Shown here: positions 1 to 64,000 of the stretch, piece by piece
Layout: each line of letters starts with the position of its first letter
Position numbering within the stretch: the stretch's first letter is position 1
Assembly (NCBI RefSeq): GCF_028736155.1
Contig: NZ_CP117879.1
Coordinates: 2,108,001 to 2,172,000 of the forward strand
Source: Flavobacterium sp. KACC 22763
GTDB lineage: Bacteria; Bacteroidota; Bacteroidia; Flavobacteriales; Flavobacteriaceae
Length of the DNA: 64,000 nucleotides
Direction: 5' to 3'
Position numbers and translations under genes: made by a program
Notes under the pieces: model-generated
What the model was told of the DNA's origin: nothing
The model's database searches: none
Seen by the model: the letters and a program-made list of their open reading frames with translations, nothing else

Positions 1-153
1 ACATAAAAGTAAAGTTTAGACACAAAAATCAATATATTTTTGATCTATTAAATTAATGCCATCGGAAGTTTGTAGAAAAATTTCAGGATAAAGAAGGAAA
101 GAAGAAAGTTCCTTTTTTTGTCAATTCCTGACTAGAAGATTGAATATTTTATT
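1..153. other. Left-edge non-coding stretch
   Basis: AT-rich sequence at the window edge, downstream of the minus-strand membrane protein gene. I see no convincing ORF, repeat or hairpin with a T-tract here. Confidence 0.5.
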
Positions 154-810
154 TTAGTCTTCCAAGCTAATCTTCTTAGTTCTAATTTTTGAAATCGAAA
201 TCAAAATCACAGACAAAACCACAAAAGAGATTAAAACAAATACTCCGTTTATAAGCGCTGTTTGCAACCCGAGTTTTGTAACATCTATAAAAGGATAGGG
301 ATAAAAACTCGAAATAAAACCATGAATTATGGTATAAATCATATAAATAATCGGGTAAACCAACCAAAACCAAATGGTTTTAAAAGAGATTCTATCTGGG
401 CTTACAAAAAACAGCCAGAAAAAGAAAAATAAAACAGGAACAACAGTATGGAAAATTTCGCTTACAATGCGATGGTGTCCTTGCAAATCTAAAATTGGAC
501 GAAGGAGCAAATTAAAAACAATTCCGACAATCAAAATGTAAACTGTAATTGCAGTGATTGTAGTACATTTTTTGAAAAAAGCATTTGCCTTACTTTTACC
601 GCCAAATAGCAACAAAGCACTGCAAAGAAAAACGATTGTATTTGTTGTGATAGTAAAGAAACTAAAAAAACGAACTGCTGCGCTGAAAAAAGTAAATTCA
701 GGATTTTTTAACAGCAAATAAAACTGTACAGGCAAGCCATATAATTCTAGGGCAAAAATAATACCCAGCAAAATCTCCCCTTTAATTGTTGTGGTATTTT
801 CTTTTTCCAT
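154..810 (-). CDS. Pr6Pr-type six-helix membrane protein
   Basis: 218 aa and very hydrophobic, with about six membrane segments (roughly residues 13-33, 43-70, 83-105, 119-138, 147-165 and 182-208). The TITTN motif after the second helix and the FYPYPFIDV motif before the last helix are typical of the Pr6Pr / FAR-17a/AIG1-like group of integral membrane proteins. The biochemical role of the bacterial members is not established, so no function is assigned. It starts with ATG at 810 and has a basic, polar C-terminus. It lies 49 bp downstream of the YdeI-like gene on the same strand and could be co-transcribed with it. Nothing links it to the polysaccharide locus to the right. Confidence 0.7.
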   Translation of the reverse strand: MEKENTTTIKGEILLGIIFALELYGLPVQFYLLLKNPEFTFFSAAVRFFSFFTITTNTIVFLCSALLLFGGKSKANAFFKKCTTITAITVYILIVGIVFNLLLRPILDLQGHHRIVSEIFHTVVPVLFFFFWLFFVSPDRISFKTIWFWLVYPIIYMIYTIIHGFISSFYPYPFIDVTKLGLQTALINGVFVLISFVVLSVILISISKIRTKKISLED

Positions 811-859
811 ATTTCACTTAAAGTCAGATTACTAAAGTAAAACATTTTATTCAAAATAG

Positions 860-1417
860 CTACAAGACTCTTTTCTGTTTTTCGCTCTCAGCAATAGTTT
901 TTTCAAGCCTTGAAAGTTGTGTTTTTTCCTGTTTGGCGCTCATAATCCAATGAATCATAACTTTCTTGTATGAAGGTGCTTGCTTCTCAAAAAACTCCCA
1001 CGCGGTTTTGTTGCTTTTAAACTCTTTTTCGTAGGATTCCAAAAGCGGAACTGGTTCTTTTTCGTGCGAATAAATCTTAGACTTATTTTCGGTTCTAAAA
1101 CTAAACGCTTTCAAACCAGCCTCTGTCATCAAACCCACTTTTGTCAAATCTTCTATCTTTTGAATATTAATCGTACTCCAAATGCTAGAAGACTTTCTTG
1201 GAGTAAAACGAATCGTATAACTTTCCGTATCAATAGATTTTCTAACACCATCAATCCAACCAAAACAAAGCGCCTGATCAACCGATTCTGACCAACTCAT
1301 AGAAGTTTTTTTACTCGTAACTTTATAAAAACCAACTAAAAGTTCTTTTTCTTTCTGATGATTTTTCTCGAGCCATTTTCTAAAGTCTAATTGATCTGCG
1401 AAGAAAGTTGGTGTCAT
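860..1417 (-). CDS. YdeI/OmpD-associated family protein
   Basis: 185 aa, cytoplasmic, with no signal peptide. The N-terminal half (F-x-x-WLEKNHQKEKELLVGFYK, then SWSESVDQALCFGWIDG near residues 40-57, then RFTPRKSSSIWS near 69-80) is the hallmark of the YdeI/OmpD-associated family, annotated in other bacteria as bacteriocin-protection or YdeI-like proteins. The C-terminal part is a helical, lysine-rich segment common in the family. Physiological function is poorly defined. The stop lies 49 bp before the Pr6Pr-type gene start. The upstream side (1418-1600) carries repeats and the plus-strand lipoprotein promoter. Confidence 0.8.
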   Translation of the reverse strand: MTPTFFADQLDFRKWLEKNHQKEKELLVGFYKVTSKKTSMSWSESVDQALCFGWIDGVRKSIDTESYTIRFTPRKSSSIWSTINIQKIEDLTKVGLMTEAGLKAFSFRTENKSKIYSHEKEPVPLLESYEKEFKSNKTAWEFFEKQAPSYKKVMIHWIMSAKQEKTQLSRLEKTIAESEKQKRVL

Positions 1418-1442
1418 TTGTTTTTTTCATAAATGTATAAAG

Positions 1443-1556
1443 AATCTCGCAAAGTCGCAGAGGCGCAAAGTTTATTAAAAAAAACTAAACCATATAAGTT
1501 ATATAAGCAATTTTAAGTTTTGACTTAATTGAACTTATATAACTTATATGGTTTAA
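1443..1556. repeat. Left half of nested inverted repeat flanking the lipoprotein gene
   Basis: The outer arm (1443-1473, tctcgcaaagtcgc...) is followed by a self-palindromic AACCATATAAG / CTTATATGGTT element (1485-1556). Both parts recur at 2224-2324: the outer arm in inverted orientation, the inner element nearly identical. The inner element belongs to a family also seen at 8445, 19565 and 36546. Confidence 0.85.
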
Positions 1557-1564
1557 AAAAACTA

Positions 1565-1572
1565 TATTTTTG
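1565..1572 (+). promoter_or_regulatory. Candidate -7 element (TATTTTTG) of the lipoprotein gene
   Basis: TATTTTTG matches the Bacteroidota -7 consensus TAnnTTTG and lies 28 bp before the ATG at 1601. No clear -33 TTTG is present; the upstream sequence is the palindromic repeat. Confidence 0.35.
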
Positions 1573-1600
1573 AAAAATAGTATTTCTAACTAAAATATAA

Positions 1601-2215
1601 ATGAAAAAAATAATACTTTGCATTTTTAGCCTCTTCGCATTATGCAATTGTCAAAATAAAAAAGAACAAACTGAATTAAATAGCTCTGAAATTAATGATA
1701 TCACTAATGTTATAGAAACTGTTTTAATTCAAGATAGCTTGGATGTTTTTTCTAAAAATAAAGATTCAAGAATCATTCGTAACGAACTTAGAAAACTGCA
1801 TATAATTGTTCCAGAAAAAAGAAAAGACGGAATAAGTTTTCCTCCACCTCCAAGAGACATTTATATTAACTCATTATTAAACAGGAAAATAAAAAATGCG
1901 AACTTCTTTTCTTCTAATAATTCTATTTACTTACTAAAACAAAATTCAAACCTAGAAAGTCTAAAAATCGAACATAATCTTCTTAACAAATTAAATGCAA
2001 GCACAATTGAAGAAGTTGAGAAGAAACATAAAAATGGTGAAAATGTTAGGTTTTATGAAATGACTATTCCCGTTTTTTCTTCCAATAGACAAAGAGCATA
2101 CATTCAACTAGATTATTTTTGTGGTCATCTTTGCGGAAGTGGCAAAGCGATCTATCTGCAAAAAATAAATGGTAAATGGCAAATAATTGAAAAATGGCGT
2201 ACTTGGATTAGTTAA
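1601..2215 (+). CDS. Hypothetical lipoprotein
   Basis: 204 aa. A signal peptide ends in a lipobox (FALCNC, Cys17), so a lipidated periplasmic or outer-membrane-associated protein is predicted. The body is lysine/asparagine-rich. The last 70 residues contain a hydrophobic strand stretch and CGHLCGSGKAIYL, then KINGKWQIIEKW, which resembles the end of a small alpha+beta domain. I do not recognise the family. It is the only plus-strand gene I support in the window, and it is bracketed on both sides by matching nested inverted repeats (1443-1556 and 2224-2324). It appears unrelated to pectin use and could be a resident gene or part of a repeat-bounded cassette. Confidence 0.75.
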   Translation: MKKIILCIFSLFALCNCQNKKEQTELNSSEINDITNVIETVLIQDSLDVFSKNKDSRIIRNELRKLHIIVPEKRKDGISFPPPPRDIYINSLLNRKIKNANFFSSNNSIYLLKQNSNLESLKIEHNLLNKLNASTIEEVEKKHKNGENVRFYEMTIPVFSSNRQRAYIQLDYFCGHLCGSGKAIYLQKINGKWQIIEKWRTWIS

Positions 2216-2223
2216 CCCCAAAA

Positions 2224-2324
2224 TAAACCATATAAGTTATATAAGCAATTTTAAGTTTTTGACTTAATTGAACTTATATTACTTATATGGTTCAAAAACT
2301 TTGCGTCTCCGCGACTTTGCGAGA
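2224..2324. repeat. Right half of nested inverted repeat flanking the lipoprotein gene
   Basis: The palindromic AACCATATAAG element (2224-2294) is followed by an arm (2294-2324, ending ...cgactttgcgaga) that is the reverse complement of 1443-1473 with about two mismatches. It abuts the stop codon of the GH2 gene and could also serve as a bidirectional stem-loop between the converging genes. Confidence 0.85.
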
Positions 2325-4742
2325 TTAATTCACTTCAACTTTGATTGTTGAAGCTTGTAAACCAGAAGCCGTCGCTTTCAACTGAATCTTTTCTTTCTTC
2401 CCATTCGACTGAATAATTACAACGCATTTTCCATTAAACAATTTACAAGAATTGGCTTTAAAAGAATCTAAATTAGCCTGATAACCATTATCAACCCCAA
2501 CTAATTTTCCTCCGCCTGTTACTTCAAAATTGACTAAATCCATTGCAGTTGGTAATAAGTTTCCATCTTTATCAACCATTGAAACGGTTACATAAACCAA
2601 ATCGTAAGTGTCATTTTTGATTGTAGTTTTTTCAGCTTTTAAATCAATTTTAGAAGCTTCTCCTGCTGTGCGGATTTCTTTCTCTAAAACCACTTTTCCG
2701 TTCTTTCTTGAAACGGCTTTTAAAGTTCCAGGTTCAAATTTTACGCGCCATGAAATATGCAAATCATCATTTTGTTTTGATTTTTTTCCTAACGACTTTC
2801 CGTTTAAAAATAATTCTACTTCATCAGCATTATTATAATAGGCCCAAACTTCGACTTCTTGGTCTTTTTTCCAGTTCCAATGCGGTAAAATATGCAGAAC
2901 AGTTTTGTTAGACCATTCGCTTTGGTACATATAATAAACATCTTTTGGAAGTCCAGCTAGATCAACGATTCCGAAATACGAACTTCTTGCAGGATACGGA
3001 TACGGATCAGGTTCTCCAATATAATCAAAACCTGTCCAAATAAAAGTTCCTGCCATGAAATCCTGCCTTTTGATAGTTTTCCAGTTTTCTTCGTGCGTTG
3101 TGCCCCAATACGATTTTACCTGATCATAAGCCGAAACCGTCCAATCTGCATTTCCATCAAACGGAGCACCGTGTTTTGTTGGCCAAGCTTTAATTCCGTC
3201 AGGAAAATCATAATGGCCACGTGTTTCTAAAGCCGAAACACTTTCTGAAGCTAATATTTTCTGTCCTTTAAATTTCGTTGGAAAATCTTTATAATCTTCG
3301 TGTTTGTAATTGAATCCCAAAAGATCTAAAGCTCCAGACTGATAAATAAAGTTTTTCTCAATTACATTTTCGGTCAAAGCCGAAGTTACTGGACGAGTTG
3401 TGTCTAGTGATCTTACAATTTTAGCTAATTCTCTGGTAATCGCGATTCCAGTTGAATCAAACTGTTCTCTGATTTCGTTCCCGATACTCCACATCATAAC
3501 CGATGGATGATTGCGATCTCTTTTGATAAAATCTTCTAAATCCTGTTTGTGCCAAGCATCCCAATCTTTATGGTAATCGTTGGTTACTTTTTTCTTTTTC
3601 CAAACGTCAAAAGCTTCGTCCTGAACAATGAATCCCATTTCGTCGCACAATTGCATCATTTCCAACGAATGCGGGTTATGAGACATTCTGATCGCGTTTG
3701 CTCCCATTTCTTTCATCAAAGTCAGTTTTCTTCTAACCGCATGAATATTTTCAACCGCACCCAAAGCGCCATTATCGTGATGCAGACAAACTCCGTATAT
3801 TTTAGTTGGAACACCATTTAATGAAAATCCTTTTTCTGAATCAAAATTGAAGTATCTAAAACCAAGCGGTGTTTCATAGGTATCAATTAAAGTTGAGCCA
3901 TCATAAACTTTAGTGCTTATTTTATATAAATATGGATTTTCTGTATCCCAAAGAATTGGGTTTTCCATATTGATATTCTGTCTAACTTGTAATATTGAAT
4001 TTGCAGGAATATTTCCATCAGAAATTCCTTTTGCTACTTCAATATTGTTTTTATCTAAAACTGTCGAGACTAACTTAAAAAGTTTATTCTTAGTCAAATC
4101 ATTCTTTACGTCAATATCAATATCAACAACAGCTTTTTCTTTAGAAATAATTCTTGTAGTTACATAAGTTCCCCATTTTGCTACATGAATTTTATTAGTT
4201 GCAACTAAACGTACATTTCTATAAATCCCTGAACCTGTATACCATCTTGAATTCGGTTGTGCATCGTTATCAACTTTTACGGCAATCGTATTTGATTTTC
4301 CAAAGTTTAAATATTGCGTCAAGTTATATCCAAAAGAAATATAGCCATTTGGACGAATTCCTAATGATTTTCCATTAATGAAAACTTCACTGTTCTTAAA
4401 AACACCATCAAATTCAATCGAAACTGTTTTGTTTTTCCAATTTGCAGGAATAGTAAAAACTTTACGATACCAGCCTTTTCCAGCCGGTAAAAATCCTTGT
4501 GCTTGTTTGGTTTTGGCATCTTTATCAAAAGCGCCTTCAATACTCCAATCGTGCGGTAATTGAAGCGCTCTCCAATCTGATACATTGAAATTGGCATTTA
4601 TTGCCTCTGGATAATCTCCTAATTTGAAGTTCCAGTTTTTATTGAAATCTTCTACAATTCTGGCTTGTTTTTGTGCAAAAACTGATACCGAAAATAATAA
4701 GGCAATTGTAATTTTTTGAAATATGTTTTTATGTTTAATCAT
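2325..4742 (-). CDS. GH2 family glycosidase (beta-galactosidase-like)
   Basis: 805 aa with an N-terminal signal peptide ending near SVFAQ. Domain order: sugar-binding jelly roll (about 30-190, including LPHDWSIEG and GVFKNSEVFINGK), Ig-like domain (195-305), TIM barrel (about 310-590), DUF4982-like domain (about 630-690) and a C-terminal Ig-like domain. The acid/base is E423 in WSIGNEI and the probable nucleophile is E500 in LASESVS, so the active site looks intact. GH2 members with this layout are mostly exo-beta-galactosidases or beta-glucuronidases acting on plant glycans; the substrate cannot be fixed from sequence. It is the last gene of the PUL, 168 bp downstream of the malectin-containing GH2, with a palindromic repeat between them. 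Confidence 0.88.
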   Translation of the reverse strand: MIKHKNIFQKITIALLFSVSVFAQKQARIVEDFNKNWNFKLGDYPEAINANFNVSDWRALQLPHDWSIEGAFDKDAKTKQAQGFLPAGKGWYRKVFTIPANWKNKTVSIEFDGVFKNSEVFINGKSLGIRPNGYISFGYNLTQYLNFGKSNTIAVKVDNDAQPNSRWYTGSGIYRNVRLVATNKIHVAKWGTYVTTRIISKEKAVVDIDIDVKNDLTKNKLFKLVSTVLDKNNIEVAKGISDGNIPANSILQVRQNINMENPILWDTENPYLYKISTKVYDGSTLIDTYETPLGFRYFNFDSEKGFSLNGVPTKIYGVCLHHDNGALGAVENIHAVRRKLTLMKEMGANAIRMSHNPHSLEMMQLCDEMGFIVQDEAFDVWKKKKVTNDYHKDWDAWHKQDLEDFIKRDRNHPSVMMWSIGNEIREQFDSTGIAITRELAKIVRSLDTTRPVTSALTENVIEKNFIYQSGALDLLGFNYKHEDYKDFPTKFKGQKILASESVSALETRGHYDFPDGIKAWPTKHGAPFDGNADWTVSAYDQVKSYWGTTHEENWKTIKRQDFMAGTFIWTGFDYIGEPDPYPYPARSSYFGIVDLAGLPKDVYYMYQSEWSNKTVLHILPHWNWKKDQEVEVWAYYNNADEVELFLNGKSLGKKSKQNDDLHISWRVKFEPGTLKAVSRKNGKVVLEKEIRTAGEASKIDLKAEKTTIKNDTYDLVYVTVSMVDKDGNLLPTAMDLVNFEVTGGGKLVGVDNGYQANLDSFKANSCKLFNGKCVVIIQSNGKKEKIQLKATASGLQASTIKVEVN

Positions 4743-4773
4743 AAATATGTTTTTTATTCTAATTGTATTTTTC

Positions 4774-4850
4774 TGTAGAGACGCACTGCAGTGCGTCTAA
4801 CACACAGTATGGACAATTGGAGCGTAGACGCACTGCGGTGCGTCTCTACA
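4774..4850. repeat. Palindromic repeat family E, copy 1
   Basis: Two near-perfect palindromes (AGACGCACTGCAGTGCGTCT-type) in inverted arrangement, each bounded by GTAGAGACG / CGTCTCTAC arms. A second copy with the same architecture lies at 49001-49087, 44 kb away. Confidence 0.9.
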
Positions 4851-4910
4851 ATGCGATCCTAATTAAACCACTGTTCCTTTGTCACTCTGCCTCTTTGAAC
4901 CTCAAAAAAC

Positions 4911-7900
4911 TTATTGAAATTCGAAATTATCCAACATTAATCCCTTCAAATCATCTCCTTCAAGCGTAATTTTATACGTTCCTGCATTAATATAACCGCC
5001 AGAAGTCGTATTCAAAATTTTCCATTTTTCTGGTGAAGGGAAAAACTCAATCGTATCATTTCGCATTAAAATTCCGTACGCATCTTCCATTTTGAATTTC
5101 ACTTTCATCGGAATTTCATTTCTATTCATAAAACGAAAACGCATTAAATAAATTCCGGCAACTCCTGGTTTAACTTCAAACTCGATGCTATTGTTTGTCT
5201 TTTTTGTGAACTCAATATAATCGGCTTTTTTGAAATTTCCTTTTTCTATTCCAGTTCCCGTTATTTTTGCCTTTTCGGCTTCAATAATTACAACTGGTCT
5301 CGAATCGTCTTTTTCGCCCATATCGTAAGTTGGAACGACCGCAATTGTGTTTATATTTTCTGAATTATCAAAAAGAACCTTCTCGCCTTTCTTTACTTTT
5401 TTAGTAAAAACTACATATTCGATTTGACTGCTATTTTTAGCTTTTTCTTCTAACTTTTTATATTCAGAAAATCGCTCTAAATTCAAATTTTTATTATCTA
5501 TAAAAAGATATAATTCTGAATCTTCTTTAGCTGTAAACGATCCTTTATTTTTAGAATTAGATGAAAACTGTAAATAATCAGCACCAAAAACCTCTGAAGG
5601 CAATTCGGTAAAAACAACATCAGAATCTGAATATTGTTTTGAATTAATATCCAGCCATGAAGCTACTCTGTTAGTTTTATCATAAGAATCTAAAACCAGA
5701 TTCTGAATGTTTCTTGGAGATTCGCCTGCTGGTCTTGCATGAATATCTTTCGTAGCAATTGCAATCGCCGAAATTAACGCCTGTGAAGCTTTAACATTTG
5801 GAAATGAAATCACAATTTTTCCGTTTGTACTTTTTACTTTAAATGTTTTCTTCAAAGCGTTATCATGTCCAGCTTCTGCCAAAATATCGAAATCTTTTAA
5901 AACAACATTATCGTTGATGGCAACATCAAACAATCGCCAGCCTTTGCAATCCATTCCGCCTCCAGTTCCGTACCACGGTTCTGTGAAATATAATTCAACT
6001 AAATATTCGCCATCTGGAACTGGAAATTCGTAACGCAGTTTATCTACTCCGTATCTAAAGCTCTGGAATAATTCTGGGTCTTTTGTTCCGTTTATCGGGT
6101 CGAAAGTTGTTCTTTGACTGGCAAAAAAGTCTGGAAGTTTTTCAAAATTATCTGTCCAAGATAAAGAGCCCCAAGTATTTTGTCCGTTCTTATGAGTATC
6201 CGTTAACCAAGTATTTCCAGCAGAATCTGTTAATTCAGAACCTCCGCAATTTACTCTATAAATGTAATTATACCCTTTTTGGGCTTTTGTTATATCTGTT
6301 TTCTCAGACGTTAAAGCATCAAAACTTGGTGCTTTTGGAAAGTTATTTAAAACGATATAATCTTTAGCAACCGCTTTTTTGTTTACATACCCAACAGCAT
6401 ATAAAACATTGTACTGAATATTGACATTATTGAACTGAAAATGCTGTCCGATTCCTGGATTTTTTAGTTTTCCAAGTGAAGCTTTATTGACATCATTAAA
6501 TAATTCTACTTCGTCACAATTCGAATAAATATCGATTCCGTTTTTGATTCCCGGCTTTTCCCAACGACTTGGCCAAGTGTGAGAAACGATATACACCATC
6601 GGATTGGTTTTGTTCGAAACATAATTGGCGCGATACATATAAAATGCATCTAAAGGTTCGCCCCAGATCGTGAAAAGTCCTTTGTAATTTACCGGACCAA
6701 CTTTGTCAATATCTCTAAAACCTTCACCGTTTTGCACTCGTCCCGGATTTTCGTGCGAAGCAAAAAGCCAGTTGAATTGTCCCGCAATTTTATCTTTTAC
6801 CGATTCGGCTTCTCTAACTTTAATTTCCATCAATTGAGAAAAACGGTTTTCGCTTAAAGTTCCTTTTTGGTCAAACTCGCCTTCGGTATGTAAATCGGCA
6901 GAACGCCATGCGCCGTATTCTCCGTTTAATAACTGAGTAGTCATTTCCAAATGATACTTTAACGGATCTCCGCCATACGTTCCCGACCAGTTTTGAACGA
7001 CATTCCAATCTGTTCCTTCTCCACCGTTACAAGTTGTTACGATTCTTTGCGATGCTGATAACGGATCCATTTCGCGGATAATCTGGGTACATTCTTCTGC
7101 AAATTCCTTCGGAATAGTGCTTTCATTCTGCAATCCCCACATTACTACAGATGGACTGTTTCTGCGTTCTTTAATCCATTCTCGTAAAAGGGTTTTGAAG
7201 TTTTCTTTAAATTCTGGCGTATCGTACCAAATATGTGCTGAAAACTGGCTCCAAAACAGGATTCCGTTTTCGTCTAATTCTTTTTGATATAATAAATTAT
7301 GAGGCTGATGCGCTTCTCTAAAAGCATTAAATCCGCCTGCTTTGATTTGTTCGATTCGGGAATGAATCATTTCATCTGAAAACGAATGACTTTTTCCAAT
7401 CAAATGTTCGTATTCGCAAACACCGTTTACAAAAATAGGTTCATCATTGATGAAAAAACGATTGTCTTTTCCGTCACGACTAACTGGCCAGCTTACCCAA
7501 CGAATTCCGTACGAAGTTGTTAACTGATCGATTATTTTTCCGTTTTCATAAACAGAAGTCACCAATTTATACAAATATGGATTAGATGGCGACCATAATT
7601 TCGGATTCTGAATCTCAGGAAGTGTCAGTGCTATTTCCTTTGTTTCTCCCGAATTGATTTTGTTGTCACTTTTTATAATAACAACTTTCTTCCCCGTAGC
7701 ATCAAGAAGGATATTTTCAATAGTAAAGTTTCGTTGTGAAGCGCTGTAATTCTTGATTTCTGTAGTGGTATGAAGAATTGCTTTTTGTTTGGAAACCGAT
7801 TTGTCATTCCAGATATGAACGCCAAACGGCTGAATTCTCACATCATTTGTAACAACCAAAGAAACTGGCCTGAAAATCCCCATTGGCTGAGAACCTTCAG

Positions 7901-8438
7901 AAAATCCCCATTCTCCTGAACAACCTCCGCAAACCCAAGGCAGATCGGCAATAAAAGAGGGATGCGCTGCTTTAACTACAATGATATTTTCTTTATCGAA
8001 AGAAACCGCTTTGGAAATGTCTAAGGTGAAAGTAGTTCTTCCGCCTTTGTGTTCGCCCACTTTTTTACCATTTACCCAAACTGTTGCATAAGAACTTACG
8101 CCTTCAAAATAAAGAAAATGCTGTTTTGAACTGTCTTTCTTATCGAGTTTTAGTGTTTTTTTGTACCAAGCGGTACCATGTAAATTTCCATGTTTTGTTC
8201 TTCTGAAACCATAATACTGATCCCAATTGTGAGGCACACTAACCTTTTGCCAATTGGAATCAGTTTTTGGATTTTCTACAAAATCTTCTTCTTTCAGCGG
8301 AAGATTATCCAGTATTACGGTTTCCCAAGACGAATTCAGTGAAATTTCTTTACGAAACTTCCCCGAATCTTTGCTCTGACTCCAAACAAAGCAAAGACTT
8401 GAAAAAAAACAAAAAATAAAAAAAACTATTCTATTCAT
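4911..8438 (-). CDS. Large GH2 glycosidase with malectin-like and C-terminal carbohydrate-binding domains
   Basis: 1175 aa, signal peptide ending near FVWSQ. The N-terminal sugar-binding domain (about 35-215) contains VPHNWDQYYG. Next come an Ig-like domain and a TIM barrel with WGLQNES (acid/base E439) and LLNGEYGAW (probable nucleophile E507). After a DUF4982-like segment there is a malectin-like domain (about 735-900: YRVNCGGSELTD, then YLVELYFTEPWYGTGG) and a C-terminal CBM35/CBM6-like beta-sandwich (about 1055-1175: VVIIEAEKAKITGTG, then LMLDNFEF). This is longer than a standard GH2 because of the two appended binding domains. It probably removes a beta-linked sugar or uronic acid from pectin side chains. 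Substrate is inferred only from context. Confidence 0.87.
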   Translation of the reverse strand: MNRIVFFIFCFFSSLCFVWSQSKDSGKFRKEISLNSSWETVILDNLPLKEEDFVENPKTDSNWQKVSVPHNWDQYYGFRRTKHGNLHGTAWYKKTLKLDKKDSSKQHFLYFEGVSSYATVWVNGKKVGEHKGGRTTFTLDISKAVSFDKENIIVVKAAHPSFIADLPWVCGGCSGEWGFSEGSQPMGIFRPVSLVVTNDVRIQPFGVHIWNDKSVSKQKAILHTTTEIKNYSASQRNFTIENILLDATGKKVVIIKSDNKINSGETKEIALTLPEIQNPKLWSPSNPYLYKLVTSVYENGKIIDQLTTSYGIRWVSWPVSRDGKDNRFFINDEPIFVNGVCEYEHLIGKSHSFSDEMIHSRIEQIKAGGFNAFREAHQPHNLLYQKELDENGILFWSQFSAHIWYDTPEFKENFKTLLREWIKERRNSPSVVMWGLQNESTIPKEFAEECTQIIREMDPLSASQRIVTTCNGGEGTDWNVVQNWSGTYGGDPLKYHLEMTTQLLNGEYGAWRSADLHTEGEFDQKGTLSENRFSQLMEIKVREAESVKDKIAGQFNWLFASHENPGRVQNGEGFRDIDKVGPVNYKGLFTIWGEPLDAFYMYRANYVSNKTNPMVYIVSHTWPSRWEKPGIKNGIDIYSNCDEVELFNDVNKASLGKLKNPGIGQHFQFNNVNIQYNVLYAVGYVNKKAVAKDYIVLNNFPKAPSFDALTSEKTDITKAQKGYNYIYRVNCGGSELTDSAGNTWLTDTHKNGQNTWGSLSWTDNFEKLPDFFASQRTTFDPINGTKDPELFQSFRYGVDKLRYEFPVPDGEYLVELYFTEPWYGTGGGMDCKGWRLFDVAINDNVVLKDFDILAEAGHDNALKKTFKVKSTNGKIVISFPNVKASQALISAIAIATKDIHARPAGESPRNIQNLVLDSYDKTNRVASWLDINSKQYSDSDVVFTELPSEVFGADYLQFSSNSKNKGSFTAKEDSELYLFIDNKNLNLERFSEYKKLEEKAKNSSQIEYVVFTKKVKKGEKVLFDNSENINTIAVVPTYDMGEKDDSRPVVIIEAEKAKITGTGIEKGNFKKADYIEFTKKTNNSIEFEVKPGVAGIYLMRFRFMNRNEIPMKVKFKMEDAYGILMRNDTIEFFPSPEKWKILNTTSGGYINAGTYKITLEGDDLKGLMLDNFEFQ

Positions 8439-8766
8439 ATTTTCAAAACCATATAAGTGATTATAAGGTTGTTTAAGTTTTTATTTAACTCACTTTTTGT
8501 CATTTCGACGTAAGGAGAAATCTTCACAAGTAACTCCGTATAGAAATGTCGCCAATCTTTGTAGAGTTTCTTGCGAAGATCCCTCGTTCCTCGGGATGAC
8601 AAGATTGTGTTTATATTTTCAATTAAAACTAACAGATTTTAAAAACATGTTAGGTCCTAAATTAACAACGAGTTTGCGTGAGGGATTGAGGCGGTATCCT
8701 TTTATGAAGCGGAGCGGAATAAAAGATATAGCCGAAAGCCCGACCCGGAGGGACACGCCCAAATTA
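8439..8766. repeat. 328-bp intergenic region made of four repeat types
   Basis: No gene. It holds a half copy of the AACCATATAAG element (8445-8489), an inverted pair built on GTCATTTCGACG...GGGATGACAA (8494-8603), a CTAACAG/CTGTTAG-type palindrome related to AACCTGTTAGGT (8626-8657), and an element with GTGAGGGATTGAGG...GCCCGACCC...CACGCCC (8670-8761) that is partly shared with 22254-22379. Each recurs elsewhere in this window. Confidence 0.85.
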
Positions 8767-11496
8767 TTAATAAAACAACCAGTCAATAGCTGCTTTTTCT
8801 CCTGCATCTATATACCCAACATCACGTGGTGTTATGGTTTGATCTGCGTCAATGAAACCTAAAATCAATACTTTCCCTTTTCCTAAATCTAATTTATTCT
8901 CGCCCGGCTGGAACGTATACGTATGAATGTTTACACGAGGTAAATCTTTTAAATTCATTGCACTTGCCAAAATCACTTCGGCTTGACCGTGCGCATTACC
9001 TGCTGCATCTGTCTCCAAACTTGGCGGCAATAAAAATCTCTTTTGATCTGAATTGAAATAACCCACCACTAATTTAACCGCTTTTGTATTTCTAAACTTC
9101 AAATGTGTTCCTTTTTCGTTTTGATCGTTTTCTACAAATGAGAATCCTCTTAGGTTTTGAAGTTCAGGAGCAATTTTAGTTAATTCAGAAATATCTGTTC
9201 CGTACACTTTTGTTCCAGTTTTTACTAAATAAGTTCCCGGTTTTTCATCTATAAAAGTTACTTCTACTGGCTTCCAAGGTTTTCCTTCTTTAGTTTCTAT
9301 TTTACCATCTTTTGAAGATTTTAACTTCTCTAGATTTCTTTTAAAGTTAGCCAATTCGCGCTCGTAATGTGGCAACAATTCTGCCCAAGTTTTGTTGTTT
9401 CCGTCGTCTCCTCCAATTGGGATTCGGCGTTGTGCAGTTTGCATACTATTCGCATAGTAATACGTATCTTTTGTCAAGTTTACCAATAACTCATAGTACT
9501 CAATACTTTTCTCCAAATGAGGCATTGCTTTGTCTAAATCGGTAATATCATTTGAATAACTGTATCTTAAAACCAATAAAGCTGCTTTTACTTTTTCTGA
9601 AAAGAAATCGGCGAAAGCCTTATAAGCATGAATATCATTTTTAAGACGTTCAAATTCTTCTTTATCTTTGGTTACACTTACTTCTGCTTTGTCGATTGCT
9701 TCAACAGCTAATCTTCCGTGTTCTGTAATTTCAGCAATAATCTGAGTTGGAAGTTCACCTGAATGTGATTCTTTGTTCCATTCTTTTTTAGCATATTCTA
9801 AAAGCAATTCACCCGCTGGTCCGCATGATTCGTGGAATCCTGGATAAACTCTCCATTTTGACGGATTGACCAACTGACTTTCGAACATTCCTAACAATAA
9901 AGTTTGACGGTTACCTTCTGTAATTCCGAAACGTCTTAATGTTTTTGGAGCAATTTCGCCTGTTTCTTCGTAAGCTTTTAAAATGTTATTTGCTGCTTCC
10001 TGAGAAGTTCCAAATTTCGCAGCTAAATCATTATCCCAAAATTTAACTTCTTCGTTTCGATCTCTTTTGCTGTCCCAAGCATATCTTGCCCAAGCTTTAT
10101 ACCAAATCCAATCACGATCCATTTCTAATAAACGTTCTCCTGATTTCGTTTTATCTGCTGAATATGGCCAATCCCAATACGAAGCTTGCGGATATAAATG
10201 CAGTGCATTTGCACCGTGAACGCTATGCATCGCTTTTACCGTTTTCTGGATAAAATCTGGCGAACCGTATCTAAAAGGTTCTAAATTAGCCAAAATATGA
10301 ACGTTCTCAATATGAATTGATTTTAAAGCGCTTAACTGTTTGTGCGTTTCTCCCCAAGGTCCGCCCGGCGTGTAAGTCGTTAAAGATTCTCCTGTATATT
10401 TACTTTCTGTGTAAAGGTTTTTGTATAACGGAAGTGATTTTTCCATAACCAAAGGTCCGTCTGTATCGTGAGAACGCAAAATAATTGGCGGTTCTTCTGT
10501 TTTTCCTAATGCCTGTAAACCATCACGAACACCCGGAATAATAGTTTTGGTAAACCATTCTACATCATCATCAACCGTATTTATTGCTTCTCCAAGGCAA
10601 ACCATTAATCCAACATTTGGATATTTTTCGATAAAAGCTGCAATAGATTTTCTAGTATAATCAGACAATAATGGCGTGATTGGTCTTGAACGATCTTGTG
10701 TTTTAATGTTGTAATGCTCTGCAAAAGGCTTAGAAACAATAATATTATAAAACATCTGAATTACCCAAATTCCTCGTTTATTAGCTTCAACGGTTAAGAA
10801 TTTATAGATTTCTTCATTTTTTTTGAAATCTTCATCACTTACTTCTACAGCAAACGGATATTCTTTTAATTTCACCAAAGAAGCAAACGGATGTCCGTTC
10901 CATAAGTACAAAGAGTTCATGCGGTTTTCTACTAGCATATCCAAATACTTTACCCATAAAGCTTTATCATAAAACCAAGGAAAAGTTTCTGGTGTATACG
11001 GATATTCGTAAACATCACGACCTGGAAGATAAACGGGTTTCTGCATTCCGATGCAGGCGCCTCTCAAAACCATTTCTGGACTATCGTCAATATTGATTTC
11101 TGAAGGAAGTTTTCCTGAAGCTTTAATTTTATCTGTTAATTCTAAAGCGCCATACAAAGCTCCGCTTGCATCTGTTCCTTCAATATAAATTACGTTATTC
11201 TGAGTACGAATCTGAAAACCTTCTTTCTTTGTTAATTTGCTATCGTCGATTTTAGCGCTTTTAGCATTTTTCTTCCAGAAATCAGTTCCTTTTTCTCCAA
11301 TTACAATTACTTTATCTTTTGATTTTTTGAATTTATCAGAAGATGTTACGCTGAATCCTTTTGCTGAAAGGGTTTCTGATAATTTCTCTGCTCCAAATTT
11401 TGCTCTCGGCGAACTCGGATCACTCACAACTGTGATGTTCTGCGCTGTCGCGAAAGAGACGTAAAGACATAAAAAAAGTAATTGTAAATATTTCAT
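8767..11496 (-). CDS. Alpha-uronidase-like glycosidase, GH138-like candidate
   Basis: 909 aa from the ATG at 11496, chosen over 11520 because it places MKYLQLLFLCLYVSFATAQ as a normal signal peptide. The N-terminal 120 residues (GAEKLSETLSAKGF, VIGEKGTDFW, EGFQIRTQNNVIYIEGTDASGALYG) form the GH67N/GH20b-like domain that precedes alpha-glucuronidase-type barrels. The TIM-barrel region has LYLWNGHPF, CLGEAINTVDDD (E303) and ILANLEPFRYGSP (E406), both possible catalytic acids. A helical region and a C-terminal beta-domain follow. It is not a standard GH115 or GH67. The size, domain order and pectin context fit GH138 (RG-II alpha-galacturonidase), but that family call is an inference. Confidence 0.6.
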   Translation of the reverse strand: MKYLQLLFLCLYVSFATAQNITVVSDPSSPRAKFGAEKLSETLSAKGFSVTSSDKFKKSKDKVIVIGEKGTDFWKKNAKSAKIDDSKLTKKEGFQIRTQNNVIYIEGTDASGALYGALELTDKIKASGKLPSEINIDDSPEMVLRGACIGMQKPVYLPGRDVYEYPYTPETFPWFYDKALWVKYLDMLVENRMNSLYLWNGHPFASLVKLKEYPFAVEVSDEDFKKNEEIYKFLTVEANKRGIWVIQMFYNIIVSKPFAEHYNIKTQDRSRPITPLLSDYTRKSIAAFIEKYPNVGLMVCLGEAINTVDDDVEWFTKTIIPGVRDGLQALGKTEEPPIILRSHDTDGPLVMEKSLPLYKNLYTESKYTGESLTTYTPGGPWGETHKQLSALKSIHIENVHILANLEPFRYGSPDFIQKTVKAMHSVHGANALHLYPQASYWDWPYSADKTKSGERLLEMDRDWIWYKAWARYAWDSKRDRNEEVKFWDNDLAAKFGTSQEAANNILKAYEETGEIAPKTLRRFGITEGNRQTLLLGMFESQLVNPSKWRVYPGFHESCGPAGELLLEYAKKEWNKESHSGELPTQIIAEITEHGRLAVEAIDKAEVSVTKDKEEFERLKNDIHAYKAFADFFSEKVKAALLVLRYSYSNDITDLDKAMPHLEKSIEYYELLVNLTKDTYYYANSMQTAQRRIPIGGDDGNNKTWAELLPHYERELANFKRNLEKLKSSKDGKIETKEGKPWKPVEVTFIDEKPGTYLVKTGTKVYGTDISELTKIAPELQNLRGFSFVENDQNEKGTHLKFRNTKAVKLVVGYFNSDQKRFLLPPSLETDAAGNAHGQAEVILASAMNLKDLPRVNIHTYTFQPGENKLDLGKGKVLILGFIDADQTITPRDVGYIDAGEKAAIDWLFY

Positions 11497-11528
11497 AGTA
11501 TGCTGTTTTTGGGTATTCATTCTAAAAA

Positions 11529-11597
11529 TAATCTGCTAAATCTGCCCGATCTGCGTGAAAAATATCTCTCGCAGATCTAGCAGATTCGGCAGATTTA
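11529..11597. repeat. CTCGCAGAT repeat (family A)
   Basis: Inverted arms built of AATCTGC iterations (ATCTGCTAAATCTGCCCGATC / GCAGATCTAGCAGATTCGGC) fill the gap between the TIM-barrel gene and the GH138-like gene. Similar copies occur at 17755, 28809, 31574, 39245, 56170 and 61455. Confidence 0.88.
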
Positions 11598-11648
11598 CAG
11601 TGAAAAATTGTGTTGTTTAACGATTACATATTCATCACTGTTTATTGT

Positions 11649-12533
11649 TTAATTCTGGAAAATCTTCTTCAAATAAGCTACGTTTGCTCCATAATTGGCT
11701 TTTACATTATGTACTTGCGTTACGTCGCGAGAACGTTCTACAATCAGCCATCCGCTCCATTTCATTTCATCTAATGTTGCTTTGATTTTTGGCATATCAA
11801 TAGCTCTGTCATTTTCTAACCAAAACTGATCGGTATTTGAAGCGTGAATCTGCGCTACATATTTCTTTCCTAATATTTTCAATTCTGATGAAATATCTCT
11901 TTTATTATCTAAAGCATTCGCAAAATTGAAAGAGCTTTTAATGTATTTTGAACCGACTTCATCTAAAAGTTTTTTCTCTTCTGTCGCGTCTAAAGAGGTT
12001 TCAATTGCGATTACTCCACCAATTTTACCGACTTCTTTTCCTGCCCATTGCAGTCTTTTAATCACTTCTGGACGCAATTCTGGATTTTTAACTAAATCGG
12101 TTTGTGTTCCTAATGGAAGATACGCCACTTTTACTTTCATGTTTTTCATAGCCTCAATGCAATCCTTAATCATTGGTGTGATTTCTCTTGTGGCAAAAGA
12201 CTGCGCATAAAATCCAGACATCGCAATCGAGCTGATTCCTACTCCAGTTTCTTTGGATTTATCTAAGAATTTTTGTCTTTCAACTGGGTCGCCTAATTTG
12301 CTGTCAAATGTTGGTCTATTTCCTAAACCTCCCATATCGAGTTCGATTCCGTCCGCTTTTATTTCAGCTGCTAAACCAAAAGCACCTAATTTTTGTCTTT
12401 TTAAAATCATCCAGTCGCAAACTGCAACTTTATATTTTTGCTTTTTATTGGAAGACTGAGCCGTTGCACAGCTATTGAATGTTGTTGATAGAACAACAAG
12501 TAGTGCAACAATTAAATTTTTATTTAGCTTCAT
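11649..12533 (-). CDS. Sugar phosphate isomerase/epimerase-like TIM barrel protein (exported)
   Basis: 294 aa from the ATG at 12533. The longer reading from 12596 adds 21 residues that are translated repeat sequence and is rejected. MKLNKNLIVALLVVLSTTFNSCATAQ is a signal peptide with a possible lipobox (NSC). The rest is an AP-endonuclease-2/xylose-isomerase-like barrel: DGIELDMGG, GISSIAMSGFYAQSF, AYLPLGTQ, GGVIAIETSLD, YVAQIHASN, SGWLIVERSRD. Members bind metal with Glu/Asp/His residues; E in IAIETS, H in IHASN and E in IVERSR are candidates. Many Bacteroidota PULs carry such exported barrels of unknown activity. It lies 157 bp downstream of the BNR lipoprotein gene in the same probable unit. 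Confidence 0.72.
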   Translation of the reverse strand: MKLNKNLIVALLVVLSTTFNSCATAQSSNKKQKYKVAVCDWMILKRQKLGAFGLAAEIKADGIELDMGGLGNRPTFDSKLGDPVERQKFLDKSKETGVGISSIAMSGFYAQSFATREITPMIKDCIEAMKNMKVKVAYLPLGTQTDLVKNPELRPEVIKRLQWAGKEVGKIGGVIAIETSLDATEEKKLLDEVGSKYIKSSFNFANALDNKRDISSELKILGKKYVAQIHASNTDQFWLENDRAIDMPKIKATLDEMKWSGWLIVERSRDVTQVHNVKANYGANVAYLKKIFQN

Positions 12534-12537
12534 GTTA

Positions 12538-12685
12538 ATTGGTTTTACCATTAAGCCATTAAGGAAATTAAGCTTAATACTTTTTATTATTATCATTAGA
12601 AGATGAAAAAAATTAAGCTTAATGTTCTTTTTAAAGAATAAATAGATATAGCAACTTAACTTTCTTAATCTCTTAATGGTTCAAT
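12538..12685. repeat. CCATTAAG inverted repeat (family H)
   Basis: Nested inverted arms: ACCATTAAGCCATTAAG (12550s) against CTTAATCTCTTAATGGT (near 12680), with an inner GAAATTAAGCTTAAT / AAATTAAGCTTAATG pair. It is the only clear copy of this family that I see in the window. Its left end overlaps the rejected N-terminal extension of the TIM-barrel gene. Confidence 0.75.
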
Positions 12686-12690
12686 TTATT

Positions 12691-13836
12691 TTACTCTTCT
12701 TCGGCTTTTACTGCTGTAACTACTTTTCCTTCTTCGCCTGGCCAGATTCCGTTTTTGATTGGAAGCGCCACTAATTTACTTGGGTCAACTTTTACATATT
12801 TCAGTTTTTCTCTTCTCCAAGTGTACACGATATGCACCATTCCGTCTGAACTTTGAATAATTGAAGGATAAGAGTATTGGCTAATTTTCGAATCTTCTAA
12901 AACTAAAGCCGCATTCCAATGGATTCCGTCTTTAGAAACCGAAACGTTCAACGGCGTTCTTGGCCCTTTTGCTTCTTTTCCTGGAGGAAGAACGTGATTG
13001 TATACTAACAAATGTCTGCCGTCTTTAAGCGTTACAGCATCAGTTCCTGAATTGTTATTTGGAAGTCCGATTAACTCAACATCCGACCAAGTTTTTCCGT
13101 TGTCTTTTGAGAATGTGCTAAAAATAGCTCTATTTCGAGTTCTTCCAATAGCTTGAATACTTCCGTCTTTATGAAATAAAATACTTGGCTGAATCGCATT
13201 GATTTTTTGCTTTCCTCTTGGAAGCGTATCACCCATTACCCACGTTTTTCCGAAATCTGGAGTAGATTCCATACGAAGTCTCCAGCCGTCGCCTTCAATA
13301 CTTGACGGACATAATAATGTTCCGTTGCTTAATAAAACTGGTTTATTTTTGATTGGCCCTAAGAAACCGTCTGGCATTTTTTGAGCCTCAGACCACGTTT
13401 TTCCTCCGTCAGACGAAGTTCTAATTACGCCCCACCATTCAGATGGTTTTGGTCCGATTTTGTAGAATAACATTAAATCGCCTCCTGGAATTTGATACAA
13501 AACCGGGTTCCAAGTTGGTAATCTTGGCCCTTCTTTCATCACACCGTCGGCAACTTTTACACCTTCTCCCCATTTATCACTTCCTTTTGGTTTAATGGCC
13601 ACATAAATGCAAACATCAGGGTGTCTTTCATGAGTTCCTCCAAACCAAGAGGCAACTAAATCACCATTTGTAGCTTCAACAATTGTAACGGCGTGGCAAG
13701 ACGGATAAGGCGCTTTATCATAAATAAATTCATCTACTAAAATTCCTTCTTTCCAAGTCTTTTTCTCTAAAGCCGATTTACAACTTCCTAAAAGGAAAAG
13801 TCCAAACAAGACAAATGCTAATTTTGCTAACTTCAT
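12691..13836 (-). CDS. BNR-repeat (sialidase-fold) lipoprotein hydrolase
   Basis: 381 aa. The signal peptide ends in a lipobox (LLGSC, Cys19). The body has sialidase-type Asp-box motifs: SSDGGKTWSE (about 143-152), SKDNGKTWSD and SKDGIHWN, with SWFGGTHERHPD and RNRAIFSTF as candidate active-site stretches. This BNR_2 type of propeller is common beside rhamnosidases in plant-glycan PULs. True sialic acid is not expected on pectin, so the substrate (perhaps another ulosonic acid or a uronic acid linkage) is unknown. The gene begins a probable transcription unit: the promoter-like arrangement at 13917-13959 lies 81-123 bp upstream and matches the one before susC. Confidence 0.75.
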   Translation of the reverse strand: MKLAKLAFVLFGLFLLGSCKSALEKKTWKEGILVDEFIYDKAPYPSCHAVTIVEATNGDLVASWFGGTHERHPDVCIYVAIKPKGSDKWGEGVKVADGVMKEGPRLPTWNPVLYQIPGGDLMLFYKIGPKPSEWWGVIRTSSDGGKTWSEAQKMPDGFLGPIKNKPVLLSNGTLLCPSSIEGDGWRLRMESTPDFGKTWVMGDTLPRGKQKINAIQPSILFHKDGSIQAIGRTRNRAIFSTFSKDNGKTWSDVELIGLPNNNSGTDAVTLKDGRHLLVYNHVLPPGKEAKGPRTPLNVSVSKDGIHWNAALVLEDSKISQYSYPSIIQSSDGMVHIVYTWRREKLKYVKVDPSKLVALPIKNGIWPGEEGKVVTAVKAEEE

Positions 13837-13916
13837 TCTTAATTAAATTATGAATTATTTTTTTTGACTATAAATACATACCTAACATTTTTTTAGGTAA
13901 AAATATTTAATAAGTG

Positions 13917-13924
13917 TAAAAATA
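13917..13924 (-). promoter_or_regulatory. Candidate -7 element (TATTTTTA) before the BNR gene
   Basis: On the minus strand TATTTTTA matches TAnnTTTG at all but the last base. It lies 21 bp downstream of the 14-bp element at 13946-13959. A TTG is present 15 bp upstream of it as a possible short-spaced -33 box. The predicted leader is about 75 nt. Confidence 0.5.
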
Positions 13925-13945
13925 ACACCAAAAAATTAACAATGT

Positions 13946-13959
13946 ATCCTGTACTGTCC
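13946..13959 (-). promoter_or_regulatory. Putative activator-binding site (GGAYAGWRCAGGAY), copy at the BNR gene
   Basis: Minus-strand GGACAGTACAGGAT. It differs from the copy upstream of susC (GGATAGAGCAGGAC, 46701-46714) at four positions, all falling in the degenerate consensus GGAYAGWRCAGGAY. The 21-bp spacing to the -7 box is identical in both. It contains two ACAG steps in direct repeat. Confidence 0.6.
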
Positions 13960-14094
13960 CGAATTATTAAAAATGTAGATTATTTAACGCTAATTGCAAA
14001 ATTTCCTGACGAAAACGTTATATCCGAAATCACATTTATTTTTTTATTGTAGCAAAGTAATATTTCTAAGAGTTCATTTTTTGAGAAAAAAAAA

Positions 14095-14925
14095 TTATTT
14101 CTTCCTAGGTAAAGTCTTTTTTTCATCTGCAGGAGGCAAAAAATTCTCATTTGTCACTACATTTTTACCTGTTTGCTGTTCCAGTTCAACTCGTGCATTT
14201 TTTGCCACTGCTCCACCCTTTTTGCTTGCCACTGCATTTTCGATTAATCCTTTTGCTTCATCATTTTCGGCTATTTGTCTTGTTGAAAGTTCAGCCAGTG
14301 CAGTAAAAATAAGTTCAGCCTCGCTCATGTGGTCTCTAAGATTTTGCGACTTTAAGCCTTTTGCTTCTTTATGTTCTTTCACTGAAAGACCAGTCCATTC
14401 CTGATGAATAATATTAGTTAGAATTGCAAATTCATTTTTCTCTTCAATACCCGCTTCTTTCCAATAATCAGTTAGTTTATTTCGGGTTTCCTGTCCCATC
14501 ATGCGTTGCTGAATCCACTTTTCGCTTCTTCCATGTTGTTTCCAGTTTTCTCTTGCCCGGTCAATGCTTTGCACTGGATCTTGAATTTCCTGAATACGTT
14601 CATAACCAACTTTTGCTAGCCATTGTTTAAAAGGTTCAGCTTTAGGAGATGGAATGGATTGTACTATTCTAAAAATATTCTCAACGTTGCCTGCCAATGT
14701 TTTACGCTTTTTCCCATTAGTCAGCATTATTACCTGGGGACAATTTGTCCCTATGTAACTTCCAAGTTCAACATCTCTCTTTCTGATTTTTTTTAAATAA
14801 TCTGTAGGGTTTTTAGAATCTGTTAATGCCTCAACAATATCCACTATAGAAAAATACCAAATTTCATTATCGGTATCGTAATGACTTCGTACTTTTTTAT
14901 CTTCAAAAACTTTAATGGCATCCAT
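14095..14925 (-). CDS. DinD-like / Bro-N domain DNA-damage-inducible type protein
   Basis: 276 aa, cytoplasmic, no signal peptide. The N-terminal 110 residues (KVRSHYDTDNEIWYFSIVDIV, then DYLKKIRKRDVEL, then KRKTLAGNVENIFRIVQSI) are a Bro-N-type putative DNA-binding domain found in phage antirepressors. The C-terminal half (EFAILTNIIHQEWTGLS, KEAKGLKSQNLRDHMSEAELIF) resembles E. coli DinD (FAIFQNHGYQGLYGG, RKGLKKNQKILDHMGSTEL). DinD is an SOS-induced protein reported to antagonise RecA filaments; whether this homologue does so is unknown. It is functionally out of place in a pectin locus, 44 bp downstream of a GH78 gene and just before the second promoter-like site. The tail is Lys/Pro-rich. 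Confidence 0.78.
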   Translation of the reverse strand: MDAIKVFEDKKVRSHYDTDNEIWYFSIVDIVEALTDSKNPTDYLKKIRKRDVELGSYIGTNCPQVIMLTNGKKRKTLAGNVENIFRIVQSIPSPKAEPFKQWLAKVGYERIQEIQDPVQSIDRARENWKQHGRSEKWIQQRMMGQETRNKLTDYWKEAGIEEKNEFAILTNIIHQEWTGLSVKEHKEAKGLKSQNLRDHMSEAELIFTALAELSTRQIAENDEAKGLIENAVASKKGGAVAKNARVELEQQTGKNVVTNENFLPPADEKKTLPRKK

Positions 14926-14969
14926 AAATCACTTTTTACAATACTTCACAATAGTACGAAAAAACTTCT

Positions 14970-17717
14970 TTATTTCACACTCAAAACATAGGAACCCGAT
15001 GGTAATGTTACAATAGTATTATTATCCTTTTTAATAGAAGTAGAAAACTGAGTCAACTTTTGCTTATTCACTGTTATTGCTGAAACATTCGTTGTTGGTA
15101 AATACACTAAAGCTGAAGCATTTGCAGGAATAGTAATATTCCAAACCAAACCTTTTTTATCTTTTTTCCAGTCACTTTTAATTGTTCCGTAAATCGATTC
15201 GTATGAAGCATTTACATAAGTTAATCCTGCATTGAAGTCAGGTTTCATGATAATTTGTTTGAAGCCCGGAGTTTCAGGATTGCTTTTGATTCCTGCCATA
15301 TTTTCGTAATACCAAATCAGTAAATCACCTAAAAGCATGACGTGGTTTTGCGAATTCATTGCTGGATCGGCAGTGTTTCCGTTCCAAAGTTCCCAAATGG
15401 TTGTGGCGCCATTTTCGACCATATAACCCCAGCTTGGATAGGTTTTGTTTGAGGCCAGTTTGAAAGCCAAATCGCCACGACCAAAATTGGTTAATGTTCG
15501 CATTAAAAACTGTGTTCCAATAACCCCAGTGCTGACATGACCGTTTTTAGTCACTTCAACTTCGTGTACCAGATTTTCGAAAACTTTTTGCTGCAATTCT
15601 TCTGGAACCATTCCGAAAGTCAAAGGCAGTAAATTGGCTGTTACGGTATTATTGGCGTAATTATTTTTTGATACATTGAAATATTTAGCATTAAATGCCT
15701 TTTTGATTCTTGAAGCTAATTCGTCATAATGTTTAATATCATTTTCAGCATTAGCAATCACAGCAAACTTTTTCATGATGTTTAAAAGCTGATAATAAAA
15801 CGCACTCGAAATCAATTCGCCATCAGTTAAACGAGAAGGATCTTTGGAACGAATTAATTCTAAAGATTCTGGCGGAACGCACCAATCGCCGTATTTGTCT
15901 TTGGTCATAATATCATCAACCAAATAGTTTTCTTCCATGTAATCCATCCATTTTTTCATAGACGGATATTGTTTTTCAACAACTTTCTTATCGCCAAATT
16001 GTTGATACAGCATATCAGCAACTGTAATATACGTTCCCGGCCAAGTTACGTTGTCGCCATAATAACGCCAGAAAGCTGGTGCAACATCAGGAAGTCCGCC
16101 ATCAATAGTTTGTGAGTTTTTAATATCATCCAACCATTTTGCATACAAAGTCTGATTATCAAATAAGAAACTTTCTCCGTAAGCTCCCGTTGTTCTGTCT
16201 CCCAACCAAGGCTGACGTTCATTTCTCTGCGGACAATCGATTGGCATTCCTTTATAATTCCCGCTGATTCCCCACCAAGCGTTCTTAAAAATCTGATTCA
16301 TAATCGGATTAGAAGAATCAAAAGTTCCTGTTGTGGCAATGTCATCATAAACGACTTTTCCAACGAAATTTTCTAAAGTAGGTTTTGTTTTGAAACCTGA
16401 AATTTCCACAAATCGAAATCCGTGAAAAATAAAACGAGGTTCCCAAACTTCTTCTCCTTCACCTTTTAAAGTATAAATATCAGTTGTTTTGGCATCACGT
16501 AAATTGGCAATGTATAACGAACCATCAGACTGTAAAGATTCAGCAAATTTCATTGTGATTTTGTCACCCGCATTTCCTTTCACTTTCAATTGTAACCAAC
16601 CCACCATATTTTGCCCCATATCTAAGATATAAGTTCCTTTTGGTGTCTGTTTGATCGAAATAGGTTTTACTTCACGTTTTACCTTCATATTCGCCGACAT
16701 CTGTCCTTCGTAGAATCCGCCCGGTTCCTGAACATATTCTACAGAAAGCCATTTTTTATCATTAAAATTAATGGTATTCCAGCCTTTCATTTCTTTACGG
16801 GCATCATATTCCTCTCCGTCGTATTCGTTGTTGGATAAAATCGGTCCGTCAGTTGTGATTTTCCAAGTATCGTCGGTTCTAATCACATCTTTGCTTCCGT
16901 CCGTATATTCTACAAACAACTGCAAAGCCATTTTCGGATACCCAAAAGTCTTGATTTTATAAGGTTTGTAATCTTGACGCATCGTAAAAAAACGTCCGTT
17001 TCCTAAAATCGTTCCCAACGCATTTTTACCTTCCTGCAATTGCGAAGTCACATCAAAAACATTGTATTTTACATTCTTCGTATAATCTGTAGGAACTGGT
17101 GCTAAAACCTGATCTCCAATTTTATTTCCGTTAATGTATAGCTCGTACAAGCCCATTCCCATGATATAAACTTTGGCACTTTTGACTTTCTTTTTCAAGT
17201 CAATTTCTTTTCTTAAATATCTCGCTGATAATCTAGAATACTGCGAAATACTATCTCCTGGAGAAGTTTTTTCATAACCAATCCAACGCGTCGATTTCCA
17301 ATCTGCATAAGTCAAAATTCCGATACTGAAATGTGCTGTTTCTTTTGATTGAACTTCTCCTTTATTGGTAAAAACCGTTACTTTCCAATAAACATCTTGT
17401 CGGTCTTTTGTTTTTTTTCCATTATAAATTACATTTACAGATTCCTCGCTTTGTACCTTTCCACTGTCCCATAAATCTGCGTTTCCTGCATTTAATTTTT
17501 CTAAAGATGAAGAAGCTAAAATTTGATAATGAGTTTGTTTTACATCATTTATTTCTGCTTTTATTTTCCAGCTCAATCTTGGCTGTAAAACATCAATTCC
17601 TTCAGGATTGGCCAACATTTCGCATTTTAAATCACTCACAATGATTTTGGTTTGGGCTTTCGCCGAAATTGTGAAAAGTGAAATGATTAAGGTAAGATGT
17701 AAAAAAAACTTTTTCAT
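14970..17717 (-). CDS. GH78 alpha-L-rhamnosidase
   Basis: 915 aa, signal peptide ending near TISAKAQ. It has the full GH78 layout: an N-terminal beta-domain (VSDLKCEMLANPEGIDVLQPRLSWK), further beta-sandwiches (YIMGMGLYELYINGNKIGDQVLAPVPTDY split across about 200-225), an (alpha/alpha)6 barrel and a C-terminal beta-domain. The barrel carries DCPQRNERQPWLGD with the probable general acid E500, and TTIWELWNG with the probable base E776. GH78 enzymes are inverting exo-alpha-L-rhamnosidases; here the likely substrates are rhamnose branches of RG-I or RG-II. It is separated by 256 bp of repeats from the upstream gene and is followed at 44 bp by the DinD-like gene. Confidence 0.93.
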   Translation of the reverse strand: MKKFFLHLTLIISLFTISAKAQTKIIVSDLKCEMLANPEGIDVLQPRLSWKIKAEINDVKQTHYQILASSSLEKLNAGNADLWDSGKVQSEESVNVIYNGKKTKDRQDVYWKVTVFTNKGEVQSKETAHFSIGILTYADWKSTRWIGYEKTSPGDSISQYSRLSARYLRKEIDLKKKVKSAKVYIMGMGLYELYINGNKIGDQVLAPVPTDYTKNVKYNVFDVTSQLQEGKNALGTILGNGRFFTMRQDYKPYKIKTFGYPKMALQLFVEYTDGSKDVIRTDDTWKITTDGPILSNNEYDGEEYDARKEMKGWNTINFNDKKWLSVEYVQEPGGFYEGQMSANMKVKREVKPISIKQTPKGTYILDMGQNMVGWLQLKVKGNAGDKITMKFAESLQSDGSLYIANLRDAKTTDIYTLKGEGEEVWEPRFIFHGFRFVEISGFKTKPTLENFVGKVVYDDIATTGTFDSSNPIMNQIFKNAWWGISGNYKGMPIDCPQRNERQPWLGDRTTGAYGESFLFDNQTLYAKWLDDIKNSQTIDGGLPDVAPAFWRYYGDNVTWPGTYITVADMLYQQFGDKKVVEKQYPSMKKWMDYMEENYLVDDIMTKDKYGDWCVPPESLELIRSKDPSRLTDGELISSAFYYQLLNIMKKFAVIANAENDIKHYDELASRIKKAFNAKYFNVSKNNYANNTVTANLLPLTFGMVPEELQQKVFENLVHEVEVTKNGHVSTGVIGTQFLMRTLTNFGRGDLAFKLASNKTYPSWGYMVENGATTIWELWNGNTADPAMNSQNHVMLLGDLLIWYYENMAGIKSNPETPGFKQIIMKPDFNAGLTYVNASYESIYGTIKSDWKKDKKGLVWNITIPANASALVYLPTTNVSAITVNKQKLTQFSTSIKKDNNTIVTLPSGSYVLSVK

Positions 17718-17754
17718 TATTTTATTTTTAAGCTTTTGGCTTTATTTTTTTGTT

Positions 17755-17952
17755 TCTCGCAGATTTTGCAGATTGAACAGATTATTTTACTCTATTTTTT
17801 AAATCTCCTAAATCTGCAAAATCTGCGGGAGTAAATTATCCTCATTTTTGTCATTTCGACGAAGGAGAAATCTTCGCAAGAAACTCCACAATCTAAATCG
17901 ATAATCTTTGTCGAGCTACTAACGAAGATTTCTCCTTCGTCGAAATGACAAA
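17755..17952. repeat. Tandem of family A and family C inverted repeats
   Basis: A CTCGCAGATTTTGCAG ... CTGCAAAATCTGCGGGAG hairpin (17755-17830) is followed by a GTCATTTCGACGAAGGAG ... CTCCTTCGTCGAAATGAC hairpin (17845-17952). The second arms are perfect for more than 20 bp. Together they occupy most of the gap between the GH142-like and GH78 genes. Confidence 0.92.
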
Positions 17953-17973
17953 CTAGACAGTTAAATACTTAAA

Positions 17974-19542
17974 TTATTCAGAAACCAACTTCTCCAATCT
18001 CTCAGAAACTGCAATTTCTTTTCCATTCTTAAAGATTCTAAAACCTTTACCTTTTTTATATTTTTCTCCCGTTTTATCCCAAAGAATCGTAATGATATTT
18101 CCGTGATATAAAACATTATCCAAACAAAACCAATCCCATTTTTCTTGTGGAATCAACGGATTTACTTCAATCTTTTCATCTGCTCTCGGGCGTAAACCAA
18201 TCAAACCTGTAATCACCAAATCATTGAAAGTGGAGTGATTGTAGTAACGGCTTCTTTCTCTGTCGCCCATTAACCAATAACCCGTTGTTTCATCCAAATA
18301 CTCGCCAAGATAAGGTTTTCCCCTATAATATTGCGACTGAACATACAATTCCATCTGTTTGAAATAATCAGGTTTGGCTACAAAATTCTGATTGTAATTA
18401 TTCAAAACATTAGCTAAAGCCGTTAAGGTCTGTGAACTTGCAAAAGGCCAAATTGCACCATCCCATTCGCAGGTTCCTGTTCCATGTGTTCTAAAACGCG
18501 GACTTCTTCTTTCTGCTGTTGTTAAACCGAATGGAGCCGAAAATCCTTTTTCATCCTTAATCTGTTCCCAAGCTTTTTCAAAACCTTTATTTTGCTCTGG
18601 AAGATTAAAATACCACGGAATAAACCCGATTGCTTCTCGAACTTGTGCTAAAGTATCTTTTTCTGTTAAAGTTTCAAAAAAATCACTTTTCTTATTCCAT
18701 AATTTTGTTTCTACTAATTTTTGCAGAACATCAGCTTTCGCTTTGAATTTGGTTTCTGTTTCTTTATCACCTTTCATTTCAGCCATTTTAGAAATCGCTA
18801 CAGCGTTTCCGTACATATAACTGTTAATCGTTGGTCTTGCATTTTGCACTTTTCTTCCTCCGCTTAAAGATTCTTCCATTCCATCTTTTACATCATGCTG
18901 CCAAAACAAACCATCTTTGCGTTGACGATCTTTTTCCCAAACGGCATAATCGGTAACCATGTCTGGGTACAAATCCAATAAGAATTCTTCATCTTTATTT
19001 ACCAAATAACGATTATACAAAGCATCCGCTGTCCAACTGCTGAATTTATACAATTTATTCATCGGTTTTCCATCATTTCCTCTGTACCAAAGTTTCACAT
19101 CCTGCTCGATATATTTCGGATCATGAACCCATCTGAATTCGTTAATATGATGCCCCAACGCACAACTAATCATATTGTATTTATCAGCATACGAACGATC
19201 AACCAAGAACTCGGTAATTGCAAATCCTTGTGGAGTATTTTTAATATGCTTTCGAACGCTCCACCATCTGAAATAATAAATCTCCTCAAAATTCTGCTGT
19301 GGACATTCAAACAACGGAATATTCTTTTCCATCCAAGCCCAAGCGCTGTCATTCGGAATCGCAAATTTTAAGTTTTCATCTTCCATCGTATTGAAATAAT
19401 CAACATAATGTTTAAAGTTTTTTTCTTTTAAAATAACCGATTTTCCTTTTTTAGAATGTTCCGCAGTCGATTTGCAACTGCTGTTTATACAAGCGATTAC
19501 TATTGAAAGTGTTATTATTTTATGTTTGAAATTTGTCAACAT
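17974..19542 (-). CDS. (alpha/alpha)6-barrel glycosidase, GH142-like (MGH1/GH63-type fold)
   Basis: 522 aa. The signal peptide contains a lipobox-like INSSC (Cys22), so a lipoprotein is likely. The rest is an (alpha/alpha)6 barrel: WWSVRKHIKNTPQGF, KFSSWTADALYNRYLV, DGLFWQHDVKDGMEESLSGG, NARPTINSYMYGNAVA, CEWDGAIWPFASSQTLTAL and RSRYYNHSTFNDLVITGLIGL. Candidate catalytic acids lie in DVKDGMEES and CEWDGAIW. The sequence class is that of mannosylglycerate-hydrolase-like barrels. My recollection is that the C-terminal GH142 beta-L-arabinofuranosidase half of the RG-II enzyme BT1020 has this form; here it would be a stand-alone protein. The GH142 call is inference; the barrel call is firmer. Confidence 0.65.
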   Translation of the reverse strand: MLTNFKHKIITLSIVIACINSSCKSTAEHSKKGKSVILKEKNFKHYVDYFNTMEDENLKFAIPNDSAWAWMEKNIPLFECPQQNFEEIYYFRWWSVRKHIKNTPQGFAITEFLVDRSYADKYNMISCALGHHINEFRWVHDPKYIEQDVKLWYRGNDGKPMNKLYKFSSWTADALYNRYLVNKDEEFLLDLYPDMVTDYAVWEKDRQRKDGLFWQHDVKDGMEESLSGGRKVQNARPTINSYMYGNAVAISKMAEMKGDKETETKFKAKADVLQKLVETKLWNKKSDFFETLTEKDTLAQVREAIGFIPWYFNLPEQNKGFEKAWEQIKDEKGFSAPFGLTTAERRSPRFRTHGTGTCEWDGAIWPFASSQTLTALANVLNNYNQNFVAKPDYFKQMELYVQSQYYRGKPYLGEYLDETTGYWLMGDRERSRYYNHSTFNDLVITGLIGLRPRADEKIEVNPLIPQEKWDWFCLDNVLYHGNIITILWDKTGEKYKKGKGFRIFKNGKEIAVSERLEKLVSE

Positions 19543-19564
19543 TTAAAATTCAATCTTTTTAAGT

Positions 19565-19633
19565 TAAACCATGTAAGTAATACAAGTTCAATTAAATTTT
19601 CCTTTATATTTTCTTATATCACTTATATGGTTT
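19565..19633. repeat. AACCATATAAG palindromic repeat (family D)
   Basis: Arms AAACCATGTAAGTAATA and TATCACTTATATGGTTT with an AT-rich centre fill the 100-bp gap between the GH95 and GH142-like genes. It is related to the elements at 1485, 2224, 8445 and 36546. Confidence 0.85.
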
Positions 19634-19642
19634 TAAATATTT

Positions 19643-22099
19643 TTAATTCCCAGTAAAAGTATACGTCTGCCCTGCTTTCATATTCACATCGTAAATATTA
19701 TAATTTGGCAATTGTACTTTAGGCAATTTTGCTTCTTTAGAAATAATCGGTTTTTTCACTTCTACATCATAAAACAACGGATTCGGATTTTTTCCTTTTG
19801 CTTTTTTTAAAGAAGAGCCTTTCAGCGTATTTTGTACTTTTAATCGACAGTTTCCTCCAATTTTCGAGTAAATTTTCAACTCCGAAACTTTATTATTTTT
19901 CCAGGTCATATCTATTAGAAAACCACCTCTGGCAACCAAACCTTTTATGCTTCCATCTTTCCAAACCGTTGGCAAAGCAGGCAATAACTGAATCGCATCT
20001 TCTTGACTCTGCATTAGCATTTCGGCAAAACCAGCTGTACATCCAAAATTTCCATCAATTTGAAATGGCTGATGCGCATCTAACATATTCGGATACGTTC
20101 CACCACCTTTTCTTTGATCTGCTGTTACCAAATGTAATTGATCCTGAATCAATTTATAAGCGTGATTTCCATCTAATAATCTCGCCCATAAATTCACTTT
20201 CCATCCCATTGACCAACCTGTAGATTCGTCTGTTCTATAAATTAAAGATTGTTTTGCCGCTTCAAATAATTCAGGTGTTTTAATTGGCGAAATCTGATTA
20301 CTTGGATACAAGCCATATAAATGCGAAACGTGTCTATGATTATCTTTTGGGTTATCCCAATCATCCTGCCATTCCTGCAGCTGATTGTGTTTTCCGACTT
20401 TCATTGGTGGCATTTTTGCCAAAGCATCACTTATTTTTTTCACATAAGCTGCATCAGGAGAAACCAAAGCCGAAGCTTCCATAACATGCGTAAATAAATC
20501 AAAAACCAACTGATTATCCATTGTTGTTCCCGATGCAATTGTTGCTTTTCCTGTTCCGCCTGCGTGTGTGTTTTCAGGAGAACTTGAAGGAACAACAACT
20601 AAATATTTTGTGTTTGGATCTATCACCATGAAATCCAAAAAGAAATCAGCAGCACCTTTCATAATTGGATAAATTTCTGCTAAATATTTTTTATCACCAG
20701 TATATAAATATCTTTCCCATAAATCCTGACAAACCCAAGCGCCACCCGTCGGCCACATTCCCGAAGCTGCTGAATCTACTGGAGCGGTTACACGCCAGAT
20801 ATCGGTATTGTGATGCAGAACCCAACCGCTAGCATTGTACATTGTTTTGGCAGTTTCTCCACCAGTTACAGCCAACTCTTTTGCCATTTGTACAAAAGGC
20901 TCGTGCATTTCCTGCAAATTGGTTACTTGTGCAGGCCAGTAATTCATTTCGGCATTGATGTTTGTGGTGTATTTACTGTCCCAAGGCGGAGTGACCATAT
21001 CGTTCCAAATTCCTTGTAAATTGGCTGGCTGTCCGCCTGGCTGTGAACTTGAAATTAAAAGATAACGTCCAAACTGGAAATATAAAGCAGCTAATTGCGG
21101 ATCAAATTGTTTCGAGAAATCTCTGATTCTTTCGTTTGTTGGTTTCTTTGTCAATTCGTTTGAACCTAAATCTAAAGTAACTCTGTTGAAGAATTTTTGG
21201 TAATAGTCAACATGCGCTTTCTTTATGGTTTCAAAATCTTTTACTTCGGCTTTAGTTAAATAGTCTTTGCTTTTTGCAATTTCATCTCCCGAAATATCCT
21301 GATAGTTTTTGAAGTTGGTTGCAATCGAAATGTATAAAGTTACTTCATCGGCTTTGTTGATGCTTAAAACGCCGTTGCTTGCATCAATTTCACCGCCTTT
21401 GTTTTTAGCTGTTAATCGGCCTTGAAATTTTACTTTTCCTTTTACACCTTCAAAGTTAGTTCCAACTCCAGAAAGTATAATCTGGTTTCCTTCTGTCGAA
21501 GCAACCGTTTTATCAATCGGACTGTTCATGAAAACATTACAAGTAATCTGCCCTGGTTGACTTGCCGAAAGTTTCACTACAATAACTTGATCTGAAAATG
21601 CAGTCAGAATTTCTCTTGTAAATTCAACACCGTTTACTTTGTATTTTACCTTCGCCGTCGCATTACTGATGTCTAAATCACGATAATAATCCGTATATTT
21701 TTGATGTCCTGCGAATGAAATATACACGCTTCCAAAAGTCTGATACGGCATTCCGTCATTGGTTTGCGACATAATATCCTGTGTTGCCAGATCCTGCGCT
21801 TCATCAAATTTTCCATCAAAAATTAACTGACGAACAATTGGAAGTGCTTTTATTGATTTAGTATGTGCATTGCTGTTTGGAGAACCTGCCCAAATCGTTT
21901 CTTCGTTCAACTGCAAACGCTCTACAGCTGGGTCGCCAAAAACCATTGCACCTAAACGTCCGTTACCTAAAGGCAAGGCTTCGTTCCAGATTGAGGCTGG
22001 TTTATCGTACCAAAGTTTTAGGTCGCTGTTGCTTTGCGCTGTTGTAGCGAAGGAAACAATTCCGAAACAGAGGACTGTAATTTTATTTCTTAAATTCAT
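19643..22099 (-). CDS. GH95 alpha-L-fucosidase / alpha-L-galactosidase
   Basis: 818 aa, signal peptide ending near FATTAQ. It starts with the GH95 N-terminal beta-domain ([27 protein letters not shown] split over about 28-55, then [13 protein letters not shown]) and contains the (alpha/alpha)6 barrel with [31 protein letters not shown] and [12 protein letters not shown]682 in IDGNFG corresponds to the conserved catalytic-base Asp of the family, and the Glu of SPENTH is also conserved. Family members cleave alpha-1,2-L-fucose or, in RG-II and xyloglucan settings, alpha-L-galactose. RG-II side chain A carries terminal L-galactose, which fits the context; specificity cannot be read here. Confidence 0.92.
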
Positions 22100-22190
22100 A
22101 TTTTATACTTTTTAGGCAAAGCCCGAATTGTTTTTTTAACCGCAAATTGCACAAATTATCACAAATTCATTTGTTTTGAAATTTTACGAA

Positions 22191-22220
22191 TCCTGCAAGG
22201 TTTACAAAACCTTGTAGGTA
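22191..22220. repeat. CCTGCAAGGTTT palindrome (family F)
   Basis: CCTGCAAGGTTTacAAAACCTTGTAGG forms a tight hairpin. Near-identical at 56126-56152; related TAACAG/CTGTTAG versions at 8626 and 36730. Confidence 0.85.
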
Positions 22221-22253
22221 TTATTTCTAATCAAAACCCAAATGTTCTTGAGT

Positions 22254-22379
22254 TACGAGAGCGCGTGAGGGATAGAAGCTGGCTACCAAAGTAGCGCGGA
22301 TAGCCCGACCCGATTTGCGAAAGGGGGCGAAATGAGCGGTTACAAAATTGCCCCCTTTTTCAAATTGGGTCACGCCCAA
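22254..22379. repeat. GTGAGGGATAGAAG...GCCCGACCC...CACGCCC element (family G) with internal GC hairpin
   Basis: Shares GTGAGGGAT, AGCCCGACCC and CACGCCCAAAT blocks with 8670-8761. The copy contains an extra AAGGGGGC / GCCCCCTTTTT stem (about 22321-22360) that could act as an intrinsic terminator, reading best on the plus strand. It lies just downstream of the esterase gene stop. Confidence 0.7.
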
Positions 22380-22382
22380 ATA

Positions 22383-23801
22383 TTACTTCTTAACCTCGTA
22401 AACTTTCAGATTTTTTTCTCCAAACATTTCATATAATTTGTTGATGTCTTTTAAAGCATTTTTCGGTAGTTTTTCACCTTTATCTCCAAAAACCAACAAC
22501 TTCTCTTTTGGTTCAATGACACAAGTCGATTCGTCGATTTCGCCTTTGTCGTTCTTCACTTTATTCAAATCTAGATTTAAATATTTCGCCATAAACGGAT
22601 ACAAAGCCATACGTTTCGAGATTCCGAAATCGTGTCCTTCTTTTGCAAAATGTGCATTTTCGACTAAATCTTTCTTTCCGTACAATTCATACGTTCTTTG
22701 GATAAAAGGAAATTCCAATTCCGGAACTGCCAATGTCCAATCTTTTCCATCAGAGACAATCAATTGCGGTTTTGGTGCCATCATCGCTGAGATTTCGGCA
22801 TTGTTTGTTCCGTTTCCACATAAGTGAATTCCGCGTCCGCTTTCGCATGGACAACCGCCTGAGAAATGAGACGAAACCATTACAACTGGAGCTGAAACTT
22901 TCACTCGATCATCAATAGCCGCTAAAAACATCGTATGCGATCCTCCGCCAGAGCCACCTGTAACTCCAACTCTTGTCATATCAGCATTCTTAACCGTTTC
23001 TAAATAATCCAATAAACGAATTCCGGTTAAAACCTGAACTGTAGATGCAATACTGTTTCTGTGTGTTTCTTCTGGAAATTGCAATAATGATTCTCCCCAA
23101 GCAAATAAATCGTAACCTACCACAATAGCTCCCATTTTTGCCATCATGGCACAACGGTACTGCTCATCTTTTCTATATCTTCCGTCGCCAAAATGTCCGT
23201 CAGGAGTTAAAATAACTGCTGTTTTTTTATTTAACGGATATGGTTTGTAAATCGATCCTGTCGCATAAACACCAGGCAAAATTTCCAATGCAATATTTTC
23301 GACACTGTAATCTTTGTAAATTCTTTTTGGAGTTAAAAGTGGTTTAGATTTTGGTGTAGGGGGCGCCTTATCCAAACCAAATGATTCAATCATACAAGCT
23401 TTTAACTCCGTTTTACGTTTTTCCCATTCTTCTTTCGTCGAGTAAAGACTTTCTAAGTAAAACAAACGTTCTTTTCCTTTATCTACCGAAACTTTATGGT
23501 TTTCATACTTGCGTATGATGTAGGTTCCATCGGGTTGTTTAAAATACATCAATTCAAACGGCGCTAGAATATTAGTCAGCGAAAGTGGCAGATTTCCAGG
23601 TTCAATTCTCCAATCGGCGTAATCCAGTTCTTTTCCTTTTAATAAACCTCTGTCATCGTTGATTGTAACGTTAAAAATCGTTTCGATTTTTTTAAGCGTT
23701 TCTGATACAGGCTTTCTAAAATTAGTGTCAGAAGTGCTTTGCGCATTGGCAAATGTCAAAGCAAAAATGGAAACTAAGAAGATGTATTTTATTTTTTTCA
23801 T
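22383..23801 (-). CDS. Alpha/beta-hydrolase esterase, like the RG-II methylesterase BT1017
   Basis: 472 aa, signal peptide ending at FANAQ. Residues about 25-115 (ETLKKIETIFNVTINDDRG, PFELMYFKQPDGTYIIRK) resemble an STN/FecR-type small domain placed before the enzyme. The catalytic part is an alpha/beta-hydrolase with nucleophile elbow GGSGGGSH (S284), an acidic residue in the following region and H390 in EGHDFG. CxC segments (SGGCPCESGRGIHLCG) may form disulfides. The length and the N-terminal domain agree with the metal-independent pectin methylesterase BT1017 described for RG-II backbones in Bacteroides. That assignment comes from memory of the family plus context, so a different carbohydrate esterase activity remains possible. 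Confidence 0.7.
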   Translation of the reverse strand: MKKIKYIFLVSIFALTFANAQSTSDTNFRKPVSETLKKIETIFNVTINDDRGLLKGKELDYADWRIEPGNLPLSLTNILAPFELMYFKQPDGTYIIRKYENHKVSVDKGKERLFYLESLYSTKEEWEKRKTELKACMIESFGLDKAPPTPKSKPLLTPKRIYKDYSVENIALEILPGVYATGSIYKPYPLNKKTAVILTPDGHFGDGRYRKDEQYRCAMMAKMGAIVVGYDLFAWGESLLQFPEETHRNSIASTVQVLTGIRLLDYLETVKNADMTRVGVTGGSGGGSHTMFLAAIDDRVKVSAPVVMVSSHFSGGCPCESGRGIHLCGNGTNNAEISAMMAPKPQLIVSDGKDWTLAVPELEFPFIQRTYELYGKKDLVENAHFAKEGHDFGISKRMALYPFMAKYLNLDLNKVKNDKGEIDESTCVIEPKEKLLVFGDKGEKLPKNALKDINKLYEMFGEKNLKVYEVKK

Positions 23802-23822
23802 TTTAATATTGTTGTATGTTGG

Positions 23823-23951
23823 TACACGGATGAAACGGATTTACTTCGTAAAGACGCGGATTAAAACGGATTTTCTTTTTCCTAAAAACAAATAAAAAAA
23901 TCCGTGTAAATCCGCGTTTTCGCGATAGCGAATCTGCATCATCCGCGTTCC
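23823..23951. repeat. CGGATTTAC inverted repeat (family B-like)
   Basis: Arms ACACGGATGAAACGGATTTAC... and ...AAATCCGCGTTTTCGCG..., outer GATGA...TCATCC, again nested. They fill the gap between the GH78 gene and the esterase gene. Distinct in sequence from the CACGAATT copies but with the same architecture. Confidence 0.75.
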
Positions 23952-23952
23952 A

Positions 23953-26757
23953 TTATAATGTACATTCTATTGTATAAATTCCAGATCCTAATTCCAAAAC
24001 AGGCTTTTGAGCTTTTTCATCAAAACCTGTCTTAAATCTTTTGCCATCCATTTTTATTTCTGAATTTTTAGCAACCGGCAATTTTATTGTCGCTGTTGTA
24101 TTCACTGGAATCTGAACTGTCAAAATAAATTTGCCGTCCTTCTTTTCCCAAGAAGAAGCAATTTTTCCATAAACCGATTGATAGTCCGCTTTCGCGAAAG
24201 TCATATCGCCTACCACTTCTGGCTGAATAAAGAAATGTTTGAATCCCGGTTTTTCAGGATCGGACATAATTCCGGCTAAACTTTGGTAAAACCATTCTTC
24301 AATTTGCCCTAACATAAAATGATTCCACGAATTTCCTTTTCTCGGATCCCATTGTTCCGTTAAAGTGGTCAAGCCAAATTTAATCTGAAAACCATAACCC
24401 GGCGCATCGTAATGATTGTGCATTCTGTACATCGTTTCATTTTCGCCGTTTCTTGCCAAAGTCTGAAATAAATAACGATTTCCAACATCTCCCGTTGTTA
24501 AACGATCTCCTTTTTCTTTGATATCAGCTAACAGATTTTGCATTACAGCTTCTTTATACTGAGGTTCTACAATATCCATAAAAATCGGAACCGAGTTGCT
24601 AAACTGGCTGTTTGTTCCGTATTGTTTAGTTTCTTCGTTAAAAAATTCCTTATTGAAAGCTGTTTTAATCTCAGAAGCCAAAGTATTGTATTTCTCAAAA
24701 TCTTCCGTTTTTCCTAGTAATTTTGATGCTTTTGCTACTAAATAAGCGCCATAATAATAGTGCGAAGTCGCAGAAAGCGCAATCGGACTGTTTTTAGAAT
24801 ATCCTGCTGGATGCGTTCCGTAATCGTACCAATCGCCTAATCCGTGTGAAACGATATGGTTTGTTGCTTTAGTTCCTAAATAATCCACGTAGTTTTTCAT
24901 TACAGGAAAATATTTTTCTAATAATAAAGCGTCTCCGTAATATTCGTAATACATCCAAGGCAGAATCACACCTGTAACGCCCCATTCTGGAGAATCGGTA
25001 AAATCGCCTCCAAAAATGACATATTCAGGAACAATGGTTGGAATTAAACCGTTATCTCTTTGTGAATCAGAAATATTCTGCATCGTTGCAGGAAGGAAAG
25101 TCTGAAGATTATAATTGAACATTAATCCAGGTCCATTTAACTGAATTTCTTCTAGCCAACCTAACTTTTCACGTTGTGGGCAATCGGTAAAAACACTTTG
25201 AAAATTACTTTTAATCGAATTATTTATCAATTCGTGTGTTTTATTGAAAATCTCATTCGAACATGAAAAACTTCCCGCTTCTCCAGCCGAATTGTAAATG
25301 AAATTCGATTTTAAATCAACCAAAGTTGGAAGCGCTGCATTCTTATCTTCTTTATAATTAATATTTTCAATTTGAACATATTGATAACCGTAGAAACTGA
25401 ATTTTGGCGTCCATTCTTCAACTCCATCGCCTTTTAAAATATAATCGTAATAGTATGGTTTTCCTGATCTTCCCTGCGCGATTGTGCCCTCTTCATTTAA
25501 CCCTTCGGCAACCCAAACACGAATCGTTTGTCCTCTTTTTCCTTTTACTTTGATGGTTGGAAAACCAGAAAGATTCTGTCCCATATCAAAAACATAGAAG
25601 TTTGGTTTCAGCTCTTTTACGGTTTTAACTTCGTATTGTTTCTGAATGGTAACCGGCGGAGCAGTCTGTGGTCTAAGAACTCCTTTTGGTGCTTCCTGAA
25701 TGACAACTTTTTTCCAATCTCTATCTTTGAAACCTTTACGATCCCAACCTTTTTGCTCTAAATTGGCATTGTAATCTTCTCCTCCAAAAATACTGTTATA
25801 CGTAATCGGACTCTTGCTGTATTTCCAAGATCTATCTGACTTTATAATTTCTTCTGAACCGTCGTTATACTTGATTTTCATTTTAAAGAATAAAGTTGGC
25901 GGTCCAAAACTTACAAAGAATTTGGTATATCTTTCTGCAAGTGTGTTGTACATTCCGTTTCCTAACAAAACACCAATTACGTTATCGCCTTTTTGAAAAT
26001 CTTTTGCGCTTAACTCATAAACATTGTAGTTAACCGTTTTATCATAATCTGTCCACAGAGGTGCAAACTGGCTGTTTCCTACCTTTTTCCCATTGATAGT
26101 CAATTCGTAATGCCCTAAACCTGAAATATAAACAACTGCTTCTTTGACTGCTTTTTCGATTTCGAAAGGTTTACGAAGCATGATACTTCTGCGTGCCAAA
26201 GAATCGGAAGCATTGATAAAGGACATCTTTTTTTCTCTGTTGAAAGTGGCTGTGTGGTAGTTTCTACCTTCCGGCAAATGACTGTCGGCCTTTGTAATAG
26301 CTCCAATCCAAATTGGGTTTAAATCTGATTCTAACGAAGCAGTTCTGAACGAAGCTGTTTTGCTCCATTTTGAAACTTTCCCTGATTGATTCCAAACTTT
26401 CACTTTCCAGAAATATTTGGTTTCGCTTTTTAATGTTTTTCCGCTATAAACTATATGCAGGTTTTTGTCGGTATTAACTCTTCCGCTGTTCCAAATATCT
26501 CCGTCGTCATTGTTCAATTTTTCTTCTGATGAAGCTACTAAAATCAAATAAGCAACTTGCGATGCATCGAATTCTTTTGAAACCAATTGCCAGCTTAATT
26601 TCGGCTGATTCTCCACAACTGCTAATGGGTTTTCAGCCATTTCTGTTGTTAAACGTACAGGCAGAATTTGTCCATTTGAAATGAACGTGATTAAAAAAGT
26701 AACAACTAATAATATGTATTTAAAAAACTTCACTTTATATAGTATTTTTTTCGCCAC
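23953..26757 (-). CDS. GH78 alpha-L-rhamnosidase (second copy)
   Basis: 934 aa from a GTG at 26757 that lies inside a repeat arm. A GTG eight codons later (26733) gives the more ordinary signal peptide VKFFKYILLVVTFLITFISNG, so the true start is uncertain. GH78 layout throughout: VRLTTEMAENPLAVVENQPKLSW at the N-terminus, ISGLGHYELTINGKKVG near 215, and barrel motif FTDCPQREKLGWLEE with the probable acid E530 (numbered from 26757). The second acid is probably the Glu of TLTEQWDPRKG. It differs from the other GH78 (WELWNG there), so the two probably have different linkage preferences. RG-II carries several distinct rhamnose linkages, which would explain two GH78 plus one GH106. Confidence 0.92.
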   Translation of the reverse strand: MAKKILYKVKFFKYILLVVTFLITFISNGQILPVRLTTEMAENPLAVVENQPKLSWQLVSKEFDASQVAYLILVASSEEKLNNDDGDIWNSGRVNTDKNLHIVYSGKTLKSETKYFWKVKVWNQSGKVSKWSKTASFRTASLESDLNPIWIGAITKADSHLPEGRNYHTATFNREKKMSFINASDSLARRSIMLRKPFEIEKAVKEAVVYISGLGHYELTINGKKVGNSQFAPLWTDYDKTVNYNVYELSAKDFQKGDNVIGVLLGNGMYNTLAERYTKFFVSFGPPTLFFKMKIKYNDGSEEIIKSDRSWKYSKSPITYNSIFGGEDYNANLEQKGWDRKGFKDRDWKKVVIQEAPKGVLRPQTAPPVTIQKQYEVKTVKELKPNFYVFDMGQNLSGFPTIKVKGKRGQTIRVWVAEGLNEEGTIAQGRSGKPYYYDYILKGDGVEEWTPKFSFYGYQYVQIENINYKEDKNAALPTLVDLKSNFIYNSAGEAGSFSCSNEIFNKTHELINNSIKSNFQSVFTDCPQREKLGWLEEIQLNGPGLMFNYNLQTFLPATMQNISDSQRDNGLIPTIVPEYVIFGGDFTDSPEWGVTGVILPWMYYEYYGDALLLEKYFPVMKNYVDYLGTKATNHIVSHGLGDWYDYGTHPAGYSKNSPIALSATSHYYYGAYLVAKASKLLGKTEDFEKYNTLASEIKTAFNKEFFNEETKQYGTNSQFSNSVPIFMDIVEPQYKEAVMQNLLADIKEKGDRLTTGDVGNRYLFQTLARNGENETMYRMHNHYDAPGYGFQIKFGLTTLTEQWDPRKGNSWNHFMLGQIEEWFYQSLAGIMSDPEKPGFKHFFIQPEVVGDMTFAKADYQSVYGKIASSWEKKDGKFILTVQIPVNTTATIKLPVAKNSEIKMDGKRFKTGFDEKAQKPVLELGSGIYTIECTL

Positions 26758-26916
26758 GAATTCACAAATTAACTCAAATTTTTTCTTTGCGTTTAATTTC
26801 TCTAATTTTTCCTGCCACAGATTAAAAGATTAATCGGATTATAATCTGTGTAAATCATTTTAATCTGTGGCAAATAACTACGCACTTTTTATAAAATAAT
26901 TCGTGAATTCGTGGCT
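26751..26916. repeat. Nested CACGAATT / CACAGATTAAAA inverted repeats (family B)
   Basis: Outer arms GCCACGAATTCACAAATT and AATTCGTGAATTCGTGGC enclose a second hairpin TGCCACAGATTAAAAGATTA ... TTAATCTGTGGCA, in the gap between two exported enzyme genes. The left arm overlaps the annotated GTG start of the GH78 gene. Confidence 0.92.
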
Positions 26917-26927
26917 ATTTCAACTTT

Positions 26928-28790
26928 TTACAACTTTCTAGTAATCAAAGATTCGATATTGAATACTGCTTCTGGGATTAATTTTCCGGTTTGAGGCAGG
27001 TCGTCGTAATCGTCTGTATCTGGCGCTGTGTCAGGATCTGGAGAATGTCTTTGTTCTCCTGTGCGGAACATAATTCGCTCGAAACCGTCTGTTGGCGCAT
27101 AAAATATCTTTGTTGATTCTTTTCCATCGTTTACTTTTATAGTGTACTGACGGTTTTTAGCATCTAATTTAACTGTAATTGTATACGATTTGTTTGCTTC
27201 GTATTTTGTAACCGAACTCAAACGCGCACCATTTTTTACCTTTAATTCTCCATCCGAATCAAAAATCAATCTTACAGAAGGCAAACCTTGTTTGTTTTGG
27301 AATTCAATCTGTAATAAACCATGATTATTTTGCTCTGGTTTTACCGTAAAAATAGCTTCCATTTTTGATGCAAAAGGAATAACTCTTTCAGCTCGGGAAT
27401 AATCAAAATAATCCTGATCTCTTAAAGTCAGCCATTTTTTACCATCGGCTTTCTTTTCGATTTTTGTTGATGCCCATGAAAGGTCATATGTATTCCATAG
27501 TTTTAGTTCTTGTCCATCAGGAAGATTATTAAAAACATCATTTACATTTTCGGTAACCACCGAAGTTACAGGAACAGGAATCGAAGCCACCCAGATATCT
27601 TCTTTATTCATGCTGTATCCCACCCAGATTTTTCCATCTGGCGGAGTTCCATTTTTCTCTGTAATTCCACGAACGTATTGAGGACCTGCTGATTTATAAT
27701 TTCCACCGTAACGCATCGGACTTACTTCTCCATGAACCAATAATAAATCTTTATAATTTAATCCGTCATCGCTTGTTGAAATTGCCAAAGGCCAGCGATA
27801 TTCCGACGGATTATAAAGCGTTGCATAACGATTGTCTGACGTTTTTTGTCCCCAGATTTTAGCATTGCTGTTTACAAATCCAGGAGCACGCAATGGCATA
27901 TAATCCCAAGATTTTCCACCATTTCTACTTATTGAAGTTAAAGCGTGTTTCCATAATCCTACTACATTTCCGCTTGGCAAATGGTAATAACTAAAGGCTT
28001 TATAAGGTTTCTGTAACGGAATTAATTCATCATCACGATCGGCTTCTTCTACCCATTGCTGTAAAACCAAAGGTTCTGATAAGATTTCTTCGCAGGCTTT
28101 TTTCAAACCTTTGTCTTTTGATGCGGTATAAAATGGGAATTTCGATTTCGATTTGTCCCAAGTTTTGTTGTATCTAATGAAATAAATTTCGCCGAAACTA
28201 CCGTCTTTCTTGATTTCACGAATCACACGACCAATTCCTTTTCCATCGTTTGGATCATCTTTTTCATCCATTGCAATTCCGTAATACGCTAAAGCAAAAA
28301 GTCGGTTGTCTTTTGAGGTATAAAAGCCCATTCTCTGGTGCATAATCGCATCCAGATTTTTGGCAACGCCTTCAACTCCTTCTTTCTTCCATCCGTCAGG
28401 AATACGGTAAATTGGGAAAATTACTTCTGGTTTTGTCCACGTTACACCGTCTTTAGAAGTCATTAATAAAGTTTGGCTTGGCGGAATATGTTCGCCCGAA
28501 GGATCGCTTAAATAATGTAAATAAAAGGTATTATTCCAATACGCCATCATCGGCTGGTGATTGTATGTCCAGCCAAAACCATCCGATTTTTCGGGATGTT
28601 CACGGCTTGCACGCATAATTTGGGTAGCGTGAACTCCAACCACTGGACTTAATTGTCCGTGATGGTAATCGATGTTGGAAAGTGTTTTGCCAACATAACG
28701 CACTGTGTCGTTTTGTGCATTTACAGCGGTGCAAGCCAAAAGGATTGTGGCTGTAATGATGTTGGTTTTTATGTTTTGGAAAGCAATCAT
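26928..28790 (-). CDS. Beta-propeller glycosidase, GH143-like (putative DHA hydrolase)
   Basis: 620 aa from the ATG at 28790. The longer reading starts at a GTG at 28811 inside a repeat and is rejected. Signal peptide TIITATILLACTAVNAQ-like. The first 420 residues are a sialidase-like propeller: HHGQLSPVVGVHATQIMRASR, WTYNHQPMMAYWNNTFYLHYL, SKDGVTWTKP and SRNGGKSWDY. The last 200 form a beta-sandwich (LTLRDQDYFDYSRAERVIPF, LLQIEFQNKQGLPSVRLIFDSDG). This pairing matches the N-terminal GH143 half of the RG-II enzyme BT1020, which releases 2-keto-3-deoxy-lyxo-heptulosaric acid. The family call is inference. The GH142-like partner lies 7.4 kb downstream as a separate gene. Confidence 0.62.
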   Translation of the reverse strand: MIAFQNIKTNIITATILLACTAVNAQNDTVRYVGKTLSNIDYHHGQLSPVVGVHATQIMRASREHPEKSDGFGWTYNHQPMMAYWNNTFYLHYLSDPSGEHIPPSQTLLMTSKDGVTWTKPEVIFPIYRIPDGWKKEGVEGVAKNLDAIMHQRMGFYTSKDNRLFALAYYGIAMDEKDDPNDGKGIGRVIREIKKDGSFGEIYFIRYNKTWDKSKSKFPFYTASKDKGLKKACEEILSEPLVLQQWVEEADRDDELIPLQKPYKAFSYYHLPSGNVVGLWKHALTSISRNGGKSWDYMPLRAPGFVNSNAKIWGQKTSDNRYATLYNPSEYRWPLAISTSDDGLNYKDLLLVHGEVSPMRYGGNYKSAGPQYVRGITEKNGTPPDGKIWVGYSMNKEDIWVASIPVPVTSVVTENVNDVFNNLPDGQELKLWNTYDLSWASTKIEKKADGKKWLTLRDQDYFDYSRAERVIPFASKMEAIFTVKPEQNNHGLLQIEFQNKQGLPSVRLIFDSDGELKVKNGARLSSVTKYEANKSYTITVKLDAKNRQYTIKVNDGKESTKIFYAPTDGFERIMFRTGEQRHSPDPDTAPDTDDYDDLPQTGKLIPEAVFNIESLITRKL

Positions 28791-28808
28791 TTTATATTTT
28801 TTTTGTTT

Positions 28809-28992
28809 CACGCAGATTTTGCAGATTTTAGCCGATTTAATTTTAATCTTTTTGATTTATACAGATTTAAAAATCTGCTTGATCTGCTTAAATCATTTTA
28901 AATCTGCGTGAGATTTTTCTAAACTTTTTTATCTGCTTGATCTGCGGGAGAAAAAAAATTACTCTCGCAGATTTGGCAGATTTAGCTGATTT
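28809..28992. repeat. Multiple CACGCAGATTTTGCAG iterations (family A, long copy)
   Basis: 184 bp consisting almost wholly of alternating GCAGATTT and AAATCTGC units that give at least two adjacent hairpins (arms near 28809-28835 with 28885-28912, and 28930-28951 with 28962-28988). It fills the entire GH43 to GH143-like gap. Confidence 0.9.
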
Positions 28993-29910
28993 TTATTTTC
29001 TGTCAATTAATCCCTTTAAAACGTCTGCAGAGATTGTTGTAATCGTTCCGTGTTTGTGTCCTTCTGGAAGGCTTATTTTGGATGATACATCTTCAAAATG
29101 AACAAAATCTGTAGTACTTAATGTTTTATAATTTTTTGAACCGTAATTATCATAATACAATAACCAGTTTTTATCCACTTTCACTACTGTCGGACCTTCA
29201 GATAAATATTCGGTTAAAGGTTTTGAAGGTTTTTCAAACGGCCCTAAAGGCGATTTCCCGAAGGCTACTTTTATGTTTCGCATTGGTCTTGTGTTGTCTT
29301 TTAAAACCAAAACATAATCTTTCTTTCCTTTTTTGACAATTACACAATCGATTACGCTGAAACCTGGATCGTAATATAATTTTGTATCTGAAAAAGTTTT
29401 AAAATCTTTTGTTGTAACATAATACATTCTGTGGTTGTTTTTCTCTTCTTCCACGCCTTTTGGAAATCGGAACGGAATTGTCGATGCCCAGATTATAATG
29501 TATTCTTTTTTTACATCATCATAAAAAATCTCCGGCGCCCAAACGTTTACGACTTCTGGTTCATTCTTCATCACTGGAATATATTGCTGTTCTGACCAGT
29601 GAATCAAGTCTTTTGAACTTGCGTAGCCAAAACCATTTCCACCTTTCCAATCGGTTGTCCAAACCATGTGATAGGTTCCGTCTGCTCCTTTTGTAATTGA
29701 CGGATCCCGCATGATTTTACTGGCTCCGATTTCTGGTTTTAGAAATGATCCTTCCAATCCTTTCCAGTTGTAACCGTCTTCGCTGTACGCCAAATATAAA
29801 CCTTCTGTTGCGGGTTCTCTAAATGATGTAAAAAGATATAAATCTTTCTTTTTCTGCGAATAACTTACAGCAAAAAGCGAAAGGGTTATTATGATGAATA
29901 TTTTTTTCAT
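28993..29910 (-). CDS. GH43 family five-bladed propeller glycosidase
   Basis: 305 aa from the ATG at 29910, which begins the signal peptide MKKIFIIITLSLFAVSYSQ; the upstream 12 codons are repeat-derived. It has the GH43 active-site signature: catalytic-base region RDPSITKGADGTYHMVW, WAPEIFYDDVKKEY, the pKa-modulating Asp region VIDCVIVKKGKKDY and the general-acid region SEGPTVVKVDKNW. GH43 enzymes include alpha-L-arabinofuranosidases, beta-xylosidases and galactan exo-beta-galactosidases. It has no appended binding domain and is near the minimum length for the family. It probably trims arabinose or galactose from pectin; the subfamily is not assigned. Confidence 0.85.
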   Translation of the reverse strand: MKKIFIIITLSLFAVSYSQKKKDLYLFTSFREPATEGLYLAYSEDGYNWKGLEGSFLKPEIGASKIMRDPSITKGADGTYHMVWTTDWKGGNGFGYASSKDLIHWSEQQYIPVMKNEPEVVNVWAPEIFYDDVKKEYIIIWASTIPFRFPKGVEEEKNNHRMYYVTTKDFKTFSDTKLYYDPGFSVIDCVIVKKGKKDYVLVLKDNTRPMRNIKVAFGKSPLGPFEKPSKPLTEYLSEGPTVVKVDKNWLLYYDNYGSKNYKTLSTTDFVHFEDVSSKISLPEGHKHGTITTISADVLKGLIDRK

Positions 29911-29924
29911 GATATAAAATTGAA

Positions 29925-29981
29925 CACTAATTTCACGAATTAGCACGAATTAAATTGGTGTAAATTCGTGAAATCTGTGTT
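29925..29981. repeat. CACGAATTAG inverted repeat (family B, short copy)
   Basis: CACTAATTTCACGAATTAG ... AAATTCGTGAAATCTGTGTT, a single, un-nested hairpin in the 79-bp gap between GH28 and GH43. Related to 26751, 33231 and 51151. Confidence 0.8.
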
Positions 29982-29989
29982 ATTATAAT

Positions 29990-31558
29990 CTATTCTGTAA
30001 TTGCTTTTTTATCTAAAGAAGCTCCTTTTTTGACTTTCGTCGTTACATTGTTAAACACATTGTTTTTCAGGAAAATATTTTTAGTATCTTTTCCATTGGC
30101 TTCGATAAAAATATCAGTTGGATTGAATGGAAAATTATTGTTGATCAACGCATTCGAAACATTATCTAATTTGATAACCGGAACGCCTTTTATTGGTGTT
30201 GAAGATCCAACATTATCTAAAATGATGTTTTTTGAATCTGATATTTTGAAAGAAGAACCTACAGTTGCATTCACTTTTACATCGTGAAATTCAACATCTG
30301 TCGCTGTGCTAACTGTAAAACCTTCTTTTCCGTCCATATTGATATTAGAAAAAGTGATATCTTGAATCGGCATTTCAGTAATTCCTAAAATTTGTCCGGC
30401 TTTGTTTACATTTGAAGCTGTAATATTACTCATGTGAATGTTTCTGAAAATTGGCGTTTTTTCGGTTACAGGTTCAACCTGAGTTCCTTTATCGTAAAAA
30501 AGGCTCAATACGATAGCCTCTTCTTTGATGTTTTTCATGACGATATTATCGACGCGAATATCTTCTACAACTCCGCCTCTTCCTCGAGCCGATTTGATGC
30601 GGATTCCGCGATCTGTTCCATCAAAAACACAATTTGAAATGGTGATTTTTTTGATACCGCCAGACATTTCACTTCCAATTACAACGCCACCGTGACCGCT
30701 TAACATGGTACAGTTTGTAATGGTAACATTTTCTGTTGCTTTTCCGTATTTACGTCCGTCACCGTCTCTTCCTGATTTAATCGTGATACAATCGTCTCCA
30801 ACGCTGATATGGCAGTTTGAAATGCGAACATTGGTACAAGAAGAAGGATTGATTCCGTCTGTATTTGGCGAATGCGGATTGAAAATTGAAATTCCGGTAA
30901 CGGTTACATTATCACAAAATTCTGGGTTGATTGTCCAGAAAGGTGAATTTTGAAAGGTTACACCTTCAATCAAAATATTTTTGCAGTTGTAAGCCTGAAA
31001 GAAAGAAGGTCTGAAAAACTTCTTGTCAACCGTTCTTTTGTAATACGGTTCTGTGTAAAGTCCTTTATTTTGCTCTTCCCACATGGTTTGGTATTTGGTT
31101 GGAGGAAGCGGTTCTTTAGCTGTTTCTATTCTGTATACTTCATTCCACCATGCTTTTCCTTGTCCGTCGATTACGCCTCTTCCTGTAATAGTGATATTTT
31201 GCACATCTTTAGCATAAAATAAGGGTTGGAAGCTTTTCATTACAATTCCTTCGTAACGCATTTCTACATAAGGTAGAAAATCATCGAAATTCTCTGAAAA
31301 CTTTAAAAGCGCTCCCGAATCTAAGTGGATCGTGATGTTGCTTCTTAATGTTAGAGCTCCCGTTAAATATTCTCCAGCAGGAAAAAAGATCGTTCCTCCG
31401 CCGTTTTTAGATGCTTTTTCTATAGCATTCTGAATAGCTTGAGTACATTTTATTCCTTTGTTGTTTCCGCCTTCGTTTAGGATGTTTAACCAGCCGGCGT
31501 TTGCGAAAGCGGTGTTTAATCCGGTTATGAAGCAGAGTATTATTAGTATATTTTTCAT
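29990..31558 (-). CDS. GH28 polygalacturonase / exo-polygalacturonosidase
   Basis: 522 aa, signal peptide ending at AFANA. Right-handed parallel beta-helix with the complete GH28 active site: SPNTDGIN (D234), SVGDDCITIKSG (D255 and D256), SGHGGVVIGSEMSGG and RGIRIKSARGRGG. The GGGTIFFPAGEYLTGAL stretch near residue 55 is typical of the exo-acting and rhamnogalacturonan-related bacterial GH28 group. The reaction is hydrolysis of alpha-1,4-galacturonan, or of GalA linked to Rha in some members. The C-terminal 120 residues continue the helix. It lies between GH140 and GH43 and fits backbone depolymerisation once side chains are removed. Confidence 0.93.
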   Translation of the reverse strand: MKNILIILCFITGLNTAFANAGWLNILNEGGNNKGIKCTQAIQNAIEKASKNGGGTIFFPAGEYLTGALTLRSNITIHLDSGALLKFSENFDDFLPYVEMRYEGIVMKSFQPLFYAKDVQNITITGRGVIDGQGKAWWNEVYRIETAKEPLPPTKYQTMWEEQNKGLYTEPYYKRTVDKKFFRPSFFQAYNCKNILIEGVTFQNSPFWTINPEFCDNVTVTGISIFNPHSPNTDGINPSSCTNVRISNCHISVGDDCITIKSGRDGDGRKYGKATENVTITNCTMLSGHGGVVIGSEMSGGIKKITISNCVFDGTDRGIRIKSARGRGGVVEDIRVDNIVMKNIKEEAIVLSLFYDKGTQVEPVTEKTPIFRNIHMSNITASNVNKAGQILGITEMPIQDITFSNINMDGKEGFTVSTATDVEFHDVKVNATVGSSFKISDSKNIILDNVGSSTPIKGVPVIKLDNVSNALINNNFPFNPTDIFIEANGKDTKNIFLKNNVFNNVTTKVKKGASLDKKAITE

Positions 31559-31573
31559 AGTTGTGTTATTTTT

Positions 31574-31780
31574 TCTCTCGCAGATTTAGCAGATTGTGGA
31601 GATTCTTTTGCCACTGATTTCACAGATTAAAAAGATTTTTTATCTGCTTGATCTGCAAAATCTGCGAGAGTTTTATTATTCGCATTTTTTGTCATTGCGA
31701 GGAACGAAGCAACCACATTTACAAAATCAAACTTTGTGGCTTATGGTTAGTGAGGTTGCTTCGTTCCTCGCAATGACAAA
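31574..31780. repeat. Family A hairpin followed by GTCATTGCGAGGAACGAAG hairpin
   Basis: CTCTCGCAGATTTAGCAG ... CTGCAAAATCTGCGAGAG (31574-31671, with an inner CACTGATTTCACAGATT) is followed by GTCATTGCGAGGAACGAAGC ... GCTTCGTTCCTCGCAATGAC (31690-31780, 20-bp perfect arms). The latter resembles family C in shape and flanks (TTGTCAT...ATGACAAA) but not in internal sequence. Confidence 0.92.
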
Positions 31781-31788
31781 CTTTGTGG

Positions 31789-33192
31789 TTACTTTGACTT
31801 CAAAATCAAAACCCAATCATTACCATCTTCTTTTTTTCCTTCTGGCTGAAAATTTTGAGTTCCTTTGTTATCAAATGTTCCGATTTTAGTTTTCTTTCCA
31901 TTTCTTGGATTGTACCAAGTCGCTTCGAATTTATCACCTGAAATTTTTCCAAGTTTTACTTCAATTATTCTTCCGTTGTAAGTGTATAGTAAAGCGTACT
32001 TTTCGCCTCTTATTGCTGGAATATAATCGTATTTCTCTCCTTGATTAACCACTAAAGAAACATCTGGAGCTCCTTCTAAAAATGGTACTTCCTCCATTAA
32101 TTTCTTAATATAAACCATTTGTTTTGCTCCAGGCGCATTGATTGCGGATGTCCATAATTCTTTGTTTCCGTACGCTGGTTTATCACCTTTTCTGAACATT
32201 TGCATTACAGCGTTGTGTCCGTATGTGTAACCTGCACCGCCTGAAAGTACTGACCAATATCCATAACGGCGAACATCGTTTGCTGTCCATTTTGGCTGTA
32301 AAGTGTCGTGCAAACCGTGTGGAATTCCTTCGTAAGATGGTTCTCCATCAAGTGTAGGTTTCGTTGGTCTTAATTCGAAATCTCTAAGCACAAATTTGTA
32401 ATTGTCTTCTTTGAAATTCGTTTTTACTGAATCCTGATCGTATCTTCTGTGTCCTGATTGGAACATGTTAAAATCTAGCCATTTTTCGTTATGGAAGTTT
32501 TCTGAAGAATCGGTTCTTCCAAACGGGTGAAAAGTCACCAACTGATTTGGATTATTTGTTTTTAAAGTATTTCCGATGGCATTCCAGATATCTTGGAATT
32601 CATTTCCGTGTGTGTCTCCACCGTTTAACCAAATTACATTGGTTCTGTTTTTATATCGGTCAGCCAAAAACTTAGCGTAAACAGTTGCTTGCTCTTTACT
32701 CACTCTATTTCCTTTTGAAACGTTAGTTCCCCAAACTGGAACCATTGCTACATAAATTCCGTTTTTCTGAGCGACATCTAAAGTGTAATCTACATGATCC
32801 CAGTAATCGTATTGCTTTGCATCTTTGAAATCATTTCCCGCTGTAATCAAAGGTTTTGAAACATCTTCGTTGATTAAAGCGGCATCGCCATACACGTTAA
32901 CGGCATTTATGTTGTGCAAAACCATTACCTGAACAACATTAAATCCTTTCTCTTTTCTGTCTTTGAAATATTTCTCTACTCCTGCTCTATCCAGTTTCCC
33001 AAATGCCAGCCAGCCTGTATCACCAAGCCAGAAAAATGGTTTTTCGTTTTCGGTTACAAAATAATGCTGATTTTTAGATACTTTGATTTCAGGCAGAGAT
33101 GCTTTTGTTTTGGCAGATTGCGAAAATCCGCTTTGTGCTGTCAACATAAAGCTTATACTAAGAGTGTATAAAGATTTAATTTTCAGATTCAT
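31789..33192 (-). CDS. GH140 apiosidase-type glycosidase
   Basis: 467 aa, signal peptide ending near QSGFSQ. A (beta/alpha)8 barrel of the DUF4038 type followed by a small C-terminal beta-domain. VTENEKPFFWLGDTGWLAFGK near residue 46, then NVIWLNGGDTHG with the probable acid D193 and LDGEPSYEG with the probable nucleophile E284. GH140 is known from endo-apiosidase BT1012, which detaches the apiose-linked side chains of RG-II; length (about 465 aa) and motifs agree. This is the strongest single indicator that RG-II is a target of the locus. Some DUF4038 proteins are other families, so the apiosidase function remains inference. Confidence 0.8.
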   Translation of the reverse strand: MNLKIKSLYTLSISFMLTAQSGFSQSAKTKASLPEIKVSKNQHYFVTENEKPFFWLGDTGWLAFGKLDRAGVEKYFKDRKEKGFNVVQVMVLHNINAVNVYGDAALINEDVSKPLITAGNDFKDAKQYDYWDHVDYTLDVAQKNGIYVAMVPVWGTNVSKGNRVSKEQATVYAKFLADRYKNRTNVIWLNGGDTHGNEFQDIWNAIGNTLKTNNPNQLVTFHPFGRTDSSENFHNEKWLDFNMFQSGHRRYDQDSVKTNFKEDNYKFVLRDFELRPTKPTLDGEPSYEGIPHGLHDTLQPKWTANDVRRYGYWSVLSGGAGYTYGHNAVMQMFRKGDKPAYGNKELWTSAINAPGAKQMVYIKKLMEEVPFLEGAPDVSLVVNQGEKYDYIPAIRGEKYALLYTYNGRIIEVKLGKISGDKFEATWYNPRNGKKTKIGTFDNKGTQNFQPEGKKEDGNDWVLILKSK

Positions 33193-33230
33193 TTTGGGTT
33201 GTTTTTGAATTTATGTTTTTTGGGTTTGGT

Positions 33231-33357
33231 TGCCACGAATTACACGAATTTTCACTAATTTTTATTCTCCTTGTGTTTATTCTTTCACGCAGATTTTGCA
33301 GATTGAGCAGATTTAATTTAAAATCAAATTCGTGCTAATTCGTGTAATTCGTGGCAA
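33231..33357. repeat. Nested family B hairpin enclosing family A
   Basis: Outer arms TGCCACGAATTACACGAATT and AATTCGTGTAATTCGTGGCA (20 bp, perfect) enclose CACGCAGATTTTGCAGATTGAG (33287-33310), a half of family A. One repeat type has been placed inside another. Confidence 0.93.
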
Positions 33358-33366
33358 ACCCTTCTT

Positions 33367-36300
33367 TTATTTCTTCACTACAAAAAGCACTTTTTCTTTT
33401 ATTTCGGCTTGTGGAATTGTGACTTGTTTTCCTCCGCTGATATTTGCTTTTTTCGTTATGTTTCCTGTCGAAGCATTAATTGTGAATACTTCAAATATTC
33501 CTTTTTCGTTTGCTAAATCGATTGTAATATCTTGGTCGTTTTTCAAGTAAAAAAGATAGCTTTTTCCTTTGTTTTCCAGTTTCCAAAGATTGTCTGAAAA
33601 CGTATTTCCGTCAACTAATTTCATTTCGCTTAAAGCGGAATAAAATTGAGGCAATTCAATTTTCGGAATGTTTGGCAATGAAGCTCCAGCCATTAATGCT
33701 GGCCATCCGAATCTTGACGAACCATCTGTTGAATATAAAATGACTTTTTCAGGATATTTTTCTCGGTATTCACGAACGGCGCGATATACCTGATTGTCGG
33801 TTTCTTTTCCTGTTTTCAGTTTTCTGGCATGTTGTCTCGGTGCTAAATTAACGCCTCCTTGTGGAGCGTAAGTCGAACCGTCTTCTTTGTAATACCAATA
33901 TCGAATATCGATTACATCAACGGTTTTTACTCTTTTAGCATCATTTAAAATAGCATCTTGAACGTCTTTCGTAGCACTTAAACCGATTAAACCTTTTTTA
34001 CCAGTTTCATCTTTCCATTTTTGAGCTTGGTCTAACCAGAATTCCATAAAATGTAACGGACCTGTATATTCGGCACTTGTTAACTGAATTACGTTACTGT
34101 TTTCCTGAAAGTTTTCGAATGATTTTCTAATGAAACCTTCATGTAATTTTCTTCTTTGTGCATTCGTAATATCGTAAAACTGCTCCGCCATAAAAATACG
34201 TTTGTCTCCTGCATACGGCGGTGGCTCTGGAAATCCTGTGCTGTTAACATTGTTTGCAGAACGCCAAGGCGAACTTGCCCAGTGCGCTCCGGCTTCTAAA
34301 ATATTGTGCTGAAAATATTGCTGATTGATTAACAATTGTCCGTTTGGTTCTGCCAGCGTTGCAAATTGAGCTAAACGGCTCCAGTACCAATCATTGAATT
34401 TTGTCAAATCATATTTACTTAAATGATCCCAAGCTAGATCTTGCCCGCTTCTTGCGAAAGGCTGTTCATAAAACGGGGGCCAAACATCATCATCAATTCG
34501 GCGTACGCGTTCGTGATCATCCATTCTTCTGTCGTACCATAAACCATAATTATGTTCTAAGGCAACGATATTATTTTTAGTCAAATAATCTACAGTCTCC
34601 TGTACTTTATCGGTCAATCCGTTTCCTGTTCTTCCAGGTACAAAACGTGTGATATGCGGTGTAGATTTTTTTACGAAATCATCACTTAAATCACCTCTCC
34701 ACCATGCTACGTTTGTTTGTTTTCCTGCAATTACTTTTCCTTCAAAAGTTAACCAGCCATTTTCTGTAGTTACTTTAGAAGTTGATTTTTCTGTTTTATT
34801 TGGAGCAATTTTTAAATCATTTGCGTTTTTTAAACCTTTACTATCTGTATTAATCAGATTTGCTTTTGAAGCTTCTACAATCAATTCTTGTAAGCCTTTT
34901 GCAGTCGTTGCTGAGTTTTTAGTTAATTCTGCAGCAACTTCTACACTCGGACTTGAAGAAGCTTCTGAACCTAAATCATAGATAAAAGGCTGAACTGGAA
35001 GTTTTCCTAATCTGGCTTCTAGCTGTGTGAAGAATAAACTTCTTGGACTGATATGTTCGTTTACGTTTTTCCAGTGTCCATTTCCACCAAATTGTCCCCA
35101 AACTCCAAAAGCCCAGTTTTGTGCTGTTGGCGGACTATAACATTCTACTTTTGAAGCTGAAGATTCCCAGATTACAGAATTGGCTGCTGTCCATCCAGCG
35201 CCTCTTCCGCCTTGTTCTCTGTTGTTATAGCTTAATGCTTTTCCGTCGATATTGGCAATGTCAAATAAAACTCCTGTTGCCCAACTTCCGATTGCGCCGC
35301 TGTTTTCGAATGGCAAATGTGATTCGCATTGTACGAAAGCATTTGGGCCTGTTGTACCAAATCCGCCTACAGCAAAATCATGATATCCAAATTCTGAATA
35401 ACAACGTTGGAAAAGTGTCTGCTGACCTTCTGTGTAAAAAGTATGTCTTCTGAATGATGCGATTTCAGAAATAGGTTCTGTGGCAATACAATCTTCAACT
35501 GTAATTTGCTGACTTGTTTTTAAAACTGTAACAGCTCCGCCTGCAAAATGTTTGAAATTAACTTGTTTTACCCAAGCATTTCTGGTATTTTCGATGCTGA
35601 TCGCCTGCCATCTGTGCTCTTCATCTTTTAAATTTAAAGGATTGTAAGTTGATTTTATTAGGATATTTTCAATTCCGTTATTTTCAATTCTTCCCTGCCA
35701 AGAATAAACAGTTACTTTTGAAGTTCCGAAAACATCATCCAAAGACATTGTGATTGGAGCATTTACGATTACCTCGTTTCCGTTTATTTTGGTCACGACT
35801 CTATTCCAAGTTGTTGTCCAGTCTCCCTTTTTCCAACCAATCCAAGAGGTTTCTCCACCGAAATCCTGCATGTTTACTTCTTTAATGAAATTATCGGTTA
35901 AAGGTTTGCTGATTTCGATTTCGTCTCCAACTTTTAATTTTGAAGTATTTTTTAATTGAATTCTCTGTGTTCCAAGTGGTGTATATGCATTTGCGAATTC
36001 AAATGAATCTTTACACACTTTATCGTTTACGCCTAAAATTTTAATTAAAGCTTCTCTTTCTAAACCTGTTCCTAAAAGTACAGTTCCGTTTTCGGAATTT
36101 CCGCTTCCTCTTAAAACTACTCCCGACTTTCTGATATATAATGTTCCACTGATTTTGAAAGTTCCTTTGTCTAACAAAACTGCTCCACGAAAACCTGATT
36201 TATCTGGTTTAAGAGAACTTACATAATCAATCGCATTTTGGATTTTCTGTGTTGCATCTTCTTCTTGCTGCGAAACAAAAATTTTGTTATCCAAATTCGG

Positions 36301-36519
36301 AATGGCAACTTCAGAGTTTCTATATCCTGCGAAAGAAAAATCTGGGATTTGGTTTCCTTGATTATCGGTTGTAAAAGAAAGTTTTCCTTCTTTGGTTTTT
36401 ATGATATCTGGAAAATTGTTTTGGGCTGTGATGTTTATACTGAAAAGCATCGCCAAACCAGACAAAACTATTTTATCTTTTTGAAGGGAGATTGTATTTA
36501 TAAATTGGATAAAATTCAC
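33367..36519 (-). CDS. Beta-helix plus DUF6298-type protein, putative pectin-active enzyme
   Basis: 1050 aa from a GTG at 36519; the segment up to SINITAQ serves as signal peptide. Residues about 60-480 are a pectate-lyase-like beta-helix (GFRGAVLLDKGTFKISGTLYIRK split near 100-125, then FQRCYSEFGYHDFAVGG). Residues about 610-980 form a second, probably TIM-like domain of the DUF6298 type (WWRGDLSDDF, ALEHNYGLWYDRRMDDHERVRR, VDVIDIRYWYYKEDG, VILYSTDGSSRFGWPALMAG). The C-terminus is a small beta-domain. Catalytic residues are not known to me. The protein is large, exported and next to GH140, so it is a good candidate for a pectin-linkage enzyme without a described activity. Confidence 0.75.
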   Translation of the reverse strand: MNFIQFINTISLQKDKIVLSGLAMLFSINITAQNNFPDIIKTKEGKLSFTTDNQGNQIPDFSFAGYRNSEVAIPNLDNKIFVSQQEEDATQKIQNAIDYVSSLKPDKSGFRGAVLLDKGTFKISGTLYIRKSGVVLRGSGNSENGTVLLGTGLEREALIKILGVNDKVCKDSFEFANAYTPLGTQRIQLKNTSKLKVGDEIEISKPLTDNFIKEVNMQDFGGETSWIGWKKGDWTTTWNRVVTKINGNEVIVNAPITMSLDDVFGTSKVTVYSWQGRIENNGIENILIKSTYNPLNLKDEEHRWQAISIENTRNAWVKQVNFKHFAGGAVTVLKTSQQITVEDCIATEPISEIASFRRHTFYTEGQQTLFQRCYSEFGYHDFAVGGFGTTGPNAFVQCESHLPFENSGAIGSWATGVLFDIANIDGKALSYNNREQGGRGAGWTAANSVIWESSASKVECYSPPTAQNWAFGVWGQFGGNGHWKNVNEHISPRSLFFTQLEARLGKLPVQPFIYDLGSEASSSPSVEVAAELTKNSATTAKGLQELIVEASKANLINTDSKGLKNANDLKIAPNKTEKSTSKVTTENGWLTFEGKVIAGKQTNVAWWRGDLSDDFVKKSTPHITRFVPGRTGNGLTDKVQETVDYLTKNNIVALEHNYGLWYDRRMDDHERVRRIDDDVWPPFYEQPFARSGQDLAWDHLSKYDLTKFNDWYWSRLAQFATLAEPNGQLLINQQYFQHNILEAGAHWASSPWRSANNVNSTGFPEPPPYAGDKRIFMAEQFYDITNAQRRKLHEGFIRKSFENFQENSNVIQLTSAEYTGPLHFMEFWLDQAQKWKDETGKKGLIGLSATKDVQDAILNDAKRVKTVDVIDIRYWYYKEDGSTYAPQGGVNLAPRQHARKLKTGKETDNQVYRAVREYREKYPEKVILYSTDGSSRFGWPALMAGASLPNIPKIELPQFYSALSEMKLVDGNTFSDNLWKLENKGKSYLFYLKNDQDITIDLANEKGIFEVFTINASTGNITKKANISGGKQVTIPQAEIKEKVLFVVKK

Positions 36520-36545
36520 CTTATTATTTTTTTAGACTTTAAAAT

Positions 36546-36763
36546 TAAACCATATAAGTAATATAAGCTCATATAATTTTTAGGTTTGTCTTTTTCCTCA
36601 ATCTTGTCATTTCGACGAAGGAGAAATCTTCGTTGCTACATCGCCAAAGATTGATATTCTATGTGGAGCTTCTTGCGAAGATTTCTCCTTCGTCGAAATG
36701 ACAAACTAAATGGATGTATTATGTTTAAGAGACCTAACAGATTTTTAAAACCTGTTAGGTCTT
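36546..36763. repeat. Three repeat families in tandem (D, C, F)
   Basis: Half AACCATATAAG element (36546-36580), GTCATTTCGACGAAGGAG ... CTCCTTCGTCGAAATGAC hairpin (36603-36705), then AGACCTAACAG ... CTGTTAGGTCT palindrome (36730-36763). They take up nearly the whole gap between the DUF6298 and PL1 genes. Confidence 0.92.
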
Positions 36764-36774
36764 CCTACTATTTG

Positions 36775-38481
36775 CTATTGTAGCAATGCTTTCAGCTTCG
36801 CTAAAGTATCCGTATTATTTTCGATTTTCGTCCAGTCTGTTTTACTAGTTGGATCTATTCCGTTAAAATACTTTTCGATATTCGTATATCCATCTCCGTT
36901 TGCATCTTTATTCGCATCTGAAGCATCATTCGGATTTAAACCGTATTTCTTTTCCCAAGCATCTGGAATTCCGTCATTATCTGAATCTTTATAGGCTTTT
37001 CCTTTGTAAGTTGGATATCCGCCAACTTGATCTGGGTGTGTAATGATTCCTTTTTTATAAGAGTCAGCTGGTAATCTTCTTTTAATATATTCTTTTCCGA
37101 TATTATTTTCTAAGCCGTCTTTTACTTCGATTTTTCCAGTTTTAACCTGTTTGATAATTCTTTCATCAACAGCATCTCTTTTTGGAATTGTTGCTCCAAC
37201 ATTCATCAAAACAAAATCATAAGCTTCTTCTGCCGACATGATATTGAATTTTGGCATTGAGAATGGTTTTGGCTGTTTGATTGCTGCTAAAAATTCTTTC
37301 GTTTCCGCTTCTGGAAGGTTTTCCAATTGCACACCGCCATTCCAGTTGTCTGCTGTAACTTCTGGAGAACCAACAATAAAGTTTCCTGAAACATAAGCTC
37401 TTCCGTATTGTTTTGGCTCAATATAACCCGATTCTGGTTTTACAATTCTATGAGCAATAGGCTCGTTTTGTGGCGTTATTGGCCCCGGTTTGAAATAATT
37501 GTTGATGATATTCAACATCGAACGATAATCACCGCCATCAAGTGTACGATTCCACCAATTAAATACTACGTTATTCACAAAATTAAAATCGCCATACATT
37601 CCGATAGAAGCGTTTCTAGAAATGTTGTCGGCCCATAAGTTGCGCATAAAAGTACTATTTAATCCGCCAATTGTACTTCCGAAAGCGTGATTATACGTAT
37701 CTAAACCTTCTGATGAAATAGTGTTTTGAATCGTGATATTACAAGCTGGTAATTTTTCCAACTTTGATTTTGCATTAGCTGCAAACTGATGTCTGTATAA
37801 AGAGATATTTTCGTCTAATCCCCAGCTTACTGAACAGTGATCTATGATGATATTTCCCATTGGATTTCCGCCCAATGCATCATCCCTTCTTGTAACTTCT
37901 GTAGCGCCACGACGGAAACGCATGTGACGAATAATCACGTCATGAGTATCGATTTCTAAAGTTTCTCCAGCGATACAGATTCCATCACCTGGAGCAGTTT
38001 GTCCAGCGATGGTTACGTAAGGCGCACGCATGCTGATTCTTTTTTTCAGCTGAATGATTCCCGAAACATTAAAAACGATTGTTCTTGCTCCAACAGCTTC
38101 ACAGGCTTCACGAAAAGTTCCTTTTCCGCTGTCTTCTAAACTTGTAACCACAAATATTTTTCCGCCACGTCCGCCTTGTGTATATGCGCCACCGCCTTCA
38201 GCACCTGGGAAAGCAGGAATATCGGCAAAAACAAAATCCTTTGGATAGGATGCCCAAGGTAAATAAGGTTTTCCTTGTTTTGCTTCTTCTTTTATTACAT
38301 GAAGATTAGCATTCCAGATTTCGCTTAGCCTTTTTTCTTCATCAGCTAAAATCGCATCTGCTTTTTCCTGAACAGGTTTTGGAATTACGGGATATTGGGC
38401 ATACGCCGATGAAACAAGTGAACAAAATGACAACGCCATAAATGTTCTCTTTAAAGTACGGTTTGGAAAAATATTTTGCAT
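36775..38481 (-). CDS. PL1 family pectate lyase with C-terminal calcium-repeat segment
   Basis: 568 aa, signal peptide ending near SSAYAQ. The PL1 beta-helix runs from AFPGAEGGGAYTQGGRGG (about 90) to about 460: SLEDSGKGTFREAC, IVFNVSGIIQLK, VTIAGQTAPGDGICIAGE, VIIRHMRFRRG and IIIDHCSVSWGLDEN. A C-terminal DSDNDGIPDAWEKKYGLNP motif and a following NGDGYTNIEKY (about 500-545) form a thrombospondin-type-3-like Ca2+ site. It would cleave alpha-1,4-polygalacturonate by beta-elimination. It is co-directional with DUF3826 (47 bp away). The closely similar 570-aa PL1 lies on the other side of DUF3826, suggesting duplication. Confidence 0.9.
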   Translation of the reverse strand: MQNIFPNRTLKRTFMALSFCSLVSSAYAQYPVIPKPVQEKADAILADEEKRLSEIWNANLHVIKEEAKQGKPYLPWASYPKDFVFADIPAFPGAEGGGAYTQGGRGGKIFVVTSLEDSGKGTFREACEAVGARTIVFNVSGIIQLKKRISMRAPYVTIAGQTAPGDGICIAGETLEIDTHDVIIRHMRFRRGATEVTRRDDALGGNPMGNIIIDHCSVSWGLDENISLYRHQFAANAKSKLEKLPACNITIQNTISSEGLDTYNHAFGSTIGGLNSTFMRNLWADNISRNASIGMYGDFNFVNNVVFNWWNRTLDGGDYRSMLNIINNYFKPGPITPQNEPIAHRIVKPESGYIEPKQYGRAYVSGNFIVGSPEVTADNWNGGVQLENLPEAETKEFLAAIKQPKPFSMPKFNIMSAEEAYDFVLMNVGATIPKRDAVDERIIKQVKTGKIEVKDGLENNIGKEYIKRRLPADSYKKGIITHPDQVGGYPTYKGKAYKDSDNDGIPDAWEKKYGLNPNDASDANKDANGDGYTNIEKYFNGIDPTSKTDWTKIENNTDTLAKLKALLQ

Positions 38482-38528
38482 TGAATTGTGTGGTGTAGTT
38501 AATAGTTTTTGGCGTAAAGTTTAAGAGA

Positions 38529-39215
38529 TTATTCTTTCGAAGTAGAATCTTTTGGTTTATTTTTTTCTCTTTCTTCAATACGTTTGTGCCAGTCAGAGCT
38601 TTCTTTGTTTAAATCGTAACCTTGTTTTGATAAATAGTTATTGATTCTTCCTTTGTATTTACCAAACCATCCGTGTTTTTCTTTAGATGAACCAGCATCC
38701 ATTGCGTGTTCTCTGGCTTCAACTAAAGCTTTGTAGATATAATCTTTCTGTTCTGCTGTTAAATTTGGAAGCATGTCGTTGTAACCTGCAACTGTGATTG
38801 GAAGCACACCATAAGTCATTCCGTCTTTCACTTCAGTGATTTTATCTTCAGACAATTCTTTGCTTAATTTTTTGATATAAGATTTATGCAGTTTTGCAAT
38901 TGACTTGTCTGCATTTGATTTTAACTTATCAATTTTCTCGTTTTGCTTTTCTTTTGCTAAAGAGGCGTCTTCTTTTACTTTTTTAATTTCAGCATCTCTT
39001 CCATCTTGGATTTCAGTTAAATCTCTGAATTGCTGCGCGATGATATTTGAAACTGCTTTTTCTTTTGCTTCGTTTTTTAGATCTAATTTGGTAACAATTT
39101 TTGCAGCTCTTTCGTTGGTAACTTTTACATATTCAGGATCTAAATGCTGTTGCGCAATATTACTCCCAAACACTAAAAACATCATTAAAACACCTATATT
39201 TTTTATTAATTTCAT
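38529..39215 (-). CDS. DUF3826 exported protein
   Basis: 228 aa, signal peptide MKLIKNIGVLMMFLVFGSN. The mature part is strongly helical and charged (YVKVTNERAAKIVTKLDL, ERAA to KEKAVSNIIAQQFRDL, KLKSNADKSIAKLH), with ITVAGYNDMLPNLTAEQKDYI near 142-162 and GWFGKYKGRINNYLSKQGYDL near 187-207. This is the DUF3826 pattern, a family seen repeatedly in Bacteroidota PULs next to pectate lyases. No biochemical function is known to me. The Spy-like heptads suggest a periplasmic adaptor, chaperone or binding role, which is speculative. It is sandwiched between the two near-paralogous PL1 genes and probably co-transcribed with the downstream one. Confidence 0.72.
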   Translation of the reverse strand: MKLIKNIGVLMMFLVFGSNIAQQHLDPEYVKVTNERAAKIVTKLDLKNEAKEKAVSNIIAQQFRDLTEIQDGRDAEIKKVKEDASLAKEKQNEKIDKLKSNADKSIAKLHKSYIKKLSKELSEDKITEVKDGMTYGVLPITVAGYNDMLPNLTAEQKDYIYKALVEAREHAMDAGSSKEKHGWFGKYKGRINNYLSKQGYDLNKESSDWHKRIEEREKNKPKDSTSKE

Positions 39216-39244
39216 CTTAATAAATTTTATGAATTACAATATTT

Positions 39245-39315
39245 AATCTGCCTAATCTGCTAAATCTGCGGGCTAATTTTTTTATCTCGCAGATTTAGCA
39301 GATTTGCAGATTTTT
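39245..39315. repeat. CTCGCAGAT repeat (family A)
   Basis: AATCTGCCTAATCTGCTAAAT... and ...CTCGCAGATTTAGCAGATTTG form a hairpin between the 570-aa PL1 gene and DUF3826. Confidence 0.88.
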
Positions 39316-39343
39316 ATTCTGCTGTTTCTAATCTCGCCGATTC

Positions 39344-41056
39344 TTATTTTAAATCTAATAAAGGTCTAACTAATGTTTCTTTGTTATTAGCCAAATCTTT
39401 CCAGTCTACTTTTATCGCAGGATTTACACCGTTGATGTAATCTTCAATATTGGTGTATCCATCTCCGTTTAAATCTCCTTGTGCATCAGATGGATCGTTC
39501 GGGTTTAAACCGTATTTTTTCTCCCATGCATCTGGTAATCCGTCTTTATCTGTATCCACATAAGGTTTTCCTTTGTATTCTGGATATCCTCCCACTTGAG
39601 AAACATCTGTAATAATTCCTTTTTTATAAGAATCCATCGGTAAACGTCTGTGTTCAAACTGATAGAATTCTTTTTTCTCTAATCCTTTTGCGTATTCAGG
39701 AACTCCTGTTTTTACTGTTCTTACGATTCTTTCGTCAACTTTATCTCTAATTGGTAATGTTGCTCCAACGTTTTTAAGAACAAATTCGTAAGATTCTTCA
39801 GCAGTCATGAATTTGTTAAACCACGGCATTGGAAAAGGTTTATCTGCTTTCATTTTAGCAAAGTATTCTTTTGCTTCATCATAAGTCATTAATTCACCTT
39901 TTTTATTCTCTAACTGAATTCCGCCATCCCAGTTGTCTTTAGAAACTTTTTCATTATTATTTACCACGTTTCCGTTTACGTAAGCTCTACCAAAAACCAT
40001 ATAAGGTAATTTACTTCTTCCCGATTCTGGTTTTAAGATTCTATAGCTGATTGGCTGAGTCAAATCAGTTACTGGACCTGGTTTGTAGAAGTTGTTGATG
40101 ATATTGTAATTCGCAGTATAATCTCCTCCATCAGTTGATCTGTTATACCAGTTGAAAACCACATTATTCACAAAATTGAAAATTCCGTTCCAGCCGATAG
40201 AAGGGTTTCTTCCTGCATTATTAGCCCACATATTTCTCATGAAAGAGCAATTTTCTCCACCTAAAGTACTTCCAAAAGCATGATTATAAGTATCTAAAGC
40301 TTCTCCAAATAAACTGTTTTGGATAGTAATATTTACAGTTCCCACTTTTACATCTGGATAACCTGGGCCTGGGCTATAAATATGTCTGTAAATTGACATA
40401 TTTTCATCTAATCCCCAAGTTGCAGAAACGTGGTCAATCATTATATTTCCAACAGGATTTCCTCCAATTGAATCATCACGACGTCCTACAAAAGTTTCTC
40501 CACGACGAAAACGCATATGTCTGATAATTACATCATGAGTATCAATCCAAGTTGATTCACCAGCAACACAAATACCATCCCCCGGAGCAGTCTGTCCTGC
40601 GATTGTGATATAAGGTGCTCTAATAATTAAAGGGCTTTTAAGTCTGATAATCCCAGAAACATTAAAAACTATTATTCTCGCTCCACCTTGTTCACAAGCT
40701 TCGCGTAAAGTTCCCGGTCCTCGATCTTCTAAACTTGTTACAGTATAAACTTTTCCACCACGACCACCAAATGTGTACATTCCTCCACCTTCAGCACCCG
40801 GAAAAGCTGGAATACTTGCCTGAGGTAAATCTGTTGGTCTTGATGCCCACGGAATATACGGTTTTCCATGTTTTGCTTCTTCTTCGATAACTACTAAAGC
40901 TTTTGTCCAAGCTTCATCAGAAAGTCTTTGAGCTTCTTCTTTAATTGCTTTTTCCTGAGCCTGAACTTCTGGACTTATCTTCGGATATTGAGCAAAACAT
41001 TTTGCACTTCCTAAAAAAAGCAGAGATGATGCGATAAATAATGCGGAATTTTTCAT
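39344..41056 (-). CDS. PL1 family pectate lyase, paralogue
   Basis: 570 aa, signal peptide ending near AKCFAQ. Nearly collinear with the 568-aa PL1: AFPGAEGGGMYTFGGRGG, SLEDRGPGTLREAC, IAGQTAPGDGICVAGE, VIIRHMRFRRGETF, IMIDHVSATWGLDEN, and the same C-terminal DTDKDGLPDAWEKKYGLNP and NGDGYTNIEDY Ca-type motif. Both keep PL1 signature residues. The two probably differ in methylation or side-chain tolerance. The gene follows susD after a 104-bp gap that contains a perfect 9-bp stem-loop, so it may be expressed by read-through from the susCD promoter. Confidence 0.9.
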   Translation of the reverse strand: MKNSALFIASSLLFLGSAKCFAQYPKISPEVQAQEKAIKEEAQRLSDEAWTKALVVIEEEAKHGKPYIPWASRPTDLPQASIPAFPGAEGGGMYTFGGRGGKVYTVTSLEDRGPGTLREACEQGGARIIVFNVSGIIRLKSPLIIRAPYITIAGQTAPGDGICVAGESTWIDTHDVIIRHMRFRRGETFVGRRDDSIGGNPVGNIMIDHVSATWGLDENMSIYRHIYSPGPGYPDVKVGTVNITIQNSLFGEALDTYNHAFGSTLGGENCSFMRNMWANNAGRNPSIGWNGIFNFVNNVVFNWYNRSTDGGDYTANYNIINNFYKPGPVTDLTQPISYRILKPESGRSKLPYMVFGRAYVNGNVVNNNEKVSKDNWDGGIQLENKKGELMTYDEAKEYFAKMKADKPFPMPWFNKFMTAEESYEFVLKNVGATLPIRDKVDERIVRTVKTGVPEYAKGLEKKEFYQFEHRRLPMDSYKKGIITDVSQVGGYPEYKGKPYVDTDKDGLPDAWEKKYGLNPNDPSDAQGDLNGDGYTNIEDYINGVNPAIKVDWKDLANNKETLVRPLLDLK

Positions 41057-41093
41057 GTTAATTTCTAGTTGTGGTAATTCTTTTTAAACAAAT

Positions 41094-41121
41094 CACCTGT
41101 ATCTTTTGACGAATACAGGTG
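41094..41121 (-). terminator. Stem-loop between susD and PL1 (attenuator-like)
   Basis: CACCTGTAT ... ATACAGGTG: perfect 9-bp stem with a 10-nt loop. On the minus strand it is followed by a weak T-rich stretch. It is placed to reduce read-through beyond susCD or to protect the susCD mRNA 3' end. The function is inferred. Confidence 0.6.
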
Positions 41122-41160
41122 AAAAGCTTTGTATAATTTTCTGTTTCTTAATAGTTAAAT

Positions 41161-43134
41161 TTATTCTTGGAAGCTATATGTTCCTGCTCCACCGAAATTG
41201 TCATTCCATCCGATAGTTTGCAATAACCAAGGATTTGAAGTTAAAGCTGTCGTATTAAGACCACTTATGTAATAATTTGGATTGAATTTTATTTTAACGG
41301 CTGCACCACTTACATTATCCATTGGAGTTACTAAAGCAGTACGTACAAAATTAGCATTGTAATAAGTAGCCAAAGTATTCAATTGTGTTTGGAAAGTTGC
41401 TGCATCTGGATCAACAACAATGCTTGCACGAGAAGCTGCTAAAGGGTCTGTTGCTGTTGCATTTGTTTTATATTGCAAATAGTTTCCAGTTCTTTGCGTT
41501 CCGTTAATTGGCGTTAAACCTAACTTGCTTACTGTCCCACCTGTCATACCTGGAAGCACTTCATTATCATATAACATCCATCTTTGAACATCCCAAAAAC
41601 GTTTTCCTTCGTAAGCTAATTCTACTCTTCTTTCATACAAAACAGCTTCAATAGCTTGATATTTATCAGTCAATGTACCAATTCCATAGTTGTTTGCTGC
41701 AGGAATACCAACACGCGCTCTAATTTTTCCTAGATAAGTGGCCGTACTTCCAGTTTGTCCTAATGCTGCATAACATTCTGCAATATTCAATAATAATTCT
41801 GCAAAACGATATTCCATAATATCAGTTGGCGAATAAGCGTAATTTACTGCATTACTTGCTGTTTGATTAGTCATTTTTCTAACAACTGCTGGACTTGTAG
41901 TAGTGGTATTAAGATCATTGAAATAAGCTTTATTAGCGTTATCTACCCAACGGTAAGACCAGAAAACTGCATTAGCACTTTCTTTATACCCCCACTTAAC
42001 TCCAGAGAATGCAAATGTTCTATAAAATCTTGGATCACGATTAATGAAGAAAGTAAAATCATTGTATCCATTAGCCGTAGTTGGTCTTCTTCCATCTCCC
42101 ATTGGAAACAGATCAATCATTTCTTTAGGAGCAGAAACTCCTCCAGTTCCACCTTGGCTTGGTAATCGAGTTGCTTTTTCCCAGTTATTATTTACGTTAA
42201 AATTAATATCAGTATTAGAATTTGATAAAAGCTGAACTGTAATTGCTTCTTTACATTTAATATTGTCAATTAAAAACATATTTTCCCAGTCTTTTGCCGA
42301 ACTTCCATACAATCCATAACCATTTTGAGTCAATTCTGCTTCCGCAGCCAATCCAGCATCTAAAGCTGCTTGCCAACGTTCATTAGAACCATCCCAGCTT
42401 TTGTTAAACAAAGGACTTGCATATGTTAATAAAACTCTTGATTTTTGAGCCAATGCTGCTCCTTTTGTAAAGCGTCCATAGTTTGCAGCATCCCAATCTC
42501 CTGGCAATAAGCTTGCCGCCATATCTAAATCGCTAACAATTTGCGCTACAACTTCTGAAACTTTAGCTCTCGGTAACTTAATACTTTCATCATCTACAGA
42601 TGGATTTTGAACTTTTGTTACAATCGGAACACCTCCATAAGTACGCATTAAATCAAAATACTGAATAGCGCGCATATAATACATTTGTCCTTTTGCACGA
42701 TCACGAAATGTTTTATCCAAACTTGCTCCTTTTACATCGATGTCTTCAAGAAGATTATTACATTCTCTAATTCTTGTATAGGCATTATTAATAAGACCTG
42801 TACCAATCTTTGCTCCAAAATAATCTTTTGCAACATCAGGAGTAAGAAGTAATTTACTTGGGTTAGTATAATCCTGAACTCCACCTTGTTCTTCAGTTAG
42901 CTTAGTATTTACATCTGTATATACCCCAATTACACTAGATGTTGGCGACTTATAAGCTGCAAAAAAATCGTAGTATTGATTGTCTACATACGCCTGCACA
43001 CGTGCTTGATTTTGGTAGAATGAATCATCATACTGACCAATAGGCTTCACTTCGTCCAAGAAATTGTCACTACAGGAAACCCCTAGAACAAGTACAAGTG
43101 CTAAAGTGATATATATATTAAATTTTGTTTTCAT
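41161..43134 (-). CDS. susD: SusD/RagB-type glycan-binding outer membrane lipoprotein
   Basis: 657 aa. The signal peptide ends in a lipobox LGVSC (Cys20) followed by SDNFLDEVKPIGQYDD. TPR-like helices typical of SusD (YTRIRECNNLLEDIDV, KGQMYYMRAIQYFDLMRTYGGVPIV, AQIVSDLDMAASLLPG) and the C-terminal RagB segment (EYRFAELLLNIAECYAALG, YERRVELAYEGKRFWDVQRWML). It forms the lid of the SusC importer and binds oligosaccharides at the cell surface. The gene lies 19 bp after susC. Specificity, probably a pectic oligosaccharide, is inferred from neighbours. Confidence 0.95.
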   Translation of the reverse strand: MKTKFNIYITLALVLVLGVSCSDNFLDEVKPIGQYDDSFYQNQARVQAYVDNQYYDFFAAYKSPTSSVIGVYTDVNTKLTEEQGGVQDYTNPSKLLLTPDVAKDYFGAKIGTGLINNAYTRIRECNNLLEDIDVKGASLDKTFRDRAKGQMYYMRAIQYFDLMRTYGGVPIVTKVQNPSVDDESIKLPRAKVSEVVAQIVSDLDMAASLLPGDWDAANYGRFTKGAALAQKSRVLLTYASPLFNKSWDGSNERWQAALDAGLAAEAELTQNGYGLYGSSAKDWENMFLIDNIKCKEAITVQLLSNSNTDINFNVNNNWEKATRLPSQGGTGGVSAPKEMIDLFPMGDGRRPTTANGYNDFTFFINRDPRFYRTFAFSGVKWGYKESANAVFWSYRWVDNANKAYFNDLNTTTTSPAVVRKMTNQTASNAVNYAYSPTDIMEYRFAELLLNIAECYAALGQTGSTATYLGKIRARVGIPAANNYGIGTLTDKYQAIEAVLYERRVELAYEGKRFWDVQRWMLYDNEVLPGMTGGTVSKLGLTPINGTQRTGNYLQYKTNATATDPLAASRASIVVDPDAATFQTQLNTLATYYNANFVRTALVTPMDNVSGAAVKIKFNPNYYISGLNTTALTSNPWLLQTIGWNDNFGGAGTYSFQE

Positions 43135-43153
43135 AATTAAAATCGAATTTAGA

Positions 43154-46100
43154 TTAGAATGAGATGTTGAAATTAAACGACCAAGATCTAAGCGTAGGAT
43201 ATCCTACTGAAGAGTTATCGTACATATTTCTATAATGATCCGGATAAGGGTTATAGAAATCCCAAAGATTATTACCTGTAATACCTATTGATATATTATT
43301 TACTTTAGTATTAGCAAAAACTTGTTTAGGTATTTCATACGCTACAGTCAAGTTTCTAACAAAACAACGGAAAGTACTAATCTGCCAAAAATCAGAAGGG
43401 CTTAATACACCCGTTTGTGCTAAATTAGGGTATTTACCATTTACATTATCTGCCGCGTACATATCATTCCAAAAAGTTTCGCGAGACCACATATTACTTG
43501 CACTAGAAGTTGGCTGACTCATCAAGTCTATAAAGTTTGCTCCTCCCCAAGAAGTTGCTATTTGAGTTTTTACAGATAAGTTGCTATACTTGAAGCCTAA
43601 ATTAGTATTAATAGTATATGTTCTACTGCTATTTGCTAACTTAACATAATCATTTCCTGCAAGAATCTGACCGTTTGGTCCACTTAAGGATCCATCAGTA
43701 TTAAGCGTACCAGCAACATCTTGATAAGCTAATGATCCTTTTTGAATTTTAGTTGGATCAACAATAGTTAAATAACTTGGTGTAGTTCCCGCAGCCGCTG
43801 CATTTGCACTTAAGTAGCTCCAGTAATTAGCAATGTCTTCATCTGTACGTAAAATACCGTCTCCTGTAGAAGTTCCTTTCCAAGTTTGGAATCCCCAAAC
43901 TGGATTAAATCCTTCCGAATATCCTTCTCTTCTCGTATTGTTAGATGGAAGCAAATTTCCTTGATCTGGAAATCTTTTAATTTTATTATCTCCATAACTA
44001 AAGTTCATGCCTACACTGTAGCCCACTTTACCAATTTTATCATTCCAGTTCACGTTAAGTTCAGTTCCCCAAGCATTAACTTGTGCATAATTTTGTTCTG
44101 CAAATGCCCCACCAACAGAAATTGGCACACCTGTAGCGCTACCCATATCAGTCAACATGTCTTTGGTAATATCATAATAGAAATCTGCATTAACCTCTAA
44201 TCTGTTTTTTAAGAATCCAAGATCAAAACCAAGATTATGTTTCAATGTAGAATCCCATTTTGCATCTCTATTTGGGTTTACTTTAGGAGTTAAACCCGAT
44301 CCTAATACACCTCCGCCGCCGTTAGAGACAGCAGGTCCAAACTGCCAACCTTTATTAACTGTTAAATCATAATATTGGTACCATTTGAAAGGCTGAAGAT
44401 TATCTTTTCCAGTTTTACCAATCGAATATCTTAATTTAAAGAAATTAACTCCTGGTAAAGCTTTCTCAAACCACTCTTCCTTAGAAGCTACCCAACCCAA
44501 TTGAAGCGATGGGAAAGTACCCCAATAATTTTCAGGCGCAAACTTCGTAGAAGCATCACTACGGATAAGGAATTGCACCAAGTATTTTGATTTAAAATTA
44601 TAGTTTACCGATCCAAAATAAGAAAGAGTTGCATTATTTCCTTTTAAAGCAGTAGAGTTACCAGTATCAACTGTTCCTGCAGTACGCCAATCTCCAAGAT
44701 AATCTTTAGGAGTATTTGTGTATGCTAAACGAGTAGTTTGCCAGTCTGATTCAGATCTTTCAATACCAAACATTCCACTAACATTATGATCTCCAAAAGT
44801 TCTGTTGTAATTTGCAAAGAAGTTTGCCTGAGTACTTTTAGAAAAACTACTGTTATAATAAACTCTTGAATTTCTAACGTTTGTTTCTATAGCATAATCA
44901 ATCATACCTCCTACTTCTGGATTCTTTGTTATCGCACTTGGATAAGCCGCACTTGCTAAATGATTATCCTGTAATTGATAATTTGTAATTCTTGCTAAAT
45001 CATAAGGTAATTGAATCTGCTCTGAATAACTTGAATTTTTAGTTCTTGCAAAAGTTGCTTTGAAAGATAAACCTTTAATTGCAGCAACTTTGTAATTTAA
45101 GGAAGCATTCACATTGAAAGAAGCGTCATCTGTTGTTTGATGCGATCCATTGTTTAGGTTGGCAAAATAGTTCCATCCAGCGATGTTATTATTTGCATTT
45201 GCGCTTCCAAAGTTTTTATTCGTATTAGGAAATGGAGACATATAATATTCTTTTCCATCCACTATTGTTTGCCATGGAATAAATTTTGGCATATGCACTA
45301 AATATCCATAATCAGCTTGTTCACCACCTGCAGCACTACCATAACTTCCATCGCTGATGTTTGCAGATGCTTTAGTAAATGATTTATCTATAAATCCAGT
45401 ATTACCAGAAATAGACGCAGAGAAGTCTAAATTTTTAGCAATTTTTGCATTAATACCAGTTCGGTAATTCCATTTGTCATATTTTTGGTAACCAAGATTT
45501 GCATCTTGTGTCAAATAAGTCGCACCAGCAAAGTATGTAATATCTTCACTACCCCCATTTACATTAAATGAATGTTTTTGCTGAATAGCCGGTTTCCAAG
45601 CCTCTTTAAGCCAGTCATAATCTAAACCTTTCATTTCTTCCAATTCTGCTGCAGAAAATAAACTCGCTGGAAGAATAGTAGGATTTTGTGCTGTTAAGAA
45701 TCGATTGCTAAAAACTCCAAACTCATAAGCACTCATAGTTTTAGTGTGGCTAACCGCATCATTAACTACAAATTGGCTATTGTAGCTAAATTTAGCTTTC
45801 CCAGCCTTGCCTCGCTTCGTTTTTACAATAATAGCACCTTGAGATGCACGAGAACCATAAATAGCTGCAGACGCATCTTTTAAAACGGTAATACTTTCAA
45901 TTTCAGATGGATCCAATCTATTAAAAGTATCTAAAGTAGCTTTACCAGTCGCTGGATCAACTTGAACCATATCATCTATAACTACTAATGGTATAGTTGA
46001 GTTTCCATCTTTTGAAAAACCAAAAGTTTGGCGGATTTGGATAGTACCAGCATCTCCAGGTCGGCCTGAACTTGGTGTAACTGAAAGTCCTGGAACTAAT

Positions 46101-46540
46101 CCTCTTAATGCATCCGATAAATTCGTTACAGGTAAGTCCATAAGTTCATCTGGTTTGATCGTAGCAATCGCTCCAGTAAGTTCCTTTTTCTTTTGAGTAC
46201 CGTAACCAACGACAACAATATTTTCTAATTGATTAAAATCGTCTTCCATTTTTGCATTAACAATAGAACGATTGTTTAAAGGTATTTCTATTTTTTTCAT
46301 TCCAATGAAAGAAAAAACTAATGTTCCTCCACTTTTAACTTTAATCTCATATTTTCCATTGTAATCTGTTGTCACTGAATTTTTAGTAGATTTCTCAGTT
46401 ACGTTAACTCCAGGCAATAGTCCACCTAAATTGTCTGTAACTGTTCCCGTTACTGTAACTTGATTACTTTGAGCATAACTCAATACACTCATCAGTGTAA
46501 ACAAAAGAAAACTACATCTTTTTATAAGTGCTTGTTTCAT
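43154..46540 (-). CDS. susC: SusC-type TonB-dependent oligosaccharide transporter
   Basis: 1128 aa, signal peptide ending near LSYAQS. An N-terminal carboxypeptidase-regulatory-like domain (GTVTDNLGGLLPGVNVTEK, YEIKVKSGGTLVFSFIGM) is followed by the TonB box (ENIVVVGYGTQKK), the plug domain (NLSDALRGLVPGLSV, LDPSEIESITVLKDASAAIYG, SRASQGAIIVKTK), a 22-strand type barrel and a terminal aromatic (FNFNISF). It imports the oligosaccharide bound by SusD. This is the only SusC/SusD pair in the window. It sits at the head of a unit with a 650-bp upstream region that carries a promoter-like arrangement at 46672-46714, so it is probably the first and most strongly expressed gene of the locus. Confidence 0.96.
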   Translation of the reverse strand: MKQALIKRCSFLLFTLMSVLSYAQSNQVTVTGTVTDNLGGLLPGVNVTEKSTKNSVTTDYNGKYEIKVKSGGTLVFSFIGMKKIEIPLNNRSIVNAKMEDDFNQLENIVVVGYGTQKKKELTGAIATIKPDELMDLPVTNLSDALRGLVPGLSVTPSSGRPGDAGTIQIRQTFGFSKDGNSTIPLVVIDDMVQVDPATGKATLDTFNRLDPSEIESITVLKDASAAIYGSRASQGAIIVKTKRGKAGKAKFSYNSQFVVNDAVSHTKTMSAYEFGVFSNRFLTAQNPTILPASLFSAAELEEMKGLDYDWLKEAWKPAIQQKHSFNVNGGSEDITYFAGATYLTQDANLGYQKYDKWNYRTGINAKIAKNLDFSASISGNTGFIDKSFTKASANISDGSYGSAAGGEQADYGYLVHMPKFIPWQTIVDGKEYYMSPFPNTNKNFGSANANNNIAGWNYFANLNNGSHQTTDDASFNVNASLNYKVAAIKGLSFKATFARTKNSSYSEQIQLPYDLARITNYQLQDNHLASAAYPSAITKNPEVGGMIDYAIETNVRNSRVYYNSSFSKSTQANFFANYNRTFGDHNVSGMFGIERSESDWQTTRLAYTNTPKDYLGDWRTAGTVDTGNSTALKGNNATLSYFGSVNYNFKSKYLVQFLIRSDASTKFAPENYWGTFPSLQLGWVASKEEWFEKALPGVNFFKLRYSIGKTGKDNLQPFKWYQYYDLTVNKGWQFGPAVSNGGGGVLGSGLTPKVNPNRDAKWDSTLKHNLGFDLGFLKNRLEVNADFYYDITKDMLTDMGSATGVPISVGGAFAEQNYAQVNAWGTELNVNWNDKIGKVGYSVGMNFSYGDNKIKRFPDQGNLLPSNNTRREGYSEGFNPVWGFQTWKGTSTGDGILRTDEDIANYWSYLSANAAAAGTTPSYLTIVDPTKIQKGSLAYQDVAGTLNTDGSLSGPNGQILAGNDYVKLANSSRTYTINTNLGFKYSNLSVKTQIATSWGGANFIDLMSQPTSSASNMWSRETFWNDMYAADNVNGKYPNLAQTGVLSPSDFWQISTFRCFVRNLTVAYEIPKQVFANTKVNNISIGITGNNLWDFYNPYPDHYRNMYDNSSVGYPTLRSWSFNFNISF

Positions 46541-46671
46541 AAATGTTTTTTGGTTAGGTTATTAATGTTAGTTAGTCATGTTTTAAACATGTCTTAATTA
46601 TAATAAAACTTTACTTAAAGAAATCTTAATAAAGATTATTAAATGTTTAAAACACATTTATTTTAATATTC

Positions 46672-46679
46672 CAAAAATA
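46672..46679 (-). promoter_or_regulatory. Candidate -7 element (TATTTTTG) of susC
   Basis: Minus-strand TATTTTTG is a full match to the Bacteroidota consensus TAnnTTTG. No good -33 TTTG is present at 17-20 bp, and the 14-bp element ends 21 bp upstream. This suggests an activator-dependent promoter with a leader of about 125 nt. Confidence 0.6.
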
Positions 46680-46700
46680 TGACGATGATACATTAGAACC

Positions 46701-46714
46701 GTCCTGCTCTATCC
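46701..46714 (-). promoter_or_regulatory. Putative activator-binding site (GGAYAGWRCAGGAY), susC copy
   Basis: Minus-strand GGATAGAGCAGGAC, placed 21 bp upstream of the -7 box, the same distance as the copy at 13946-13959. The sequence aCAGGATAGAGCAGGAC also has CAGGA in direct repeat at about one helical turn, as expected for an AraC-type or hybrid two-component regulator dimer. Confidence 0.6.
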
Positions 46715-47137
46715 TGTTTTAATCGCAGAATGTAAAAAAAAATGTGACTAAAAAAACAATATTAATAAAAAACGAATGGAAAAAATAGATGAACCCAAAT
46801 ATTTAAGACAAATGTTTGCTTAAAAGAAAAATTACAATCTCATTTTGACTAAAAAACAATAAGATTTATATCAAAAATAAACATCTGGTAGAAATTCTAT
46901 AATTTTATCTGATATTTAAGCGCTTACAAAATGTCAATTTTTACGAAAACGATAGAGATAATTGTTGCATTTACATTTATTTCACGATAAAAAACTTACA
47001 AATTACATTACAGGACAGTGGCAGAATTACTAAAAAAACATTCAATAAATTTTACTAAAAAAAATAAAATTTTAAAAGTAAATTCTGACCAACAAAATGT
47101 AAACTACTTTTTCCCGACTATTCGTTAATAAAATCCA

Positions 47138-47175
47138 ATAAAAAAAGCCCGCTAAATCCTATGATCAGCGGGCTC
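47138..47175 (-). terminator. Rho-independent terminator after CE12
   Basis: On the minus strand AGCCCGCT ... AGCGGGCT followed by TTTTTTTA: an 8-bp GC-rich stem, 13-nt loop and T-run. It closes the CE8-CE12 pair 18 bp past the CE12 stop and insulates the susC promoter region. Confidence 0.9.
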
Positions 47176-47192
47176 GTGATAAGCTGTTAAAC

Positions 47193-47975
47193 TTATAATT
47201 TCTTCATCGCATTAAAAACCAATCGAGCTATTTCAATTCCGCCTTTGGTTTGAAAATGTGTATTGTCTTTTTGACCTTCTGGAAAAGCAGGAAACTTCCC
47301 TGCTTCAAAATTCATAAAATAATTCGCTGTTACGTACTCCTGTCCTTTTGAAGAAAAGAAATCTATAGAAAGTTCATTCAAATCAATATATTTTGTATTC
47401 AATTCTTTTGCCACATCAATAGCTGCTTGCGGGTAATCGCCATGAACATTACTAAGCTTTCCATCTTTCCACGGATAGTTTCTCGCAACCGGTGTTACTA
47501 CAATTGAAATTGCTCCTTTTTCTTTGGTCTGATTAATGAATAAACGCAGAAATTCTTTATAACCTTCAATATTTACATAACGTTCCGTTTTTTCAACCGA
47601 AGCATCATTATGTCCAAACTGCATCATCACAACATCTCCTTTTTGTAGTGATTTATAAACCGAAGCCCAACGTCCTTCCTGAAAAAAAGTTCTCGTACTT
47701 CTTCCGCCTTTTGCACGATCATCGACTTTTACTTCTTTCGCAGAACCCAAAATATTAGAAACCAATTTTAAACTGTCTTTTTGAAAGAAAGGCTGAAAAA
47801 CTTGTCCCCAACCCACTTGCGGAAACTTTCTGGTTTGATAATTTTCTTCGAGTGAATAATCGGCAACTGTAGAATCACCAATTAAATAAATGGTGGTTAC
47901 TTTTGACTTAAAACCAAAAGAGCCCAATACTAAAATCGAGCACATTACTATTATAAAAATTTTAAAGTTTTTCAT
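47193..47975 (-). CDS. CE12 rhamnogalacturonan acetylesterase
   Basis: 260 aa, hydrophobic signal segment in the first 22 residues. SGNH-hydrolase fold with block I GDSTVADYS (nucleophile S35), GWGQVFQPFF, block II KGGRSTRTF, block III MMQFGHNDAS, and the catalytic dyad in DNTHFQTKGG (D237, H240). The size fits the CE12 rhamnogalacturonan acetylesterase (RhgT/YesT-like) family. It removes acetyl groups from pectin backbone GalA so that lyases and hydrolases can act. It overlaps functionally with CE8, whose gene ends 4 bp upstream. The pair ends at a strong terminator. Confidence 0.88.
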   Translation of the reverse strand: MKNFKIFIIVMCSILVLGSFGFKSKVTTIYLIGDSTVADYSLEENYQTRKFPQVGWGQVFQPFFQKDSLKLVSNILGSAKEVKVDDRAKGGRSTRTFFQEGRWASVYKSLQKGDVVMMQFGHNDASVEKTERYVNIEGYKEFLRLFINQTKEKGAISIVVTPVARNYPWKDGKLSNVHGDYPQAAIDVAKELNTKYIDLNELSIDFFSSKGQEYVTANYFMNFEAGKFPAFPEGQKDNTHFQTKGGIEIARLVFNAMKKL

Positions 47976-47979
47976 AAGT

Positions 47980-48963
47980 TTATTTATCAGGATTCCATCC
48001 GTTTAAAACTAAATCTTTATCATATTTTTTAATATCCTCTTTCTTTAATTGATGAGACCAAGAAACACGTTGAGACAAATCTTTTGCACTCAAACCTTTA
48101 CTTTCAAATTCTGCATAATAAGCCGTTTTATCTTTATCCGGAAAACGAGTATCTATCCAAGCATTCCAACCTTCTGGAATGATATGCGAACCTAAATCTG
48201 TATTGATAAAAACGGTTTGGGCGTAAGGTCTCCAAGGTCTTCCCAGAAATACTTGATCTACCGATTTGTCTTTTGCGGTAAGCTTACAATCAACAAAAAC
48301 AAAACCGTAAGCTTGTCCTTGCGGAGTTGAAGCTGCTGTGATATAAGAATTCACTAAACTTTCAATAGTACATTTATAAAAATAAGCTGCTGCGGCTCCG
48401 AAAATAAAATCGGTTGTACCATTGATAAAGCAGTTTTCGAAATAAGTTCTTGTATTTCCTTCTGATAAGTAAAGTGTATCCTGATTTCCTAAAAGATTAC
48501 AATTTTTCACAATAACTCTATCACTCTTTATGTGAAGCGCCACTGCCTGCCCTACTCTTCCTGCTGTGTTTTCGACAGTAAGATTTTCAAACGTACAATC
48601 ATTTCCTTTAATTAAAAAAGAATACGAAGTTCCTGTTCCAAATTCTTTTTTACCCGACGGATCTGGCTCACGAAGCGGTTTCCCAGAATAATCATCAAAT
48701 GAAATAATCGTTTTATTTCGGTCCAAGCCTTTTAAAGTAATAAAGGGTTTTGAAGCTGGAATTTCTAACTTTTCAACATACTTTCCAGGCTTTATAGTAA
48801 TTACAACACGTTTCTCTGAATTATCTTTTACATTATTGATTGCTTCTCGAATGGTTTTAAAATCTCCAGAACCGTCTTGAGCAACGGTTACAGCGAGTTT
48901 ATTATCGAGCGTTTGGGCTGATAGTGAAAGTGTTATTAAAAATAAAGCCAGAATATATTTCAT
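47980..48963 (-). CDS. CE8 pectin methylesterase
   Basis: 327 aa, signal peptide ending at SLSAQ. Parallel beta-helix PME with intact motifs: VAQDGSGDFKTIREAINNV at the N-terminus, GTSYSFLIKGND, GNQDTLYLSEG (D162), GTTDFIFGAAAAYF (D185) and FLGRPWRPYAQTVF with the conserved Arg. It hydrolyses methyl esters on homogalacturonan, making substrate for PL1 and GH28. The compact length means catalytic domain only. Translationally close to CE12 (4-bp gap), so a two-gene operon is likely. Confidence 0.93.
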   Translation of the reverse strand: MKYILALFLITLSLSAQTLDNKLAVTVAQDGSGDFKTIREAINNVKDNSEKRVVITIKPGKYVEKLEIPASKPFITLKGLDRNKTIISFDDYSGKPLREPDPSGKKEFGTGTSYSFLIKGNDCTFENLTVENTAGRVGQAVALHIKSDRVIVKNCNLLGNQDTLYLSEGNTRTYFENCFINGTTDFIFGAAAAYFYKCTIESLVNSYITAASTPQGQAYGFVFVDCKLTAKDKSVDQVFLGRPWRPYAQTVFINTDLGSHIIPEGWNAWIDTRFPDKDKTAYYAEFESKGLSAKDLSQRVSWSHQLKKEDIKKYDKDLVLNGWNPDK

Positions 48964-49000
48964 AGTTTTTAATATTTAAAATTTTTACACAATGTATATC

Positions 49001-49087
49001 TGTAGAGACGCACCGCAGTGCGTCTAACGCAACGTAACCACAATGTTTGATATACATGGCGTAGACACACTGCAGTGCGCCTCTACA
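49001..49087. repeat. Palindromic repeat family E, copy 2
   Basis: GTAGAGACGCACCGCAGTGCG ... GTAGACACACTGCAGTGCGCC and TCTAC: same outer arms and palindromes as 4774-4850, with scattered substitutions (compensating in part). Fills the GH127-CE8 gap. Confidence 0.9.
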
Positions 49088-49112
49088 AAAAAATAGGAAT
49101 CTATATATAATT

Positions 49113-51131
49113 TTAATGCGACATCCAAACCGTCATTTCACCTTTTCCTTTATTTCCCCACGCAAAATACGGAATCAATTTTACCGATACCGCAGTCGCA
49201 TCTTTAGAAGAAAGCGGTTTGTACAACGTTTTATTCCAATAATTATTAGAATTTATAACTGCTTCTGCATCTATGCTTACTAAATTTCTATTATTCAACA
49301 TAAAATTGCCTGTTGCGAAATTCGATTTCAAATTCAAAGCCACGTCATTAACACTAATTTTAGCTGGCAATTGATCAGATTCCAAACAATACACCAAAGG
49401 TCCTCTTTTTACAGCTACTTGATTTTTAACTTCTTCAACTAACGGATTAGCTTCCATTAATTCAACTGGCATTGGGATATTCAATTCAATAACATCTCCT
49501 TTTTTCCATTTCTGATTCAATTTCAAATAAGTCCCCGAAACGATTTTATCTGTAATTTTCGAATTATTAACCGAAACTTCGGCATTCTGACTCCAACCCG
49601 GAATTCTCAAAAAGAAGTTCTGTAAATCCTTTGGTGCTTTTACAATTTTCAGCGTTATTTTTCCGTCCCACGGATAATTGGTTTGCTGTTCAATTTCGAT
49701 TTCTTCTCCGTTTAAAGTTTTTGTTTTCAATTGATTACTTCCGTATAAATTGACATACAAACCTTCTTTCGAAATATTGTAAGCGTAATTTCCAACTTCG
49801 GCAATTGTTCTGGTTACATTTGGCGCGCAACAGTTAGATAAAGCAATATAGCCTTCGCGTTCATTACCCCATCTTTGATGAAATGGCAAATCATTTGAAA
49901 CATTCAGCGGATTATTATAAAGGAATTTTTCTCCCTCTAAATCCATTCCCGAAAGCACACTATTGTATAATGCTAATTCAACAATATCAGCATATTTAGC
50001 ATCTCCCGTAATTTGAAGCATTCTCCAATTCCATAATACATTTCCAATATTAGCACAGGTTTCGGTATGAGCCGTTGCATTTGGCAATTGAAAAGGTCTT
50101 CCGTAAGCTTGATGAATCTTTTGAACCACAGTTGGGTCGTATGAAGTTCCGTCTGGAGAAACTCCATCGTATAAAGAACCACAGCCACCTGTAATGTACA
50201 TTTTACGATACGTTACATCATCCCAAATGGATTCTAAATTGTCTAACAATTTTTTTTCACCTGTTTCTGCATACAAATCGGCAACTCCAGCGTAAAGATA
50301 ATTTGCTCTTACGGCGTGACCCATTGCGGTAGTCTGCTGTCTAAACGGAACTCTATCTTGATTATCATCGGTTCCGTCATTTGTTGTTCCGCGAATATCA
50401 ATTAGATTATTCGCCAGTTCCAGATATTTTGGGTCTTTTACCGTTCTGTACATTTCAACAATTCCCATATAATGAGACGGACAAATCGCATTTCGAGCCA
50501 ATTCTGGTGAAGCTTTTTTGTAGAAATCATACAAGAAATCGGCAACACCTTTAGCAATATTCAAGAAATTCGTTTTTCCTGTGGCACGATAATGAATACA
50601 AGCTGCAGTCATTAAATGTCCCATATTGTATTTCTCAAAACCCAATTGTTTTTTTACTTCCTCTGGGCCTAAAGTTCCCCAGCGTTCGTCGATTAAAACT
50701 GGCGTATGAATATAACCGTCTTTGCGCTGTACTTTCGCGAAAAGCGCAATCGCTTTATCCATTTCGGCATCGAGTTTTTTATCTTTTGTAACGGCATACG
50801 TTGCTGCCATTCCTTCAAAAATCTTATAGAAATCACCATCATGAAACGAAGGGCCTTTAAAAGTTCCTTTGCTTAAACCAGCTGCAATTTCGAAGTTTTT
50901 GTAAGCATGCGAAATCTCATCGTTATGATACAAATCCCACATATATGGCAAAGTGTTTTTGGTTTCTACATCAAACTGTTCTTTCCAAAAACCGTTTGTC
51001 CATTTTACATCTTGCAAGCCTACACTCTGTAATTTCGAATACGGACTTTCTGAATTCGCAACCAAGCCTTTGTTCTGCGCAAAGATCACGGTTGAAAGAA
51101 ATAAAGAGGATATGATGATGTTCTTTTTCAT
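49113..51131 (-). CDS. GH127 zinc-cysteine glycosidase
   Basis: 672 aa, signal peptide ending near VIFAQN. (alpha/alpha)6 barrel plus beta-domains. The zinc-cysteine active site is intact: AHTETCANIGN (E357, C359) and LSNCCAPNVTR (C434 and C435, first Cys the expected nucleophile), as in beta-L-arabinofuranosidase HypBA1 where Glu/Cys/Cys-Cys coordinate Zn. GH127 members include beta-L-arabinofuranosidases and the RG-II aceric acid hydrolase BT1003. Both sugars occur in RG-II side chains. It is flanked by repeats on both sides and so may be a separately processed cistron. Confidence 0.9.
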   Translation of the reverse strand: MKKNIIISSLFLSTVIFAQNKGLVANSESPYSKLQSVGLQDVKWTNGFWKEQFDVETKNTLPYMWDLYHNDEISHAYKNFEIAAGLSKGTFKGPSFHDGDFYKIFEGMAATYAVTKDKKLDAEMDKAIALFAKVQRKDGYIHTPVLIDERWGTLGPEEVKKQLGFEKYNMGHLMTAACIHYRATGKTNFLNIAKGVADFLYDFYKKASPELARNAICPSHYMGIVEMYRTVKDPKYLELANNLIDIRGTTNDGTDDNQDRVPFRQQTTAMGHAVRANYLYAGVADLYAETGEKKLLDNLESIWDDVTYRKMYITGGCGSLYDGVSPDGTSYDPTVVQKIHQAYGRPFQLPNATAHTETCANIGNVLWNWRMLQITGDAKYADIVELALYNSVLSGMDLEGEKFLYNNPLNVSNDLPFHQRWGNEREGYIALSNCCAPNVTRTIAEVGNYAYNISKEGLYVNLYGSNQLKTKTLNGEEIEIEQQTNYPWDGKITLKIVKAPKDLQNFFLRIPGWSQNAEVSVNNSKITDKIVSGTYLKLNQKWKKGDVIELNIPMPVELMEANPLVEEVKNQVAVKRGPLVYCLESDQLPAKISVNDVALNLKSNFATGNFMLNNRNLVSIDAEAVINSNNYWNKTLYKPLSSKDATAVSVKLIPYFAWGNKGKGEMTVWMSH

Positions 51132-51150
51132 TTTGAATATATTTTTTGTT

Positions 51151-51300
51151 TGCCACGAATTACACGAATTGCACTAATTTTTTCTTTTTCTTGCCACAGA
51201 TTAAAAGGATTAAATTGATTTTATACTAAATAATCTGTGCTAATCCTTTTAATCTGTGGCAAAAAACTAATTCGTGGAAATTAGTGTAATTCGTGGCAAA
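51151..51300. repeat. Nested CACGAATT / CACAGATTAAAAGG inverted repeats (family B)
   Basis: Outer TGCCACGAATTACACGAATT / AATTCGTGGAAATTAGTG...TTCGTGGCA enclosing TGCCACAGATTAAAAGGATT / AATCCTTTTAATCTGTGGCA (20-bp perfect inner arms). Same two-layer design as 26751-26916. Confidence 0.94.
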
Positions 51301-51309
51301 ACCATTTTT

Positions 51310-53769
51310 TTATTTTACAAAGAAATTAATGGTTCTGCTCATTGAATCTCCGTCTGCATCTTTTACTGTTAGCACGAAAGAAGCAAATCCTTTTTCAACA
51401 GCTGTAAACTGAATTTCTTTTCCTTTTAAAACCACTTTTCCATTCTTAAGATCAGAGAAAGTATAAACTGGTTTGCTTTCATAACCTTTAAAATAATCTG
51501 AAGCACTTAAAGTCTTTTTCTCTCCTGAATTCATAAAATAATGAGGCTGCGCCAACCAGTCCAAATAATTATCCAACTGCGTAAATCCGTCTTTGTCTGT
51601 ATCTTGATTGGCATCTGAAAAATCTCCAGCTTTTGAATTTTCGTTTAAACCAAAAGCTTTTTCCCACCAATTTGGCAATCCATCGTGATCTGTATCCCAA
51701 TCGGTCGGACGAGTTTCCGATACAAAGTTTGGCCATCCGCCTGCATCTTGTTCGTTATCGATCATACCGCCTAAACCGCTCTTACTGCCTTTATAAGTGA
51801 AAGTTCCTTTTAAAGTCTCATCTACAATTCTATTATCGTGTTTATCGAAAAAAGGCTGATTAGCACCAACATCTGAAAGCACATTTTTATAAGCCGCTTT
51901 CGCTGATTGCGTTTCTACATACGAAGGAAAAAATGGTTTGTCAACGAAAGTTTCATAATCTACTTTCTCATTATGGCTTATAGTAGATTTTCTTCCTTTA
52001 TCCTGAGATTTCTCATCAAAGTAGCCTGGCATAATGTTTCCGTTAAAATAGTAACGTTGCATTCCTTTTCCAACACCTTCATGTTGTGCATTTAACGCCA
52101 CAAATATGGTAGTTGAAGCACCTGGTTTATAAAAATTGTTTACAAAATTTACTTCGTTTGCTCCTCCGTCAGTTGTTCTTCCACCCCAGTTGTAAACCAC
52201 ATTGTTGGTAATATCCAATCTTCCTGTGTAATAGCCGTCACCGTTTAAACCACCGCCAATACTCCAGTTACGACCTTGATTATGTGCCAATAAGTTATGA
52301 TGAAAACTACCAATATCTCCACCAATTGTTGCTGCAAAACCGTGCATTTTTCCAGCAGGATATTTATCATGTCCCGCAATGTTTAACGCTTCAGAAATTA
52401 AAGTTCGTTGTAAAGTGATATGATGCGCACCACGTGAGCTAAACGATTCATCTATTGTCCAGCTAATCGAACAGTGATCAATAATACTATAATCAGCGCC
52501 TGTTAATCCCATTCCGTCAAAAGTAGTTCCGCCTCCAATTCTCACTTTCAAAAATCGAATTACACCATCATTTCCTGTCAACCCAATTGGCGCTCTACTG
52601 ATCGTGATTCCTTCTCCTGGCGCCGTTTGTCCGGCAATAGTAATATAAGGCTGATTTGCTACTAATCTCGAAGCCAGTTTTATATTTCCCGAAACATTAA
52701 AAACGATAGTTCTTGGTCCAATTTCCTGATTGATGGCATCGCGTAAACTTCCCGGACCATCGTCATTTAAATTGGTTACTTCAATCACTTTTCCGCCACG
52801 ACCACCAACTGCATAACGTCCGTAACCTTCTGCACCTGGAAATGCCAATTGAGCAGGTTTAAACGACCATACATTTCCTAATGTAACTTCGCCATTATTA
52901 TCCACTTCATCGACTCTCCAGTAATAGGTTGTTCCTGAATATAAATCAGAAACTGAATACGATTTCTCAGTCAATTTTCCTTTAAATTCTTTTGAAGCTT
53001 CTGTTGCGTTTTCAACTGCATTTTTATCTTCACCAAAATATATCTTATGAGATGCCACGTTTTTTACAGCGTCCCATTTTAAGGTTAAAGTTTTCCCCAC
53101 TTCAACATGCTCGTCTCTGTTTTTTGGTTCAGGAGTTCTGGCCTGATTCATTAAATTTGGCGTATCAATTTCAAAACCATTAATCACAATTTGTTTTACA
53201 ATATCTGAGTTTGAAGTTGGATCAATTTCAAAACGAACAATTACATCCTTGCCTTTCTCAGCATTAAAAGTAATATACGCCATCGAAGCATCAATTTTAG
53301 CATTGGCTCTCTGACTTGCATTTACTGTTTCTTGAAGTTTTCCGTTTACGAAGATTTTGATAGGAGAAAAAGTTTTTCCTGTAATGACATCAAAAGCGTT
53401 ATGAAAAGTCAAAAGCGTATGTTTTCCTGCTTTCAATCCGCTAATTTTCAATTCTAAATTTTCAGTCGTAACCAAACCGTCACTTCCTAATTTGCTATAA
53501 AATGGAGCATTCATTCCGACTTTATACCATTTTGAAGTAAAGTTTCCTTTTAACTTAAAAGACACATTATTAAATGATTTTTCCGCTTCTTTTCCTTCAT
53601 TAATTACCCACGAATCATAACTTGGGTCATGAACTTCTTCTAGTCTTCTTTGAAAAAAATCAAAGTCAACTTTTACAATTTGTTTATCAGTATTTTGAAC
53701 TGATTGTGCTTGCCCATTTGTGGTCAAAAGCATGGACAAAACTACAGCACTTATTAATTTCTTTATCAT
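51310..53769 (-). CDS. Multidomain PL1 family pectate lyase
   Basis: 819 aa, signal peptide ending near NGQAQS. N-terminal malectin/jelly-roll-like domain (about 30-205, ending VINGFEIDTPNL), an FN3-like domain (about 215-305: LKWDAVKNVASHKIYFG, YYWRVDEVDNNG), then the PL1 beta-helix (AFPGAEGYGRYAVGGRGG at about 312, NLNDDGPGSLRDAI, IAGQTAPGEGITI, SIIDHCSISWTIDES, MHGFAATIGG). After it come a Ca-type DTDHDGLPNWWEKAFGLNE, DTDKDGFTQLDNYLDWL, and a C-terminal beta-domain. More complex than the two 570-aa PL1 paralogues. It follows the DUF5703 gene by 15 bp, so the two are probably co-expressed. Confidence 0.9.
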   Translation of the reverse strand: MIKKLISAVVLSMLLTTNGQAQSVQNTDKQIVKVDFDFFQRRLEEVHDPSYDSWVINEGKEAEKSFNNVSFKLKGNFTSKWYKVGMNAPFYSKLGSDGLVTTENLELKISGLKAGKHTLLTFHNAFDVITGKTFSPIKIFVNGKLQETVNASQRANAKIDASMAYITFNAEKGKDVIVRFEIDPTSNSDIVKQIVINGFEIDTPNLMNQARTPEPKNRDEHVEVGKTLTLKWDAVKNVASHKIYFGEDKNAVENATEASKEFKGKLTEKSYSVSDLYSGTTYYWRVDEVDNNGEVTLGNVWSFKPAQLAFPGAEGYGRYAVGGRGGKVIEVTNLNDDGPGSLRDAINQEIGPRTIVFNVSGNIKLASRLVANQPYITIAGQTAPGEGITISRAPIGLTGNDGVIRFLKVRIGGGTTFDGMGLTGADYSIIDHCSISWTIDESFSSRGAHHITLQRTLISEALNIAGHDKYPAGKMHGFAATIGGDIGSFHHNLLAHNQGRNWSIGGGLNGDGYYTGRLDITNNVVYNWGGRTTDGGANEVNFVNNFYKPGASTTIFVALNAQHEGVGKGMQRYYFNGNIMPGYFDEKSQDKGRKSTISHNEKVDYETFVDKPFFPSYVETQSAKAAYKNVLSDVGANQPFFDKHDNRIVDETLKGTFTYKGSKSGLGGMIDNEQDAGGWPNFVSETRPTDWDTDHDGLPNWWEKAFGLNENSKAGDFSDANQDTDKDGFTQLDNYLDWLAQPHYFMNSGEKKTLSASDYFKGYESKPVYTFSDLKNGKVVLKGKEIQFTAVEKGFASFVLTVKDADGDSMSRTINFFVK

Positions 53770-53784
53770 TTTGATTGGTAATAG

Positions 53785-56115
53785 TTAGTTTAATTTTGTT
53801 TTCTCTGCTTCAGATTTTCCAAGCAGATTTATAATGTCTTTTTTTCGTTCTTCTGGAATTACTTTTAAAACCTTCAATTCTCCATTCATGAGTTCGGCTT
53901 CAATTGTAGTATTTTGTTTGGCATGTAATTTAAAATGAACGTTCCATTCTTTTGTCCATGCTGGGAAAAGATAGATTTTCCCATCTGCTTCCTGCAAAAG
54001 CATTTCCTGCATACCAATCATTCCTGATCCACCCCAATTATGATCTGGAACCCAGTCAAATCCTGGTCCCCAAAAAGCTGGAAAACGTCTTTCTGAATTT
54101 GCCATTTTAAGTGTATTGTATTTCATTGCTTCTTCGGTTAATCCCAAACGAGCCGAGAAAATATTATCTTGTTTCCAGCCAACATGACTTCTAAACTTTA
54201 AAGCGTCTGCATCATATTTCCACGTATTCAAAGCGGTTTCTAAATCCGATTTGCCAATGCCGTAAATTCCCCACGGATAAACAGGATATAATTGCGGCAC
54301 TTCAGAATTATTGACTCTTTCCCAAGATTTAGCAGGAACCAAAACTTTATGATTGTCGATCTGCCCAAAATTTAAAGGCGGAATTCGATTTTGAAATCCT
54401 TTTACATATTCCAGATCTTCTTTAGATAATTGTTCCGAAGAAAGGTTTAAAAGCTGTGATGTAATAACTTGTAAAGCCGAAATCGTACTATTGGAATTAT
54501 ACGCCATTTTATAAGTTTCTGCTCCTGAACCCGGAAAAAGAATTAATTTCCCGTTTCCGTCCAAAGCTTTTCTACCTCTCTGCTTTGCTAAAAATTGATA
54601 ATGTTCATCGAAAAAACGAAGACAGCTTATAATAAATTGATTGTATTTTTGAATGTCTTCTCCTGCATATTCTCGTTGCTGAAGCATCATTTGGCAGAAT
54701 TCTAAAACGGTATCCCATTCGTACTCCAGCCAAGCATTATACTCCATTCCCGGATCATAATCTGCAGGACGTTTCCATTCGTATTCAGCAGGATTAGGAA
54801 GCCCAAAGTTTTCCAATTGTTCTGTGAATGATGCTCCGTTATGATTCCAATATACTTTACTACGCAGTTCAGCATTTTTTTGAAGACTAACGTAATAATC
54901 CAATTGTGATTTCATCATATCAAAATCACCGCTTTTTACCATTGGAAAATAAACCAATCGCTGGTTTTGAGCCGTCATCGTTCCTCCTCCCCAATTTCTA
55001 AAATCGGGTGTGAAATTCAGGTCTTTATTGGTGTATACAGGATCAACCGTAAAAAGTCCGCCGTTGAATTTTGTTGGGTATTTTCCATACGCATTGCATC
55101 CGAGCATATATCTGAACAATTGATAATTCTGCCCAATTTGATACACCGAATCTTTGGCAGTTGACTGATTTTTTTGAGTGAAAATAAAACTGCGATTCCA
55201 GAAGTTATTCCACCATTTTTGAGTGTTCTTTTCTGCTTGTTTGAAATTGTTTTTATTGGCTGAAATCAAACTTTTTAATCCATTATCCCAAATAGAAAAA
55301 TCTGACTGATTGGTGTTTAAATAAATTTCTAATGAATGCTTTTTGAATGGTTTTATGCTTGTTAAATTAAAACCTTTAAAATCGGTATCCTGATATTTTC
55401 CAAGATATGTTCCGTCTGGTTTTAAATTATCGCCTTTCATAAATCCACCAAAAGTCAGACTCGCAATCGGGTTCAGCATTTGGTCTTTTACCGATTCCAT
55501 TTTTTGCTGTTTTACGGCAACATCAAAAACCGTATTTTCTCGATTTCTGTGGTAAAATTTAACTCCGTTATTTTCAAAAGAAATAGAATCTTTATACGTA
55601 ATAAGTTCTCCCTGAGGCGCCCACTTATAAGAATTAGCGTTGTTTTCTTTTCCTTTTGGATAACGATTTTGATAACGCCAGCTTTCGTAAGAAGCAGTCA
55701 TTTTCAACGGATTTTTACTTTCTAAATCAACATGAATAATTGGTTTAAAAACGTCCACCCAAAGTTTGATTTTTGTGTTGTTTTGCCCAACTAAAACATA
55801 ACCATCTTTGAGTTTTAATTCCTGATGAAAACCATCTTTTCCTTCAAACGGATTCGGACTTAAAGTCACTTTTACTCTTCCTAGTTTCAATAAAGTATTA
55901 TGTTCATCAAAAGTTCCGCTTCGCGAAAAATAAAAATACAAATCACCTTTCTCTACCCAGACATTCATACCAATATCTCCGCCTCCCAAAGGCATCGATT
56001 CTGATGAATTATTGCTTTGCGTTGTCCAGATTTGATTATAATTATGGAGCGCAGGTATTTGCGCTTTAAGGCAAAGCGTGGTAAGGAAAAGTATTATCAG
56101 TAATTTATTTCTCAT
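53785..56115 (-). CDS. DUF5703-type (GH95-like) exported protein
   Basis: 776 aa from the ATG at 56115. The longer frame from 56214 begins with translated repeat sequence and lacks a signal peptide, so the inner start MRNKLLIILFLTTLCLKAQ is preferred. Residues about 30-260 form a GH95/GH65-like N-terminal beta-domain (SSESMPLGGGDIGMNVWVEKG, DEHNTLLKLGRVKVTLSPNPF). The rest is an (alpha/alpha)6-type barrel (FRNWGGGTMTAQNQRLVYF, ASFTEQLENFGLPNPAEYEW, YPWGIYGIGKSD, GWKQDNIFSARLGLTEEAM). DUF5703 proteins occur in rhamnogalacturonan loci, but no reaction is established to my knowledge. It probably acts on a pectic sugar linkage. Confidence 0.75.
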   Translation of the reverse strand: MRNKLLIILFLTTLCLKAQIPALHNYNQIWTTQSNNSSESMPLGGGDIGMNVWVEKGDLYFYFSRSGTFDEHNTLLKLGRVKVTLSPNPFEGKDGFHQELKLKDGYVLVGQNNTKIKLWVDVFKPIIHVDLESKNPLKMTASYESWRYQNRYPKGKENNANSYKWAPQGELITYKDSISFENNGVKFYHRNRENTVFDVAVKQQKMESVKDQMLNPIASLTFGGFMKGDNLKPDGTYLGKYQDTDFKGFNLTSIKPFKKHSLEIYLNTNQSDFSIWDNGLKSLISANKNNFKQAEKNTQKWWNNFWNRSFIFTQKNQSTAKDSVYQIGQNYQLFRYMLGCNAYGKYPTKFNGGLFTVDPVYTNKDLNFTPDFRNWGGGTMTAQNQRLVYFPMVKSGDFDMMKSQLDYYVSLQKNAELRSKVYWNHNGASFTEQLENFGLPNPAEYEWKRPADYDPGMEYNAWLEYEWDTVLEFCQMMLQQREYAGEDIQKYNQFIISCLRFFDEHYQFLAKQRGRKALDGNGKLILFPGSGAETYKMAYNSNSTISALQVITSQLLNLSSEQLSKEDLEYVKGFQNRIPPLNFGQIDNHKVLVPAKSWERVNNSEVPQLYPVYPWGIYGIGKSDLETALNTWKYDADALKFRSHVGWKQDNIFSARLGLTEEAMKYNTLKMANSERRFPAFWGPGFDWVPDHNWGGSGMIGMQEMLLQEADGKIYLFPAWTKEWNVHFKLHAKQNTTIEAELMNGELKVLKVIPEERKKDIINLLGKSEAEKTKLN

Positions 56116-56125
56116 CGTTTTCTTT

Positions 56126-56306
56126 CCTGCAAGGTTTCCAAAACCTTGTAGGTATAATTTTTTAATTTTCTCTCGCAGATTTAGCTGATTGAGCAGATTT
56201 ATTATTATCTCCAAAATCTGCCAAATCTGCGAGAGCTATAATTAAACGTGTCTAAATCTTTGTCGAGTTACTTACGGAGATCCCTCGTTCCTCGGGATGA
56301 CAAACT
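56126..56306. repeat. Families F, A and half C in tandem
   Basis: CCTGCAAGGTTTCC...AAACCTTGTAGG (56126-56152), CTCTCGCAGATTTAGCTG ... CAAATCTGCGAGAG (56170-56235), and an orphan TTTGTCGAGTTACTTACGGAG...CCTCGGGATGACAAA half of family C (about 56255-56306). Confidence 0.88.
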
Positions 56307-56380
56307 AGACCTTAAACTCATCGTTAATCATTAACCATTCACAATTCATAATTCACAATTCATAATTCATAACTCAAAAA

Positions 56381-57805
56381 CTACCATTCGTCTGTTCTAA
56401 ACGAAGAAACCGGTAAACCTCCAGCGCTAAACAATTCCGCTTTTGCGAAATCTTTCCATAAATAACGAACTGCAACTGGATTTTTCACTTTATCCGAAGT
56501 CAGAACCACTGATTTTCTTCTTACTACCGTTTTCGCTGGATAAAAAACTTTGTCTGCTCCTGCTATTTCAAAACCTAAAACCTCTTTGTCATAAGACGTA
56601 ATTCCGTTATTAACATCATCAAAAGAAACCGTTACAGCGCCATCTTTTATTTCCATCGATTTGTATTTCGGACTTTCGAATTCAAAACCTTCAATTCCGT
56701 AAGTTCTTGCCAAAGCCTGAAAAGCCAAACGGTTTCCTCCTTTTTCTTTGTCCATTGGATGAATATTGTTTTCTTCCCCAACATCCATTAAAACTGCCAT
56801 TGCTGAATTCGGAATTTCCTTTGAAGCCTTAAACTGCGCTTCTCTTAAATAAGCTGAATTGTATTTTTCCAAATAATCTTTTGGATGAAAAGAAGCATAA
56901 TTGAACGGTGCAATTTGAGCGAAATAAAAAGGAAAATCTCCTTGGTTCCACAATGTTCTCCAACTGCTGACCATTTTCTTCATCAAAGCAGTATATTCAG
57001 AAGCTCTTTCGTAATTCGATTCTCCCTGATACCAGATACAGCCTTTAATTCCATAACCAATTACAGGCGAAAGCATTCCATTAAATAAAGTCGTCGGAAC
57101 ACGATTTGGATCTTTTGCCAATTCTTCTTTTGTAGTTGGGATTTTAGCACTTGCGAAATCCTTCAGCATCTCTTTGTTCATCCATGCTTCCATGCTAGAA
57201 CCGCCGTAAGAAACATGAATCAAACCAACCGGAACATTTAAAACCTCCTGCAAAAGCGAACCAAAATACCAAGCTGTTGCACTAAAATTAGAAGTCGATT
57301 TTGGAGAAGCTTCTTCCCATTTTCCTTCAAAATCTTGTAAAGGTTCCAAAACTGTTGCTCTTGGAATCGTAATTAAACGAATATTTTTATTGGTTGATCT
57401 TACGATAATTTCATTTCCGTTTTTAACAGGCTGTCCCTGAAATCCTTTCAAAGGCATTTCCATATTGGACTGCCCTGAACAAAGCCAGACTTCTCCCAAC
57501 AAAACATTTTTGATGGTTACTTTTTCGTTTCCTTCTGATACTTCAATCGTGTATGGGCCGCCAAAAGTGGAAGTCTGTAATTCTGTTTTCCATTTTCCTG
57601 AAGCATCTGCCTTTACTTTGTAGGTTTTAGCATCCCACGAAGTTTTGATTACGACATTGGCGTTCTTTTCTGCCCAGCCCCAAATTGGTGCGTTTGATTT
57701 TTGTTGCAACATCATATTGTCAGTGAACAATGCTGGCAGTTTGATTTTGGCATTGATTTGAAAGCTCGCTAAAATCGTTAATAATGCAATAATTGATTTT
57801 TTCAT
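56381..57805 (-). CDS. Sialate O-acetylesterase-type SGNH carbohydrate esterase
   Basis: 474 aa, signal peptide ending near FQINAK. An N-terminal segment (LFTDNMMLQQKSNAPIWGW) and a small beta-domain precede the SGNH core: WLCSGQSNMEMPL with nucleophile S113, YFGSLLQEVLNVPVGLIHVSYGGSSMEAW, CIWYQGESNYERA and NIHPMDKEKGGNRLA with the His. Although named for sialate, family members deacetylate plant glycans as well. In this locus removal of O-acetyl from RG-II or RG-I is likely. It is bordered by repeats on both sides. Confidence 0.87.
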   Translation of the reverse strand: MKKSIIALLTILASFQINAKIKLPALFTDNMMLQQKSNAPIWGWAEKNANVVIKTSWDAKTYKVKADASGKWKTELQTSTFGGPYTIEVSEGNEKVTIKNVLLGEVWLCSGQSNMEMPLKGFQGQPVKNGNEIIVRSTNKNIRLITIPRATVLEPLQDFEGKWEEASPKSTSNFSATAWYFGSLLQEVLNVPVGLIHVSYGGSSMEAWMNKEMLKDFASAKIPTTKEELAKDPNRVPTTLFNGMLSPVIGYGIKGCIWYQGESNYERASEYTALMKKMVSSWRTLWNQGDFPFYFAQIAPFNYASFHPKDYLEKYNSAYLREAQFKASKEIPNSAMAVLMDVGEENNIHPMDKEKGGNRLAFQALARTYGIEGFEFESPKYKSMEIKDGAVTVSFDDVNNGITSYDKEVLGFEIAGADKVFYPAKTVVRRKSVVLTSDKVKNPVAVRYLWKDFAKAELFSAGGLPVSSFRTDEW

Positions 57806-57820
57806 TTTTTATTTATTTTT

Positions 57821-58040
57821 TGCCACAGATTAAAAGGATTAGAAGGATTTTTTTAATTGCCTCCAGCTTTAGCTGGAGGAACATAAAATGTCTCTTATCA
57901 ATCGGCTTTAGCCAAATCGATAGTTTGGCTAAAGCCCTTATCTTTATATCCTCTTCAAACCTCCAGCTAAAGCTGGAGGCAATTGATTTATTTCCTTCTT
58001 TTTTCCAAAAGAAATCTTTTTAATCCTTTTAATCTGTGGC
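57821..58040. repeat. Three-level nested inverted repeat
   Basis: Outer TGCCACAGATTAAAAGGATT / AATCCTTTTAATCTGTGGC encloses TTGCCTCCAGCTTTAGCTGG / CCAGCTAAAGCTGGAGGCAA (about 57856-57984), which itself encloses GGCTTTAGCCAAATCGA / TAGTTTGGCTAAAGCC. Each level is an independent hairpin family; the CCTCCAGC level is seen only here. Confidence 0.95.
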
Positions 58041-58046
58041 TAACAT

Positions 58047-61000
58047 TTATTTCTCTAGTAAAATTGTAACCGGTCCAAATAATCCAGCTTTCAACAAAGG
58101 TTCTCCTTCTAAGCGGAATGGCGCTGTTGTCCACGTTAACCTTTCTTCTTTTGGCAATTTTTGATCACCAATTAATCTGTTTCTCCAGGTATTTGTAATT
58201 TTAACTTCTATCGTATTTTTTCCTTTTTGCAAAGCTTTTGAAATATCAATTTTGAAAGGAAAAGTCCAAAGCGTTCCACAATCTTTTCCATTAATCTTGA
58301 TTTCAGCAATATTGGCAATTTCGCCTAAATCCAGCCAGATTTTATCTGTGCTTTTTCCTTTCCAGACAAACTCTTTTTTATAAACTACGGTTCCTGAATA
58401 ATACTTAATTTGATCATTTTCAGAAGTGCTCCAATCAAAAAGCTTGTTCGTTTTAACTACTTCATTTGGGCCTTTAAATTCAGGATCAAATTGCAATTCC
58501 CAGTTTTCATCTAAAGTTTGTACTTTTTCAAATTCAGAAGATTTTCCTTGTACTAAAACCTCTTTTGTTACTTCTTTAAAAATCACAAAACCAGATTCAT
58601 TCACATCTAAACTTATCGAAACAATCGATCTTCCGTTTTCTATTTTCCAATTGGATAAAGCTGAAGTTTGATCTGTCACAGGATTGTACCATTGCGGAAC
58701 TTTTCCTGAAATTCTAAACGAAGCGTCAAACGTTCTTTTTTCTGCTTTTTGATTGGAAATGAAATAAATATCTTCAGTATCCGATTTACGGTGCGCCCAA
58801 GCCAATGTTTCCGAATCCGCTCTATTTAAATTTGGAAAATAAACGTCTTGTGTAATTCCGATGGAAGCAAAATCATTTCCTAAATACGGTAATTTGACAA
58901 CCGTTCCTTTCACAATTTTCCATGTTGATGAATTGGCATTATTCCAAATTTCGTCAATTACATTCTGCCATTTCTTTTGATCAGCTTCTGAATTAATTCC
59001 TGGCTGAAGATTCGGTTTTTCATCTACAAAAATCGTTGCTCCTTCTTTTAGCAATTGCAGGATTTTTTCGGCGGAAGCCAAAGAAAGCATCTTATTTGGT
59101 GCCATTTTATGACTTCCTGGGAAGAATAAAGCCCCATATTCAATTCCGCCATCAAACGAAATTTTTCCGTTTACCACTTTCGCTCTATTAATTAAAACAT
59201 CAGCATTAAAAGAATCATATTGATAACCATTTAGTGGATTAATCCATTGTGATAAATCGGTGATATTTTTAGAATAAGTCACTTCTTTTGGCATTTTTGC
59301 TGTTGGTTGACCTTCGTTTTCTAAACGGATTTTCTCACTTTCTAATCTTGCTGCACCAAAAACATTCGGAATAAACGGCACCAAACGATCTGGCACGAAA
59401 GAACGGGAAGGAAAATCTTCGCCAATAAAAACTGCCAGATCAATTACTGGCTTTCCTTTTTGCAATTGAAACTGTACTCTTTGACAATAATCAAACCACG
59501 CTTTTCCGGGTTTCCACCACGTTTGATCTCTCTGGAAAAAAGTTCCGATATCATCTAAAGTCATTCCCGGTTTTCTGTCCGTCCACGGATTATGCACAAA
59601 AACGTGATAAAATAAACGGTTGATTCCTAAAGCATAATTGCGGTCTGCCGTTGTTTTTAAGTTTCCTGGATGTTCGTCCCAATCCATTCGCAGAGCCGTA
59701 AAAGATTCTGCCTGAATAATATCTTTTCCGTAAATATGTCCGCCAGAAATGGCATCGACCATATCAAAAGGTTTATCGTGCGTTGGGCTTTTTAGCCAAA
59801 ATTCCCCACCTGGATAATCTACATATTTATAATGCAACAAAGCATCACTCATCATTGTTGGCGCAACGTTTTCTGAACTTAATTTAACGTTATTTTCTTT
59901 GGCGATTTGCGCTACAGTTCCGTAGAAATTATCGGCTACTAAATCGGCTATTGTTTTACGAACATCGTATAAAACTTTCTCTGAGAAATCGGCATTTTCT
60001 ATTGGAATTCCAGCCATAACTGGCAGATAATCTACAAGATCGTAGCCACGTCTCTTTTTAAATTCAGCCTGAAAAACCGAAGACCAGTTTTGGCTTCCAC
60101 ATTCCCAGCTGTCAAAATGAAGGATTTCAAGAACTTTTGAAGCCAATTCTGGTCCAGCAGAACGAACGGCTTCTCCAAACCAATGATCTAACTGAAAACG
60201 AATTAATTCAGGATTAAATTTGTCGACTTCCAATCCTTTTCCTGCTCCGCCAGTTGCATTTTCATGTCCAGTCGAAGTATGTCCCATTCGGATAATTTTC
60301 CATTTTCCTTTTGGCGCTTTCCAGTTTAGGTTTCCATCAGCATCAACAAAATTGGAGATATTGATAATTTCTGATTTTTTGAATGCATCAGAATTTGGAA
60401 TTTCTTTTTCTGTAGTCTGCGGAGTCAAACGCCAAATTGCTCCTGACTTTCCTTCATAATTATTTATTAATGATTGATTTGAGAGTATAATTTTACTCAC
60501 TTTCAGATTCTGTTTCCACTTTGCAAAATCCAAATCTTCTGCTCCAGGTTCTGTTCCTTTTGGATCGTAAACAAATCTGAAATATTTTGCCGTAACAGGC
60601 GTAATCGTATGTGTATTGGGAAAATCCATATCCTGCCAGCCGTGACGTGGCGCAATCATTCTCTCGTGGAATCTAAAATTAACTCCGTCATCGCTCACTT
60701 CGACAATTAAACGTTGTGCCTGAAAATCTCTTCCTTTGGTTTCAATGACAATAGATTTACAGGTAAAAGGCTGTGCAAATTCGTACTGAATCCAGCCTGC
60801 ATCAGCAAACTTAAAGTTTTCATCTTTTCTAGGATCAGCCAAAAACGATGCATCAGTATTGTTTGATGTGGTTACTTTTGGCAGTTGCATCTGCGAAGTA
60901 ATTTGGTATTCTTTTATCGGTATAGCAAAAGTAGCAATGTCTTTATAATAGTCTTTATAATGTGCTGGCATTGGCAATTTTGAAGTAACTTTTTTCCCTC

Positions 61001-61433
61001 CTAAAATTTCAGTAGTTGACCAAACTATTTTCTGCATCGACATTTCTGGCGTAATCCACGGCCCACCTGCAACGGCAAATCCGTCAGCTCCGTGAAAGGC
61101 CAGTTTCAAACCTAAACGATCTGCTTCTTTAAATGCCCAATGAATCATATCCCAAAATTCAGGCGTCAACTGTAAAACCGGCGGATCTATTAAAGGCGGA
61201 TTTGCTGGCCCTTTAATAGTCATTAAATATGCACCCGCAATTCCGGCTTGTTTCATAGCTTCCAAATCGGCTGTAATTCCGGGTTTAGAATACGCCGATT
61301 TCATCCAATACCAATATACCCAAGGTCTTGAGGATTCTAATGTTGGCTGAAAAGATTCTTTTTTATGGATTTCCTGTGCAGAGACGAGGCTTGCTAAAAG
61401 GAGGATAAAAAAGAGGTGTTTTTTTTGAAACAT
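58047..61433 (-). CDS. GH106 alpha-L-rhamnosidase
   Basis: 1128 aa, signal peptide ending near SLVSAQ. GH106 signature at the N-terminus (SRPWVYWYWMKSAYSKPGIT, LEAMKQAGIAGAYLM, KLAFHGADGFAVAGGPW), barrel motifs HFDSWECGSQNW and IIQAESFTALRMDWDEHPG, and NRLFYHVFVHNPW. An inserted F5/8-like beta-domain lies at about 195-330, and the C-terminus is a GH2-type sugar-binding domain (WLDLGEIANIAEIKINGKD, TIEVKITNTWRNRLIGDQ). In Bacteroides GH106 (BT0986) acts on RG-II side-chain rhamnose. With two GH78s this gives three rhamnosidases in the locus. The gene is separated from both neighbours by repeats. Confidence 0.93.
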   Translation of the reverse strand: MFQKKHLFFILLLASLVSAQEIHKKESFQPTLESSRPWVYWYWMKSAYSKPGITADLEAMKQAGIAGAYLMTIKGPANPPLIDPPVLQLTPEFWDMIHWAFKEADRLGLKLAFHGADGFAVAGGPWITPEMSMQKIVWSTTEILGGKKVTSKLPMPAHYKDYYKDIATFAIPIKEYQITSQMQLPKVTTSNNTDASFLADPRKDENFKFADAGWIQYEFAQPFTCKSIVIETKGRDFQAQRLIVEVSDDGVNFRFHERMIAPRHGWQDMDFPNTHTITPVTAKYFRFVYDPKGTEPGAEDLDFAKWKQNLKVSKIILSNQSLINNYEGKSGAIWRLTPQTTEKEIPNSDAFKKSEIINISNFVDADGNLNWKAPKGKWKIIRMGHTSTGHENATGGAGKGLEVDKFNPELIRFQLDHWFGEAVRSAGPELASKVLEILHFDSWECGSQNWSSVFQAEFKKRRGYDLVDYLPVMAGIPIENADFSEKVLYDVRKTIADLVADNFYGTVAQIAKENNVKLSSENVAPTMMSDALLHYKYVDYPGGEFWLKSPTHDKPFDMVDAISGGHIYGKDIIQAESFTALRMDWDEHPGNLKTTADRNYALGINRLFYHVFVHNPWTDRKPGMTLDDIGTFFQRDQTWWKPGKAWFDYCQRVQFQLQKGKPVIDLAVFIGEDFPSRSFVPDRLVPFIPNVFGAARLESEKIRLENEGQPTAKMPKEVTYSKNITDLSQWINPLNGYQYDSFNADVLINRAKVVNGKISFDGGIEYGALFFPGSHKMAPNKMLSLASAEKILQLLKEGATIFVDEKPNLQPGINSEADQKKWQNVIDEIWNNANSSTWKIVKGTVVKLPYLGNDFASIGITQDVYFPNLNRADSETLAWAHRKSDTEDIYFISNQKAEKRTFDASFRISGKVPQWYNPVTDQTSALSNWKIENGRSIVSISLDVNESGFVIFKEVTKEVLVQGKSSEFEKVQTLDENWELQFDPEFKGPNEVVKTNKLFDWSTSENDQIKYYSGTVVYKKEFVWKGKSTDKIWLDLGEIANIAEIKINGKDCGTLWTFPFKIDISKALQKGKNTIEVKITNTWRNRLIGDQKLPKEERLTWTTAPFRLEGEPLLKAGLFGPVTILLEK

Positions 61434-61454
61434 TATTCTTTGTTTTTTTTTTGA

Positions 61455-61646
61455 TAATCTGTTTTATCTGTCAAATCTGCGGGAAAAATTTACTCTCGCA
61501 GATTTGGCTGATTTGGCAGATTTTTTACTTTTTTTTCGTCTTTTTTGTCATTTCGACGTAAGGAGAAATCTTCGTGAGTAGCTCCTCATGGTGGATCACC
61601 TTTGTAGAGTTTCTTGCGAAGATTTCTCGTCCCTCGAAATGACAAA
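61455..61646. repeat. Family A and family C hairpins in tandem
   Basis: AATCTGTTTTATCTGTCAAAT...CTCGCAGATTTGGCTG (61455-61526), then TTGTCATTTCGACGTAAGGAG ... CTCGTCCCTCGAAATGACAA (61545-61646). The same pair, in the same order, is at 17755-17952. Confidence 0.9.
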
Positions 61647-61701
61647 CTGTACCTTAAACTTTTAGTTCTTAATTTTAAAATTATCAATTATCAATTATCA
61701 A

Positions 61702-64000
<2,299 letters not shown>

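Follow-up and report, generated by a model that had tools for sequence, protein, structure and literature searches.

A short element recurs upstream of a susC gene and of a BNR_2-domain gene in the window (the whole 64,000-nucleotide stretch of Flavobacterium sp. KACC 22763 DNA analyzed here), raising the question of whether the genes that follow share a regulator and, if so, which protein recognizes the element.

The element and the units that it heads

On the minus strand, the susC promoter carries the operator-like element GGATAGAGCAGGAC (46714-46701) exactly 21 bp upstream of a predicted -7 box, TATTTTTG (46679-46672), and the BNR promoter carries GGACAGTACAGGAT (13959-13946), likewise operator-like, exactly 21 bp upstream of a predicted -7-like box, TATTTTTA (13924-13917). 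Both elements are direct sequence matches, and the positions and spacing given for the two 14-mers by the original prediction are exact. The consensus of the Bacteroidota -7 box and its location at -12 to -5 follow the account in parts of PMC9723704. In its 16-bp form, GGAYAGWRCAGGAYAG (susC: GGATAGAGCAGGACGG, 46699-46714, minus strand; BNR: GGACAGTACAGGATAC, 13944-13959, minus strand), the element is an imperfect direct repeat of GGAYAG with a 10-bp period; across 31 hand-picked sites its halves are 73% identical as a direct repeat, with a palindrome fraction of 0.53. These two sites are the only mismatch-free occurrences of GGAYAGWRCAGGAY in the window, the sole one-mismatch match (32979-32992) being intragenic and devoid of a box. 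A search with the composite element-N21-TNNNTTTR at up to three mismatches recovered just the same two.

The unit headed by the susC promoter begins with susC (43154-46540, minus strand) and susD (41161-43134, minus strand), both recognized by Pfam, and is assumed to include the downstream minus-strand genes (14970..41056), which code for GH78, GH95, GH28, GH43, apiosidase-like, BT_1020-like and other proteins. The second unit is headed by the BNR_2-domain gene (Pfam; 12691..13836, minus strand), and the minus-strand genes downstream of it (154..12596), again assumed to be members, include those for an alpha-D-galacturonidase (8767-11520, minus strand) and a beta-glucuronidase/arabinofuranosidase-like protein (4911-8438, minus strand); a 907-bp gap among them (1418-2324) holds a plus-strand ORF (1601-2215). 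The upstream part of the locus (47193..63954, minus strand), with genes for, among others, an aceric acid hydrolase (49113-51131, minus strand) and a GH106 protein (58047-61433, minus strand), lies downstream of, and on the same strand as, a GH78 promoter outside the window. Enzymes acting on RG-II-specific sugars are represented by the aceric acid hydrolase and the alpha-D-galacturonidase, which score above their NCBIfam cut-offs, and by the apiosidase-like and BT_1020-like Pfam matches.

Across the 5.56-Mb genome, the composite element-N21-box has three mismatch-free occurrences, namely the susC and BNR promoters and that of rhaT (L-rhamnose permease), from which a GntR-HTH/LacI-like-sensor regulator (hereinafter REG; C1:2288675-2289718) is divergently encoded, ~134 kb from the nearer window site and ~167 kb from the farther one. 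Co-regulation of the susC and BNR units through this common, conserved and promoter-linked element is very probable, but the regulon was too narrowly drawn as two units: apart from rhaT, the GH78 promoter, 6.5 kb past the window end, has a weaker version of the element and leads into a third unit of the RG-II locus. Given that the same element precedes far-off rhamnose-use genes, the pectin gene cluster is probably under a remote rhamnose sensor.

Conservation, spacing and the odds of coincidence

The consensus was derived from the two window sites themselves and AT-rich DNA is full of -7-like boxes, so that one might suspect a by-eye match between sequences that have nothing to do with each other, made possible by a degenerate, after-the-fact consensus. 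Controlled counts argue strongly to the contrary. At up to three mismatches the composite yields 24 genome-wide matches versus 7 for a reversed-pattern control. The exact 14-mer occurs four times, twice in the window, once at rhaT and once at C1:4152252, the last rejected as a site since it falls within a 547-aa frame and lacks a box; C1:5462603 and C1:1851836 were left uncounted as hairpin-like inverted repeats (AGCAGGATA...TATCCTGCT) judged by eye to be terminators. A search of 150 Flavobacterium genomes gave 103 matches to the exact 14-mer versus 14 to the reversed control. With the spacing left free (10-32), 65 of 76 element-box matches fell at 21 bp, the reversed control giving a single match; the rows of both counts are mostly orthologous promoters rather than independent events, and three sites contributed more than one row each to the latter. 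We further constructed a weight matrix from 78 rhaT/REG-side sites (6 distinct 16-mers) with the window sites left out; it is not wholly blind, because its sites were located with the earlier consensus at no more than one mismatch. The susC and BNR positions receive its two highest scores in the 64 kb (22.8 and 19.5; third 15.9), and in 200 dinucleotide shuffles no best score exceeded 19.4 and no second-best 17.0.

Orthologous promoters retain the arrangement. The element precedes 22 of 25 susC orthologs within one mismatch, and the box TANNTTTG stands at N21 in 22 of 25; for BNR orthologs the element is exact before 18 of 25 and present in a two-mismatch form before 3 more, with the box [TC]ATTTTTA at N21 in 20 of 25. 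From each set of 30 loci, five were excluded as non-orthologs (26-29% identity for susC, 38-40% for BNR), none of which has a site at two or fewer mismatches. Of 80 REG loci, 75 have the exact element upstream of REG and 78 have it with no more than one mismatch. Thirty-two genomes carry rhaT: in all 30 loci fetched for the box count TTATTTTA is found at N21, while two genomes were read separately, G118 having GGATACTACAGGAT-N21-TAATATTG and G025 no site that we could find, despite the presence of rhaT and a 69% REG. The rhaT box differs from TANNTTTG at two positions, and TATTTTAC at 22 bp would serve equally well. The spacers between element and box diverge to as little as 29% alike.

With conservation across genera and over such diverged spacers added to the controlled counts and to a matrix that omits the window sites, mere coincidence becomes vanishingly improbable. 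The initial judgement that chance was unlikely is thus borne out by the genome-wide counts with their controls, the matrix scores and the conservation, and the genome scan suggested at the time did not reveal random occurrence of the spaced motif. Conservation, rigid spacing and promoter linkage likewise support the term operator: the sequence evidence supports the element as a real, conserved, promoter-linked operator at a rigid 21 bp from a Bacteroidota -7 box.

Such rigidity also recalls the distance between two promoter hexamers, and the element might be imagined to be no regulator site at all, supplying instead the -35-like half of a promoter for an alternative sigma factor. We consider this very improbable: the partner box TANNTTTG is of the sigma-A type (as portrayed in parts of PMC9723704), the target loci are few and have a sugar regulator beside them, and the element contains an internal repeat.

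A candidate regulator beside the rhamnose genes

The original prediction proposed an activator of the AraC/HTCS type belonging to the polysaccharide locus, an attribution that finds no counterpart in the window, since Pfam scans of its 32 ORFs detected no AraC or HTCS protein. The nearest AraC gene that we noticed lies in the flank (L017:6938-7756); as a binder it was rejected, having no ortholog-grade match in eight element-keeping genomes (G075, G112, G114, G066, G092, G139, G054 and G057), so that neither the 32 ORFs nor this flank gene supplied a cognate AraC/HTCS gene. Separately, the only DNA-binding-type Pfam domain noticed among the window ORFs is a Bro-N domain; its ORF (14095-14925) occurs in only 3 of 25 BNR-ortholog loci, including that of this genome (L159, L161, L167), and is therefore probably an insertion, not a regulator.

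REG combines an N-terminal GntR winged helix (PF00392, E-value 1.8e-12, above the gathering score) with a C-terminal LacI-like Peripla_BP_3 domain (PF13377, above the gathering score). The best Foldseek matches of its predicted model (mean pLDDT 79.9) are LacI-family regulators, consistent with that assignment, and its best NCBIfam match, PdxR, covers the winged helix only. A REG-grade protein is encoded in 40 of 40 motif-bearing versus 3 of 40 motif-free Flavobacteriaceae genomes (Fisher 2.3e-19), the former being 40 of 52 motif-positive non-Flavobacterium genomes, the latter a non-random choice of mostly large and complete ones, and the REG-grade E-value limit having been set after the gap was visible (next match 7.6e-93); this co-occurrence does not prove binding, because REG presence follows rhamnose-gene presence. 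In 20 regions from other genera (nine downstream proteins annotated), the sites have rhaEW downstream in 7 and susC-type genes in 5, with GH28-like proteins, sulfatase-GH78 (sulfatase-rhamnosidase) fusions, PL11-type (RG) lyase, GH88 and GH43 as further targets. Among 40 regions picked from matches (3 intragenic; 20 downstream proteins annotated), some related sites precede genes for NYN, PKD, NrtR/AraR-type and fasciclin proteins without an evident rhamnose link. Where the neighbor regulator of rhaT is ~40% identical, the operator takes the variant form GGACTGTACAGGAC, and in three genomes the susC promoter lacks the element and has LacI-type palindromes in its place.

The association is not universal. 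No site at one mismatch or fewer was found in the fetched flanks of 11 of 30 REG loci, rhaEW adjoins REG without a site in G198, G243 and G249, and a related site (up to one mismatch) is missing at 15 of 20 loci of more distant REG paralogs and present at 5. If the element is REG's site, the palindromic operator expected of an AraR-type regulator is not seen in the 31 hand-picked sites. Sites abutting -35 are, moreover, typical of AraC activators, as would suit a different transcription factor, be it of the AraC family, an HTCS or of some further kind, that is co-inherited with the rhamnose genes and binds in place of the adjacent GntR-type protein. Direct repeats, too, are usual for HTCS and AraC-type RhaR sites (PMC3878776 and PMC3870299, in part) and unusual for GntR. 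We regard such a binder as decidedly unlikely: REG is divergent to a conserved site and co-occurs with the motif as above, the flank AraC gene has no ortholog-grade match in the eight element-keeping genomes, the repeat period is 10 bp and not the ~21 bp of HTCS/AraC sites, and no second copy stands 20-22 bp upstream (across 73 promoters, even the best candidate differs at 4 or more of the 14 positions).

The reading that we prefer, with good confidence, is that the element is the operator of REG, a distant, rhamnose-responsive regulator of AraR architecture that would activate the rha operon and the RG-II-locus units. It is based on the sites, their spacing and conservation, the adjacency and co-occurrence of the regulator, the kinds of target genes and the operator replacement; from these we infer direct binding by REG, its ligand, activation rather than repression, and the operon extents. 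The neighboring genes suggest rhamnose as the ligand. REG, encoded beside the L-rhamnose operon, would bind at roughly -47 to -34, directly adjoining the position that a -33 box would occupy and in constant phase with the -7 box; when rhamnose or a metabolite is present it would activate transcription in a class-II-like manner, such that a single regulator may turn on the rha operon together with two, probably three, units of the RG-II locus. The abutment and fixed phase are evident in the 21-bp rows of the free-spacing count and in the orthologous promoters.

REG could instead occupy the same operator as a repressor that blocks RNA polymerase until rhamnose releases it, like AraR of B. subtilis. 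The PDB labels AraR as a repressor, and among architectures whose DNA-binding domain has been solved AraR's is the closest; the short distance between site and promoter would also allow steric block. Yet repression needs no fixed phase, which is nonetheless kept in most free-spacing matches over diverged spacers, and no conserved TTG is seen near -33, the stretch from -34 to -29 containing TTG in 8 of 22 susC, 0 of 21 BNR and 0 of 30 rhaT promoters; this makes repression unlikely.

REG against known rhamnose and pectin regulators

Most accounts of how polysaccharide loci are regulated come from gut Bacteroides and concern local sensors of the HTCS, SusR or ECF/anti-sigma kinds. Activation by REG would join the RG-II locus of Flavobacterium to rhamnose catabolism in a trans-acting monosaccharide regulon predicted by a short motif. 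Our search of the literature, which covered neither subscription papers nor RegPrecise, recognized no flavobacterial GntR rhamnose regulator. We lean toward a broader proposal, in which GntR-LacI chimeric activators, forming a family that we did not recognize in the papers searched, govern how Flavobacteriaceae use glycans that contain rhamnose (RG-II, RG-I and, judging from gene content, sulfated glycans of an ulvan-like type) through one rigid syntax, GNAYAGNRCAGGAY-N21-TANNTTTR; a remote regulator sensing the released monosaccharide would replace the local sensor of the polysaccharide locus, and orthologous loci would have been rewired by a swap to a LacI-type operator. The promoter rule can be scanned for in flavobacterial genomes and has one candidate regulator, the natural operator exchanges are usable as controls, and flavobacterial genetics may gain a rhamnose-inducible promoter from the element.

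AraR of B. subtilis, which senses arabinose and represses through palindromes, resembles REG in fusing a GntR winged helix with a sugar-sensing domain of LacI-like type, but the candidate REG site is a direct repeat that keeps a constant distance to the -7 box and is linked to rhamnose genes. The AraR subfamily is named among GntR regulators in PMC4494728, by whose account GntR proteins mostly bind palindromes, a point against REG as the binder of a direct-repeat element. MocR-type GntR activators (GabR, PdxR, TauR) do combine a winged helix with direct-repeat operators and activation (PMC5320631 and PMC4494728, in part), but their sensor has an aminotransferase fold, unlike the LacI-like one of REG. 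Direct repeats are also described for two other regulators of rhamnose genes (portions of PMC3870299, and of PMC3878776 for the first): the AraC-type activator RhaR of Bacteroidales controls the rhamnose operon in Bacteroidota, but with a 21-bp periodicity and one target operon, in contrast to a GntR/LacI chimera with a 10-bp period and polysaccharide units among its targets; the predicted DeoR-type RhaR motifs, like the element, are imperfect direct repeats, two in number with a 10-11-bp period, but belong to another protein family and other lineages. Finally, the HTCS of Bacteroides rhamnogalacturonan loci (for example BT0981 for BT0977-1030) likewise govern pectin loci through direct-repeat sites before susC-type units (PMC3878776, in part); they are, however, hybrid sensors that sit in the membrane, act locally and detect oligosaccharides, with a 21-bp repeat distance, whereas the RG-II locus described here would answer to a regulator encoded far away whose sensor domain is of the soluble type.

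An element at fixed distance from the -7 box

The 14-bp element on the minus strand at 46701-46714 (susC promoter) and 13946-13959 (BNR promoter) and its -7 box (TNNNTTTR) 21 bp downstream were correctly placed in the original prediction, and our scan for this composite (element-N21-box) at up to three mismatches likewise recovered no other pair in the window. In the source genome, a single contig of 5.56 Mb in which the window spans C1:2108001-2172000, the exact composite occurs only at these sites and rhaT; the exact 14-mer is found at four places, namely two in the window, one upstream of rhaT, and one within a 547-aa frame. At up to two mismatches, an extra composite, GGATACTACAGGTT-N21-TATCTTTA, precedes a GH78-like gene 6.5 kb past the window end (L017:4324-6510). 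Two further such matches, at C1:5462603 and C1:1851836, are near-identical hairpins (AGCAGGATA...TATCCTGCT) that mimic the element and were not counted; one of them is flanked by a LacI gene and by a GH67 gene. Three mismatches add 18 places, including C1:435013-435055 on the minus strand (L289), where a weaker copy, whose 14-mer departs at two positions and is separated by N21 from AAACTTTA, stands before a gene for a T9SS-secreted PelZ-like protein; since a similar gene in two other genomes (G136 and G139) is preceded by the exact 14-mer, we tentatively consider it a further target.

The promoters of susC orthologs (n=25, 34–100% identity) carry the element with at most one mismatch in 22 of 25 cases, and in all 22 the box TANNTTTG lies exactly 21 bp from it. 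Among BNR orthologs the element is exact in 18/25 and has two mismatches at the same place in three more, with [TC]ATTTTTA at 21 bp in 20/25, while all 30 rhaT loci fetched show element-N21-TTATTTTA (26 exact, four with one mismatch). Mean pairwise identity of the spacers is 0.66 (susC), 0.79 (BNR), and 0.81 (rhaT), with a minimum of 0.29. With the spacing left free (10–32) in 150 genomes, 65 of 76 rows fell at 21; the reversed control gave one match. The proposed operator is borne out as real.

Across 31 sites chosen by hand, the bases at positions 1, 3, and 9–12 (CAGG) never vary, and halves 1–6 and 11–16 are 73% identical, palindromy being weak. As the flavobacterial sigma-A -7 box (TAnnTTTG) spans -12 to -5 (PMC9723704), the element would occupy -47 to -34. 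TTG within -34 to -29 is present in 8/22 susC, 0/21 BNR, and 0/30 rhaT promoters; thus, a -33 box is not conserved. The single phase across diverged spacers indicates that a regulator bound at the element would touch RNA polymerase and so activate transcription, the main rival being that it represses instead.

The rhamnose locus and the candidate regulator

The third exact site precedes rhaT in a stretch (L015) that also encodes a bifunctional rhamnulose-1-P aldolase/dehydrogenase (rhaEW), an FGGY kinase, and a rhamnose-isomerase-like protein scoring under the curated NCBIfam cut-offs. Divergent from these genes and this site is a 348-aa regulator (hereinafter REG) combining a GntR winged helix with Peripla_BP_3, i.e., the AraR architecture; its AlphaFold model, of moderate confidence (mean pLDDT 79.9, pTM 0.63), best matches LacI-family regulators, and the closest relatives with a species name come from Flavobacterium. 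Upstream of REG the element is exact in 75/80 loci and within one mismatch in 78/80 (L089 and L098 lacking it at that threshold); rhaT occurs in 74/80 of these stretches and the composite, at up to two mismatches, in 79/80. In Gelidibacter, Wocania, and Gillisia, despite different DNA and gene order, the element is followed by TATTTTTG, TACATTAG, and TATATTTG at 21 bp and then by rhaEW (63–64% identical), and Flavivirga has one site before rhaEW (TACTTTTG) and a second upstream of REG (TAGTTTTA).

In 80 other Flavobacteriaceae, REG matches at E ≤ 1.2e-142 (a limit fixed after the gap was seen, the next weaker match being 7.6e-93) were present in 40/40 motif-positive versus 3/40 motif-negative genomes (Fisher 2.3e-19). 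Two of these three (G150 and G229) hold one-mismatch sites beside REG; the third (G198) holds none there. The AraC gene near the locus fails such a co-occurrence test as the binder, eight element-bearing genomes giving no ortholog-grade match to it. Where the rhaT-adjacent regulator is ~40% identical (G074, G031, G005, and G051), the operator is GGACTGTACAGGAC, and the RG-II susC promoters of G005, G051, and G031 (L148, L149, and L152) lack the element and carry two palindromes with core TGTAAACGTTTACA, of the kind used by LacI regulators; these promoters probably represent a natural exchange of regulator sites. Against REG as the binder, it accompanies rhamnose genes generally, and 11/30 REG loci have no site at up to one mismatch in the fetched flanks. 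Four of these (G219, G280, G193, and G301) have two REG genes side by side; in G198, G243, and G249, rhaEW adjoins REG, yet no site was found at that threshold. On balance, the AraC/HTCS-type activator originally proposed is probably the wrong class, and a trans-acting rhamnose regulon is the better model: we consider it quite likely that the element is the operator of the distant REG, probably as an activator, wiring the RG-II locus.

The genomes G066 (noted at C29 and C40), G060 (C20), and G112 (C1) contain 27, 21, and 22 composite sites at up to two mismatches, against 0, 2, and 1 in the reversed controls, which suggests that different loci are served by a number of related operators and by paralogs of REG.

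The RG-II locus and further candidate targets

The window encodes an RG-II locus: its aceric acid hydrolase and alpha-D-galacturonidase exceed the NCBIfam cut-offs, a beta-glucuronidase/arabinofuranosidase-like protein falls under its own, and apiosidase-like, BT_1020-like, GH78, GH95, GH106, and pectinesterase proteins are also present. Two genes about 60 kb apart in the locus match parts of NF049877 (beta-glucuronidase/arabinofuranosidase), the C-terminal part at 4911-8438 and the N-terminal part at L017:1246-2367. The minus strand holds 31 of 36 window ORFs of at least 120 aa, and four of the other five overlap these. The GH78, susC, and BNR sites split the locus into stretches roughly 24 and 33 kb long; because gaps (up to 328 bp within stretches, 652 bp before susC) could hold more promoters, the operon extents are assumed. 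Between GH78 and BNR, a minus-strand ORF with a phage antirepressor-type Bro-N domain (14095-14925) recurs at that place in L161 and L167 and is probably an insertion, being absent from 22 other BNR-ortholog loci.

Elsewhere in Flavobacterium, picked sites precede susC-type receptor, GH78, GH106, GH28, and GH43 genes, and others NYN, PKD, fasciclin, and NrtR/AraR-type genes. In other genera, a DNA-only search found the composite in 55/349 genomes (reversed control: once). In 20 regions picked from these matches, the site is followed by rhaEW in seven and a susC-type gene in five; the remainder include GH28-like, rhamnogalacturonan lyase 11, GH88, GH43, 3-keto-disaccharide hydrolase (two), sulfatase, and DUF5722 genes and two sulfatase-GH78 fusions. 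The fusions (L386:1469-5038 and L389:5843-9358), behind a site of the same kind beside rhaEW and REG, suggest that ulvan-like glycans belong to the same regulon.

Relation to known systems

For Bacteroidales, a paper whose main text contains neither 'GntR' nor 'Flavobacteri' (PMC3870299) predicted rhamnose regulons in which RhaR is of AraC type and the repeats are 21-bp ones, and for the rhamnogalacturonan-induced locus BT0977-1030 an HTCS motif was not predictable (PMC3878776). Palindromes are the usual binding sites of GntR regulators, but direct repeats serve the MocR type and some others, and activators are known among the MocR members, several of which act in this way (PMC4494728, PMC5320631). 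In F. johnsoniae, pectin induces SusC/D loci and a transcriptional regulator (PMC8056085).
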